Position numbers and translations under genes: made by a program. From NCBI RefSeq assembly GCF_022376445.1, contig NW_025955044.1, forward strand, positions 104,723 to 168,722: a DNA stretch of 64,000 bases, in the 5' to 3' direction. The stretch comes from Fomitopsis serialis. Lineage: Eukaryota; Basidiomycota; Agaricomycetes; Polyporales; Fomitopsidaceae. The first letter of the stretch is position 1. Every line of letters starts with the position of its first letter. The notes under the pieces are model-generated. The model was not told the DNA's origin. It saw only the letters and a list, made by a program, of their open reading frames with translations, and searched no databases. Of this stretch, positions 1 to 64,000 are shown piece after piece.

Positions 1-300
1 GAAGACGGTCCAGAAATCGGATACAGCAACGATGACGTGCATACGCAACAGCGCGACCCAGCTGCGAGAAGCATACACGACGGCGGGAACCCTCGCTCGA
101 CGAGAACTGGTCTCGTTCAGGCTGGCCGGGTAGCGCGCCGCCGATGGGCGGAGTAGTGTCAGCATTGATATTGAGCGCGGAGTAAGTACGGCCAGGGGAA
201 CGCTGGGTGACGGGATCTGACTGGAATTGGGCGTCGGGCATGGCGGCCCGGGCGAGTCCGAGGCGCGTGGCAAAATCGAACCTGGGACGTCTCGCCAACT
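1..300. other. no recognised gene
   Basis: GC-rich sequence ahead of the tandem array. Short open frames occur on both strands but none shows a motif I recognise. It may be the tail of a gene that lies outside the window. Confidence 0.4.
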
Positions 301-1059
301 TCCCCCAACTTCCCTCCTCCTCCCCCCTCTGTGGGCACTCGATACTCCGAGCCTCGCTAGAGTGCCGCCAGGCCCCTCCGCAGCCCTCCTCCGCAGCCCT
401 CCGCCGCCGTCCTCGCGACCGCATACCCGAGATGACGATGCCCGCCTGCTCTGCTCGGCGGGCTGACGCATTGGAACGATTCCAGGAGGCTTGCCTCCCT
501 GGATGACGTCCGCCGGGTGCGAGCAACCGTGGGTTGGACGCCTATCGCCGCTCCCCCAACTTCCCTCCTCCTCCTCCCCCCTCTGTGGGCACTCGATACT
601 CCGAGCCTCGCTAGAGTGCCGCCAGGCCCCTCCGCAGCCCTCCTCCGCAGCCCTCCGCCGCCGTCCTCGCGACCGCATACCCGAGATGACGATGCCCGCC
701 TGCTCTGCTCGGCGGGCTGACGCATTGGAACGATTCCAGGAGGCTTGCCTCCCTGGATGACGTCCGCCGGGTGCGAGCAACCGTGGGTTGGACGCCTATC
801 GCCGCTCCCCCAACTTCCCTCCTCCTCCTCCCCCCTCTGTGGGCACTCGATACTCCGAGCCTCGCTAGAGTGCCGCCAGGCCCCTCCGCAGCCCTCCTCC
901 GCAGCCCTCCGCCGCCGTCCTCGCGACCGCATACCCGAGATGACGATGCCCGCCTGCTCTGCTCGGCGGGCTGACGCATTGGAACGATTCCAGGAGGCTT
1001 GCCTCCCTGGATGACGTCCGCCGGGTGCGAGCAACCGTGGGTTGGACGCCTATCGCCGC
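301..1059. repeat. 254-bp tandem repeat array, three copies
   Basis: Three head-to-tail copies begin at about 301, 552 and 806. The second and third are 254 bp apart and appear identical over their length. The first is 3 bp shorter because one CTC triplet is missing in the CCTCCTCCTC run. The repeated open frames on both strands are by-products of the array and not evidence for genes. The near-identity of copies 2 and 3 implies recent duplication, in contrast with the decayed gene remnants just downstream. Confidence 0.95.
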
Positions 1060-1129
1060 CTGGATTGCGGATTAAGTACAGAAGAACGTGCGCCGCAGGT
1101 CGACAAGGACATCATCTCTCACCACACTC

Positions 1130-1711
1130 CACGGAGGTGCCCGGGATCGGCCTTGCGTGAGGTTGTCGACGACTGTGCGCAGGAGACTAGCTGTCTTCTA
1201 GAACTATATCGTCGATGTATGTTGAGATCGACCGGCTGCGCTTGTTCCTTCACTTACAGCCCGTTTAGGGCCAACAACATGTATGAGCTGGCGATTTTGT
1301 GGCTCTGCAGACGATGACCAGCGCCCTCACCTACCTCAAGATCGAGAAGATCGGCGCGCAGAAGGTAATCAGTCGTGCAGTTTTACCATCCGCATCCTGA
1401 CAGTGTTTGCAGTCGACGAAGTCCACCTTCGATTGAGGGAAAGAGATGCCCAGCGAGATCATCAGCTCGTGCTTCGCGAAGGCCAAACAGCTGCAAGTAA
1501 CCGGGGGTTTCGTCAAGCTGGAGCGTGGCTTTGCAACTGTCCCTCTTCCTGGCATCGATGCGCCTCGCTGCCTCTGGGCCGGCGTCATACTTCAGAACAT
1601 GTACGCGGCACTTATTTTCGCGGCTGTGCTGCGCTGATTACTCTCCTAGACCTCTTGAAGAAGATCAACGCCGCGCATCTCAAGAGTTTGCTACGTACCT
1701 CGGGCTCATAG
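1130..1711 (+). pseudogene. fatty acid synthase beta fragment (malonyl/palmitoyl transferase domain)
   Basis: Pieces read in shifting frames match the C-terminal half of the malonyl/palmitoyl transferase domain of fungal fatty acid synthase. In order they are ALREVVD near 1160, VALQTMTSALTYLKIEKI at 1300-1355, KLERGFATVPLPGID at 1518-1560, LWAGV at 1573, and KKINAAHL at 1660. In the intact enzyme these surround the GIDVPFHS and KKINPAHL segments. Here the FHSRY part is missing and frames break several times, so the remnant cannot be functional. An intron-like gap (about 1364-1410) survives, so this came from genomic DNA and not from a processed transcript. Flanks carry no other synthase domain. 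Confidence 0.7.
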
Positions 1712-3689
1712 TGAGTGCTTGATCAATGATTCTCGCCCCCACCACTCCCCCATCTCAGATCACATGCTGGTGCTGCGATATTGCGATGCCGCCGCTTCTC
1801 TGCAGCGTCGCGGTCTCGTCGAGGCTCGTATTCGACTTCCGGGTCATCGATACTGATCAGTCCATCTGCTCTTATACTGTTGATTGTCACGTCTACACGT
1901 CTTGCGCTGATCACAACCACGAATACGCTCAGCCTGAATAACCTCCGTGGCCTCCGGTGCCCCGCAGTAGGAGCTGCGTGCGGTCGGGAGCTTCCGCGCT
2001 GTATCCTTGGAGCTTCTGAAGGCCGCACGTCGCGCGCGAAGCGGAATCCGTGACTCCAGCATGTCTTGTGCTGCGTTAATATCTGCGGCTGGACGCCTCC
2101 CAGGATAGATCTCTTTAGATTCATCGAGGACGCGCGTTCGCTGCCTTCGGCAGGTGCAGCACAAGTGTCACATCGGGCTCCTTGGGCGTTCGTCTCTTTG
2201 GCCTCAGGCCTAACCATCCAACACGAACACAAACGGGCGACTTATCTCTTCATTCTGACCTGGCTGAACTGACCGCGACGCTGCAGCGCGGACCTTGTGC
2301 GCTACCCAACTCTGCGCATATACCCAGCTTGTATGCGACGTGGGTCTCGCGAGGCCGCTGACGGTCCTCCGCTCAACAAGCCTCACTTTGTACGTCATGC
2401 CCGGCGAGATTCTCTTCTAGCCGAGCAGTGGACGCGTCGCTCCCTGTTTGCCGCGTTTGTACACGACCTACAGCCATCGTCCGACCCATATGCAGGACGA
2501 CTGGATGGAACACGCTGTTCGTCGATTAGCAACGCTCGCCGACCGCTGGGGACCCATCGCTTGCGAAGGACGTTCTCGCTCTAGGTCGCCATTCCGCGGC
2601 TCTTGTCGAGCAGCATTGAACTTCGCTTCTGCGATCGGGCGTGTGAGTGTCTCCTCTCGATAAGTAGTGCGATAGACGGTCGAACAGACGGCAACGTCGT
2701 GCTTCCGAGATCGCGTCTTAGCCCTCCCTCCGCGCAGATGGTGATTGCGTGGGTAGGGGTCTCGCATGAGCGGACGATGCGCTGGCCGTATCTCCATGCA
2801 GGAGAGGACGTTACTCCGCCAACCTCATCGTACTCTACACATATGGAGCCATATCTTTCATTTATACTCAGGCGAGCAGGTCCGCTGTTAGCCCGTTGTC
2901 TCCCATGTCCGATCAGACAGGCGCACTCTGTGCGCGTACGCATTGTATGCTCTCGCCGTCGCCTGATCTACTGGACTGTGGCATCCTTTGTTTCTGAGAA
3001 ACCCGAACCGCTTGCTATTACATAGTATCCTCGGCGTCCTCTGGGCACTGCGATATCCCGCATGATCCCTTAGTTCCATCAAGTTCAATGTCGAGGACAG
3101 CCGCACAAACGTTTCGACGAAGGTCTACGTTGTGTAGGTACGTGAGTAATTCCATTGAGTAAATAACGACATTTACTGGCCCTGAAGCTCAGCATGCCAA
3201 GCATCCGTCCATGACGAATACGACCAGCGGGCCCAGGAGGTTGAGTGAAGGGACGTTGGCCTTCGGTACCGACTTTGAGTGTGTTTGCATTCTGGTCTTC
3301 TGCGCTTCGAACACTCCCTCGCATATGAGATGCGTTCCGTCACTGCGAGCTGCTCACGACCATGTATGCCGCTCACGGCTTCCACAGCAGTACCGTATAG
3401 CGGTGTCTCTGGTATGGGGTTTTCGAAGTCCGCTCGGCGTCAGCCGTACCGCTATACCGGCTGGATCGAGACTACCACTCGCCGCCTCCAGCTACTTATG
3501 TACTTACTGGGTCGCTCAAGCTCCTCCACCACCCACCGCAACGTGCGTCGCTCGACTGTCGGTATGTCCTCTTCCTCTCCACTGCCACACCCCACCCGTA
3601 CTTAACGTCCTCTCCCACCGCCCGCCTCCCCGACGAACACCCTCTCCGCGCAACTTCGTGACCGCCGACTTTTCCGCTGTGCTAGTCGC
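1712..3689. other. intergenic, no recognised gene
   Basis: Mixed-composition sequence with many short frames. A hydrophobic stretch around 1850-1940 (plus strand) could be a membrane-protein remnant, but I cannot assign it. Nothing else stands out. Confidence 0.4.
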
Positions 3690-5115
3690 CATGCCCGTTT
3701 CCGAAAAAGAAAGAAAACAACATCAAGGGCGGGCTCGAGGACTACGAGCGCGAGGACGAGGGCCGCTACCCCTTCCTTCTCAATTCCAGGGAGTGCACGC
3801 TTCTCGGCATCGCCGGCGTGCGTCGTACCTCCTCGATACTTTCGTGGCCCTCGCTCACCAGTCTCTCGTCTTAGGTCGGCTTCTTCCTCGACGCCTCTGA
3901 CCTCTTTATCATCAATGTGTGCGTCCTTGCCCGCGCTGACCACTCCGCGCCGCTCACGCGACCGCCCGCAGCCCGTGACTCGTGCAGGCTTTTCCTCAGG
4001 GATCTACGGATCGCACTCGCACCACGTACAAGGGCATTTGAGCTGCCTGTCTGGATGCTAGTCATCTCTCGAGCGACCGTGAAGTGTCATGTTCGTTATT
4101 GAGGTCCTCTTGTTGGTAATCCGTCTGGCACACCGGAACGTCCGCCACACGCCCTTCTTTGTGCAGCGCCAGCCGATGCGTACACACCTATCGTCTAATC
4201 CGTGCTTACATCTTCCTCCAGGCGATCTCTCAGCAACCGGGAGTATTATCTGGCACTCTATCTGGCACATCATCCTCGGGATAGGAATTGGGGGTGACTG
4301 CCCCATGTCCGCGTCCGTCGCGACAGACCGTTCAAGCCTCCGCCGGCGCGACACGCTCCTCTCGTACATCTTCGCGAGCCAGGGCTGGGGTTCGCTCATC
4401 AGGAGCTTGATGGTGATCATCGTGGTCGCGTTCTTCCATCACATCATGGAGGTCAAGGGCGAGACGTCCAAGGTCGACAGCGGTGCGTATCCGCGGTCCG
4501 GTCTAGTTTACGCCAGTCTGATCCTTTTCGTGCGCAGTGTGGCGGTCGCTCGTCCCCGCGTTCGGCACGTTGTATCAGCGGCTCACTCCCAGACTCGCGG
4601 CGGTTCAAGGCGTCGCGGAGGGGCGTCGAGGCTGAGATGGAGTCGATCGATGAACTGAAAAGAAGACCGACGCGGACCTGGGCGCGCAAGAGTCCGTGCG
4701 GCCCGCGCCCGCCTCCTCCGAGACACCCTCGCCCACCTCGCTCTCGCCCGCACCCAGCGCAAACGCAGCCGCAGCCGTGCACGCGCAGCCCGCCACGAAG
4801 CGGGACCACTGGGCGGAGTTCTTCCACCACTTCTCCGAGTGGCGACACCTGAAGGTGCTGCTCGGGACGTGCGCGTACTGGTTCCTGTTCGACATCGCGT
4901 TCCACGGGATCAACCTGACTGAGCTAGAAGTCCTACGTACTGCCACCCCATCATCTCCGCACGTCCAACTCACTCACCGACTCGATGGCACGGCGAATGT
5001 GCTCTGGATCCTCGCGTGCTGCATCGTCGGCGCGGGCTTCACGCTCCTGCTACCGGAGGTGAAGGGATACGATTCGGATCTGGTGTATGCGGAGGAGGTG
5101 ACGGAGGAAGAGTGA
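3690..5115 (+). pseudogene. Pho84-type phosphate:H+ symporter (MFS) pseudogene
   Basis: Fragments of a fungal inorganic phosphate transporter appear in order. The N-terminus has GLEDYEREDEGRYPFLL (about 3730-3780) and LLGIAG. After an intron (about 3820-3875) comes GFFLDASDLFIIN, the family's first-helix signature. Further on are LGIGIGGDCPMSASV (about 4265-4310; the family has GGDYP), QGWGSL (4380), PAFGTLYQRLTP (4555-4590), EFFHHFSEWRHLK (4815-4853) and the C-terminal LPEVKGYDSDLV (5050). The GGDYP tyrosine is replaced by Cys. The central loop is partly lost, and the whole second half between the FSEWRHLK region and the last helix is missing. Frames shift between pieces. It ends with a normal acidic C-terminus and stop at 5113-5115. 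Confidence 0.85.
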
Positions 5116-5322
5116 TAGAGGAGGGATGTAATTGATAGTTACTGTCTTCGAATATCTACGCTCCAGGCTAATTAAGGCCCTGTCCTGGTGTGTTACAGCC
5201 TCGATATTCTTATTCAAGAACATCAAGGAGCTGAACAAGGATCTCGATTCCGCGCTCTCTCCCTGACCGAGCTTTGCTCGTCACCGGCGGATCAACACAG
5301 CAAACCTTAATCGTGGGAACTG

Positions 5323-5345
5323 TACAGTGTCAGCCTGCCCTAAAC
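5323..5345 (+). repeat. terminal repeat of AT-rich element 1
   Basis: This 23-bp sequence contains CAGCCTGCCCTAAAC and recurs on the opposite strand at 36481-36503 with one mismatch. In both places it sits at the switch from GC-rich flank to AT-rich, intron-rich coding sequence, so it probably marks the element's left end. I found no inverted partner at the right end (about 9.3 kb). Confidence 0.75.
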
Positions 5346-5576
5346 TTGAGATGTATATATGTGTTCTGAGATCAACCATGCTTCTCTTTTCTTCCCTCAC
5401 TACTAGCCATCAGCCCTATTGATAAAATCACTGCATGTGAGTTAGTGTGGCACAAGTAGCATATCTTAGATATTCAATCACCTTCATTGCCTTGACAGAA
5501 ACCGAGAAAATGGAGTACATTATGCACATTCACAAACTTGTGCAGCCTATGCTGATCATCCCTGGACAGTGCTGGC

Positions 5577-8500
5577 ATGTTCAAAACCTTCTTCAAGGCT
5601 ACAGAGATCATCTTTGATCCAGCATGGTCTGCTGTGCTACTGTTGTACAATACAGCACCAGAAGGAGGATTGGAAATGTCCTCTTCTTTCCATGTGTACT
5701 TAGATCTGATGTTGACACTTCTGTGCAGTGTTGAGAAGCCAAGTACAGCCCTTTCAGAGAGCCAGAAGCTCAAGCTTCATAAAATTTTCAATGGATCAGA
5801 AGCAAAAGTTGCCTCATCTGATCTGCAATGTATGATTTCCTCAAATGACATGATTGGCTAGCCATATACTGACAATGATGATTCACTCTACAAGACTTCC
5901 AGGATGAAGAGGAGATTGAAGATGAAGATGAAGAGGAACACAAGAAGTTGGAAGAGAAGTTTGAAGAACAAATTGAACAGGATATTGAAGCCTCTGGACC
6001 TAATGTTGTCATGCAGAGTTCCTCAGGGCTTCAAGAGCTAGACTTGGAGTTTGAGTCTGCAGAAGATGATGAGCCAATCTTGACTGAAACAAGTAAGTGC
6101 AATGTGCTTTGTCAAGTATCCAACAGTTGAAACTTGTACTTTTCATTCTATCAGCATCCAAAGTGTTCAATCTACATGCATATGTGTATGTTCCATCACC
6201 TCCATATGACTTGTCTTCTGTGATGCTGTAAGTCATACATTGTCCACATAGTTTGAGAACTCAAAACACTTCAACCACACAGTTATACCAATGACATAGA
6301 GGCAGATGAACTGACCAGTCATTCAGATTCAGGGTCTAACCTCATCAGCACAGACATATTATCATTATGGGGCCTCTGCTACAACATCCAGTGTGGGCTC
6401 TTGATATGCAAGCCTTGCCAGCAAGGGATGCCTCTCTCTCTCATGCATACCCACCTCACTAGGCAGACTTTGACTATATATGAGATGAATGAGGACAAGG
6501 GCTATCAAGAGCTTAAGGATCAAGAGCAAGGGCACAGGCTGAGCATTGGAAATCGAACTGCCTTCATTAAGACAGTGAAAGAGGAGTTGATGAAGTGCAA
6601 TGTGAACCCAGACTCTATCAAGGACTCTGCAACAGCAGATAATTGGAGAAAACTGAAGCTGAAGCCAGATGCTGACTCATCAGGGTTGTCTGAGCCTATT
6701 GAAGGTTTGAAGATCTACCCCAGGGCTTTTTGCTGCAACCTATGTTTAGGGCAGAACAAGCAACCTTTCTGTACCATGACTTCCAAGACAATGAGGACTC
6801 ATAGGCAACATCAACATCCAGGCTGGAAACAGATATCTGGAAATAGACCTAAAGTAGTTGATACAGTTGTCAGATGTTCAATCCAGGGCTTTACTGAGGC
6901 AAATGGATGGGTCTGTTGGTTTGCTGTAAAAGATCCAGTCCTCTCTGAGACCAATCATGTTGCCAACCAATTGACTTACTCCAGTGCTGCAGAATACATC
7001 AAAGCACAGAAGAGACTTTTGTGGTCAGAAGATGACCCAACTGTCCTTAGAAAGACTTTGGATGACAGATTGTATTTGCCCTTCCTGACTTCATCAGGAA
7101 TTTTGGAGTTTACTTCATCCTTTGATCATCAAAGGTTACTAAGCCTCTTTGTCCCTGAGAATGTAAAGGATGGACCAGTTCAACTCAAAAGACTAGCTAA
7201 GGTTGTCAGAGATACTTTCTGGAATGGCTGTAAGATCATCAATAAGCAACATGCTTCTGTGCGCAAGGGAATTATGGGAGACTCAGGGTAAGTGGCCTGA
7301 CCATCACAATAACAATAATCATCAGGCTGACTGCTCTTGTCAACAGGGTAAGCAGTGGCAACAGTCAATTCACAGCTCCCATTTCTGAGGACACCTGGGG
7401 AAACTATGCTACTGTGCAGTTGCACTTCTTGTGGGCTAATTTGCAATACTTGAAGGATCCATTGCAAGCCCTTCAGCAACCAGATAAGAAGCTCTTCATT
7501 TATAACCAAAAGCAACAGACTGCTTTGGAAAATTTGCAGGCTATCTTGGACCATAAGCAGTTTTCTGAGGAGAGAGCTACACAGGCAGTCTATGCAACCC
7601 TCCAAGCTCTGTATTTCCCATCAAACAATGACCCTGCTGCAGTGAACATCTTCTGCAGCCCTGTCATGGTGTTCCTAGCTTGCAGAATGTTGAGTCCCAC
7701 TGGTGGCCATGTTCCTCCAGCTCAAGTCCCTCCATTGCTGGCTAAAGTTCAGTTTGGTATGCGCCTGCAGGGCCTGTACCACATTGCATCAAACCTGCCC
7801 ATAAGCTCAAGTGAGGAGCACAATGGTGATAATCAGTGGTGGAATTGGGTCACAACATTCTTGTCAGAGAATTTAAGTGAGAACAATCTGTCACCATTTG
7901 CAAGTCTCAGAGATTGGATGCACAACTTTACTAGGATAGTGCACCAGATGCCAAGACCAGGCACAATCTCATGGCCTACAGGGGATACATTGAGATTATC
8001 TGGGTACACTATCTCAATGGATCAGTATAAGATGGCTGTGTGCTCTGCCTTGGACTCTCTTGAGGAGTTCATACAAAACAAGGTGCTCCTTGGAGTGGAC
8101 CTGGAGGCTCATGGCATCCACTGCAACTTCTATGAAATGCCAGATGTTGATGTGGAGACAATTGGTTCTGGTCCTTTCTCAACCCCTGATGCTGTGTCCT
8201 TGGATAATGCTGCTTCTGATGCATTCATCAATGCTGTCATGGCAAAGTCTGATTTTCTGGGGAATTGCTCAGCAAATGGCATCACCTGGAACACTGAACA
8301 TGTCATGGAATGGCTGTCAGAAATTTCCAATGCATGGCTAGAACTGCAGCCATTGATTCATATGACTCAAGGGCTCCCAGGAAGAGCAACAGAGGAAGAA
8401 AGGACTAAGATAGTTAACACTGAGGAAACAAGGAGGCATTTGTTTGTTGACAAAGACCTGGGTACCCTGGTATTCAGGCCCAACTATCACAAAGGTATGC

Positions 8501-9081
8501 AAAGATACTCATACTCTTCATTGCCACTCTGACTGATATCTCTCATAGGCATCCATAGGTCAGGAATTCATAAGAACATCATCCGGGTCATACCTCACCG
8601 GATTGCCAAACTAATGTTCATCCTCCTGCATATTGTAAGGCCACTTGAGCTACTGCTCATAGTGAGATATCTCAGTGATCCAGCCAAGAAAGATCAGGTC
8701 CTCCAGGTCTACAAGGAGAACCTCTATGTTTCTCTTGGAAAAGGCTGGGACCATGTGATGCTCTCCAAAGCCCTTCATAGGTGGACAAAACATCATCTTG
8801 GCTTTGGGATGGGTGTTAGGGCATATAGGCACTTTATCACTGCTATTAGCAGGAAGCAGCTTAAACTCCCTCAGTCTGCACTTGATGTACAGAGCTTTTC
8901 ACAAGCTGCAGATCTAATGGCTGGACATTCTGTGAAAGTTTCTGAACAGAATTATGCAGTGTCTCAAGATACGCCCACCACTTCTGCTTCATCGGATCAC
9001 TGGTTCATTGCAGTATGTCAAAGCCTCCATTCATTCTTAGGTCTAGAGACTTCACCTAGCAAGGGACAATCCAGTAGCTAG
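5577..9081 (+). CDS. OrsD/DUF3505-like zinc-finger protein with tyrosine-recombinase-like C-terminus
   Basis: Six exons join in phase: 5577-5829, 5895-6092, 6155-6227, 6283-7287, 7347-8494 and 8549-9081, with introns of 55-65 bp. They give an uninterrupted 1069-residue protein. Residues about 86-115 are very acidic. Two zinc-finger-like units follow: ICKPC...HTHL near 215-232 and FCCNLC...HRQHQHPGW near 322-350, the arrangement of the fungal OrsD (DUF3505) family. The C-terminal exon carries a YRHF motif (about 985), a GHS motif (about 1018) and a following NYAV tyrosine (about 1027). This is the spacing of the RH...GH...Y core of tyrosine recombinases, although the first histidine of HxxR is not evident. 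RecQ helicase, often fused to OrsD proteins, is absent. An upstream exon cannot be excluded. Function as an element-encoded recombinase is inferred. Confidence 0.7.
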
Positions 9082-9390
9082 TCCTGCATGTAGGTTGAGC
9101 CTCCGTGATACAATCAGTCCAGTAGTTGTATATATAGTAATTTTGTGGAATAGATACAGATTGTGATACACTTGCTGCTTTGACAATATGAGATTGATAT
9201 ACTGCCATGCTGTCAATCTGTCAGACAAGCCTACCTCACATAGTCACCTTTCAACATAGACTGCTCTGCTCTTAACATGCGTAGAGCAGACGGATCACAT
9301 CATGTGTCATCAGTACAAGGCCACATACTATTATATCAAGCAACTGACAGCACACCAGTATCCAGGGTGCTGAATGATGCTGCAGCCACT

Positions 9391-10815
9391 CTCGCATGTC
9401 AGACTCGGCGGCGTTCAGCTGTCGACGACAGCCGAGACAGCCCTCAGACGACAACAGGTCGCGAGCAACGGTCTCGGATCCCGCTCGTGCATTCTGGCCG
9501 CCGGATGGGGTGACAGCCGTGTTCGTGCTTGGGGCCTCAGCGAGTTCGAACACCATCAGCTGAGGGAATAACCATATGAGTGGGCTTCGCCACTGCCGAA
9601 CATGGCGACTGACCATGACACTTGCAGCACTTCACGCGCGCACGGTCCCTACCAACGCGAACACGCGCAGGTGATCGCGAAGGGCCGGAAATTTGGCCGC
9701 CATTCGCTGCGGACCCGGACGACAAGCGACATTATTATCTGATAGGGACGACAAGTCCACGTTCCTTAACGGGCATCGTGGACAGGCAGGGTGACAACCA
9801 CTCACCGAAACATCCCGCGGCACGCGTGGTGTTACCAAGGGTGCTGAGAGGCTGGACGCGAGTCGAAGACATAGTTTGCAGGGTCAGCATGCCTATACGT
9901 CCGATCCGCGCTATGCATACTCACCGGTCAGGGCAGTCTGATCAGTTGGGCTAGGCGTTGCCCAGTCAACCTCACACTGCGTCATGGCCACAAAGCATGA
10001 CCCGCTGAGACATGGACGGACATTGAGTGTCGCGCGTGTACGGACGCTGGGTGGATGGTTCGCGTCGACACGCGCATGGGCTGGAAATACAGTGAGCACT
10101 CTGGAGGCGCTCGGGAGGTGCGATGTGCTCACGAGCACCTCGAGGATCATCATGCTCTGTTGGTCGCTATGCACACCTACTCGCCGGATGCTGCGGACAT
10201 GTCCCCGCAACTCAAGACGTCATGCAGGGCCGGTCAATCTGTGTCCAAGCGATGCGGACGGCGAGAGACTATCCACAGCATCGCATCACCAGGTAGGTGG
10301 ACAGGCGTCGCAACTCTCTAGGCCGATTCTGCACACGATGCCACGGTCAGGGCAACAGACGAGGGCCCGCGCCGGATGATACACTCACCGCAGGATCCTG
10401 TGGAGTCTCCAGGACAACACATGGATGGTGGAGGGTCGCAATATGGCAGACAGAGAAGGACAGTGTAGTCAGCGCGTGTCTGCGTCCGATCCATACTGTA
10501 CGTGCTCACCGGTAAGTCGACTCATGCGGGGACTTGCCCAGGGCACGGATGGCGGCCGGGCGTGCTTGACGGTAAGGCGGCCTCAATGGGTGACGACTCA
10601 GACGAGTGGACAGAACCACCGGGACCCGGGCGCACGGGCACGCGGAATTCTGGACAAGAGGTTCAGTGCTCGCACGATGCATGGTTGAGACATGGTCACG
10701 TACCATGACAGATCGTGGGCCCTCGATAATGGAGAGCGCAAGCGATGCACGCACGAACATTTTTGGAGAGAATGTGTACGCGGCGACGACAAACCCAACA
10801 CAAACATGCTCGTTT
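9391..10815. other. intergenic with weak internal duplications
   Basis: No recognised gene. Short related segments containing CACCGGTCAGGGC-like sequence recur near 9920, 10335 and 10505, suggesting an old, diverged local duplication. Open frames here are short and carry no motif I know. Confidence 0.4.
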
Positions 10816-10819
10816 TGAT

Positions 10820-10960
10820 GCAGGGTATGAAGGGCCTCACCGGACAAAAATAACCCGACGTACGTACGTTGATTTTGGTGTTGTTTTTCGAGCGTTGATG
10901 CTGACGTTGCACCATACGTACGTTGATGTTGGTGTTGTCGTTCATGAGTTGAGTTGTTTG
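10820..10960 (-). repeat. TGACAGGT-family repeat, partial copy
   Basis: This segment is the reverse complement of 26325-26480 at high similarity. Both share the ACAAAAATAACC stretch, the GTTTTTCGAGCGTTGATG stretch, and end in GTTGAGTTGTTTG. Here the repeat stops exactly at 10960, and the next base belongs to a Sec14-like gene fragment. In the other copy the sequence runs on into TGACAGGT modules. Confidence 0.75.
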
Positions 10961-10963
10961 CAG

Positions 10964-11634
10964 ATGTGGTTTCACAGGACAGACAAGGAGGGTCGGCCGG
11001 TGAGCATCCAGCAGTACGGCGGGGTGAACATCCCGGAGCTCTACAAGCACATCACGCCGGAGCGGTTCTGGTGGTACATCATCACGATGTCGGAGAGCAT
11101 ACCGCGCGAGATCATACCCACTGCGTCGCGGGCGGTGGGTCACCAGGTCGACGGGACGTTCCTCATCGTGGACTTGAAGGGATATTCGTAAGTCCATCAT
11201 CTGAGTGCCGCGGGCGGGCGGGAGAGGGTATCTGATGCGATTCAACGTCAGGTTGGGTCAGTTCTGGCAGATGAAGGACCTCGTACGCGCTTCGTTTCAA
11301 GTCATGCAAGACCACTATCCCGAGATGTACGTCTCGCCCCGCTCCTTCCACACCTGACCTGCTCGTCTCACCGCCCATCGCCCCAACCCCGCACAGGTCC
11401 GCGAAGTTCTACATCATCAACGCGCCGTGGTCTTTCACCACGATCTGGTCGCTCCTCAAGCTCTGGCTCGCCCCGCGGATGATCGAGAAGATGGACATCC
11501 TCGGCGCGGATTACCAGGCGGTGCTCCTGAAGTATATCGACGCGGAGAGCTTGCCGACGTTCTACGGGGGACGATGCGAGTGCAGCGAGGTCGGCGGGTG
11601 CAAGTGGAGCAAGCCGATGCGAGATGGGAGGTAG
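10964..11634 (+). CDS. N-truncated Sec14-like CRAL-TRIO lipid-transfer protein
   Basis: Three exons (10964-11187, 11252-11325 or so, 11396-11634) join in phase without a stop. They read TDKEGRPVSIQQYGGVN, then LGQFWQMKDLVRASFQVMQDHYPE, and last KFYIINAPWSFTTIWSLLKLWL, followed by EKMDILGADY and LPTFYGG(R)C. These are the successive blocks of the Sec14 lipid-binding domain (phosphatidylinositol/phosphatidylcholine transfer). The CRAL-TRIO N-terminal helical region is missing: the piece begins with an intron acceptor (cag at 10961-10963) directly against the repeat at 10820-10960. The first ATG is therefore fortuitous. The C-terminus stops soon after the FGG box. It may be transcribed from the repeat, but a functional product is doubtful. 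Confidence 0.75.
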
Positions 11635-12479
11635 CATACATACTGTATTGTATGCGCGTCTTCTGGGAGTCATAATCTCGGGCTAGGACACCTATGCTAA
11701 TGGTTCTGCGCATATGGAGGCATAGTAGGGCTACGCAACGGATGGACTCGAACGCAGTGTTCAATTGCTTCCGGCAGCCATCCATAGAGCGCCGTCGCGT
11801 CGCGCCTCTACGCCGAGATGCCTCTCCGGAGCCAGTGAATCGTGATGAACGCGGTTGTGAACTTCTGCGAGACAATGCCCGGCTGGTTATTGTTTTCCTC
11901 GCGTCCAAGCATCCTGAGGGCCCAGCACACTTCCAGTTGGTCTATCAGCCCGAGAGATTTGCGAAGTCGAGTCTTCTTGACACCATACAGTGCGAACGGA
12001 GAGCGGTTGCTCATAACGTTGAGAGGTGCCGGAAGGAATCACTGTTTAAAACCTCGAGTATACGCAGGCTCAGGCAGCGGGGCCGATGGAAGCAAGAGGC
12101 TGAAAGCGGTGATCGACGCTCGCGCCGGCCCTGGCGGAGCGTGACTGTGGCGGCGCCTCGCGTGTTGTTGAACTTGTTCTTCACAACCATCGTACACCTC
12201 CAGAACTGTGATACTTACCTCTACACGTCGAGCTGTACGTACGAGTGCGAGACTAGGTCTAATCAGTTGAGTGTTATTTCGTCAGACTCGGAGTGCCAGC
12301 TTCTGTCAAATACTGACCGAGCTACATAATAATATGCAACAGGAGCGAACGCGACCTTACGCTCGAGTTCCCGGGCCCAACAGTTATCGAGTTCTGCTCC
12401 GGTCCCCAGAAATAGTTCACGAGTAACATTCTTATACATCATGAAGCCCTGCATCTTGGAGGCTGATCTCGACTCCATA
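11635..12479. other. intergenic, unassigned coding-like ORF
   Basis: A minus-strand frame at 11808-12014 reads like real protein (a helical, charged stretch) but I do not recognise it and it has no supporting neighbours. The rest shows nothing identifiable. Confidence 0.3.
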
Positions 12480-13390
12480 CCGAATGAACTTACGAGGGCG
12501 TTCAAGGACTGCGCAACAACTTGGAAGTACCGCTCCGGCTCCTCGAAGAACGCTAGGTGAGAACTCTTCGAGGACTGCGCCCACTTCGCCTTCGAGATCT
12601 GCCAGAACAGAGGGCCGACGACAAAGTTTCTCACCTCATCGTCTGCGCCATTTATCACCAGCGTCTCCTGGGAGATCTTGTGCAGGTCGTCGAGCATCGA
12701 CCAGGCATCGACCAACTCTTGATGGTTCCGGTGATCTAGAACTCGGATGCACCGTTCCTGGACACAGTTAGCAGTGGATGGTGAGTGCAGAGCATCACCC
12801 CACATGATCGAATACAACGTAGGGCCTTCCTCCTTCGCGCGGAGCGTTTCCTGTGCCAACTTGGGGACCGGGACGACTTGACTTTACAGCTCGCGAAAGT
12901 CCCATCCCCTTCCTTGACTGTCCGTCGTGCCCTCCCTTCAATCTCTCCGGCGTCTCTTGCACATCGTTCGGCACGCCCTTGAGCAGCTCCTAGGCTAGTC
13001 TATTGCCACAGCTCCATCGGCAACGGCGTCCCTACCAAGACCATCCGCTTCAGTCCCTCCTTCGCGAGCCCGTGAGCGTCATGCCCTACGAATGGCCACA
13101 CAAGTCGAAGCTCTCTGCAATCCTAAGCCTCTCGACGAGGTTCGCAAGCGCCTCGGCAAACAGCTGTACTCTCCAGAACTCCTTCGGCCTCTTGCGGAGG
13201 TGCGTGCTCTGCCCGATGCCGAGCTGGTCGTAGCATATGACGGGGCACGTTCTATATGTAGCTCATAGTGCGTCGTCATAACTTGATGTCCGAGGCCAGG
13301 CCTGCCGGCGGCCGTGTAGAACGAGGGCTGTACCACGTCTGGTAGGTCTTGCAGCTGATCGTGAAGTCTTGTATTTTCAAAATCATTCAC
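12480..13390 (-). pseudogene. proline iminopeptidase-like alpha/beta hydrolase pseudogene
   Basis: Reading leftwards from 13330, a GRPGLGHQ segment stands where the family has HGGPG. Next come PVICYDQLGIGQSTHL and KRPKEFWRVQLFAE, then LVERLRIAESFDLCGHS followed immediately by an in-frame stop where the family has WGG. The nucleophile is the Ser of GHSWGG, and it is the last residue before the break. Beyond it frames change repeatedly. Near 12680-12560 the C-terminal part returns: KISQETLVINGADDEV, FFWQISKAKW, SSHLAFFEEPERYFQVV, containing the acid and base (His in SSH) positions of the catalytic triad. Family members hydrolyse N-terminal proline or amino-acid amides. At least one stop and several frameshifts make this copy dead. 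Confidence 0.8.
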
Positions 13391-14064
13391 AGCGCGGATG
13401 TGCGCATTGCGTTGCTGGGCGGAATGCGCGAGTATTTATGTGCAGTACTTAAGACCTGGCAACGCTTTCTCTCAGCGACGTTGCGCGAGGCAGATCTACG
13501 GTGCCATCATGTCCGTCTTACTCTGTCAGAAACCCGATCAGAGTACTGGTTGTCCCCGGAGAGTTCGGAGCTCTGTTGGGTACGCTTCTGCTTGTTCTTG
13601 CTGAATCATCGAAGCATCGCTCCCCTTGGAGTGTCCGAGAGCGCCCCGCAGCTTGAGCGCTATGAGACAGAAGAAGGGGGCCGATTCGGAGTTCTTGAGC
13701 ACCGGTCGCGCGTAAGACCTTGCACCGCTCTCGTATAGAGACGCAGTTCGCTGTCAATGGCAGTGCTATGCAGAGACTTTGTGAGGGTAAATCGTTTTCA
13801 GCAGTGCACCGGCAATCGATCTCTCGGTACCAGTTAGGTGAGTAGTTCGGCCTCCCTCTAAATTCCGTCGGGCGCGCTGATGTACCAAGTTAGCTACGGT
13901 ACTCAGACAGGGTGCGAGCGCGGGCCTGTCATTGTGATGCATCATCGGCCGGACGACGCATCACATATATTGGCCTCGACATGATGTGCTGAGCAGCACC
14001 GGTGCCCGGTCAGTGATACTGTCAGAGTCGCTCTCATCGCACGACAGATCGATTCGCACCCCCA
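13391..14064. other. intergenic, no recognised gene
   Basis: Only short frames without motifs are seen. Confidence 0.4.
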
Positions 14065-15818
14065 TGTCTGCCATTGACACTGCGTTGACGGGATATGCCA
14101 GGTATGATCCCAGCCCAATCCAGCCTATCGCAAGCCACTCCTCAGTGACAATCGCCCCATTCCAGCTCCGTTCATGATTACAACGCCCTCGCCACAACGG
14201 GTACGTTTCGAGTTCATGTTTCGGTACACGCCCTGATGACTTCATTACTCTCGCAGTGCTGCTCTGTTATGACTGTCTCCTGAATCTCGATAGAGAGATT
14301 CCGCTGATCTGGTCCCGGAGGCCGACAATCATCTCCGTGTCTTATGTTCTCTGCCGATATTCCATGGTGCTTTACGCAGTCCTAGGCTGGGTATCGTCTT
14401 CGTCTAATTTGGTACGATAGCTCCGGTGTCCACCTCACCGGAGGTCACTCCTAATACTACTTTGTAAACGTACGTTCGACTCCATTCTACGTTCACCTCA
14501 CTTGTGCTGAACAACATCGTAGATGTACAGCCGTATCGAACTCTCGGCATGTCCTTGGTGTGCTTTTCTCTCCCGTCGTAACAGGTGTGCTCTCAGATTC
14601 GTCTTGACCACCACGGATGCTGATCAATCTGACTAGTTTCTGCATATGTCAAAGTCTATGCTGTCAGTAGACGTGACTGGGGGTGGACGTCCATCGCTGT
14701 TATGCTGGGGATTGTCTCTCTCGCCACACATATCGTAAGCCTTCCCGGCATCATTAACTCGGCTTGCTTCATCTTCTCCTAGTTTCTCTATGCGATATCC
14801 ACCTTCAAGATAGCCACACTTCCCGATTTCGTAGAGTCTTGCATCGAAACGAGAGGTATCTCCGATGTCGAATTAAAGAGGTGCGCGTCATTATCGATTG
14901 TTCAACCCTTTATATATGAACCGGGACAGATGTGAGCCTCTGTCAAGCTACAGTCTCAACTCTGACCTGATTGTCTGCATAGTAATCATTGCGACACGCA
15001 TATGCGCCATCACGTCCGACCTCACCGTAATTGCAGCGATAACATATCACACGAGAGGGCAAGGGATCCTCAGTCAAGGCCTGCCCCAGAGCAGACCGTC
15101 ACTCGTACTCCTCATACAGAGAGACGGTGAGTGATGCTCGGCAGCTCAGGAGAACGAGCCTTCGCTGATTGTCCCAATTAAGGATTTGTGATGTTTGTGT
15201 AGGTGCTAAAGGGAGCTTTCGATGGCTTTAGATCGACAATGATGATGTGTCTAGGTTCTTCGCTGTCCTCAATATATTCGCCGTTGCCCTCTACTTCACA
15301 GTAGTAAGCATCTACGCTCGTCCGTCACTTAATCATGCTGACAACAGCCGCCATAGCCGTACGGCTGGGCCTTGACGATATTTGTTGACCCGTGAGCTTC
15401 GCTGCGCCGATACCGCTTGTCTATAGATCTGACATCCACTCATTGCGCCATCTCCATCATCATCTCACGCAGCGTCTTGCGACTCCTGGCAGCGACCAAC
15501 AACAGCGTGCCAGAGGACAGCGATGACATCGAAACGCTCCACTTGTCCTTCGTCCAACCAGAACAGCTGCCCACGGAGCTGTCTAGTGTGGTCCACTACA
15601 CCGCGAACGTGTTCAATGCAGTCGTCTCGCGAATTTTGGCAGAACCGGACGATGTGGAGGACACTACGCTTGCCCCGACTGATAGTTCATGCGAACCCCC
15701 GGAAGTGAACGGAGATGGGTGCACAGCAGGTGAGTACAAGCAGCCTACGCTACCGATTGATCTGACTACTGTTATGGCGCATCTAGAGAGGGATGAGGTC
15801 GAAAGGTACTCGTCATAA
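14065..15818 (+). CDS. DUF6533-family multi-pass membrane protein, possibly degraded
   Basis: Successive short exons carry the order of blocks typical of this Agaricomycete family. They are LLCYDCLLNLDREIPLIW (about 14262-14315) and YVLCRYSMVLYAVLG; then VKVYAVSRRDWGWTSIAVML (about 14650-14705); a 1495x-151xx block ending LLIQRDG (15100-15128); and VLNIFAVALYFTVV (about 15265-15305). The final exon gives an acidic tail (15480-15818). Several hydrophobic helices alternate with small loops, fitting a seven-helix-like integral membrane protein of unknown function. The start at 14065 (MSAIDTALTGYA) is a guess. The first intron lacks an obvious acceptor, and exon boundaries between blocks are not all resolved, so this may be a pseudogene. 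Confidence 0.5.
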
Positions 15819-16448
15819 GGCAAGTAATATATGCGCTATTCCGTCTCGGCGTCCATTCGGCAATGCTGACGTGGACTGTACGAAACTTAGCTGAATTGAA
15901 TTCGGCGGGAGCTGTACGTTAGTATTCTCAATTGCATTGATATTGTATGTTTGAGGTACGCCGGTTAGGTTCTGCGATGCACTGAGGGCGGCTCCTGGGC
16001 GGCTCAGCAGTTGAATATGATGCGCAGATGTGGTGTGGCATTGGTGACTCAGACGCCAGACCGAAAGGCTCACAGGGTTGCTCTGAAGCTTAAACAGCAT
16101 ATGGCACGCAGCCTAGAGCTATGTGGCAGCACGTTTACGTGCTGGACGGTTCTCGCCACTCGGACCTCCGAAATGATGTAATCGTTATGCGTGTTCACTA
16201 TTACTGCATTGAACAAAGTCGTCCGGCTCAACGTCGACGTGTCCACTGTTGTACGCGTACGTGTCCGGAGCCTGCTGGTACCGATTAGGGACTAGTGACT
16301 GGTTGACCACTCGCTGTATCTGTGCCATGCAGGTTGGGAGGAGGCGGACGCGACCACGTGATACTTATGTAGTCGCGGTCGCTCAACCGAGCCAACGGTC
16401 GCCTGAACCACCACCAGCGCATCTGCATCCTTCAATGCAACTCTCACT
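15819..16448. other. intergenic, no recognised gene
   Basis: No coding frame of note and no repeat seen; it probably includes the promoter region of the kinase pseudogene that begins at 16449. Confidence 0.4.
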
Positions 16449-18549
16449 ATGGCCGAAGAATATCGCGGGTTCAAATTTTCCATTATGTATGCCGATCCTC
16501 CCAACAAGTCCGCGACCTCCGTTCCCGGTTCCCTTGCCGGCAAGTATCGGTTCCTGACTATGGCTTACCACGAGTATCTGCCACCGGAACGCGCCTATGT
16601 ATCCAACCTTGAAGACGTAGTCATCGAAAACAAAAATCGCAAACGTGCAAATCTGCTCGATGTTGACCTAGACGGTACGATGGACGTCGAAATACACGAG
16701 GTACGATGGCGAGATTGTGGCTTGAGACATCTTACACTTAACCCCTTTCTTACAGTTGGTGGAATCACTTCGGCCTGACGTGAAGACCGAGGCCAGATAT
16801 GAGGAGGCATACGCGGCTGTAGATGGCCCCTTCCTTGTATAGAAGGCATCCCCGCTGGATCCTTGGGAACCGTTGACGACATTGGAGGAATTGGTCGCCG
16901 TTCTTAGTGCATCTATGAGCCTTTCATACCTCTCGTCACTCACAGCGCCCATAACAGCTGTCGTGCCTCCTCATCGCCCAACGCGATCATTGGCCGCGTT
17001 GCGAATAGTGGGCGAGTTGGTTGCACAAATTCGTCAGTCTACTCCCTCTTCGACTACAGCATACTTTTAATGGCCCTTCATCCCTCAGATCGTGAAGGCA
17101 TCGCCGCAGCCGCTCGGACAAGGGACTCACCTTCGACTGGCGCCACGGCCGTTCGCCGTACTGAGACTCAGGTCGAACGTACGGACGCCGTGTACAACTA
17201 CCGACCACTCAGTCTGGCCCCCCCACCCATCACGATCTATCATCCCGTGTTCGCCAAGTTCCTCTGAATGATGGCTGAGTCGCAAGTCTTCACGCACGAA
17301 GAGCTCGATGGCGCTCAGATACCGCCATCGACAAATTTTCTCAACCACGATCATCTCCAACGCATCTGGCGAATCTGATGTAGACGGTGCTGTGTATTCA
17401 GCGGTTGTGAACAACAAATTCTGCACAGTCACCGCGTTGACCAAGGTTGCGCTCGAGGTGGGCGAAGGTGTCTGCGACCCGCTCGCGCAGGTAGAGTGTG
17501 CGTACGTGGCTCTATACTCCTCTGACGAGGTGTGTGCGTGCTCCCAGAACTAATGTCCTTTCATACTGACATTCTACTGCACCCAGGCTCGGCCTGTACG
17601 ACAAGCGTGTTGCTGTCCCGCATTCCTCATAGGGATGGCAGGGCCCAATATCATAGTCAGCGGTGCAGTGTTCGCCGACCAGCTCATCGCACAGACGCTG
17701 ACGGACTACATCTCCGTCGTCCCTCGCCCGGGGCAAAGGGGCCGCTCCCCGCTCGACGATGCCGGCCATCGCGTTGCGAGACTCTTCTGGGCACTCAAAG
17801 TGTGTATCGGAGATTTGAACAGATACTACAAACAAGTCGCACAAGAGGTCGCCCCGCCACCTCCGCCGCCTGTCGCTGGCGTCATGGGCGGTTGTGCCTC
17901 CGTGAGCGAGTCAGCCAGAGTCGCCCAGGCTAGGCGCGTGCCGTCGTACATCGGGCCTCATTTCACGGAATACCTGGACAGCGCTGGGCAGCCGATCGAG
18001 CTCATGTACAAGGAGCGGCTCAGCCCCGACATCACAGTGAGAGGGGTGTTCGTCGCGGAGGCAAGAAACAAGGCCGAAACGGAAACGACAACGACGAAGG
18101 TGGTCGTCAAGTTCGCACACACGTACAACCGTGAGGCACACGAACTCCTCGCGGCCGCAGAGCCCCCGCAGGCACCCCGGCTATGGCACTGTGCATACGA
18201 GGACAGTGTGGACATGTGGGTCGTCGTAATGGACTACGTGGAGGGCACTAAGCCCGGGGAGGTGCTGACCGAGCCCGCGCATGTCGCCTCCCTCCGGGCG
18301 GCGGTGAGGACGCTGCACGAGCGCGGGTTCGTGTTCGGCGACCTGCGTCACCCGAACGTACTCGTCGTGGGCGAGAGGATGGTACTGATCGACTTCGACT
18401 GGTGCGGGAAGGCTGGCGAGGCGCGGTATCCGAGCGACATTCTTCTGGACGGCCAAATTCCGTGGCACCACAGTGTACGGCGGGGCGGGCTTATTGAGAA
18501 GGTGCACGGCAGGCATCTTTTCCGCATGATTACGGGAGAGGAGCTGTGA
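16449..18549 (+). pseudogene. fungal protein-kinase-like gene with premature stops
   Basis: The order of a large Agaricomycete kinase-like protein is kept almost end to end. Exon 1 (16449-16700) holds YHEYLPPERAYVSNLEDVV, and intron 16701-16755 is intact. Exon 2 then meets a TAG at 16840-16842 and continues in the same frame through LTTLEELVAVLSASMSLSYL. A one-base shift at 17070 and an in-frame TGA near 17265 follow. The C-terminal part (17635-18549, 304 residues) is open. It includes VVVKFAHTYNREAHELL (lysine-bearing strand), VVVMDYVEGT (hinge), GFVFGDLRHPNVLVV (catalytic loop with Asp and Asn) and MVLIDFDWCGKAGE (DFD in place of DFG). The C-terminal half could still be expressed alone. Substrate is unknown. 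Confidence 0.8.
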
Positions 18550-18583
18550 CGGACTGTTCATGACATTCGTATATACAGTAAAT

Positions 18584-18735
18584 TGACAGGTTGTTTGACA
18601 TGTCGTCTGACAGGTCGTCGGACTCGGAGTCGACAGGTCACCTGACAGCCTGAGGACTATGCTGAACCACGTCCATCGAGTCTGGCCGCGCCGACCCATT
18701 TGACGAGCCCTCGGACAATGTGCATGCATGACCGC
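18584..18735 (+). repeat. TGACAGGT-family repeat copy
   Basis: Contains four spaced TGACAGGT/TGACATGT modules (18584-18650) and then a segment that resembles the reverse complement of 26290-26195. Both share TGAACCACGTC, TTGACGAGCCC and CATGACCGCTCG. It begins about 35 bp after the stop codon of the kinase pseudogene. Confidence 0.7.
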
Positions 18736-21340
18736 TCGCAAACAGCGGTACCGCGTTATCTTTGGTACGGGATGGGGCGGGTACGAGCTGCTTCGCGACG
18801 GTATCATCAATGCTGGCGTGACTCTTATGCGTGCGGTCTTCCAGTTACGTCTCGCTCACCTTTGTGTAGACGTCACCGTCATGTCGTCCCACATTGGATG
18901 AATACTACTGCCATGTCTGTGGTACTCAATTCTCCGAGGTGAGTGACCTGCTACTGCATACCATCGTTGACTTATGGGCAATGAGCCCATGCAATCCGGC
19001 ACAGCCCTTTACTTCCTCGCCTTGCCTCGCCTTCACGCTCTCGTGCCATTTCCCCATCATCGCTGCTGGTGCCCCCACACCATATTCTCTTTCACCACTC
19101 CGTCACCTTACAACGCGTGCGTATGAGGTGCACGGTCCACAACGGATCACTTGGCCCACTCAAGGTCGGCTCGTCAGCCGGGGACACGTCGTCTCTTCGT
19201 GGGACACGCTTCTGCCGGGAGGAAGACGCAGGTCTGGGAGGTGGTCATGACACTGCACGGGTTGGCGGCATCGCAAGAAAATCCTAGTACTGGTGCGGGC
19301 TCAAATGTGCATGCGCATAGGTCGACCCACTCGAAGGAGCTATCTCACTGAGTGCCTAACGCTCCGAGCTTCGACTCGAATCTTCATTTCCCTCGCCACC
19401 GTACGCAGGTCGTCATCGCGGATGTAAACAAGATCGCGAAACCCCACGACTGCACATACTGGAGAGGGATGTCTGTCCTCCTCGAATAACCCATCGTGGC
19501 GCTCAGCGTTGGGAAGACGTCGAACGACAGTGAGATGAACATGCTCGTGAGTACGAGCGCGAGCCACCACACGGTTCAGTCCTTGATCGCCATGCGCAGC
19601 CCGGCCACCTGGTTCGTCTATGCAGCGTCCGTGTTCTCGTCGGAGACGCCAACGTCCTCGACCATACGCTGCCCGATATTGCTGAGAATGGTGGGGTGCC
19701 ACCACTTCGTCTCGTCCATCCCCACCGTGCTTGCTGTGTGGCTCCGTGGCTCGCCTACCTCATCATGGCCGCTGTCTCTGGTCCCTCACCGCTCGCTATC
19801 CCTTGTCCTTCCGGAGAGCGACAAAGATCTCAAGACCGCCCACGGCGCCGTCGAGCGGTAGTCACAGTAGACACAGTTCGCACCATGGCATCGTGACTAA
19901 GTACCTCCTCTGATGTACCAACGACACAATTTGTTAAGCTAACTTTACTATCATCCATAGCACAGACGTACACGGGGGCCCTCAGCCGTACGTAGTGCGA
20001 CGACTCCCGCGACGCACGCTATGGGCTGGCAAGACATGTTCAAGGGAGAGATCATGTGTCTGATGCTCACCTATTGCTGTTATTGGCCCGACGTACGAAG
20101 AACGGGTGGCGCACGAGTGGACACCACAATGTAATCTCAGGCTTGTGGCCCGTCATCACAGACTAGCGCGTATATACAGTCCGTAAGTACGTAGGCATAG
20201 TAGGCGGCATCTGTTGCAGCCCGCCGGACAAAGCTGTAGAGTTGACAACAGCTCTATAGAGTCGAGACAGTCTTGCGCGCGTTCATATCATAACAGGTAT
20301 ACTCGCGGTGCTCAACCACTTCGTATTCCGTCGCGAACGAGCACGCATTGACAAGACTAAGTTATGCATGAGCCGGCAATCTTCCCGCTTGCGAAGTCTT
20401 TCGTGTGGTATCTGCGCCGCATGTTGGGTTGTCATAACATTGAGAGAACGTAAGGCACTGGCAGTTTAAGGCTGCGGGCGGCTGAGCTGGTCCGAAGAGC
20501 GAGCACTCTGCCAGCACTTACATCTCGAATTGGCCTCGCTCCTAGATTCCCGACCTTCACACAAGACTCGCCGGTGTGCAGCGAACCTGGTACTGCCAGA
20601 ACATTGTTCCTTTGACCGCAATATCAATGTTCGCTATGATGGACACATCACTTACATAGCTACCAGTGCGACGGCCAGCTGGTCGTGCACGACATGCTGA
20701 ACCTTTCGTTCTGCTTTGTCGTGGGCTTTGCGTCTGCTGACCCGTCTCTTGGCCCGTTCGCAATTGTCTTCGACGAGTTAAATAATGACTGTTCGTCCAC
20801 GTCCATACTATTCCGTTACTGCAGGTAAGTCCGCCCCGGTGCCGAGCTACATCCTCACGACCTCTCCAGCAGTTACTGCATCACCTATATTTGTCCGTTG
20901 GGCACTCTACAGTCTACCCCGACACACCCCTCGTGTACGGCGCCCTCGTATGCGTCTTCTTACCGATGCTCTTGTCACAAGAACACCTCTCCGACACTGA
21001 CGTCATCCGCACTCGTACTACCGGTCGACTCTCGCGCACCGGTTGGCCGGAATGCGAGATTGTTTCGAACATCTTCATTCCGAACGGGTATAGATGATTA
21101 ACCTTCCCCTAACTGGGCAACAAGGCACCCTGCTGCGAGACGATCCGCGCCGGCAACGAGAACTTACCACAATGAGTGTTCATCGTTCACTGGACTACAA
21201 CAGGCCTCGACATCTGTCCGTCTCGTTTTCGGCGCTGCCTTGGGACAACGCCAAATAATATGGTGCGCCAGCGCTGTCCTAACGACCGCGATGTGACTGC
21301 AGATGACGGTGCTATCAATACAGTCTGTGTTGCTTACCAG
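18736..21340. other. intergenic, unassigned short frames
   Basis: A frame at 18735-18800 reads YRVIFGTGWGGYELLRDG and 18891-18940 reads DEYYCHVCGTQFSE (two Cys with CxxC spacing). Both look protein-like but I cannot assign them. A minus-strand frame at 19384-19572 is hydrophobic and could be a membrane-protein remnant. Nothing is identifiable between 19.9 and 21.3 kb. Confidence 0.3.
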
Positions 21341-21639
21341 CTACCGCCTCGCTATCACGGCATGTCGCCCGGAGCTCGTCGTAGCCGGAAGATTGCTTCC
21401 ACGACCAGCCCGTTTCATCTGTAAAGAGCAAGTCAAATACATATCGAGAAGAGCAGTTTCCTTGCTGTTGAAGTGGAGCCTCGCGGGCCTGTCGACCCGG
21501 AGGACGTAGAGAGAGTAGAAAGGAAAGATGGGCGCAGTCAATGTCCTAGATGCACCGGTGCGCGGCGAGCATGGTGACAATGTTGCGTTCGCCCTTGGGG
21601 AGGACCAAGGAGATTTTACTGGTAGACCACGAGCATGTG

Positions 21640-22530
21640 AGTAGGTGGACAGAAGTGTCATGAACGTCGACGTTGATCTCGGGAAGTCTTGGCCTTCTGC
21701 CTTTAAGTTATTCGCCGCCGAAGAGCGGTCGGTCGAAGGGGTCGTCGATATTGAAGGGAACTCCTTCGCGGGGATCGACTCGAGCGTATTTGACCGCGAG
21801 AGGGTTTTGCTCGCCTGCGTTCGCAGCGGTAGCGGCACGACAACGGCGACGGGGTCTTGGTCGATCGCGTGTGTGTCCCGTGGTGCTGCGCGGCAGCGAG
21901 GCGGCTGTTCGCGGTCGATGAGCCCCGATAGCGACGCAGATGACAGACTTACCGAGGCCGCGTATGACTGCTTAAGGATGTTGAAATTGTCGGGGCACTG
22001 AGCGAGCTGGGGTACGCTATGGTGGTATTGACAGACATGGAGGTGGGCTTCGGCAGCGACGTCGATGGATGTGCAGCGAAGCTTGGCATGGCGACCAACG
22101 TGACACTGTATAGCGTCGTCGACGGTAATGGTGTGGGCGCAAACGAGGGGAGTACATACGTGGCATATGGCTCGTGGCCCTTGAAGTCCCTCCGCACCTT
22201 CACCTCGAACTCCCTCAGCGCTGCCAGTTCGATGTCGAGCTGCCGCTCGGGGTAAGAACACATCTCTCGCACTCTCTGATTGATCTCGCGGAGGCCGAAC
22301 ATGCCCTGGCCCACGATTCTCCACGACTTGTTCGAGTACGTGTCGTCCCAGATGCGCTTGGATACCATGAAAGCGGGTATTTATAGACGGTGGCTCGACG
22401 AGCCGCTGGCGGCAGGGAACCACGCGTTTAGACTTTGGAGAAGGTAGAGGGCAGCGAACATCACCGATGTGTGAGGCCGCGTTCTATGGAGAGCATAGGC
22501 AATGAACAACACGAGAGGCGGTGACTTTGA
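21640..22530 (-). pseudogene. cyclin fragment, inverted copy 1
   Basis: Read leftwards from 22530, LFIAYALHRTRPHTSVMFAA corresponds to the first helix of the cyclin box. It is followed by KRIWDDTYSNKSWRIVGQGM, LREINQRVREMCSY and EFEVKVRRDFKGHEPY. These are the cyclin-box segments of basidiomycete PCL/G1-type cyclins, which bind and activate a cyclin-dependent kinase. One in-frame stop interrupts the link after the first helices (near 22385). The proline/serine-rich tail down to about 21640 aligns with the region downstream of copy 2. The copy is the mirror image of 23236-24060. Confidence 0.75.
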
Positions 22531-22549
22531 AGGGTACCTTCAAAGGGTA

Positions 22550-23235
22550 CGGCCGGACAATTGCTATCCTGTCGAAAAAAACGTGTTGATGTTGACGTTG
22601 ACGTTGACGGCCTCAAGCTGTTCTATTTGTGAGTCCCGAGATGTCGAACCCTGTGTTGAAGTCGATTTACACGAGTTGGTTACGTTGTTCTTGATGTTGA
22701 AGTTGACAAGTTGTCGGACAAGTGGTTTGACAGGTGGTTTGACAGGTGGTTTGACAGGTTGCCCGGCAAGCGCCGGGCATCCGTGTAACGGCCCGGCCTT
22801 CGCCACCTTCCTTTTCCGTCCACTCGTCCCTCGGCTAGACCGGTTACCTTTTCCGTGGCTTGTAGTGCCCAGGCCGGTCCTTACAAATTTCCTTAATCAC
22901 GGACTTTGACTCGTATTTCTGTATATAAGGTCGCTCTCGACGAGCGACTCGACAGCGTTCATTCGTTGGGAATCCAGCCTTATAACCTGTCTTTCCTTTC
23001 GTGTGACACTCTTCTCCCGTGTGGCGCCAGTGCTTGCCTTTTAAGGCTCACGAGCGTCACAATCCGCCACATGCACTGAACCGCGAACAGGCCTACGATG
23101 TAACAGCGAGTCTACGCTCTCCGTCCTGATCCACTGTCGCTGAGACGGACACGAAGAGATGCGAAGCCTTTTACGAGGTTTGTGACGCATTTGTTTGCGT
23201 GCCCGGTCCTCCCTCCATTATCCACCGCCAATTCG
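22550..23235 (+). repeat. TGACAGGT-family repeat copy between inverted cyclin fragments
   Basis: Runs from CCGGACAATTGCTATC through GTTGATGTTGACG, a set of 12-bp TGACAGGTGGTT units (about 22730-22765), and a stretch with TATATAAGG (22922-22930) and the hairpin GTCGCT...AGCGAC. It ends at CTCCATTATCCACCGCCAAT. The same order, inverted, is found at 26870-26495, where the 22770-23050 part is missing. The TATA-like box and internal hairpin suggest it can supply a promoter. Confidence 0.75.
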
Positions 23236-24060
23236 CCAGGACCGTCGCCGCCTCTCGCGTTGTTTATCGCCTACGCCCTCCACAGAACGCGGCCTCACAC
23301 ATCGGTGATGTTCGCTGCCCTCTACCTTCTCCAACGTCTGAACGCGTGGTTCCCTGCCGTCAGCGGTTCGTCGAGTTACCGTCCATAGATTCCCGCTTTC
23401 ATAGCATCCAAGCTCATCTGGGATGACACGTACTCGAACAGGTCGTGGAGAATCGTAGGCCGGGGCATGTGCACCCTCCGCGAGATCAATCAGATGGTGC
23501 GAGAGATGTGCTCTTACCTCGAGTAGCAGCTCAACATCGAACTGGCAGCGCTGAAGGAGTTCGAGGCGAAGTTGCGGAGGAACTTCAAGGGCCACGAAAG
23601 GACCGGGCTGTACCCTATGTAGGTACGTGCTCCCCTCGCCTGCGCCGACACCGGTACCATCGATTGACGCCATACGGTGCCACGTCCACCACCACCCCGA
23701 GCTTCGCCAGGCATCCGTCAATGTCGTCACCGAAGCCCACCCCCATGCCTGTCGACGCCAGCACAGCGTACCCAAGTCCGCCCACGAGCCCCGACACGCC
23801 TGAGCAGTCGTACTCCACGTCCACGAGCCCCGCGTCGCCAACATCCGCCTCGCCTCGCACAGCACCCACGGGACGCCCCACGCCATTGAGCAAGAGTCCG
23901 TCGCCGCCGTCGTGCCGCCGCCAATGCAGAAGTAAGCTGGCCAGTCGCTGTCGAGGTCGAACACGTTTGACTCGTTTCCTGCGAAGGGCTTGCCTTCAAT
24001 ATCCAAAGCCATCTCGACCGACCGCGCCTCGACGACGAAGAAGGCGAAGGGCCAGGACTG
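23236..24060 (+). pseudogene. cyclin fragment, inverted copy 2
   Basis: Begins abruptly at the repeat edge with SPPLALFIAYALHRTRPHT (23238 on), continues LYLLQRLNAWFP, and then has stops before WDDTYSNRSWRIVGRGM (23425-23475), LREINQMVREMCSYLE (23476-23523, stop TAG directly after) and LAALKEFEAKLRRNFKGHE. These are cyclin-box helices, parallel to the copy on the other strand. Stops at about 23385 and 23524 inactivate it. Confidence 0.75.
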
Positions 24061-24130
24061 GTACGCCCACGCGACGCCGTGCGTGTGATAGGCCCGTCGC
24101 GCGACATGCTCATCTCTGTCTTCCATGCTT

Positions 24131-24410
24131 GTTTTGCCCCAACTGGTTGCCGCGTCTTTGCTCGCGCAGGCGGCCGTTGTCGCTCGTTATCTCGGACACC
24201 GTGCTCTCGCATAGGACCTATTGCATCTGGTTCGTGGCGCTTTTCTTCTTTTCTTCGCTCTCGCACTGCTGTTTTGCCCCAACTGGTTGCCGCGTCTTTG
24301 CTCGCGCAGGCGGCCGTTGTCGCTCGTTATCTCGGACACCGTGCTCTCGCATAGGACCTATTGCATCTGGTTCGTGGCGCTTTTCTTCTTTTCTTCGCTC
24401 TCGCACTGCC
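24131..24410. repeat. 140-bp tandem duplication
   Basis: Two adjacent copies (24131-24270 and 24271-24410) starting GTTTTGCCCCAACTGG are essentially identical. A more diverged relative of the same unit is visible around 24720-24860. The preceding sequence at 24575-24680 resembles the tail of cyclin copy 1 (around 21780-21815), so this is a third scrap of the same source. Confidence 0.9.
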
Positions 24411-25413
24411 CCGCCCACTGTCCGCATGCTACTGCCGCCAACTCTTCATTGTGCCGTGTCTCCCAAGATACCCAGTTTCGCATGAATTGTTTTTCTACCA
24501 TGCAAAGTACCTTATCTATATTTGTACATGGCTGCTTAGGGCTCTCCGTTATAGGATCTTGCGTATTCTGTTTATATTATAGGTGAACATTGACTCCGTT
24601 GCCGCAGCGGCGAAAGCGGGTGATAAAGACCCTCTCGCGGTTGAATGTGCTCGAGAGGGAATCCCCTTGAATATCGACAACCGACCGGTGATCGCTCTGT
24701 GTCTTGGTCTCTCGTATGCTTGCTTTCATTCATTGACTGGCCGTCGTGTATTTGTCGTCGTACGTGGTCGCTGCCTCTCCTTATTGTGGACACCATGCTC
24801 AGGCACCGAAACCTGTTCATCCGGTATCCGATTCGTAGTGTTTCTTCTCGTTCAAGTCTCATCATCTCAAGTTGCATCATCCTTGTGCCCCGCCTACGAT
24901 TACCCACTAGAATCCGGGGTTGAAGCTTTCGTGCCATGCGTCTCCGTATATATGACCGCCCTCCCCCACTCAATAAGGTCATGTTCAAGTTTAGGGTCTA
25001 CCTACAGGAGACTAGCGTCTCCGCCACATCGCAACACGCGTGCCTCAGATCTCCCTCTCACCTCTCACTCGCACACTCAATACTAATCGGACTGGCTTCA
25101 AAGCCTCATTCTCGCATTCTACGCATATGAATCGGCACAATGGAGGTGTTAGCAAGGCCCCGAATGCGCAAGAAAGTGGCCGACGTGGGCTCCGAGTACT
25201 AGTATGAGTAGTGACGGCCATGGAGACACGAAGTGCGCGTGCCAGCGTACGAGTCTGAAGTACTTGGTAAAGGTTACGAATGTATGTGAGTACTGTACCG
25301 AGTACGGTAACAACATCATGCAAGATGTATTATTTTGAGAGGTATCGTAATTACTGCGATCAGCTCTGCAGACTGCAGTACAGTGTACAAGTATGCTAGA
25401 GACCCCCATGCTA
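24411..25413. other. intergenic with cyclin-tail scrap
   Basis: Apart from the diverged duplicates noted at 24575-24860, no gene or repeat is recognised here. Confidence 0.4.
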
Positions 25414-26193
25414 TTAATTCGATAAGACGAGGAGGCTCGAGACGAGTGAGGTGATGAGTGCCGCCGAGCCCCGTCTTGTGACCTCAGCGAACCAGTGTAC
25501 GCCAGTTGGAGCGAGAGGCGGGAGCTGTGTGAGAGATGCGAGCGTGGGCAGGAGGCTCTTCGCTGTCAGCTGTGCGCAGGGGAATCTTAAAGGGCTGCAC
25601 ATTGAGCAGGCATGGGGAGCCGCATTCACCTGAGCACACTGAGAGTCAACGTCATTATCGCCGGCTATGGTGATATTGAGGTCATACAAGAGCCTGAGGC
25701 TGTTCTGTAGGGTGCCGGCACCACGAGTTCCGAGTGCTAGGGAGAGCGTACGCCACTCGGAGTGCATGGTGGATGAACTTGTTCTTCGAGGAGGAGGTCG
25801 AGGACGCGCCGCGAGATGCGATGAACCCGAATCCACTCAGCATCCCGCCTATCACGACACGACGTAGGGCAACCTCGAGCAGACCATCCACATGTCTGTG
25901 ACCTGTTCGACACGCACGGCCTCGCCGTCAAAGGACACGAAATAGAGCCAGGTTACGTTCACGAATTGGGGCGATCGCGCGCGGATCTCAATCGGTCAGT
26001 CCGCCTTCGCGGCCGTGACGCTCGCTGCCTCATCGAGGTCGCGCACGGTCGTGTAGAACCGCGCGCTCGTCGAGACGACACCGGAGTACGCAGGGTCGAG
26101 GACGAGGTATCCGCCTGTGAGAAGGACCTTGCCAGGGGCATAGACGACGGTCGTTGGTGGTGAGAGTGATGGGTGCGGCCGCTCGTCTCTCAC
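25414..26193 (-). pseudogene. ERG8: phosphomevalonate kinase (ERG8) N-terminal fragment
   Basis: From 26193 leftwards the start reads PPTTVVYAPGKVLLTGGYLV then LDPAYSGVVSTSARFYT, the N-terminal signature of phosphomevalonate kinase (GHMP family, mevalonate pathway to sterols). Next come FVNVTWLYFVSF, EAVRVEQVTD, KNKFIHHALRVA, LRLLYDLNITIAGDNDVDSQ and, at 25440-25415, GSAALITSLVSSLLV. The last is the remnant of the ATP-binding motif GLGSSAALITSL, here preceded by RR in place of the first glycines. Frames shift several times, and the C-terminal half of the enzyme is missing. A TGACAGGT-family repeat abuts its 5' side. Confidence 0.8.
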
Positions 26194-26194
26194 G

Positions 26195-26870
26195 AGCGGT
26201 CATGGGGCCATTATGCATTGTTGGGCTCGTCAAGCGCGTCGGGCGCAGGCGACGAGTGACGAGAGACGACGTGGTTCGGACGGTGCACGGACCTGTCAGG
26301 TGACCTGTCAGACAACCTGTCGGACGACCTGTCAAACAACTCAACTTATGAACAACAAGACCAACATCAACGTACGTACGGTGCAATATCAACATCAACG
26401 CTCGAAAAACGACACCAAGATCAACATCCGTACGCAATCCGTACATCAGGTTATTTTTGTCTGGCGAGGCCCTTCATAGGTGATGGTGCTGGCAGATTGG
26501 CGGTGGATAATGGAGAGAGGATCGGGCACGCAAAAGATGCGTCACAAATCTCGTAAAGGGCTTCACAGTCTCTTCGTGTCCGTCTCAGCGACAGTGGGTC
26601 AGGACGGGGAGCGTTAGAGACTCACTGTTACATTAATGTAGGCCTGTTCACGGTTCAGTGCATGTGGCGGATGCCCAGCACTTGCCGCGCAACCTGTCAG
26701 ACAACCTGTCAAACAACCTCACAACTTCAACGTCAAGAACAATTCGTGTAACACGACTTCAACACAGGGTTCGACGTCTCAAGATCTCAGGACTAACAAA
26801 CAGAACAGCTTGACGCCGTCAACATCAACATCAACCCGTTTTTTCGGCTAGATCGGCTAGATAGCGATTG
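26195..26870 (-). repeat. TGACAGGT-family repeat copy, longest
   Basis: Read in reverse it gives the order CCGGACAATCGCTATC, GTTGATGTTGATG, two TGACAGGTTGT modules (26690-26722), CTCCATTATCCACCG and GAAGGGCCTCGCCAGAC. It continues through GTTTTTCGAGCGTTGATG and GTTGAGTTGTTTG to five TGACAGGT modules (26340-26291), and ends at CATGACCGCTCG, next to the ERG8 fragment start. It unites parts seen separately in the copies at 10.8, 18.6 and 22.6 kb, so it is the best view of the element's full structure. No protein-coding gene is seen in it. Confidence 0.75.
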
Positions 26871-27949
26871 TCCGGCGGTGCCCTCCTGTCATGGTGCGTA
26901 CACGCACGCTGTTTCTTTTCTGTCACGGCTGCATTCATTCTCCCCTTGCTCTTTGTTGCCACTTGCATATATGCTTGATTACCCATCCGCTTGTCGGCTT
27001 TCGTGACGTACAACTTGAATATGATCGTACACAATCCGACTCGTGATCGCACGACAATCATGCAAGTCCAGTTTTCAGTACTTAAGTGGATCACCCCGAT
27101 TACGACGAGAGCGGGATTGGGAGCCTGAGGCGAGGGCGTGAAAAACGAAGAGGGTCGAAGGTACGCCCCTTACTGGTATTGGACATGCCTATCATTGACG
27201 AACAGTACTTGTTCAGTCGCGTCTACTGACTCACACACTCCCTCGCGCGCACACCCACTGGCATTGATGTGCTCGCTCATTCGCCGAGTGACTCGACTGC
27301 ACATTTACCTATCTGTTTGCCTGCACATCCACCCGCCCACTAGTGCGAGCACTCGCGAAGATCATAGCCTACGCACTCACCCATCTACCGTCGTGCTCAC
27401 CCGCTTGCTCGCCGGCCTGTCCGCTCGCTACCCACTCATTTGGCTGCCTGTGTAAGTAACCTACCCATCCGTTCATCCACCCGCTTGGCCGACTACCCAC
27501 TGTCTCTTCGACTGCAGTACTTATTGTCGGGGTAGCTTTCATACGTCAATGATCCAATGTGATTGGTGATGACAAACCTATGCAAATGTATACCAGTTGT
27601 AGTAGTACGACGATCTCAATGTTAATTGCGTGCACTGGGCTGTCTGAAGTCGTGCAGCTTCTGAGACTCTGAGACATTTTAGATAATCCATGTAATTAGA
27701 GGAATTGGTAGCATTTAGACCCGTTTAGACGTCTCAGGGTCGTTAGACGCTGTCAGACAAACCAACGCTTTGCTCATTTGCTTCGGAGAGCGTCTTCAGA
27801 AACACGGACGATGTTGTGTACAGAGGTCTTTTCGACAGTGAGAGACTGTCGGTGGGGGATACGGGCGTCGTGGGAGCTGTGTCCGAAGACGACGAGCTGT
27901 CTAAGGATGAAGACATCGCGAAGAAGGTCGGTTTAATGTTGGAGAGATT
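26871..27949. other. intergenic, C-rich low-complexity stretch
   Basis: Between about 27230 and 27510 the plus strand is rich in degenerate CTCGCTCGCC/CCACCCGC motifs, similar in style to the arm at 43.3-43.9 kb. No gene recognised. Confidence 0.45.
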
Positions 27950-29700
27950 ATGAGCTGTGCGGACAGTGGAAGCCGCGGAGTTGGTGCGGGACGATGCCCA
28001 GCACGCCTTCCGTCCCCGGCGCGGGTTCGCCGCCTTGGTTCTGCGGCGGAGGGGCGGGGCGTTACGCTAAAAGCCCGAGCGATGAGAGGAGATCACGGCT
28101 GTCGCGCGCGAACGTACCCGTCAGGGTGTTGCAGGAGCGAGACGAGCACCTCCACCGCGGTCGACGCGGCGATCGACGCCAGGCCAGGCCGAGTGACGGT
28201 GCACATCTGGTCGAGCGTCCTGTCAGTCAATGACTGCACACACGGGGGTCAGCAGGTTTCCGCGACGCATGGAGCCGCCAAACACGCACGTCCGCCGGCG
28301 CGACGATGTCGTTGCAGTAGTAGCACCCGAGGCGGTCTCCCTTCGCGAGCGTCGCGCGGACGCCGTGGCGCATGACGAGGAAGGTGTCGAACCCGAGCGC
28401 GGCGTTCATGACGACCTTGCCCTTGGCCGCGCCCGCGAGTCCATGAGCAGGAAGAAAACGACGTCGTGCTCGTCCACGAGCTTCTCGAGCGCCGCCACGT
28501 CCTTCTTCGCCTGCTCGACGGACGCGGGCGGGATCGGGTGGCCCGGCGTCGGGATGCTCAGGTTGTGGCCGGAGGAGTTCTGTCGCGGGCGTAGGGTGAG
28601 ACTCGACAAGACGGGCAGACGCCGGGGTGGTACGTACGACGCCAGGGAAGATCTTCTTGAGCCGCTCGGCCGCGCACGCCGCCTTGGGCTTTCCGCCGTT
28701 CAGGCAGTCCTCGAACTCGAATAGCGGCTGGCGGACGGGGTTCGAGAACGAGACGCGGGCGGAATCAACGAAGGTGATGGTGCGAACGCCCCAGCCCTGT
28801 CGCAGATGAACAATGTCAGCAGGATGCCAGATGCCCGATGGGTGGACGACGAACCATGAGCGTGCGCGCCACATAACACCTGAGCGTGCCGGCACCCAAG
28901 AGGAGACACCGCGTGTTCGCGACCTTCTCGAGGTCGAGCGCAGGCAGGATGCGCCACCGCATGAGCTTCAAGTTCAGGTCCACAGCCTGGTCCGCGAGCC
29001 TTTCACATAGACGCATCAGGATACACCCCACCCCACATCTGAGCGGATAGCTCACCTCGTCGGGTCCATCATCGGCGCCAAGTCGGCCACGCGCGGGCCC
29101 AGCTTGCCCTGGACGTTCTTCTCCCAGCCCACCGCCGCGGGCTCCTCCGCCTTCGCCGCGCCGTCGCCGGTGCCCTGGGAGACGACGCCGAAGCGGGTCT
29201 TGAACGGTGCGCTGGAGGGGCGCTCGGAGTCGCGCCAGCATAGGATGCGGTACGACGGTGCGGGGTGGAGGGTATGGAGGTAGGTCAGGAGGTTGCGGAG
29301 TGGCCAGCCGGGGTTGGAGGGCGTCGCGGAGGGGTCGAGGAAGGCGATGGTGCGTTGCTCGGGGGCGACATTGGCGAAGAATTGGTCGTACTCTTTAACG
29401 GGGGCGATCTCGGGCTCGTCGCTGCCTGCCTTTGGCCGGATAAGGAAGAAAGCTCGTGGAGCAGCCAGTTGAGTCGCTTCAATCGCGGATAGCTGAATGC
29501 GTGGTTCGTCAGTGCTCACATGAGAAATGACATGAACCAACAGACGACGTACGAAGGAGTCGCTGAATTCTTCTGACGCGGCCTTCCAGTCTTCCTGGAT
29601 CTCCCATGCAGGCTTGACTACGAAGGCAGGGAAGGCGAATCAGTAGTAGCACTTGTACTTCTTGATGGACTCGTACCCATCCGATGGGAGGGTGTCGCAC
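27950..29700 (-). pseudogene. ATG7: ATG7 (E1-like autophagy activating enzyme) pseudogene
   Basis: Atg7 activates Atg8 and Atg12 for autophagy. Reading leftwards: FAFPAFVVKPAWEI (29630-29590), with a TGA just before it where Trp is expected; then [18 protein letters not shown], and after an intron [20 protein letters not shown]. The nucleotide-binding GAGTLGC has Arg for the second Gly. [58 protein letters not shown] and GCYYCNDIVAP follow, then [20 protein letters not shown] with the catalytic Cys codon at 28201-28203, and last GVLGIVPHQLRGF (28000-27965). About 80 N-terminal residues and the last 70 or so are absent. A stop, the loop-glycine change and frame breaks near 28.4 kb make it inactive. 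Introns are retained. Confidence 0.85.
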
Positions 29701-30298
29701 CCTACCACCGCACACCTCCCTAACGTCTGGGGCATTCTGATAGAGGCGCCCCGCCCGGTCAACTTTTCGCTAAGCGCCCTGATATCAGCCTGATCGCAGC
29801 CCCTCGCCCGTCCTTATCGGTCACCTTACAGTAGGACTTGGGACTTCGGCCTTTGGACTACGGAAATTTCCAACGATAAATACTGTCATAGATAAATACT
29901 GTCATACATTTCCTCCTTTTCGTGGCCACCATGTGTCGTCAGCGCGTCTCAGGTGGCAGCCTGGCAGGTCCATGTATTTCGCGGGCCGCACTCACGTGGA
30001 CTCCATGTGCCAGCCAACTCGAGGTGTAATGTCATTCACTCGGAGACATATGTACAATTGAACGCCGCAGACCCGTAGCGGAGCACGGGCATCGGCTAGT
30101 TACAGTACAATCCTCACGCGTATACACTACACATACTACAATACCCTCGAACGGGACGCAGGCCTGGGCGGCGCGTTTAACTTTAAACGCCCGCCCATGC
30201 ACAGGCCGGCGTCCGCCGCGTCCAAGCCGCGTCTTAGCACGTTGTTTGCACTGCGGACGAACCGCGTTGTACGAAGCGCTCACATGGTACTTACATTG
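29701..30298. other. intergenic, no recognised gene
   Basis: Contains a short 11-bp tandem duplication (AAATACTGTCATA, 29878-29905) and otherwise nothing identifiable. Confidence 0.4.
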
Positions 30299-30590
30299 TA
30301 AGGGCGTGTATATTATTACGGCTCTAAGTCGGAGCTCGTAACATAGGGAATGGTATTCCTTTGTTCGGGCTCACATTTCGAATGTTCCCGAAATCGGGAA
30401 TGTAAGTGCTATGTTCTTCCTATGTTCCGAAATCACGTCATGTTCTAGGCATGTACTTCCCATGTTAGGGATTTTCACTTAGTGGCTTACTAATATACAC
30501 GATCTTGCAATGTTAGGCCCATGTAAGCGCCTCGCACAATCCGGGTTGTCCGCAGTGTTGCTTGCTGCGGTTAATAAATGCTGAATTCAT
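30299..30590 (+). repeat. possible solo LTR
   Basis: Starts TGTAAGGGCGTGTATATTATTA and ends near GAATTCATCA, so it has TG...CA borders. It carries a TATA-like box near its start and an AATAAA signal at about 30571. The middle is built from degenerate ATGTT/ATGTAAG motifs. No clear target duplication or second copy was seen. Confidence 0.3.
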
Positions 30591-32201
30591 CATCATCATC
30601 CTCCTCCTCATCGCGGCTACTGGCGTTGACTGCGTGAGCTCCGCAATGTCGAACCGCATACACTATTGCGCCTTGCGCGACGATTGGTGTGACTGTGACG
30701 TGGTGCGTACGTCGCTCCCTGTTGAGCTGGCGAGTCTCAATCGTCACAATGCGGCGCAGGGCCTACGTTTTCTACTATTGAGGTGCTACTTACAAGCAAA
30801 ACTAAGCATTGGTAGCGCTCTCATCTCTGGAGCAGCTCCATCTAGTCGAGCCTTTTGGCGTATCGTCCCGCGCGCCGAATGTTGTTCAGTCGTCCGACTC
30901 GTACGAGCATCCTGACTTGGAGCTCTCGCAACTCGGCCGACCTCCTACGGAGCGTGAGGTCGGCCTGAAACTTGGTGGTGAGCTTTTGTTGTTCCACGTC
31001 CTTCCAAATACACTGGCACGGTCGAGTACTTTGTGCACAGTGATGAATCTCGGCGCGCAATTCTGGCTGGCGTGTCGGAAATGCTCAGCGTCGGTCCCCC
31101 GCTGCTGTCAACGATCTCGCGTACTTGATACTAGTGCGGGCCGTCAGCTGCGCTCACGACAGGAGTATGTCGCGTTGTTCTCGCGCTCTTTCGACATTCT
31201 CTTCATTGAAGCCTACATGCGCATCCGTCATTCCAGGGAGATAGGACGCCGACATTGGCCAAGAGACGTGACCCGTCCTTGTCATCAGGGACATGAAAAT
31301 GTCCTCTCTTGGGTGCGTACCCGCACACATTGTTACATATTTGCGTTGACTCGTTGATGAAGCCAGTAATGACTCATCCCCGAAATCGTGCACTTCGCCT
31401 TGGTCTGTGTGACACGCAAAATTCGATATCGATGCGTCGACCCTGGGTCATCTGGCGACTCAGAGCACCCTTGACGTCGTCCGACCCGCCCTTACGGAAC
31501 TTGTCCTTTCGCTCAAGTGGTCTAATCCCATGGCAACTGAACTGCTCACAGCCTCGTACATCTTGGTACCGCTCGCACCGAAGCTTCAATATGTATTCGT
31601 TGGGTACTACCTGTTGAAAGCAGGCACTACTGTCTTCAAGTTGTCAAGTACGCCCGTGCGTCCTCGTTATTTTTCATGATCCAGAGTACGTCGGGTCGTT
31701 AGGAACGGTGTTGCCCAGTCCTCTGCAATACGCCTGCCTGAACTTCAAACCTTGATAACAGCATTGCGTCAGGTAGCTCATTTACTCCTTCACACGTGTT
31801 CCAACACTGCTCTCACGTTATGCTTCCAGCTATTAGCGTCGTCAAACAACGTTCGAGCGACCATAGAGGTGCGAGTGCGGGGACGACCTATGTTGCGAGT
31901 CGGCGCACGGTGGCTAACCCAACCCGACAGGTCTTCCATATAAAAAGGCGAAAATGAGATCGCAGTCTACTTGTATCGAGGTAGGTACGTCCTTATACGA
32001 TGTGTCAAGTTGACCCCCTCGCTTTGATAGTACAGTGTCGAGCAGGATCTACTTCACCAGATGAAGTTGCCATCCTCGCCTTTGCCGTCAGTCCAAACCC
32101 TATCGCTGTGCCGCCGATGAAACACTATATCTCAAGTCTTCCGCGTCATCCATACATCGATAAACCAAACTGTAAGGCGCCTTCTTCCTCGTCTGAGGTA
32201 T
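30591..32201. other. intergenic, possible upstream part of RdRP pseudogene
   Basis: Plus-strand frames at 30809-31357 and around 31466-31620 (ALTELVLSLKWSNPMATELL) look coding and lie in the right direction to be a decayed N-terminal part of the polymerase pseudogene that follows, but I cannot match them with confidence. Confidence 0.3.
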
Positions 32202-35016
32202 ATGTACGCTTACATCGAACGGCCAACCCGTGGACAACAGCTCCCGAACCGCTCGTTGCAGCTTCAACCGAAAGCCATGGATGCGATCCGTACATGCACC
32301 GTGACGGTTCGTGCCTCTCAGGTTTATTGGAATACCGCGAGCGCAGACCAATCTCGCGAGTCGTCCATCCTCCCTTGGCTACTCTATCCACCGTCATTCG
32401 AGGCTGGACCCCCTGACCCAGAGCGCGTTGACGAGGATGACACTGATGGTCTCTTGCGAGGGCTTTCCATGCGCCAACTGCGAGAAGTGCTCGGTAACCG
32501 GTCGTTCAAGATCCAACGAAAGAGACAAGGAGCATTTGACGATACCCACCTCCCCGTCGCTCCTTACACCTCGATCGCCGTTCGCCTGGTCTGCAACAAT
32601 GCGTTTGACGTTGCGATATACAAACGACTGTGCCGAGTTGCCCACCTTCCCGTCGACTTATCTCTCTACCCTGTCGCGCACCCATACTTTTCTCCGATTC
32701 AGTGCGGGCGGCCTTTCAACGATGGACAGCCGCGTTGTATCTCGCCGTCGCCTTCCAACTCGAGGTGCTGCTGAGCAACTGGCTCGTGCACATGCGGGAG
32801 ATTTGCAGCTTCTGCGTCCCAACGTCGACCATATGGTCTCACGCTACGGATCAGACGTAGCGAGCACGTTACTCGCTGACCTCAAGTCACGACTAGAGGC
32901 GCGAGTATGGTATGGCGATGGAGTCGATATCGACGAAGATGCCGTCAAGAACCTGCTCGCCGCTTGGATTCGACAGTTTAGCCGCAAAGCTCGTGTCCAG
33001 CCACTACCCCATTCCGATCTCTTTATGTGCAACCACCTCTACATAACAACCAGCGCGTTCGTTGCGGACGGGCCATCTCCGGAGCGATCGAACAGAGTTA
33101 TTCGCCGATACTGGGATCACAGGGACTGTTTCCTTCGTGTCCACTTCACTGGTGACAACCAACTCGCGTATCGCTACGACGCAGAAATCAACCTGCAAGA
33201 ATTGATCGACCGACGCGTGAAACACTTCCTCCTCGAGGGCGTTTCTGTAGCTGGCCAGCGCTTCGAGTTCCTCGGGTATTCGCAGTCTGCCCTCAAGAGC
33301 CACTCGTTTTGGTTCGTGAACCATTCAGGGACACCGATGGTCGAACTATCAACGCGACGACGATCATTCATGGGCTCGAGTCCTTCGCAGACAACCCGTA
33401 CGACCCCCAGCTCATCTTCTGTCCCGCTCGATATGCTGCTCGTATCTCACAGGCATTCAGTGCCACCGAGTCGTCGATCGCGGTCGCAGTGGAGGACAAG
33501 GAGATCATCGACGACATCAAGGACAGGATAGGGACATACTCGTTCACTGACGGGAATAGTACGATGTCGCTCCAGGTCGCACGAGACATAGCGGTCGACC
33601 ATTGGTCGACTAGCGGTCGATGAGCCGAGTCAGACGTGCCTGGCGAGGCTCCATTCCTCGTGTCATACAAGTGCGTATCGCTGGATCGAAAGGGATGCTC
33701 CATGTCGACCATATACTGGAAGGCGGAAAGATACGCTTGCCCCGCTCTATGGTGAAGTTCGCGGCTCCCACCCCGAATAGCATCGAGATTGCGCAGGTAT
33801 TCGAGAAGCCATCCCCGTTCTACCTTAATCGACCGATGATCATGATTCTGGAGGGCCTCGGGGTGCCGTACGAAGTCTTCCAGAGGCTGCAAGACGACAC
33901 GGTCCTTACGACCCATACGCTCACGGAATCGCTGGCGAACTCTGGATGGCTGCTCGAGATGCACGGGCTAGGTAGCTCGTTTCAGCTTCCATCTACGGTT
34001 CACCGCCTCCATCAGCTCGGAATCTCAGTTGCCGAGTTGAACGCGGTTGGCTATTGGCAGCGAGCGACGACGTTCGCGGTCAACCATGTACTGCGAGAGC
34101 TCAAGTCTCGTGCCCGCATCCCAGTACCTGGTGGGTGGACCCTGGTCGGGGTCGCAGACGTTCATGGCCAACTACGCGAAGGCGAGATCCACGCTCGTGT
34201 AAAGCCCACAAGCGGACGCGAGGTGTACCTCGAGGAACCTACACTGATCACGCGCTCGCCCGCGATTCATCCAGGCTACATACAGGTCGTACATGTGATT
34301 GGCAAGCCACCGGAGGGGTCGGATCTTGCCAAGGGAGACTTGAATAACTGCATTGTATTCTCGACTCGAGGTGCGTGCACCGGAGTGCTACACCAGTGTG
34401 AAAATAAATGTAACCACAGTGGATAATGCAGGTGAAAGGCCGTTACCGTCCTATCTCGGAGGTGGAGATCTCGATGGAGACGTGTACAATGTCACTTGCG
34501 TACCGCAGGATCTACTCCCTCCAGTTCACCGACTTCAAAGACCCGCATCGTATAGCCCTGCGACACGCAAAATACTTCCACAACCGAGTACCATGCGCGT
34601 TCATCATCAGTGACGTGCGTCGCAATGACCTTGCTCTGTAAGTCAACTCACATTAGCCTCCACTAGAATGTCGGCATTATTGCATCAACGTGGCTGATCC
34701 TCGCCGACAGAGCAGGGATCTTCGACCTGGCACACTGTCTCCGGCTCGCCGAGCTGCACAACGCCGCAGTCGACTACCCGAAGCTCGGGCACACTTGCGG
34801 GTTCTCTCGGTGCTGCAGTACCTCAGTAGTTACCTCCAATGGGCTGAGCCAGCATGTAGCCAGCGGAGAATCCGACCGTGGAGCATGTGCCCGCTGGCAA
34901 TCGGTCAAGCCCAAAAGAGTGCGCGCCTCCGCCCTACCTGTCTGGCGGGTGAAACCCATGTGAGCAAGCAGCTTCGTGAAACGAGCCCGGAATTGTTACC
35001 AGCCATAATTGCATAG
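32202..35016 (+). pseudogene. eukaryotic RNA-dependent RNA polymerase (quelling/RNAi type) pseudogene
   Basis: Blocks of the cell-encoded RdRP family that makes double-stranded RNA for small-RNA silencing appear in order. They are HLPVAPYTSIAVRLVCNN (32547-32600), ADLKSRLEARVWYGDG, NHLYITTSAFVADGPSPERS (33032-33090), NRVIRRYWDHRDCFLRVHF, FLGYSQSALKSHSFWFV (33269-33320), AARISQAFSATESSIAV, TYSFTDGNSTMS, QVRIAGSKGMLHVD and HPGYIQVVHVIGKPPEG. The catalytic loop LGGGDLDGDVYN is intact, with its Asp triad at 34467-34481. The intron 34368-34430 splices cleanly. Frames shift at about 32700, 32800, 33318 and 33610, so no full protein is made. The normal C-terminal KPDW region is eroded and the gene stops where AT-rich DNA begins. 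Confidence 0.85.
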
Positions 35017-35319
35017 ACATGATGAAGTATATACTGCAGGTGATTGAGTAGTTCATGATGCATTGTCTATGAATTTGCATGATTAAGGAAACAAAATTAC
35101 ACTTAAGATGCAGTTCTCTTCAGGGGCTTGACTGGCCATTATTCCCATAACATATTGAAGAGACCTGATTGTGTACCAGCATTGTATACCAAGCACAGGT
35201 ACCACTTTCTATTGAGACATTTTCTGACTACTGAGAACAGTGCACAATCACACTGAACCCTACACAGCTTGGAGATCTGCCAATCCGTGGGGTGACTGAA
35301 TTATTTTTCCTGATGATCA

Positions 35320-36372
35320 CTAGGATCCTGATGAACTCCCAATTGCAGCCCCTTCAATGTTCTCCCATTTCATGTTGCTTAGACAGAAATCCAAAAGCTG
35401 AAAGTTGCTCAATATGTGTTATTTGAAATGTTGATGTATGGATACAACTGTTGAACACATACCTTCTGAGGCATCTTTTGCCTGCAAATGCCAAGGATTT
35501 GTTTGGCAGAATTCCCATTTTTGCTGTGTATATGCATGAAAATGATAGCCAGTGACATGCTATAAGTGCTCACAGAGTAAAGTATACCATGTGTGAACCA
35601 TTCTCCAGTTGGATGGTGTCCACCTTATCAACTCTCTCCTCCCATTGACCATAAGTCCCTTTTGTAGTGTCAGTAGACAGGGCCATGTCTTTGACTACAT
35701 TCCATTCAACCTTTTGAGAACACTTCTGTTGTATACACTTACCTGCTGAGACATGGCTGATCTCCTCGCCCTGTATCTTCTCATCCTAGTCTCAGCAACT
35801 CTTCATAAGACATCTGCAGGAACAACCCACCTCTTCAGTAGAGGATTCCTTGGTCTTGCTATGTGTGCTCTGGTTCTTCATTTTCTCTTTCTCTTTCTCT
35901 TTTTCTTTTCCTTTTCCTTTTTCTTTTCCTTTTCCTTTTCCTTTTCCTTTTCCTTTGCTTTGCTCTGATGCTTGTTTCTTCTGTTCATACTCTTCAAGCA
36001 ATGCTGGAGAGTTTCTAGACCAACACAATCTAGACATATCTGTTGTATAAGGCTAGAATAAAGACCTACAGGTCATGAACAGCAACCCAGCTGTCATCCT
36101 TAGGGCCATAGCCTTCCCATCTGACATAATATTTCTGCACACCCTGTATGTGCAGTCAGATGTCAGCTATCTTGTCTGTAAGGTTCTAGATCCATGGCCA
36201 CTAGGCCATGTTATGTCCATACAGTATCAGAGATACACACATTCATCACCTTATCCTTCAAAATTGCCTCTACCACACAATCTTCATTGTCACTGCTAGT
36301 AGATTGTTCATCTGACTGGGAGCTTTCCTCCTGGTATGACTTTGTTGGTTGTTTCCTGCGACTGTTTGCCAT
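35320..36372 (-). CDS. HP1-like chromodomain and chromoshadow-domain protein
   Basis: Six exons (36372-36250, 36143-36070, 36014-35831, 35785-35574, 35523-35463, 35397-35320) join in phase to an intact 243-residue protein. Introns are 45-106 bp. The chromodomain spans about residues 30-80: DCVVEAILKDK, KYYVRWEGYGPKDDSW, LNSPALLEEY. Of the three methyl-lysine cage aromatics, Trp50 and Tyr53 are present but the first is Cys32. A lysine-rich KGKGKEK linker (about residues 84-110) is encoded by the TTTTCC microsatellite. The chromoshadow-like domain, about 175-232, includes WEERVDKVDTI, MVYFTLKNGNSAKQI and MPQKLLDFCLSNM. HP1 proteins bind H3K9-methylated chromatin and dimerise through the shadow domain. 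The gene is AT-rich, unlike its neighbours. The exon 3/4 junction is the least certain. Confidence 0.75.
35877..35957. repeat. TTTTCC/TTTCTC microsatellite
   Basis: A pyrimidine run of imperfect TTTTCC and TTTCTC units. On the minus strand it encodes the KGKGKEKEK linker of the HP1-like protein, in frame and without a stop, so it is constrained coding sequence. Confidence 0.9.
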
Positions 36373-36480
36373 TGATCCTGTGATGTTCTGTAATAAGTTC
36401 TACCCAGACACACAAACAACAAGAGAGATACAGGTTCCAAAAGAGTGAATGCTGTTTCCTCTGTTTTTGAGTGTGATCTG

Positions 36481-36503
36481 GTTTAGGGCAGGCTGCCACT
36501 GTA
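36481..36503 (-). repeat. terminal repeat of AT-rich element 2
   Basis: Reverse complement of 5323-5345 with a single mismatch (G for T ahead of CAGCCTGCCCTAAAC). The flanking bases outside differ between the two sites, as expected for independent insertions. Confidence 0.75.
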
Positions 36504-38019
36504 TAGTCTGTCCAGCAAAGTTCACACTCCGACAGCAGTGCGCATCACTGTTTCCTCCACATCGCATCACTCGAAATGCCGCCAAAGGACGTGGTGCTAC
36601 CTCGCTCGCGCAGGTCATTAATCCCGGTTCGCTACAACGAGTAACGCGTGCCCTGCAGTGGTTGGTAGCCAGCAAACGACCCCGTTCGGCGATGTATGGG
36701 CTCAGATATGAGGAGATCGAGGATGTGCCACACGTAAGTATTCGAGCTCGGATTTGAATTTGAACGTTGACGACGCACCTCTGTTGGGCACACCGCGGAG
36801 CGGTGATGAACACGACTGCAGCCGGAAGTGCACTGACTTGGCGAGGGTCCGGCCACCTCGTCCCACTTCGCCTCCCTCTACGCTCAATGCGGTCATGACG
36901 CACTTTGAAGCCGAAAGTCAACGCTGTCCGTATGGACCCTATCTCCTTGTCTCTCAGTCTGGTGGTTAATGGTGACGGTCATACTCTGTCGTGATTCAAG
37001 TCTTCAAACGAGATGGCAGGATTGTCCGCGAAATACAAGTGTGTGCAGAAGAGGTCTCGGTGCGTTGGCCGGCCAGTGCGCGATACTCGCAAACACTCTT
37101 TCTGAGAGCGGACGAGGTAGTGAATGGATGAGGTCGCCGATGCGGTGCTCGCAGGCGTAGCTGTCTTAAGAGAGGGGTTTGAAAAGAGTGAGTCTCGTTC
37201 CGTGATATCGCATTTCTGTCACCCATTCCCCCATCGGCCAACTCCAACAGTGCTCTAGCCTTTCCGGCTCCCTTAACTGCACGTTCCCCACGCTGCATCC
37301 ACACCCCGAACCTGTCAAGCAAATGCATATTGACCGCATCCCAACCATCTTCCTCGCTTCTCGACTACACCCGCCACGTCTAAGCTGTCATCGCACAGTC
37401 ACGAGCAATGCGCTCACGCGCGCATGCCATTCATCAAGAGGGGCACCCTGTCACGCATCCCACGTCGGTAAGTGCCTGCGGTACGCATTCCACGCAGTAC
37501 TCACTGACCTTGCGATCCCAGGACGACATTTGCGCTGCTGTGTACTACTGCGCGTATCACAACATTCGCGTCCAGCAACACGTCTTGTTTCCCCGCCACC
37601 CTCACCCTTTCATCATTCTCATCCGCCGCCTCGCCACGGATTCCAGGCCTGAAGGCATGCATAGCGCCTCGGTGAGCACCTAGCATATATCGCTTTTTAT
37701 CACCTCACCACTACCCTCTCCCCTCCGCTGCTTCCATGTGCTCGCCCGCCGCAGTTCAATATCAAGCAGCCAACGGCTTTCGCCACATGCCCGGCTAGAC
37801 CGCGTCGCCACCGCCCTTGGCCACGTCTCCCAGTCGAGTGTGGTGGGAACGATGGCAACGCCTCCCTCCGCGGACCGTTTCCTGTGTGCTGACCAGCAGC
37901 TTGTTGCGCTGTTATGGTCCCCGTACCCCGGTGCATCTGCGCCGTTCTTTCGTCCCAACCCGCTCTCGTTATCAGTTCGCGCTTCCTGGATCCAGAGAAT
38001 GACTTAGGATCATCAAGTC
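36504..38019. other. intergenic, no recognised gene
   Basis: Several short frames on both strands. None carries a known motif. A decayed 5' part of the carboxypeptidase may lie in 37.7-38.0 kb but is not readable. Confidence 0.35.
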
Positions 38020-39165
38020 GACGTCGATGGTCGCAGTTGTCCTTGCGTCTCGGCGGGACGTACGCACCGCATATCGCGTCCGCCATCCACACAGAACAAG
38101 GCTCTCGCACTGCGGCAGCCGCGCGTGCGCTCGACATCGCCGTGACAGGGCTGCCGCCCGTCAACCTCGCGTCTGTGATGCCCGGCAACGAGCTTACGGA
38201 CCCCTACATCCAGCACACGAGCGTCCCCGATTGGGCCTGCGAGGGCCCGTCTGCCGTCTATGACGACCCCGATGGTTCGGAGTGCCAGGTTCTGCGCGCG
38301 AAGGTGCCGACGTGCCAGTGGCTCGTCAAGAGCTGCCACGACTTCAACTCGCGCCTCACGTGCGTGCCGGCGACCCTCTACTGCAACAGCCAGATTATAG
38401 CCCGCTCATTGTGAGTGTTCGTGCTCCTTCTATGTGTATCTACGAACATTGCGCAGAGCTCGGCTGCAACCCGTGCGACGTGCGCAAGAAGTGCACCCAC
38501 AAGGAGGGCGATCTGTGCTTCAAGCAGATGTCCTGGATCGAGACATGGGTGAACCAGCGCTGGGTCTCGACGCGGCGCGCAACTTCGAGAGCTGCAACAT
38601 GATGATGCAGGTCAACCAAGCGTTTGCGATGCAGGGCGACGGCGCGCACAATAGTACCGTGCTCATCCAAGTCCCCGACCTCGTCGAGGAAGATGTCAGG
38701 CTGCTCGTCCACGCCGGAGACGCGGACATGATGTGCAACTTCATCGTCCGTCTGCTCTCGTGTCCGCCGCGTGGGCGCACTGACCACTGTGCGCAGGGCA
38801 ACGAACGCTGGGTCGAGCAGCTCGACACGCGCTTCCAGAAGGGGTTTGCGGCGAAGAAGGCTGCTCTATAGGTGACTACCGAGACGGGTACGCTCACGGG
38901 CACGGTCCGCAGCGCATACGGCAACGACGAGACCGCGGGCAGCATCACCTTTGTCACTGTCCACGAGGCTGGGTACGTCTTCCGTTTGTTGTATGTACCG
39001 ATGCGAGTCTAATCCTCGATACAGGCACATGGTCACGTACGACCAGCCCGAGGCTGGCTTGGTGAGTCATTCATTCCCTTTACTGCTCCTGTTCTGATGA
39101 GCGATGCAGGACCTCGTGACAAAGTGGCTGTACGACATCCCGCTCACGCTTGAGCGCGGCCGCGA
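38020..39165 (+). pseudogene. serine carboxypeptidase (S10, carboxypeptidase Y-like) pseudogene
   Basis: From 38050 the frame reads LGGTYAPHIASAIH, the segment after the nucleophile in S10 enzymes, but the GESYGG serine itself is lost because the preceding bases diverge. Next come DIAVTGLPPVNLASVMPGNE (38137-38195), LTDPYIQ, CDVRKKCTHKEGDLCFKQMS and, after a one-base shift near 38550, FESCNMMMQVNQAFAMQGDG. LLVHAGDADMMCNF retains the catalytic Asp region, and HEAG/HMVTYDQPE, split by an intron (38973-39024), retains the catalytic His. A TAG at 38869-38871 interrupts the frame. Introns are otherwise correctly placed. The enzyme would be vacuolar or secreted, removing C-terminal residues. The N-terminal half with signal and propeptide is absent. 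Confidence 0.85.
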
Positions 39166-40495
39166 CTCGTGTGCCTTTCGAGGAAGTGTAGCTAAAATAC
39201 GTACAGGTCAATCTGCTCCCCCGGTCATGCTGACGAGCATGTGGAAGTCTGACTCACTCCGTTTGCCCAACCGTGATGTTCTTCTACCGCATTGCTACAG
39301 GAATGAATTAAGTTGAGCAAGACTGTACAGGACATTGCTGAAGCCGCGAGAAGCCGATCTGCTTGTACTCAGCTCTTGATGAAGTTCCGGCCGTCTGGGC
39401 TCTGCGAGCTGATGGAACAGTCAGCTGGACCTGTTATCGCCATGTGAATGAAGACTTCTCGGCCTCTCATCAAGGGCGTTTGGTGAGTGCACTGAAGTGT
39501 TTCAGTGGTTCGAGGCTCGCCGCTCAAATTGTAACTTGATAACAGTCAGACTGTCGGATGGTACGCCGCGCGGTAAGGCCTCCTTCGGTGAGCGAGACGC
39601 GGATGCGTCTCACGCCTCGTTTCGAATATCGACGTCGATCGTGTCCCGGACCTCATGCACATGCATCACTGGGGATAGAACCTGAACACAGAAGACACCG
39701 TGCATCGATAGGAAGCATCAATAGTTCCATGGATAACGCTCGGTTCTTCCAGTCCTATCCCGCGCGCTTCTTATCGATGCAATGTTGGGCAGCGATATCC
39801 TAGTCTCCGTTGCATACCATAAAAGAACGGCGAGCACTTTTGTGGCGATATCCCTATTCTCGAAGAGAAGGTAGTCTTCGTTTTCGCACCTTCATCAGTT
39901 TTTATGTCAATTCTCCCATTTGTCCAGATTGGTGCTACGGTTTACGTTCAGTTCCCATTTTGAGCCTGCATCGACAGCAGACATAGCCCTATACACCGCA
40001 CATGCACCCAATCCCTCGCTGTCGACTTTCGACCTCCGGTTCGTACCGGTGTCGTGGGTATCCCAGCTTCTGAAGCTGTGGTCAACCCCGCAAGCGTGTA
40101 GCCAAATGGAAACCATGCACCTAAACCTCAATGCCGCGGAGGATGTCCCATCTGCAAATCTTGGACCACACCTTACAGAGATCCTGCGTCTCGCTGGACC
40201 TGCACTCAAGTCACCTTGGGTTGGGTGTTATTTCGCTGATGGTAAAGATCTTCGTGGCTCGTCATTGCACTTTCAGTCACTCATCGGATCCACAGAAGGC
40301 TCAATCCACGATGCCGTACTACGAGTTACCGCAAATACATTGCTGGCGTCGCTGATAGTGGACTTTCACGTCAGCAATGCGTGACCGTGGTCTTGCATCC
40401 ATTGTACGGCTCGATACAAACACACATCCGCAGGAGGGTTCCTCGGCGAAGTGCGACGCGATATATAGAAATCGACAATCGTATGGACGAACCTA
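39166..40495. other. intergenic with one unassigned ORF
   Basis: A 154-codon plus-strand frame at 39920-40384 looks protein-like but has no motif I recognise, no intron and no clear promoter. The rest shows nothing. Confidence 0.3.
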
Positions 40496-40832
40496 CATCA
40501 GGAAAGCGTCACCGTGCCTAATGCGCCTAAACACGCCTAAAGTGTCTCACGGGTGTCTAATTTACCTCATTGTCTAACGATTTCTGAGCTTCACAGTTGG
40601 TCGAGCAGCCTCGGTAGAGTCGCTAGTGGCATATGTATATTATGATAACTGTACAGTACCAACTATGAATACTACATTGAATACCAGTTGCGTCCCGACA
40701 AGACCGCCGACGCGTCTGCAAGCAGTGATCAGTGAGTACAGCACTCGCGAAGCCACGAGTCGACCTAGCCACGTACCGGTGATTGCATCCGCCGTCAATG
40801 CGTCTCGAGCCCGCTTGCCAGCGGCGTCGATA

Positions 40833-41125
40833 GTGAGCATCGGGTACGACAGTGAGGTCGTCCCGGAAGGCGGAAACACCGCTCTTATGGCCAGCAGAAC
40901 GCACAACGAGCTTCTCGCTCATTGGTACACCTGCTGGCGCGGCAGTAGCAAAAGAACGGGCACGTCTGACGTGCAGCCTTGCGCGCCAGACGTGCTACCG
41001 TGTGTAGCAGCGGGTACGACGGTGAGGTCCACCCGGAAAGCGGAAGTGCCGTCTTTGTGGCCAGAAAGACGGCGAGCTTTGCGTTCGTCGATACACCTAC
41101 TGGCGCAGACACTGGGAATGGAGAC
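40833..41125. repeat. diverged tandem duplication, about 173-bp period
   Basis: Segments beginning GGGTACGACAGTGAGGTC (40840) and GGGTACGACGGTGAGGTC (41013) correspond for roughly 120 bp, through CGGAA, GTGGCCAG/ATGGCCAG and TACACCT-CTGGCGC. Confidence 0.75.
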
Positions 41126-41269
41126 GGCGAGGCGAGGACGGCCAGCGAGGGCGTACCTGCATTTGTTGAGCCTTCGTGCTCGTTCTTTCTGCTCGTCACA
41201 TGCCCTTCTCCCTCCTCTCGCTTCCTCCCCTTCTCCTCTTCTTCCTTCTGCGTCCCGTGCGCCGCGTTC

Positions 41270-42150
41270 TCGGTGGGCTGCAACGGGTGGACGAGAGCGG
41301 GCGGGCGAGAGTAGGTGGGTGAGAGCAGGCAGGCGAGAGCAGGCGCGCGTGCGAGAAGCCACGGGCGAGCGGGCGCGCACATGCGAGCCAGCAGGAGGGC
41401 GAGCGCAGGCAGGTGGATAAGTAGGTACGAGCGAACGAGTGGGCAAGTCGGGCGGAGAGATGAACCGCGCGGGGGCGCGCGAGAAGCCAAGGGCGGGTGT
41501 GTGAGCGGGCGGGCGAGTGGGCATGCGAGTGTCGGGCAAGGAGCACGGTAGGCGAGGGAGGACGAGCTGGACTGGCTGACCGGGGGCTTGTCGAGGTTGT
41601 GCGGCGGAGTGGTGCTGAGGGGTGGATGACGACCCGGGGCGTCCGAGAGTCCTTGTCGCGGACGAAACACGGGGTGCTGGGACGGCAGTGGCAGGCGAGA
41701 AGTGACGAGGCCGGGGTCGCACTCATATCGCGAGTATGCGTGAGACACGCGTGATGATGGCGCAAGCAGGGACGGTGGTGCTGAACCGGGTGTCGTGCTT
41801 GATTGAAGGATGGTCAACGAGGCATGGGCAGAGGCCGTCGGCTGTGTGCAGGCAGAGCAAGGCTACGAGGGTGGACAGGCGTGAGATGCCAGCAGGAAGC
41901 AGAGGCGGGGCGTCGGCGCGGCGCACAGCTCCGCCCCGCATACATATCGAGAAGGAGGTAGTGTAGTAGCGGGGGGTAGCACAGTGCGTACAGGGTCATC
42001 GCGTGTCAAGCGGGGTGCGACGGACGGCTTGCGTACGAGCGCGGGCCTGCAAGAACACGCGGGTGGATGAGGACGGGCGAGCACGAGAGGGCGGACGTGT
42101 GGGCGCAAGAGGGCAAGCGAGCGGACAAGCCGTATGCGCGGACGGACGCG
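41270..42150. repeat. G-rich degenerate low-complexity arm
   Basis: Built of GCGAGCGGGCGGGCGAG-like units without fixed period. Long open frames on both strands here come from the lack of TA-containing codons and are not evidence for genes. Confidence 0.7.
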
Positions 42151-43265
42151 TGGTCACTAGTTACTGCGAGCCCATTGCTCGACGATGCACCTAGTCGGGC
42201 AGGGTGACTAGTAACGGAAGTAGGTACATTGTAGTTTGCTTACCGTCATTTTCTGACCCTTGCTTGGCTTTCGTCCATCGCTCCTGCCCCTCGTCCTTGT
42301 ATCTCCTTCGTCCGCGCTCGTTTTCCTCGAGTCATGCTTGGTCCTTGGGGGATACCGTTCAAGCGCTTCTCGGAGCCCTGTGGTGTCAAGTAGTTGCGTT
42401 CTTGAGTGTGTTGTCGGCCGTGCCGTAGCAAGTCATTCAACAGGAAGGAAGACAACGGGGACTTTGCCCAAGACTGCTGACGTCTGCCCTAAACACATTC
42501 CAAACTCCGAAATTGAGCGCTTTGAGCTGCCTCGCTGGCACTCTCGTCTCACGTCTTGCCGTCGTGCGCCTCACCGTCAACATCATGTTCTGTGCTTCGC
42601 TCAGCATTGCATGTGGCTGCCTCTATGCGAGGACGCCTCATCGGCCACCAGGTGAGTACGATGAATCTGTATATCCTCAGTTTTTTCTCCTCATTTACTT
42701 CCTCGCCAGAAAGTCTCTCGCATCTGTATGCTCTCACCCTTCGCGCCATCAACACCCTCAGCCCCTCCCTCTACCCCGTGTTCCTACCATCAACAACAAT
42801 CACGCAAGCCATCCAAATCTCGCCATCAAGAACCTGACAAGCGATGCGCCCTCCCCTCCCAAGCCGAGCCCGGGTCGGGTCGGAGCCGCAGCGTGAATGC
42901 GATGTTGAGCTCCGGCATCGGGGTGCGATATGCACGCACACACGTCGGCCACTCCAGCTCGGCCATCTCCTGCGCGTTGGGCTCGGGCTCGGAGAAGAGC
43001 GCGCCGGGCATGCTTGTCAGCGGCGAGGGCATGCGCATATGGTTGTGCGCACAGGTAGGTGAAGAGAACGTAAGCGGGGATGTCGTCGGGGTGCACGCAG
43101 ATGAGGCGGGGACACCGAGTGCCCGTGACGAGGCGGCGCGCACGGACCACGCAGGCTTCGAGACAGGAAGCTGTACATCGCATCAGCGTCGACAGTTTCA
43201 GGATTGCGCGCGGGCTTGGTGTAGAGCCCATGCAACCGCCTGGATGATACGTAGGCCAGTACTGG
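42151..43265. other. interior of the foldback-like element, no recognised gene
   Basis: Minus-strand frames around 43143-42826 look coding-like but match nothing I know. This is the unique centre between the two arms. Confidence 0.3.
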
Positions 43266-43965
43266 ATGCTTCGTCGTGAAGCGGGCGGGTGCTCGCTCAC
43301 TCTTGCGCTCTTTCTCACCAGCTTGTCCGCCTACTCGCCCGTCCGCTCTCCTGTCCGCTCTCTTGCCAACTCCCCTCTCGCTAGCTTGTTCGCCTGCCCA
43401 CCCTCTCCCTCTCATTGGCCCGGCCGCCCGCCGTCGCCTTCTTGCTGCCGCCCCGCTTTTGCTAGCTCAATACCTGTTGCTGCCTCCTTGCACTTGCCTG
43501 CTAGCTCACGCACCCGCCTACTTGTTCCCCCGCTCGCTTGCCCGTCCTCATTCGTCCGCTCGCTTGCCTGTTCTTGTCCGCCCACGCTCGCATCCTCACG
43601 AGTGCGCTTGTTACTCGCTCTTGCCCCTTGGCCCCTGTTTGCGTTGTCTTGCCCACCCGCAAACTCAGCCCCTTGCCACCCTGCTCGTCTGTCAACTTGC
43701 CCGCTCACTTGTATGCCTGCTCGCCTGCTAGCCGCAAGTCCTCACCTGCCTGCCTGCTCTCACTTACCCGCTTTTGCCCGTCTGCCGGCTCGCCCATCTG
43801 CGCTCTCGCTCACTCGCTTGCCCCGTCAATGCTCCCTCTTGCCAATGTTCTATCTTGCCCACCAGCTCGTGCTTTCCCTCGCTCCCGCCCATGCTCCTTC
43901 TCGCCCATTCTGCCACCTGTCTGCCTCACCCCCGCTCGCCTGCAAACCTGCCTTTACCTGTGCAA
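43266..43965. repeat. C-rich degenerate low-complexity arm
   Basis: Composed of CTCGCTTGCCCGCC-like units; it is the strand complement in style of the 41270-42150 arm. Its overlapping long frames are composition artefacts. Confidence 0.7.
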
Positions 43966-44307
43966 AATACGTACTCGTAGTGTGGTGGTTCTGTATTAGG
44001 CTACACTCCTATTCGAGACGATGGAAGGGTGCTTGGGAAGTACGCTGTCGGAAAACATGTACATTAGTACAGTAGCTATGGTGGTTCAATATATCTTTGC
44101 AACGAGTTTTGTATGAATTGCGATTGCGTGTGCATAGTCCCATCGGTCTAACAGTTGCCTCGCTGCCTCGTCGTCTTACTGCCTAACGGCCTAATAGCTG
44201 TCTCAATGAGAAATGAATCTACTCAAATTAGGCACTGTGTCTAAACCCGCCTAAGTGCCTAAATGCCTCAATGAGGCGGATTAGGCACGAGTGCCACTTT
44301 CCTGATG

Positions 44308-45929
44308 CTTCTACCTTTTGTATCATAGATTACCACACTCTGCAAGGTCACTATGGAGGAGGACTCGTTTGCGTCCAGAGGGGAGTGTAAACAGATATCA
44401 CCGGCTCGCCGAAGCAGGAGTGGAGTCTGAGAAAGAGGATGCGCTGGACCGTCCAAACAGATTGCCGAGACAGGTGCATTTTATCCCTGACAGAAAGGTG
44501 GTATCCATAATAACAAACATGTATGCATCTACGCAGTTCTTGGGTAGTAGGAGCAGGCATGGTGAGCGTACGCGATGAAGATCGCACCAAACTACTCGAA
44601 TAGGTAATGTCACAAGTCACTATTTGGCCGGTCCAAAGAGGTCCAAACAAGATTCTCGTCGCGCGCATGCGACAACCATTATGCAAACGACTGTAACCTC
44701 TCATCCCTCCTCTCCCGCATGCCATATCCGTCATTTCCGAAACCTGCAGGCCCGTTCTTCGACATATCATACGTACTCCCGCGGATCGGCTGTGTAAGGC
44801 GAGGCGGACACTGGTGGGTGGGATTAGCTGCTCCAGACGCTGGTCTCAGCACGCTGTGGAAGGGAAACCCATCCCACGTCTTTCTTTTTCTTTTTCGTTA
44901 CAATTCCCTACGTTACTCTCGACTCTACCGGCGCGCCTGCGACGAACCGGAAGGCCGCGACGCGGACCCGCTAGTAGGACGAGACGAGCGCCGCAACGCC
45001 GAGTGCCGCACCTGCTGGGGGACCAGGTCACGATTAGTAAATAGCACCGCGTGCGAGCTGCCAATCACGTACCGAGACAAGGGTTCGTCAGTCAACGCTG
45101 GAAGGGGACTCAAGGGACGTCTGTCGCCCAGGAGGGTGCCCATATGCCTGCTGTACAATACTTTCCTTATTAGGTATCATTCCTTCCCGATACGTCAAAC
45201 ACTCACACTTCGCGCTTCTTTCGAACCATCTCTCGCTCGCCGACGTCTCTCTCCCTCTCTTCTACTTTTTTATCCCTCTCGCGCTTCCAAGGTTCTAGAA
45301 CTCCTCTCGTGTGTATTAGTACTGGGCCGCGCCGCCCTGCTCTCTATCGAATTCCCTCTCCCCAGTTCTCTCTCGTCTCGTGATCCGACTCCGGCATTTA
45401 GACGCGACACAGCGGTCGCGGGTGCAAAACTAGTCGAGTAGCAAGTCGAGGAGAGCGCGTCGAGTCGCGTTTCGATACGTGTAAGAGTTTCATTAGTCTC
45501 GGCGGCCTAACTACGTTATACAGACCACCTCCGTCGTCCTTCACCGAGCCCTACGTCCATCTCGACCACCCGACCTCCCTGCATCAGGACGAGCGCGTGT
45601 TGTGTGTGGGTTTGTCGTCGCATGCACGTCTTCTCTCCGACAACGCGGAATATCGAACTTGTAGTAGGCTCTCAGGCTGTAATCCGATTCAGTTAACTGC
45701 AGTCCGATATATCACGAATTGGGCAGACATACGACGTGATGCGTCCGTAGTCAGCGCCGCATATCTGAGCATGTTACTTATCTCTTCCGCGGAATATGCT
45801 TTTCGTCCGTCCCACTAGCGTTGCACGCGCCTTCTTCGCAGCCACTAGCCTCCGAGTCAGTAATACTTCGTACCGGAACGTGTCCCTAGTCGAGCGGATG
45901 AGCGCACTGATCATGAGCAGGTGACCTCG
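44308..45929. other. intergenic, no recognised gene
   Basis: A long plus-strand frame at 44719-45441 is R/S/L-rich and probably a composition artefact. Nothing identifiable. Confidence 0.35.
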
Positions 45930-46425
45930 GCTGCGCCCTTGCGGACGACGGAGTCAGGACACTCACCAAGTACTGAGTGTACCGACGATGAATCACAAGT
46001 GACCACACATTCACCGACAGGATCGGGATGGAATTCAAACTGTACGACTACGCGATCTAGCCACGGCGCGAACAGAGTGATCATGCTCGACTTGATCGCA
46101 AGCATTGTGGCGATTTGAATGGCATCCCCGAAGATATTGATGTATGCACCGTCGTCGTAGTACATTGGAACGCCAGAGACGGGTAGAAGCTGGTCAAATA
46201 CGCTACGAGACAGTATAGCGTGGAAAGTGGAGGTGGAGCAGTGGAGGTGGAGCTGGGAGGGTCCGAGTCTGTCTTGCTGACTGAGGTCACCGAGTCATAC
46301 GTATCTTCAGACGTCTCAGACTTTTCCAGGTGCATGCGAATTGTGAGTCTCTTCAGATGCGAGCTTCGGATTTCAGATAGAAAGATACCCAGGGCCCTCT
46401 GGATCATCGAGAGTGATGCATACAC
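45930..46425 (-). CDS. hypothetical fragment, F-box/LRR-like in style
   Basis: Reads SSHLKRLTIRMHLEKSE, an acidic serine-rich stretch, and after a frame change TFHAILSRSVFDQLLPVSGV then YYDDGAYINIFGDAIQIATM and APWLDRVVVQFEFHPDP. This resembles the C-terminal parts of Agaricomycete F-box-like proteins, but no F-box is visible and the frame must shift or splice once. Function unknown. Confidence 0.25.
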
Positions 46426-48384
46426 GTTCGATCACAATGATCATGCCCTGCGCAATACATCAGCTTTTCAGCTTCACGCCAAGCTTGGCACAACTACAAC
46501 TTACACCGTGAGACTTGTCTGACGCTCTTGAGGCGTATGTCGACCTACGACGACCTTGCGAGACGTGTGCACGGTGGGCATCCTGGGTAGCCTATATACA
46601 CAGTAGGGAGTAGGGCACAACATCCCGACCGCCGAGTCAGAGGGACACGTTCGCTCATGCTGAGTGGTCACGCCCGCAGCGACACCCTCAGTACTACTCA
46701 CAGAATAGAGCGAACACACACCTGTAAGGTTTGAGCTTGAGAAGAGCCACGTGCACTCACAGAGGGTAGCGTGAACGCACAGTGCATGTCGTAGACAAGG
46801 CCTACCGAGGATCCGAAGATATGGTACACAAGCTTTCAGCCACGTCACCATCGCGTTGCTCGTGCTGCGATGAACGAGTGGACGCGGATACTCCAAACAC
46901 CTGGTATTTGCGTGAAATGCGAATACGAAAATGGATATTATCGACAAGGACACGGGACGTAGGCGAAACGAGAGGTTGAGGTAGACGAAAAGACTACAGT
47001 CTCTGAGAAAAGCCGCAGCGTCGTGGTAGACGACCGCATACATGTCGCTCGAGACGAGGGGGGTTGAAAAGGAGAAAGTAGGAGGAGTACTCATCCTTCG
47101 GTCCGAGGAGCATAGCGCATTTCTGGAGAGGCGTACATAGCTCCGCAGACACCAAGCCATGCTGCATGTACAAGGGACGATCTAGGAGATACTGCTAAGT
47201 GTGACGGTACGTGGAAGGGAGAAGTGGCTTGGCCACAACTCACGAAGTGACCGTGACCATCAGGATTATGCTCAGAGTGGCCGGCGCTGACGGATAGGCT
47301 CGCGCCCTCGGAGTCTTGATTTGCGAGGGTAGATGCGACTGGAAACCTGAAATAAATGATAAGTGTGCTCACAGAAAGTGTTTGCAGGGTGCTTAAACCC
47401 CACAAAGCTCGAGAAAGGCCGCGGTAAAAGTAGAACATAGCTCGAGATTCACCAGGTCGACCCTGATTGCCCTCCCTTCGTGTCAGTGGTCTCCACAAGT
47501 GCAACCTGCGGGTGTATGCGAGCGCTGCCGGATTGTGGCATTGCAAGTCTTTCATAACGGCCTGCACTCAGCTGGAGAACAGAGGAGGGTTTCATGAGGC
47601 GGGGGTCGAGAATACGCGCGCGGACTTGGGATAGCGGCCAGCACGGACACAGATCTGCGCAATGTATATCAGACGTGGGTCAGAGCTAGGCATAGGGTAT
47701 TCGAGTCGCACCTTTGCATGTCGCAAGACAACCTGCAGAGGCACAGTACGGTGACGCGTACGACCGTCAGCTTCAAGGGATGGCCGATGGCATTGATCGT
47801 CACAGGCAGATGGTCGGTGAGTGAGAGGGACGAACAAAAACGAGAACGAGGTGAGGACGGCGGCAAGACGGACGAGGAGAAGGATGCGGTTCTCGTCGGC
47901 CCGGGCGCGCTTCTGCACTCGGCGGCGCCTCCGCTCGCCTCCGTCGTAGCCACGTTCACAAGCTTGTTGCCCATCTCCGCGCGCACAACGCCGAGTGCTG
48001 CATTCCCATGATGCCGTGTCAGCTGTCCATGTCAATGCAGAGATCGACAGACCGCAGGATGCACGCACTCTTTCGGGCGCGCGAGAGTTTGTCAATGCCT
48101 CAGGCCCTGTTCGGTAGCGCGGAAACCGTTTCCTCGCCGTGTTTCCTCACCTCGGGCTCACCTCGGGGCGCCTGAAAAACAAATAAAGCCAAATATGGCT
48201 CCGTCACGCCCGAAATCGAGCCAGTGCTCGTCTGTACACACAAAATGCCCAACCACAGCCGCAATATTGAAGAGAACTGGCAGCAACGACGCAAACAGCT
48301 ACTTCTGCATGCCCTCATCTTTATCAAAATACTCTTTACTGCTTTTCTTATCCTTGCAGACCCATCTTACGACCGCGAACCTTA
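46426..48384. other. intergenic, hydrophobic unassigned ORFs
   Basis: Minus-strand frames at 46501-47160 and 47091-47567 have hydrophobic runs and a plausible intron near 47345, so a membrane-protein remnant is possible. I cannot name a family. Confidence 0.3.
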
Positions 48385-49695
48385 CATCAGGGAAAACCGC
48401 CTATTTCCCAAAGCACTTTCATAGTTTTGACGAGCATAAAAAGTGTTTACAAGAGTCCCAATTGGCCTCGAGTGCGCGGAGCAAACTCAACCACTTTCCA
48501 ACACAAGTTCGCTAATTGGGAGATTGATGCACGGAAAAGAAGCACTTGAAATCACCAATGAGATAATGGAAGCACTTGTAAGAATTCCAATTAGACGCCC
48601 AGAAACCGAGGAGCTCGTCTTAGGAGCATTTGTGACTACTCTCTAGCCGTTGAGAGTGCTTTCAAATATTAACAACCGGTTACTAGTTCTCTAAGATGCT
48701 TATTAATGCCTTCAGATGCACTCAGAGGGGATGACAGTGATCGTAAAAATCGTATTCGGCATTGTACAGTCATGATACAACAATAGAACACATCCAGCTG
48801 CTGAGCGTACAGAAGAGAGGTATTGTGGCTGGAGGGATGGCTGTCAACGATACAAATGGAGACGTGGGGGCGGCGACAAGGGCAAGGTATGAGACGACCA
48901 GAATGGCCGCGAAGATGAAATATTTACGGCCGACCAGCGAGGTCGGGACATCAGCGTAGTCTTACACCACCTGTTGATGATGCTGCCTTGAGCTGAGTCA
49001 ATAGCAGACCAACCTAGTATCATGCGCACCTCTGAGTGTGCTGTCCATGCCTCCTCTTCCATCATCCTCATGCTGATGGCTGGCTCTGGGTGCTCGACGA
49101 CGGGCCGGCCTCTCCACCAGTGTTCTCAGACGACAGGCCCGCGGTTTTCATCCACCGAGAGGACAGACGATCCATGTCGAGGTTGAGGTTAATAGTGGCG
49201 CGCTGTCCTTCCGAGTCGGTCACCTCGAGTTCAGGCTCCGCGATCCTCGCAACAGTTCTGACCCACGGACCCCTTCAGTAGTTCAAGTATTTGGACGAAC
49301 TTATTGAGCTTACCGTATGCAGTTGACCAGAGAGTTGTTCATGGATTTGACTAACTCGCTAATCCCCTTGTTGAAACTGGGATTCTTCGGATCAGCAAAC
49401 CGGCGAAGCATGTCGATACCGGCTCTGAAGCGGTCGTGCCTGCAGATAAAATCATCAATATCAACTTTGGAAAATTGAAGCAACGCCAGGCCCAACACAC
49501 TCCGGCGCGTATGTCTTCTCGTCGAAGTTGATGGTGATGTTACCCTTGAGGGCCTCCTCCAGAGTCACCAGTATCTGACAACATATAGATCAGATATTCA
49601 CCGTGCATTCTGTAGAGCACTTGGTTACTCACCGCGCTGCACACAAGAGCAATCATGTTGCTCGACAGAGGAACCTTGTTGATATCGAATATTTC
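48385..49695. mobile_element. truncated copy of the DUF6532 element
   Basis: The left end CATCAGGGAAAACCGCC matches the element start at 60386. Through 49690 the sequence follows 60386-61705 at clear similarity, with many substitutions and small indels. It then breaks off in the middle of the coding region (after the codons for MIALVC and NKVPLSS) and meets another CATCAGGAAAAACACC terminus at 49706. It carries only the C-terminal exons of the element's gene. Confidence 0.7.
49060..49690 (-). pseudogene. DUF6532 gene, C-terminal fragment
   Basis: Contains CRHDRFRAGIDMLRRFADP and SFNKGISELVKSMNNSLVN, plus the preceding exon coding ILVTLEEALKGNITINFDE. These correspond to the same exons in the gene at 61088-63864. 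Everything upstream has been lost at the 49690 break. Confidence 0.75.
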
Positions 49696-49705
49696 ACGGT
49701 GCTCA

Positions 49706-50663
49706 CATCAGGAAAAACACCTTTGCCGCCCAAGCAATTGGAGATTTCCCATAGTGCCCGCCAAGCCTTCGAAGGCTCCAAAAGCTCTCAAAGTAATTTC
49801 TGCGCGGTATTGACAAAGCGGATGTGGTCTCAAGTAGTAGTCATATGTCTTAACCTATTTTATGACGTGAATACTCTTGAGAGTGATCCTTGCATTCCTG
49901 CCTTTAATTGCTGGTTCATGCTGGTACAGACCCATCGGACTCAAAAGCTTGTCAAATAAACCCAGAGAATTGCTGGACTATTACATTGGAGTCACTGGGA
50001 TTAACACGTAGGTAGGAACGGGGATTGTGGCCAGCAGGGCCAGCAAGTAAGGTGGGTGCAATGTTTTTTACCTCGACCCCCGTAGCCAATCCCGGCAGAT
50101 GTACTACCTACTTCCTGCCGTACCAACTTGAACGCCCTTTCGCACTCTTGCCCCGACCGGTTTACTACTCGCTTTCAGCACCACGCGTCGCGCCTCCTCT
50201 CTACCAACCGATTGAACTAGTACTTGGCACGTACTCTGTGCCGCCAACGGCGGGAAGCTGCTCCTACCCTGCCGGGCGGTCTGGTACGTCCAGTCCGTGT
50301 TCCAGATTTGTTCTATTAGTACCCAATGAGCATGAGCATAGCGAACTTGAAGACGACTCCAGCGGGTGCGTACGCACGCAACTCAGGCCCACAAGTTCAA
50401 ATTCAACATCTACGCACCTGACAAGCCTCAGTAGTGATCAGTTGATATGATTCTCAATATATTTCATTGACTCACTTTCTAATGTCCTGGCTGAATGGCG
50501 CAAGATCTGAGCGGCAGTCTGACAGCAGCCTTTGCAAGTACACATTGAGTATCATTCAAACCGGACTAACTAATAGTACATGATCAATTCGCAGCCCTCT
50601 CAGTGACCCCCCATATTCCGTAGTACCGCATACACCGGCATCCCCATTACCTGATACTAACAC
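49706..50663. other. CATCAGGAAA element end and intergenic DNA
   Basis: Starts with an element-like terminus (CATCAGGAAAAACACC) and a hairpin AAGCCTTCGAAGGCT at about 49770. The remainder to 50.66 kb, including an open frame at 50025-50450, is not recognised. Confidence 0.35.
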
Positions 50664-51580
50664 CTACTCTACGTCCTCCTCCCCATCCCACTTCACTTCC
50701 TCCACCGTACAGCCCACCTCGCCCAGCACCGGACGCACGGCCGCGAGCCGACGTTGCGAGCCCCACCACTGCCCCTCGACATGCCAATCAGCGCGTATGA
50801 GCTGACGGCGCTGCGGCATGTCCACCGGCCACAGGAACTCGAGGTCCATGATGTTCCTCTTCATCGAACACATGGGCTTCAAGGGTTGAATGCCGAGTGA
50901 GTGCTCGGCGGCGTCCTCGACGATGGTGAGGGTTGAGTCCTTGAAGACGGGGATGTAGGTGAGGGGGAGCGGCAGACGGAAGGAGGTGGAGCCGGGAGCG
51001 CGGTGTACGGACGCAGGACGGAACTTCCCCAGTTTGACGTCGAAGAGTTCGAATGTCGCAAGTTTCCGGAAATGATTCTTCTTGTACTTGTTGTACGCAC
51101 CGATCACCTGCATGGCGATCGGCTGGTTGAAGGAAAGCTCAATCTCCCCGTTGTACAAGTCCCACACAAGGGGCAACACCATAGGGGGGTATGCATCCTG
51201 AGCCTTGTAAGCGGTTGCCCAGCATTCAGAACACTTATTAGCACTCACCAAGGTATAGACCAGCGTCTCCACTATGACCTTCATAGGTACAATCATCCTC
51301 CGCCCCGGCGCGCCGTGAGGAACCATCGGCCTCGGTACCACCTCGTCAGGCGTGTTCCGAGGATCCCGCAACCACTCCTCCATGAACCCGAGCAGAATCC
51401 ATCCGCCCAGCCTAGCGGGTGGATCAAGAATGTCCATTAGGCTGCGGACGTACAGCAGCGTGTTGTCGTCTATCTGCACCGCCGATAGCGTTGCAGGGCA
51501 GACCGAGGTGTCGTGCACCATACACTGGGTGATAGACGTCGCAAAAAGAACGGATGACAGACGAATGCATCGCACTCACA
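50664..51580 (-). CDS. hypothetical protein, 5' end disrupted by Plavaka insertion
   Basis: Exon 2 (51524-50664, 287 codons with the stop) is fully open and joins through a 55-bp GT-AG intron (51579-51525) to an upstream exon ending GELFDY at 51580. That exon can be read up to the Plavaka border at about 51830. The protein has CMVHDTSVCPATLSAVQID, LGGWILLGFMEEWLRDP, NKCSECWATAYKA and a C-terminal WPVDMPQRRQLIRADWH; no domain is recognised. The only available starts lie in or beside the Plavaka terminal repeat, so the original 5' end was probably separated by that insertion. Confidence 0.45.
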
Positions 51581-51830
51581 TAATCAAACAGTTCTCCAAG
51601 CCTCTTACGCTCCAGACAGACGATGGTGCTGCGGTAGATCTGGCGGGTTGAGCGGTCGCACGGGGCCGAGTTGCGGACGGCACTATCAACGTTGGCAGGA
51701 CACGCGAGAGAAGGTGGAGGACACGGGGATCGTAGACCGGCATCTTGACAGAGGAAACGAGCAATCGAGGGTAGAGTTGAGCGTTGGAAGAGTCGTTGTA
51801 GTGAGCAAAAGCCACAGCGTGGCTGCGTGA

Positions 51831-54800
51831 GAAGTTGAGTTGGCGCTTTAGCGCTCACAACTGCTCACACGGCTCTCTGAACGCTTTGAGAGCTCTTGAA
51901 GCGCTCAGTATTTCGCAACGCGCTGCTTGTGTGCTCGCCCTGTTTGAATATAAAATTCGTTTACCATTGCCCTACCATACTGTCTGGTACGCGTACATAC
52001 TGCCCCAATTATTAACGTGAAAGCTATTGGCCTTGTCCAATACATTGTCAGAGGTCCAGTCTCCCGGAACAATACTTTGCGACCCAACGGGAAACGTAGG
52101 GATGAGCTGACAGGACTGACGAATTTGAGATAAAGGGATGATTTTCCCTTGAGGCATACCATCTGATCTTGGAGGTGGCTTGCTCACGGAGTACATGAGG
52201 TGCGTAGGATCCGGGGCCCGGGAAAATCGAGCATACCATTCCACGTATGCGAGGGGCTCTTGCGGCCACCATGCGGGCGCGCCTCCACCTCCGCGCGATA
52301 CTGGTAGAGTCTGGGGTAATTTGAAGACCACCTTGACTCTGGCTGCCCTTGTGCCTGTGTTTGTAGTGAGCTGGTTGTTCATCTTAGTAAAACACAGAAT
52401 TCCACATACCTCTGACACCAGTCGATTCCGCCTCGTCATTGTCAAGCAGAATGACGGTGTCGAACCGACTCTTTCTCCCCTTCGCGGAGGACCCAGGAAT
52501 CGCCTTCACCACGTCGACCTCAACCTTCCCATCCGACAACTCACAAGGCGTGAACTGAAACTTGTGATAAACGTCCACCCGGTCGATGGGCAGCCACGTT
52601 CGAGAGAGCTCGCGGCGCGTGAGACGAAGTTCTGGCGGTTGAAGGTCATTCAGGTAATGGGCCAAGGCCGTCGTGAATCCGGGAGCGTTGTGTTGCTCTT
52701 GGACCCGGCCAGGATCCCGCTGCGGCGCCGGAGGGTACTTGGCGATCTTGATGGTATTCCCAACATTGACAACCTCTTCTCGACCTGCGCCCGCCTCTGT
52801 GATAGTATCCGTGGATGGGCCATCTCCACCTTCTTCAGGGTCGTCTGAACCGTCGCCATCCAGCTCCGCCAAACGCTCCTTCTGGAACGCTTCATACAGC
52901 GCCATCTTCTCCCGCCGCGAGATCCACCTCATCATTTGAGGGAATTCATCTCGGTGATTCGAGGCGCGCCACGCTTTCTTCGCAAAGTCAATGTGGAGGC
53001 GCTCGAACATTTCTGTATTGTAATTGTCAGTGGTGCCGAACTGACGGATAGAACTGACGTAGTGGAGAAGGGAGTGTAGTTTGGGAATGTTCAGGTGGTC
53101 GCGGATCTCGAGGGTGATGAGGACGTGCTTGTGTTGGTGGAATGTCTTCAATGCGTCTTCCATGTACCGTAGCGTAGTATCGTCGTGAGTGGGATATTGA
53201 GCTAGATAAATGAAATCCAGCAGCGAGCGGAAAGCCAGCATGACGGCCTTAGGGATCTTGCCTATGAGACAGCCCAGCAGGATGCGGGCCATCTCCTTCC
53301 GCTCTTTACCGGATACCTGGGCGAGCGACGATATGCCGTGTTTGAAGTGACGTATGCCGAATGCCGGCGGAAGGCAGCGAAGACGACGATCCAGCTCCTT
53401 TGGTCCCAGCAAATCTTGGCACCATGATAGGACGTGCTTGAAAACGCCCTGGTAGAGTTGATGCAGAACGTCTGGAGTGATAGAGAGGTGAATGTCGGTA
53501 TAGGGCAAGTCAGCCCAGAACGGCTTTTTCACGTTACCGCTGATGTCCTGCTCCATGCAGCTCGCATCAGCAGCTGCAGCGTTACGGCTCGTCCTGAAGG
53601 CTTCTGAGATGACTTGCGCAGTCCTTTCCGATGTACGAGGCTGGGCCGGTACGGGGTCCCCCAGTTTGTCGGCGGGACAATCGCATTTGGGGCACGTCCC
53701 GTACTTTGAGCAAGTCACAAGGCACTGCTCTGGGAAGTCGGCGACGTATGCCGCAAGAATGGGATGGACGCGCCGTACACAACCGTCGCCTCCAGTGACC
53801 TCCATGCCATCCACACCGGCTTGCATAAGCGGTTTGAGGATGACGCGCATTGCGGCGTGGAAGAGCCTTTGCGCCCTCGACTTCCGCTCGCGTTTCGTGA
53901 TCTTCTCCTTGTCGATTTTTGACACCGGAAGGTATCCTAGTAGAATACACGCATGTTGAGAGGGCTTGCGGCGAATGGCACGAGGGATGTTGCCGAGGGT
54001 GAGGTAAACAGGATATGCTGACTTGTTTCCCGAGAACTGGGTCAGCTGCGTTTTGTCCGTAGATATGATCACGGGCGCAACAGCCGCACCCTCGGGCAGC
54101 AGTTCCTAGGACACATTTTTAATTACGCGTACCAAGTTCTAATCTGTAAAGCGGACGAACCTGTACTGCGTTCCACCACAAGCCCGTCCACATTTCCGTG
54201 AAGATCCGTTTTGTCCGGGACCTGTCGGCGAACACTCGTCTCGGGCGATACACAATGTGCTTCGCATATGAAGGGTTGCCGAGGAGGGCCTTTATTGCCT
54301 CCAGTATGTCGCGGTAACGAACGAGGTGGGCCTCATCAGGTCTGTCGGGGAATGTAAGGGAGGAGGTGTTCCATGATGCCCGGTCGGGAATACCGTCGAC
54401 CTTCATGAAGAGCTCCCGAACATCTTTGAAGGTGAGCCCAAGCTTCTCAACTACCTGTGAGGCGTGCATCAGTGTCAGATAGTACCAGTTTAGAAGTATA
54501 AAACCACTCACCCCAGGTATGCTCAAGAATCTGTTCAAGGACTTCTGCCCTACATCCTCGCTGATTATCCACTTAGCCACGCGCCAGTCGAGCTCAGACG
54601 CAAATGGTCTCCATACTGCGTTACCGTCACACTCGTTTGGGGGCCTGTCTTCATCATCCACGTCCATTCTCTCGTCCGCCTCCGGCCCATCTGCATTGTC
54701 CACGTCCATCGGCTCGTCCTCATCCTCTTCTGCGAAATACGCCCTCCATGTTTCCACGATGGTCGGCTCCATGCGTATGACTCTCCCGGCCAGAGGGTCC

Positions 54801-55428
54801 TCTTCTTCGACTCTAGTATCCTCGTCGTCGTCCAGAGCAGGCACGGTTGGAACACGTAAAGGCGGGGGAGCCGGACGTGGGGCAGACGAAGAGGATGATG
54901 CTTCATTCTGGTTGCCAATGCTGGAGTTATCCACAGGCACAGGAAGGTCGAACCTGAAGAGATCCCTATTTTCCAACACGTCGCGAAAGTCGTCCCAGGT
55001 ACCGTCCTCCTCGTCTTCTCTGGCCGCAACTTCCTCGACAATTTCCGCAACCGCTATCTCACCGAGCTCTCGATTTTTTCCTTTATTATACCACTTACAC
55101 GATCGCGCACTTGACAGGTGCGCTGCAAGACCTTGAGGCGTCTTGAGCACCTTGTCGCAAGCCGGACATGTGCGGTCATCTGCGTCACCGGGACGGACGT
55201 ATGGCAACCCAGATGCTCTGCCCCTCATCGCAAAATATAGCACTGAAAATTCCATTAGCGCGTCCATAGAGTCGTCAAAAAATGAGGTATTCTCACCTGC
55301 AGTAGTTGACTGGGGACAGCAACTGGGGATAGCGAAATGGTGGGTCGTACCAGCTTGAAAGCGCTTTGACGGCTTGGGAACTTCTGTGAACGGTGTCCCG
55401 CGCCTACGCGCGTCAACTCAATTTCTTA
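51831..55428 (-). mobile_element. Plavaka (CACTA-superfamily) transposon
   Basis: The ends are imperfect inverted repeats. Left AAGTTGAGTTGGCGCTTTAG (51832 on) pairs with the reverse complement of the right end, AAATTGAGTTGACGCGCGTA (ending 55427). Subterminal blocks containing GCTCACA/GTTCACA and TGAAGCGCT/TCAAGCTGG follow. Flanks GTGAG and ATGAG may be a worn target duplication. Between them lies one complete transposase gene. About 3.6 kb long. Confidence 0.75.
51972..55267 (-). CDS. Plavaka transposase
   Basis: Four exons (55267-54512, 54454-54161, 54105-52410, 52354-51972) join in phase to 1042 residues with no stop. Near the N-terminus CPACDKVLKTPQGLAAHLSS is the family zinc-finger, followed by a long acidic linker. 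The hallmark WWNAVQ...VIISTDKTQLTQFSGNKSA, then YPVYLTLGNIPRAIRRKPS, gives the first catalytic Asp region of the RNase-H fold. TCSKYGTCPKCDCP and DLPYTDIHLSITPDVLHQLYQ follow with the next acidic residues, and KLHSLLHYVSSIRQFGTTDNYNTE with the last. The C-terminal exon reads VKVVFKLPQTLPV, LAYVEWYARF and IPLSQIRQSCQLIP. The first intron is 57 bp and in frame, so its retention would not break the protein. The copy looks coding-competent. Confidence 0.9.
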
Positions 55429-55436
55429 TGAGGTAA

Positions 55437-56091
55437 AGTTGATCGCTTGCAACGTTCAGTCTCTCACACGCATCCGCGTATCTTCACTCTCTGCTCTCAC
55501 CATCTGGTATCCTTGGGTTAAGTGTCTGTGAGTGCGCTGTAGAACTGGTGTCAATACTCACAATGTTTCAGATTATCCTCATAAGTGCGTGGCCATTCTG
55601 TACAGTCATCTACACCGTACTTATGCTGAGGGGTTTTATAATTCTAGTTGCGGTACAATGTGTCCGCCGTTTGATATTCATCACTACGGCACGTCCGCAT
55701 CTACGTCGAACCAAGCTTGTGAGTGAAATCGTCGTTTTCATTCATACAAGGTGGATGTACTTACTGGCGCTTAGCTGTCCTAAAATGGATTTTGGCAGGC
55801 GCGTTGCCGATGTCCGTTTTAGGCAAGATCCCTTCGATTCCCGCCTCGCCGGGTCAGGGCATTCGTAAAGTGCGTGTTACAAAATATGTGATGCGGTAGG
55901 TTTACAGTTGTAAGTGATGTCTCATAAGTCTGCAACCGCCAGTCGTGGAAAATAGACCCAGTCAAGTGGGGAGCGAAGTTCAGTTCAGTGTAGGTGAGCA
56001 AACGGTGAAGTTGTGGCTTGTTTTCCAATTCACATGCAACGGTAGCTTACGAAGGCACTGCCCGGCCGTTATTACCTCTTGATACTACGCC
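55437..56091. other. intergenic, no recognised gene
   Basis: A hydrophobic plus-strand frame at 55548-55700 (many I, L, V) is seen but cannot be assigned. Confidence 0.35.
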
Positions 56092-57783
56092 ATGCCGTTG
56101 AATCGCTACCTCTCAATCAGCTCCGTTGACACGGGAAGGACCGATACGTCCTCAACTCACAGTCTGGACGGCGGTCATGGTTCCGACGTCGAACTCTCGG
56201 ACAGCGACCAGGAGTCCGCGCCACCCGCAACCCCTACCGAAGACTCTGCGCCCCCTAGCATCGCGACCCACTATTCGCCCGGGAATTCATTCAGTGAGCG
56301 TGTGCGCTCGTCTATGCCTGTCGCAGTGAAGCTGCTAGATCAACCGGAGGACCCGTCGCGCATCAAAGAGCAGACCAACCCGTTCATGGCTCTCTTGCCC
56401 CGGACTTGCCCCTCTGAGGAAGATCACCAGCTTACGTCGCGTTTCTTCGAAGAGATTTGGACGCTGTGGCGGAAGTGGGTGGAAGCTGGACGCGATGGAT
56501 TCATTTTGCAGGTAAGGTCTTGCGAACTGCCGGAGAGGATTCGTATTAATGTTCTCTACATATCAGGAGATCTTCGACATCGAGGAACAGGAATTCTGGG
56601 GATTGCAGAGCAAGCTGGAGGAGAGTTGGGAGTGGGATGTGAGAGGGGAATTAGCGAAGTACGTTGCATTCCTGCGAACCATCAAGTGAGTACCATAGAA
56701 TACCGTTCGCACCACGAGCCACAAAGCTTATGCGCTTCAGCATCGACTACTGGCCGCAAGAAGGCAAACTCGTCGCTCAAACGCCAACGTTCAGTGAGGA
56801 CTTCACGTTCGACTTCCTCACAGACATGGCCTCGAAGTTTCGCGAGACCATTGTCACGTTCTCGGACGCGCGGCCGTGCGTCGCCTACAAGATGGTGATC
56901 AAGACGCCAGAAGTACAGTTCTCCCTGCGCCACAGCTCAATCGTGAAGGATATGAACTTGGTTCCGGGAACAGGCCAAGAGATCTTCTTCGCGCTTGTGA
57001 CCCACACACGGGCGGAATTCCTCTATCAGACGCGAAAGGTATGTTAGTATCTTTTCTTACTTATTCAGACATCATCTCATGCTGCAAGCAGATAGCGGCT
57101 GCTTTGCCCTCAATGAATGCCCTGCAAGGCTTCGTCGTCGCTCTGGCTGGCCCAGCGGATGCGATGACGCCCGATCAAGTCCTCTACTGTGGCGGTCGTT
57201 CACCGCCGGGTGGTGGGCCAGTGGGGATGGAGGCGTGTCTGGCCATGTACCAGGTCAACGAGTTCATCGATTTTCAGGAGTGTGTGCGAGGCGCGGGGAG
57301 CTTGGAGGACTGGGAGACCCAGGGGCCGAGGTTCATGGTGAGTCAACGTCCCAAATATATTGTGATGTATCTAATTATCAATAAACAACATCACAGCGAC
57401 TGCTCCGACGTGGAATTCCTCCTCAGACAGCCCCTCCTGACGGCAATCGATTCTTAGAAGGGCGCCTCACAGACATCATCTACGCACACGCTATGAGGAT
57501 CGCCGAGCCCTCCCCCATCGGGCCGTTGCGGCAAGACGGCCACAGTCGCACGGACCCCGACGAGTTGAAGGGCGTCAGTCACGACCGATACGTGGACAAG
57601 GACTTGCTGGGAGAGGTTTGCGAGGGCTCAGGGGACAAGGCCATTCGGTGGTTGCAGCGCGTTCTGTACCACAAGTTGGCGGCGATCGTTTGTCAGCGAG
57701 AAGGTCAAGGTAGGGGCTTCCTTCTGAAGGGATCCCTTCCCTATTGTGACAAGGGCGAGTACCGCAACAACTTGTTCGTCTGA
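56092..57783 (+). CDS. unrecognised multi-exon gene A
   Basis: Exon 1 (56092-56511) codes a Ser/Asp-rich N-terminus, then VAVKLLDQPEDPSRIKEQTN and FFEEIWTLWRKWVEAGRDGF. Exon 2 (56567-56685) gives EIFDIEEQEFWGLQSKLEES. Exon 3 (about 56746-57042) gives MRFSIDYWPQEGKLVAQTP and PEVQFSLRHSSIVKDMNLVP. Exon 4 (about 57090-57337) has LPSMNALQGFVVALAGPADA. The last exon (57399-57783) has GRLTDIIYAHAMRIAEPSPI, ending RNNLFV. All except the exon 2/3 join are in phase; that join is off by one base, so either the splice is unusual or a one-base deletion has occurred. No domain recognised. Tandem with gene B, same strand. Confidence 0.5.
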
Positions 57784-58037
57784 CGAGGTCCCCTAGTCTC
57801 TATCATGCTGTTCCCTGTGTACCATATGGCAGAATTTCGCAATACGTTATTTGGTGACTTTGACGCGCGCTTCAACACCTGATCTTAACGCCCGATGTGC
57901 ACGCGCGTGCAGCTTGAATGCGGCGCTGTGGGAAGTAATTGAGAGAGAAGGTAGGAAGCAAGAAGGATCTCAGGTGAGTTCCCCAAGAAGTCAAACTGTG
58001 CCGTCAGTGACTCTCCCACACAAGGTCCGACGGTGCG

Positions 58038-59507
58038 GTGCCGCAGATCTCTTCTCGGACCAAACTCTCACTGAATCCGTCCACAGCATTCATGGCGCCT
58101 GCCCAGCACGCTCCACCGAGTTGGATGCACGATGCCATCGAGAACCTATGGCGGAGGCTCATGGACCGCCCGTTCTCGGAGATAGCGGACGTATTTGGCT
58201 ACGACATTGCAAGTGTCGTTACCGGCATAGGTGCACATCCGGCGGTGGTGCCGGATGCGTCGTTCCTCGTAGATTTCGGCTATACTTCGCATGCGCTCTG
58301 TCAAACGGAATGCGGAGTATCCCAGAGTCCTAAGGACATCATGGCCAAGGTAAGCACTCACTTGTCTATGCGGATGACTTGTATGGGACTGAGGTGCATC
58401 AGTTGGCGGACATGTGTGATCGCCAGCTGATCGCGGCATGCGGGATCTTCATCCTGCTGATGCGGGAAACCCGTGCCAATAGCGGCGGCAAGGTACCCGT
58501 CAGAGTGCCCAAAGCGTGGATGGATGCAGCAGGGAACGTCACCGATGAGGAGAGGTCGAATGCGGACGGGAGTGCCGATGAAGATTGGGGAAAATGGGAG
58601 CTCCTGGGCGCGCCTCCGAGCAGGGGACGCGCCTCAAGACAAGGCATCAACGCCCCTCTTGGGCAGCGACCTCGAGATGCGCTCACCCCAATGGTCAAGT
58701 GCTGGCCAAACCACGTCATGCCCCCCATCGCCGTTAAATCGATTGCCGTTCACGGGGCAACCCGCGGGTATGTGCTTGTCATACTCCCCCCGGAGTATCA
58801 CAAGTTTCGCCAGGCCGTGGATGAGCAGTGGGATCTCACGAGGATCCTCACGGAGTTTGTATTCATGGTAAGTAAATCATAATCTATGCTACAGTACTAA
58901 CCATGTAAGCCGGCAGGAGATTCGTCTGGACAAGGAGTCCACCGACCTGATGCCCATCGTGAGCCCACAACTCAGCCCACCCGATGCCGTGCGTCGCATC
59001 AAAGAGCACCTATCTAGGTTGTTCGTGCTCATGTACAACCTTCTGGCCGCTGTGAACGACCGGGAGGGCGATGTTCAACAAAGGGCCGCTTTACACCGCT
59101 TTCGCGGTATCAAGGAACCCGGCAATAAGGTCCTCTTGACTATCGCCAAAGAGGACCTACAGGGTTACTCGACGACCTTGCCGAGTCTTGACCCGGGGAC
59201 CCCCGCCGCCGACATGGTGCTGCACATGCAGCACAACTTCTCCTCCGCTTTCGACGTGTTTACCGACCGCCTCCCCGCGAACGCCTTGTCGTACGCTCTG
59301 TCGGGATGCCGCAAGCGCATGCGCAAGGCCGTCTTGGAAGAGCAAATGAAGGAGAAGCACGCCAGGAACAAGGAGCAGGCCAAGGCCCAGGGAAAACGCG
59401 TTCGGCCCAGGCACACGGCCAAGGCGAGTGCGAATACGAGCACGAATACAAAAGTGAAGGGGGCGGGGAATGCGAAGGCGCAGGGTAAACGGGCCGGGCG
59501 AAAGTAA
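58038..59507 (+). CDS. unrecognised multi-exon gene B
   Basis: Exons 58038-58349, 58394-58867 and 58917-59507 join in phase to 458 residues; the start could instead be the ATG at 58095. Sequence features: PSWMHDAIENLWRRLMDRPF, LADMCDRQLIAACGIFILLM, WPNHVMPPIAVKSIAVHGAT, and LPANALSYALSGCRKRMRKA, then a highly basic tail with EKHARNKEQAKAQGKRVR and repeated AKAQGKR units, suggesting nucleic-acid binding or nuclear import. No catalytic motif is recognised. It lies 255 bp after gene A and may be transcribed with it as cargo of a larger element. The frame is intact. Confidence 0.55.
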
Positions 59508-59609
59508 GAGGGCGGGCGCCACTGTGAGTAGTATCGTACGCCAAGGACATCTAGTGAAATACGTTCAATATCTGTGTACTCTACTCTCTTCCTGATGCGC
59601 TTGGGAATG

Positions 59610-59681
59610 CTCCATAAAACCGTTCAGAGAGCTTTCTGAGACTTCTCGGGCCCGAGAGCTTCAGCGCTTAACACTTCTCAC
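59610..59681 (-). repeat. orphan Plavaka-like terminal repeat
   Basis: In reverse, the sequence begins GTGAGAAGTGTTAAGCGCT and contains AGCTCTCTGAACG. These correspond to the outer GTGAGAAGTTGAG and inner GGCTCTCTGAACG of the left Plavaka end at 51826-51895. No partner is seen, so this is the right end of a second, related element or a relic. Confidence 0.5.
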
Positions 59682-59687
59682 TTTACC

Positions 59688-60432
59688 ATGGACGCTGGCA
59701 GCTCTGACGACCGCGACGTGCTCATATCCTTATCACAAACAGAAATTTCGGACTTGCTAGCACTTCTTATGAGCTTTCCGACGCTACCAACATCCCTTCA
59801 AACCACTCGTTCTCGTCTTCAGGATTGCGTAGTTGAGTTTCCTTTACCATCTATCAGCGCGCCAATCGAGCCGGAAGGTGCGTATCCAGTCTTCAGCTGA
59901 AGTATTTGGACTCACCACATGCTCAGGCATTATCACGTACACTGACCGCAACACTGCTCAAGGCAATGCCGTTACGAGAGAGCTGGGCATCGCTGGCTCT
60001 GATGGGGACATCCAGTCACCCGTATGCCCTGATGGTGAGGCACAGGTTGTGGTTGTTGTATCTGCATACTTACCGTACAGCAGAGAGCAGCATGGATATG
60101 AGCGATATGGCTGTTGATGCTTGCAACACGACCGCTGAGACTCAGGCGGCACCACTCGCTCCAGGTGCCGTCGCCACCTCACAGGAGCATTCAAGCCTCC
60201 CGGACGGTGAGTACCGCCTAATTCAACTGTGGTTGGGTTCACATACTGAACTCCGACCTCCTCTTCAGGTACGGTGCCATCCCAGGACAACCGGAGCACA
60301 CGTCGATCATCGAGGAAAAAGACCAGTTCTTCGAGTGGAAGAAGAGCGGACGTAGCATATTGGAAGTGTCGAACCGGAGCACAGGCATCAGGAAAAACCG
60401 CCCATTTGCCAAAGCACTCTGAGATACTCTGA
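59688..60432 (+). CDS. hypothetical protein invaded at its 3' end by the DUF6532 element
   Basis: Four exons (59688-59877, 59927-60034, 60081-60206, 60269-60432) join in phase to 195 residues. N-terminus MDAGSSDDRDVLISLSQTEI; middle ITYTDRNTAQGNAVTRELGI; then a Ser/Lys/Arg-rich RRSSRKKTSSSSGRRAD. From 60386 the frame enters the element terminus (ASGKTAHLPKHS) and stops there, so the last 15 or so residues are element-derived. No domain recognised. Clean introns suggest a recent gene whose true C-terminus was displaced. Confidence 0.55.
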
Positions 60433-63400
60433 GAGTGGCAAAAGTGTCACCAAGAAACAAAATGCTCATGGATTAAGCGGAGCAAGCCCAACTACTTTCT
60501 AAAGTAAGTCCCTTAATTGGAAGATTAGCGCCTCACCAGAAAGCTAGCAGAATTACTGATGAGACGTGCAAAGCGCTTGTGAGGGTTCCAATAGGCGCCC
60601 AAAAATCGTGGGGGCTTATTCTATGGCCGCTTGTCTGTGCTCTCATTTGCTCCAGAGTACGTTCCGACTAATTGAGAGATGTTTCTGTCGGTACCCATTT
60701 TGTAGCACTGTTTCTTAGAGCTTATAAAGGTCTTCAGAGGCACTTAAAGGGGATCCCAGCGATTGTAAATCATCATATTCGGCATCGTACATTCGTGATA
60801 CAACAACAGAACCCGCAGCTGAGCGTACAGAAGAGGTATTGTGGCTGGGGAGATGATTATGTCAACGATACAAACTGAGACAGGGGCGCGCCCAAGGATA
60901 CAGACAAGACAACGTATGAGTCGAGGAGAATGGCCGCCCAGATAAAATATTTACCGCCAACCAGCAAGGTCGTGGCCATCAGCTTAGTCTTACACCGCCT
61001 GTTGATGCTAGTTGAGCAGAGTCAATGGCAAACAATGCCATGGTGCACACCTCTGAGTATGCCACCCATGCGTCCTCTCCAACATCCTCACGCTGGTGGT
61101 CCCCTCTGGGTGCTCGAGGATGGGCCGGCCTCCTCACTGGTGTTCTCAGATGACGCGCCCGCATTCTTCAGCCAGCGAGAGGCCAGAAGATCCATGTCGA
61201 GGTTGAGGTTGACACTGGGGCGCGGTCCTTCTGAGGCCTGCACGACTTCCGGCTCAGCGATCCTGGCAACAGTTCTGACCAGGGAATCCTTCAGTAATTC
61301 AGATATTTGAATAAAGGTATTGGGTATACCGTATGCCGTTGACCAGAGAGTTGTTCATGGATTTGACCAACTGGCTAATCCCCTCGTTGAAATTGGGATT
61401 CTTGGGATCACCGTACCGTCGAAGCATGTCAATGCCAGCTTTGAAGCGATCGTGCCTGCAGATAAAAGCATCAGTATCAAGTTTGAATGTTTGAACTGAT
61501 GGCGGGCTGGACACACTCCGGAGCGTATGTCTTCTCGTCGAAGTTGATGGTGATGTTGCCTTTGAGGGCCTCCTCCAGAGTCACCAGTATCTGACAACAT
61601 ATAAATCAGACATTCACGGAGCATTCTGCAGACCACTTGGTTACTCACCGCGCTACACACGAGAGCAATCATGTTGCTGGACAAAGGGGCCTTGTTGAGA
61701 TCGAATCGTTCACGATTCTCCGCTCGCAGCGCCTCAGGATTCTGTCCCAGCCACCAATGACGAGCTATTATTTCTGCAATGGCCTCGTTGTGGAACGGGG
61801 CGTCGCGTTCCGCCACCCACAGCTGTTCCATCATGATGTTAGCTTAGTTCTCTTGTCATCTAGATGGTCAGGTCTGCGCACCGATGGTTCAACATCAGGA
61901 TCGGGCATCTTGAGGTTGCCGTGGTGGAAAGTGTCCCCATCCTTGAGGAACCGAATACGCGCCTCCAAAGCGCTCTGTAGCTTATCGGCGCGAGCCACAG
62001 CATTCAGCCTTTCACCGTTGGGACCAAACTCAGACACCTTGATGGACAGGAACTCCTTTTCCACCACACGCTTGGCCTTCTGTTTCACCTCCTGACGGAA
62101 CTGAGACGCCAGCTTATAGACCTAAAGACGTGAAAGTGTCAACCCCCAGTCATTCAAAATAATGACATTACTTACCTTCTTCCGCAGCTCATTGTAAGTG
62201 GAGACCTGCCGCTTCATCTGCTTGTACCGCGCCTTGAACTTGGGTGTCTGATAGGCCTTGTGCTTGGCCGTGACCCTCTCGTACATCGACATGGGGGCGT
62301 CCAACTTGTCGATGACTGTGTCCTGGTGACGGGGCCACGCGTTCTCGAGACTCAGATACGCTTTGAACTCTATCTGCGCATGCTGCACGAAACTCCGGAA
62401 CGGCTCCTGTTCGAGTTCAGCGAGTGCGTCCGCGGGGGCCTTTGACGCTTTCTTCTTGCCCAGAGTCTTACTCTTACCCTTAGCAGCCTTCCCCTTCGCA
62501 TTCGCCTTCTCTGACTTGACGATGATCTGAAGACCTCAATTAGTGTTGTACTCCATAGACATTACCCACATACCTCGTCGCTGTCAGAGGCATGCTCCTC
62601 ATGCTCGCCATCGTCGCTGTCTCCCTGATCCTCCTGCTCGGAGACGTGATAGGACTCGCTCTCATCCCCAGAGGCATCTTTCAGGGCGTGGCGAGTGGTG
62701 TTGGTTTTACTCTTAACCGCTCGTCGACGTGATGCTTCAGGGGCTCGCATTTCCTCAGTACATTGGCTGTGCCTACCAAGGAAGTTGGACTCACCTCCGT
62801 TCTCCTCCGAGTCCTCCATCTTCGAGTCCTCTGACAACTCATCCTTCTCGCTGTCCTCCTCACTCTGTACAGGTGCCGGTTTCTTCCCGCCCCGTGCTCC
62901 TGTATCTCAAGTGGCTGTTAGTTTCCGTTCAGACTGGTAAAATGAGGCTTGCTTACGCAGACGATCTATTAATGACTGCTCATCCTGAGGTAACGCAGCG
63001 ATTGCCGGACGCGACTGAATAACAACCTCCACCTTCTTCTTTCCAGGTGATGAGGCTACCAGCAGTGGCGTACATTAGAGGCACACGTGGAAACACAGAA
63101 GTACTGACGACTCACGCGATGTAGGAGAGCTACTATGCGCTGCAGGCTGGGACGCACTAGCCCCAACCAACTTACCGGGGCTCTGCACCTTGGTCTTCTT
63201 CTTGTCAGGCCGCTCGGGGGCTCGCGCGACAGGATCCGCGTCGTTGTCTTCCTGTTCGGATACCTGGTCGGCTTTCCTCTTGCGCGGCCTCGGGCGAGGC
63301 TTTGGCTTCGGGGGCGATGCAACTGTAATATTGTTAGACTCTCCGGGACAATCTCCACCATATACACACCTCTTCCCGTTGCTTTGCCCTTTCCCTTCGA

Positions 63401-63984
63401 AGCAGCGGGCGCATCACGATCAGAGGAGCTGGAATGTGGTTGCTCTTCCACCTCATCTTCTCCAAGCCCATCCTCATCCCAGCTACAACCTCAGGTTCTT
63501 CATCGCCTTCAGCATCCTCATCCTCCTCCATCGCCGCCGCACTGTTCGCCTGTATGGCTGAAACGGTGTATAGTTAGCTGATCTATGTGGTAATCACTCA
63601 TAACTTACTTTGTAGACGCTCCTTCTCTGGGCAGGACCCCCCTCATCTCAGCGAGCATCTTGCGAGCCTTGGAGGCGACCGTTTTCTCCGAGGCATCAGG
63701 GTCGTCATTCTCACCAACTCCTTACAACGATTCAGAGCATCTCCTTCGTCCACTATTGCAGAGGCAGACGAAGTACCGGATTTCTTGGTAGCCTTGGGGG
63801 CAGCCTTGGTGCCGCTCTTCTTGTTGTCCCTCGAGGCAGTTGATCGCGTTCGACGAGTGGCCATGATTGTAAGAAAGCGAGAGGATGACAGAGCAGAGCG
63901 TGTCGACGTCAAGGAACAACAACGTCGCCAACGCGTCTTGCAGAAGATTTCGGAGATGCGGAGCTGCGCCGAACTCCGGGGCAC
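60386..63984 (-). mobile_element. DUF6532 element, larger copy (continues past window)
   Basis: The end CATCAGGAAAAACCGCC at 60386 matches the start of the copy at 48385, and the sequence similarity continues for 1.3 kb. Subterminal hairpins such as CACTCTGAG...CTCTGAGAGTG (60415-60440) are present. It contains the full-length gene at 61088-63864. The other end lies beyond the window or was not found. Confidence 0.55.
61088..63864 (-). CDS. DUF6532-like nuclear protein of a mobile element
   Basis: About nine exons. Start MATRRTRSTASRDNKKSGTK at 63864. The N-terminal half is disordered and alternately acidic and basic (EEDEDAEGDEEPE near 63500; SKGKGKATGR near 63400; RKAD/KPRPR-rich and EDQGDSDDGEHEEHASDSDE near 62580-62640). 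Central exons have SLENAWPRHQDTVIDKLDAP and RYKQMKRQVSTYNELRKKV (62390-62170), then KQKAKRVVEKEFLSIKVSEF (62088 on). The C-terminal part has PFHNEAIAEIIARHWWLGQN, SSNMIALVCSAV, LEEALKGNITINFDEKTY and HDRFKAGIDMLRRYGDPKNP, ending at a stop at 61088. The order matches the Agaricomycete DUF6532 family, function unknown. Exon borders in the acidic region are not fully resolved. Confidence 0.6.
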
Positions 63985-64000
63985 TCTAATCCAACATTGC

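Follow-up and report, generated by a model that had tools for sequence, protein, structure and literature searches.

Two CpG-free blocks with inverted 23-bp ends

The window, a 64-kb stretch from one 66-Mb assembly of the wood-decay fungus Fomitopsis serialis, contains two AT-rich, CpG-free blocks at 5323..9392 (plus strand) and 34995..36503 (minus strand), separated by a GC-rich, CpG-normal interval at 9393..34994 (no strand assigned). Each block holds one gene, named e1 on the left and e2 on the right. Both gene models were made by hand from the DNA sequence, not from transcripts.

The left block starts with a 23-bp terminus at 5323..5345 (plus strand), which reads TA followed by CAGTGTCAGCCTGCCCTAAAC and is proposed to be a terminal inverted repeat with a TA target duplication. 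The right block ends in an inverted copy of it at 36481..36503 (minus strand). Direct comparison of 5323-5345 with the reverse complement of 36481-36503 gave 22 of 23 identical bases and a single mismatch, as the original prediction had stated. The two 23-mers are mutually inverted, each is the outermost end of its own block, and the whole stretch enclosed by them measures 31,181 bp. TA, two bases only, adjoins both on the outer side. An 8-bp target duplication is a feature of hAT transposons; here the 8 bases outside CAGTG differ between the left and the right side in direct reading. Judged as Tc1/mariner-type terminal inverted repeats, the 23-mers form one pair at 22/23, provided that both blocks are one element. 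A site without both blocks and with its flanks joined would read ...GGGAACTG TA TAGTCTG...; no such empty site, and no other copy of the immediate flanks, was found in the assembly.

The whole assembly was then scanned with the 20-base core of the 23-mer, allowing up to 3 mismatches. Six matches were obtained, two of them being the termini described above. The matches on C340, C2 and C90 were rejected as copies of one unrelated GC-rich repeat, and that on C734 was rejected as a chance match with 3 mismatches and no further similarity to the others. The two termini are the only credible copies of the core in the assembly. Occurrence of the 23-mer at unrelated places across the genome had been named as grounds for discarding the prediction, and this check was negative. 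A set of 15 order-1 Markov simulations of the 64-kb window yielded no pair of inverted 23-mers with one mismatch or none; the further inverted 23-mer pairs of the real window all lie within long inverted repeats at 10.8-26.8 kb.

The 25.6-kb interval holds host gene fragments, namely an ATG7 fragment at 28.2-29.6 kb (minus strand) and an RdRP fragment (plus strand) that is broken at 34790 relative to its copies on C14, about 200 bp before the edge of the right block. An RdRP copy that has relatives on C14 precedes the inner flank of e2. To the left of e1, the flank consists of the end of a transporter-like gene, which has relatives on C181 and C50 and a weak MFS match under its cut-off. No second terminus was found at the inner edges of the blocks, as the five scores used were equalled by 11-57% of null windows, and no common 3' end of the two blocks was found. 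As a possible duplication left by a nested insertion, the inner edges offer only three common 6-mers, which a rough estimate places at chance level. Direct repeats at the edges of the e1 block, and of the e2 block, are scattered and 6 bases long at most.

The gene of the left block

The e1 gene (5577..9081, plus strand) was modelled with an open frame of 1069 aa in six exons (5577-5829, 5895-6092, 6155-6227, 6283-7287, 7347-8494 and 8549-9081) joined by GT-AG introns. In this model its first ATG lies 254 bp downstream of the left 23-mer. The annotated B0H18DRAFT_957770 is a partial model of the same gene. The product contains an OrsD domain followed by C-terminal tyrosine-recombinase-like motifs, the latter aligned by eye only.

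No further copy of either block was found in the assembly, and only two distant relatives of e1 (~22% identity) were found, on C612 and C490. Pieces of about 800 residues of each align with e1 at 21-23% identity. An OrsD match is present in all three proteins, and Cys/His, R, RH, H and Y positions are conserved among them; in e1, residues R856, R986-H987, H1019 and Y1028 are conserved in both relatives. The arrangement R, RH, H, Y is the motif of tyrosine recombinases, and the by-eye alignment suggests such a reading for e1. Profile searches of Pfam, NCBIfam and PDB returned no recombinase match for e1, and its Pfam matches include neither GCR1_C, the DNA-binding domain of CryptonF, nor a RecQ helicase domain. 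DDE transposase is absent from the Pfam matches of both e1 and e2. A single-sequence structure model of e1 exon 6 reached a pLDDT of 40.6, too low for use. A protein database search with e1 returned its own partial model alone, as did a search with the alignment of e1 and its two relatives, and no relative was listed for e2. Because the search requires shared 5-residue words, these absences say little.

The HP1-family gene of the right block

The e2 gene (35320..36372, minus strand) was modelled as an open frame for an HP1-family protein of 246 aa, with six exons (36372-36241, 36143-36070, 36014-35831, 35785-35574, 35523-35463 and 35397-35320) and GT-AG introns. Its first ATG in this model is 131 bp downstream of the right 23-mer. 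The protein matches the Pfam chromodomain (PF00385, 4.9e-10) and chromoshadow domain (PF01393, Chromo_shadow, 1.8e-08), both passing the cut-off, and the closest solved structures are HP1s. The predicted contents of the blocks, an OrsD protein with recombinase-like motifs in one and an HP1-like protein in the other, were recovered by Pfam and by-eye motifs.

The host has another HP1 gene, at a CpG-normal locus (o/e 1.02). When the hand-made models of both genes were compared, all four alignable introns were equal in position and phase, which makes e2 a descendant of a fungal HP1 that had introns. A fifth e2 intron lies in the linker, and the comparison covered the four others. In the e2 chromodomain cage, W53 and Y56 are retained and the first aromatic residue is Cys31, where host HP1 and CBX5 have Tyr. 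The e2 cage thus has one aromatic fewer than the three of a canonical H3K9me reader. In the chromoshadow helix, a Tyr of the host HP1 is likewise replaced by Cys.

CpG loss in the blocks

The 23-mers had been predicted to lie at a switch in base composition, and CpG counts bore this out. CpG o/e is 0.061 in the left block (GC 0.44, both measured over 5323-9400) and 0.047 in the right block (GC 0.415), compared with 1.12 to the left, 1.13 between the blocks and 1.005 to the right. On their outer sides the CpG deserts begin and end at the 23-mers, and dense CpG returns at the inner edge of the left block from about 9393. TpG+CpA is 1.52 times the expectation in the left block and 1.50 times in the right, so that the statistics of both are near-identical. 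The surroundings have a GC of 0.55-0.60, compared with 0.42-0.44 in the blocks. As the low GC results from the loss of CpG, a foreign origin is not necessary to explain it.

The same genome has a young family of hAT-type miniature transposons that lacks CpG to an equal degree. In the 12 loci read, seven copies had both ends exact, with CpG o/e of 0.02-0.15, and five of these seven carried a perfect 8-bp target duplication. The predicted resemblance of the blocks to mobile DNA with a common terminus was upheld. A CpG desert also flags part of the mobile DNA of this genome in a simple way, and it revealed the hAT-type family without that family being sought. A Plavaka transposon at 52-55 kb of the window is not depleted (CpG o/e 1.04), so that not every transposon of this genome has lost its CpG; none of the 17 inverted repeats listed around it resembled the 23-mer by eye. 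RIP-like decay of the blocks was rejected, since the reading frames of e1 and e2 are both open. Hypermutation was not detected among Agaricomycotina according to section 4.2 of PMC12730594, which makes rapid mutation a less likely reason for the CpG loss.

Origin of the two blocks

Taken together, we favour, with a probability of about 0.5, the reading that the two blocks are the ends of one ~5.6-kb DNA transposon with a captured HP1, later split by 25.6 kb. We infer a single, mobile element rather than two, because this explains more, given the inverted orientation of the 23-mers at the outer block ends and the lack of a common second terminus at the inner edges. The element would be bounded by 21-23-bp terminal inverted repeats starting with CAGTG, with TA outside, and would carry two convergent genes, one for the OrsD protein with tyrosine-recombinase-like motifs and one for HP1. 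The latter would have been taken with its introns from a fungal genome, probably that of an agaricomycete. The element lineage may have kept its coding capacity while being stripped of nearly all CpG, perhaps because the methylated CpG of silenced transposons became deaminated. GC-rich, CpG-normal DNA would have entered later between the ends, in one or more insertions. The mobilising transposase, not found in e1 or e2, would be encoded elsewhere.

The original prediction was of two insertions with common ends and different cargo. In that case two separate elements of one family, with a common 23-bp 5' end and unrelated 3' ends, would have arrived by independent insertions, 31 kb from each other and oppositely oriented; they could be asymmetric, for instance Crypton-like or rolling-circle. 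Each block does have a single 23-mer 5' of its gene, and the tyrosine-recombinase-like motifs of e1 would suit Cryptons, which have no inverted repeats according to PMC3212892. However, the 23-mers are inverted and outermost with no second inner terminus, the blocks have neither a common nor an inverted 3' end, and the direct repeats at their edges reach only 6 bases. A third copy is absent genome-wide, and two single-copy insertions in mirror orientation within one 64-kb window would be a coincidence. The proposed element family finds no further block copies, only the two e1 relatives at 22% identity, and we regard two insertions as rather unlikely.

The foreign origin also suggested by the prediction gained no support. 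AT-rich DNA brought by horizontal transfer would agree with the GC contrast and with the lack of close protein relatives of e1 and e2 in the searched database, itself weak evidence given the 5-residue words. The HP1 introns match those of the host 4/4, however, and the low GC reflects CpG loss as in the young hAT-type family, so that transfer is improbable; other agaricomycetes may have the same HP1 introns, and a donor within that class is therefore possible. It is more improbable still that the two blocks are ordinary host genes, each single-copy, that have a promoter element in common and are CpG-free because they lie in methylated chromatin. The position of both 23-mers upstream of genes, at 254 and 131 bp from the first ATG of the hand-made models, and the single-copy state of both blocks would fit, but a further host HP1 lies at a CpG-normal locus, the CpG desert stops abruptly at CpG-normal DNA and there is no other credible copy of the motif. 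Least probable is one 31-kb giant transposon with the interval and its gene fragments as original cargo. All 31,181 bp are enclosed by the inverted 23-mers, but, compared with the C14 copies, the RdRP fragment breaks off at 34790, and this account was rejected because the interval is CpG-normal (1.13) between two CpG-free ends.

In the split element, HP1 could be a decoy, pairing with host HP1 and so weakening silencing, or it could guide the element to heterochromatin. The missing cage aromatic of e2 favours a putative decoy over a guide. Tentatively, and with some doubt, e2 may thus be a transposon-captured fungal HP1, introns included, which is intact, CpG-free and strongly diverged and serves as a heterodimer decoy against HP1 silencing with a damaged methyl-lysine cage.

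Comparison with known systems

The relatives on C612 and C490 resemble e1 in OrsD and in the conserved recombinase-like positions. Both differ from it in a P-loop stretch visible by eye, and e1 is CpG-free. We take this helicase stretch to be RecQ, and these OrsD - recombinase-like - RecQ-like proteins presumably resemble the subtelomeric RecQ helicases of fungi. A paper on the latter reports a helicase core only, with no further domain (PMC7473861). Cryptons have short terminal direct repeats and no inverted repeats, as described in PMC3212892, whereas the present 23-mers are inverted and the block edges show only scattered 6-mers. MarCry-1_FO, a Crypton fused with mariner in the same paper, has a recombinase-type gene flanked by short inverted repeats of 16 bp and a TA target duplication, as proposed here. 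Unlike it, the present element is single copy and has neither a mariner transposase nor GCR1_C, and its recombinase is read from motifs only.

The chromodomain and chromoshadow domain of e2 are those of HP1, Swi6 and CBX proteins, from which it differs by Cys31 in the cage, by the chromoshadow Cys in place of the host Tyr and by its CpG-free, transposon-like DNA. HP1 normally helps to silence transposons. Literature searches found no transposon-encoded full HP1. The anti-silencing factor of VANDAL21 is VANC, a protein unrelated to HP1. By analogy with this transposon-encoded factor of Arabidopsis, as presented in PMC8756742, e2 may have an anti-silencing role. A parallel in cargo is given by PMC12730594, in which DNA transposons of fungi, mushroom-forming species among them (Kyakuja, Zisupton, Plavaka, IS3EU and others), captured TET/JBP dioxygenases, mostly undisrupted DNA-methylation genes argued there to aid escape from silencing. 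Here HP1 would be captured instead, host-type introns are kept, a DDE transposase was not found and the element is single copy. If true, the capture would extend the TET/JBP type to a reader of histone H3K9 methylation, and a transposon-encoded HP1 would be the histone-mark counterpart of TET/JBP on the DNA-methylation side and a testable candidate anti-silencing factor.

The two blocks and their shared ends

The window forms the final 64 kb of contig C790 in the 66.2-Mb assembly of the polypore F. serialis. Direct reading confirmed the original prediction in its placing of two 23-bp sequences, which differ at a single base and lie in opposite orientation at the outermost ends (5323-5345, plus; 36481-36503, minus) of two AT-rich blocks, left (5323-9392) and right (34995-36503). 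The similarity continues weakly for a few bases beyond them. When the genome-wide search proposed at that stage was run with the 20-base core and up to 3 mismatches, 6 matches were obtained in the whole assembly, of which 2 are the pair in the window, 3 fall in copies of a single, unrelated GC-rich repeat, and 1 carries 3 mismatches. No such inverted pair occurred in 15 simulated windows.

CpG depletion

Both blocks are CpG deserts. The left block holds 12 CpG in 4078 bases (observed/expected ratio, o/e, 0.061) and the right block 3 in 1509 bases (o/e 0.047), while TpG and CpA together reach 1.5 times expectation. Their low GC content (0.44 and 0.415, respectively) is thus due to CpG loss. The o/e was 1.12 in the left flank, 1.13 in the interval between the blocks (9393-34994) and 1.005 in the right flank. 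Ahead of the left 23-mer, the final CpG lies at 5312; past the right one, the earliest lies at 36530. On the inner edges, dense CpG returns at 9393 and 34988. In a scan of the window, no 500-base window outside the blocks fell below 0.65, and the minimum among 48 windows from comparison contigs (12 arbitrarily picked 2-kb stretches) was 0.81.

In some basidiomycetes, a CpG bias of C-to-T changes in transposons has been tied to Masc2-type methyltransferases (PMC4352252). However, section 4.2 of PMC12730594 states that hypermutation was not detected in Agaricomycotina, which speaks against simply carrying that finding over to F. serialis, and that CG methylation in Agaricus bisporus is nearly confined to transposons. 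We therefore infer that slow CpG loss under methylation may be the cause in the blocks.

A survey off contig C790 covered 284 windows from 40 fetched loci, partly overlapping and not random. Only 2 of them had an o/e below 0.3, and both belong to one insertion found by chance (C334:371795-372545, loci L042/L059); the next lowest value, 0.49, lies within a relative of the left-block gene on contig C612. From its ends (TAGTGTTTGAAAGTCC) and an 8-bp duplication, we take the insertion to be a hAT-type non-autonomous transposon. The family (741-758 bp; further loci L060-L070) has at least 25 matches in the genome and is young: 8 of the listed copies are 97-100% identical to the query, yet almost CpG-free. 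In this positive control, both ends were exact in 7 of the 12 loci read; a perfect 8-bp target duplication flanked 5 of these 7, and the o/e of the 7 was 0.02-0.15 against 0.85-1.24 in the flanks. Hence a lack of CpG in this genome can mark DNA that moved recently and does not require a foreign source, and the possible foreign origin suggested originally is not supported. Not every transposon here has lost its CpG, as the Plavaka transposase gene at 52387-55417 (minus) is CpG-normal (o/e 1.04).

The window also contains a tandem repeat (301-1059; units of about 250 bases, 98.8-99.4% identical) and two direct repeats of about 1 kb, 81% identical and 12 kb apart (48690-49704 and 60713-61720), possibly old long terminal repeats.

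One element or two

We put the probability that the blocks are the ends of one element with inverted repeats, opened in the middle, at about one half. This model accounts for the inverted orientation and outermost position of the 23-mers, for the TA outside each of them, for the convergent genes and their blocks' near-identical CpG statistics, and for the fact that the inner edges are unrelated. The common 23-bp end is equally what the original prediction of two separate insertions of one family rested on; such insertions should also have a common second end, none was found at the blocks, and we regard them as rather unlikely. The interval is CpG-normal and contains an ATG7 (autophagy gene) fragment at 28230-29639 (minus; ATG7_N and ThiF matches) and an RNA-dependent RNA polymerase (RdRP) gene copy at about 32777-34790 (plus). 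Compared with two related copies on contig C14, which lie in mutually opposite orientation and both run on past the break point, the RdRP copy ends abruptly at 34790, 205 bases short of the right block. Together, the missing second end, the fit of the model and the CpG-normal interval with its broken RdRP copy favour one element over two. Searches at the DNA and protein levels turned up no further copy of either block, with search counts being lower bounds and bases 6201-8539 of the left-block gene searched as protein only.

The OrsD gene of the left block

The left-block gene e1 (5577-9081) has 6 exons, GT-AG introns and 1069 aa. By eye, the C-terminal exon of this open reading, together with parts of its exons 1 and 4, is missing from the deposited model B0H18DRAFT_957770 (685 aa). 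Alone, e1 scored 23 bits against Pfam OrsD, under the cut-off of 26.6; in an alignment with two distant relatives (C612 and C490, 21-23% identity), all three members matched OrsD (best 7.1e-13). The relatives are OrsD proteins whose reading frame continues into a P-loop stretch, which by eye we take to be RecQ-like. R856, R986-H987, H1019 and Y1028 are conserved between e1 and the relatives, a pattern that resembles a tyrosine recombinase. The C-terminal motifs may therefore be tyrosine-recombinase-like, a tentative reading because profile and PDB searches gave no recombinase match and no usable structure model was obtained.

The HP1-family gene of the right block

The right-block gene e2 (6 exons, 246 aa) encodes a chromodomain and a chromoshadow domain, each over the Pfam cut-off, and its best matches among solved structures are HP1 proteins. 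The host's own HP1, on contig C778, was found among 76 chromodomain matches, 9 of which were read; its 2-kb locus is CpG-normal (o/e 1.02). The e2 protein search of the genome had missed this gene, so other diverged HP1s may exist. Overall identity between the two proteins is 31%, the middle of the host model being guessed. All four alignable introns agree in position and phase between the hand-made models: one of phase 0 within the chromodomain, one of phase 2 past it, and two in the chromoshadow domain, of phases 2 and 0. This agreement in gene structure indicates that the ancestor of e2 was a fungal HP1 gene with introns and not an mRNA copy. The first cage position is Cys31 in e2 and Tyr in the host HP1; the chromoshadow helix likewise has Cys for Tyr, with the tryptophan after it retained.

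Proposed mechanism and known systems

As no transposase was found among the Pfam matches of e1 and e2, the element would be moved by a transposase from elsewhere, acting on the TA-flanked CAGTG ends. With its cage damaged and its chromoshadow domain kept, e2 might pair with the host HP1 and weaken silencing; alternatively, it might lead the element to heterochromatin. Judged from residues, the lost cage position would fit better with pairing and weakened silencing than with guiding, although the chromoshadow-helix Cys would count against the weakened-silencing role if it impairs pairing.

A search of mainly freely accessible literature, at the level of listings and abstracts, found no report of a transposon with a full HP1 gene, and the words HP1, chromodomain and CpG are absent from the main text of PMC12730594. 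The TET/JBP genes captured by fungal transposons, as that text describes them, are a precedent in kind for an element with HP1. The case would belong to a kind already known, with a silencing-factor gene probably captured by an apparent DNA transposon.
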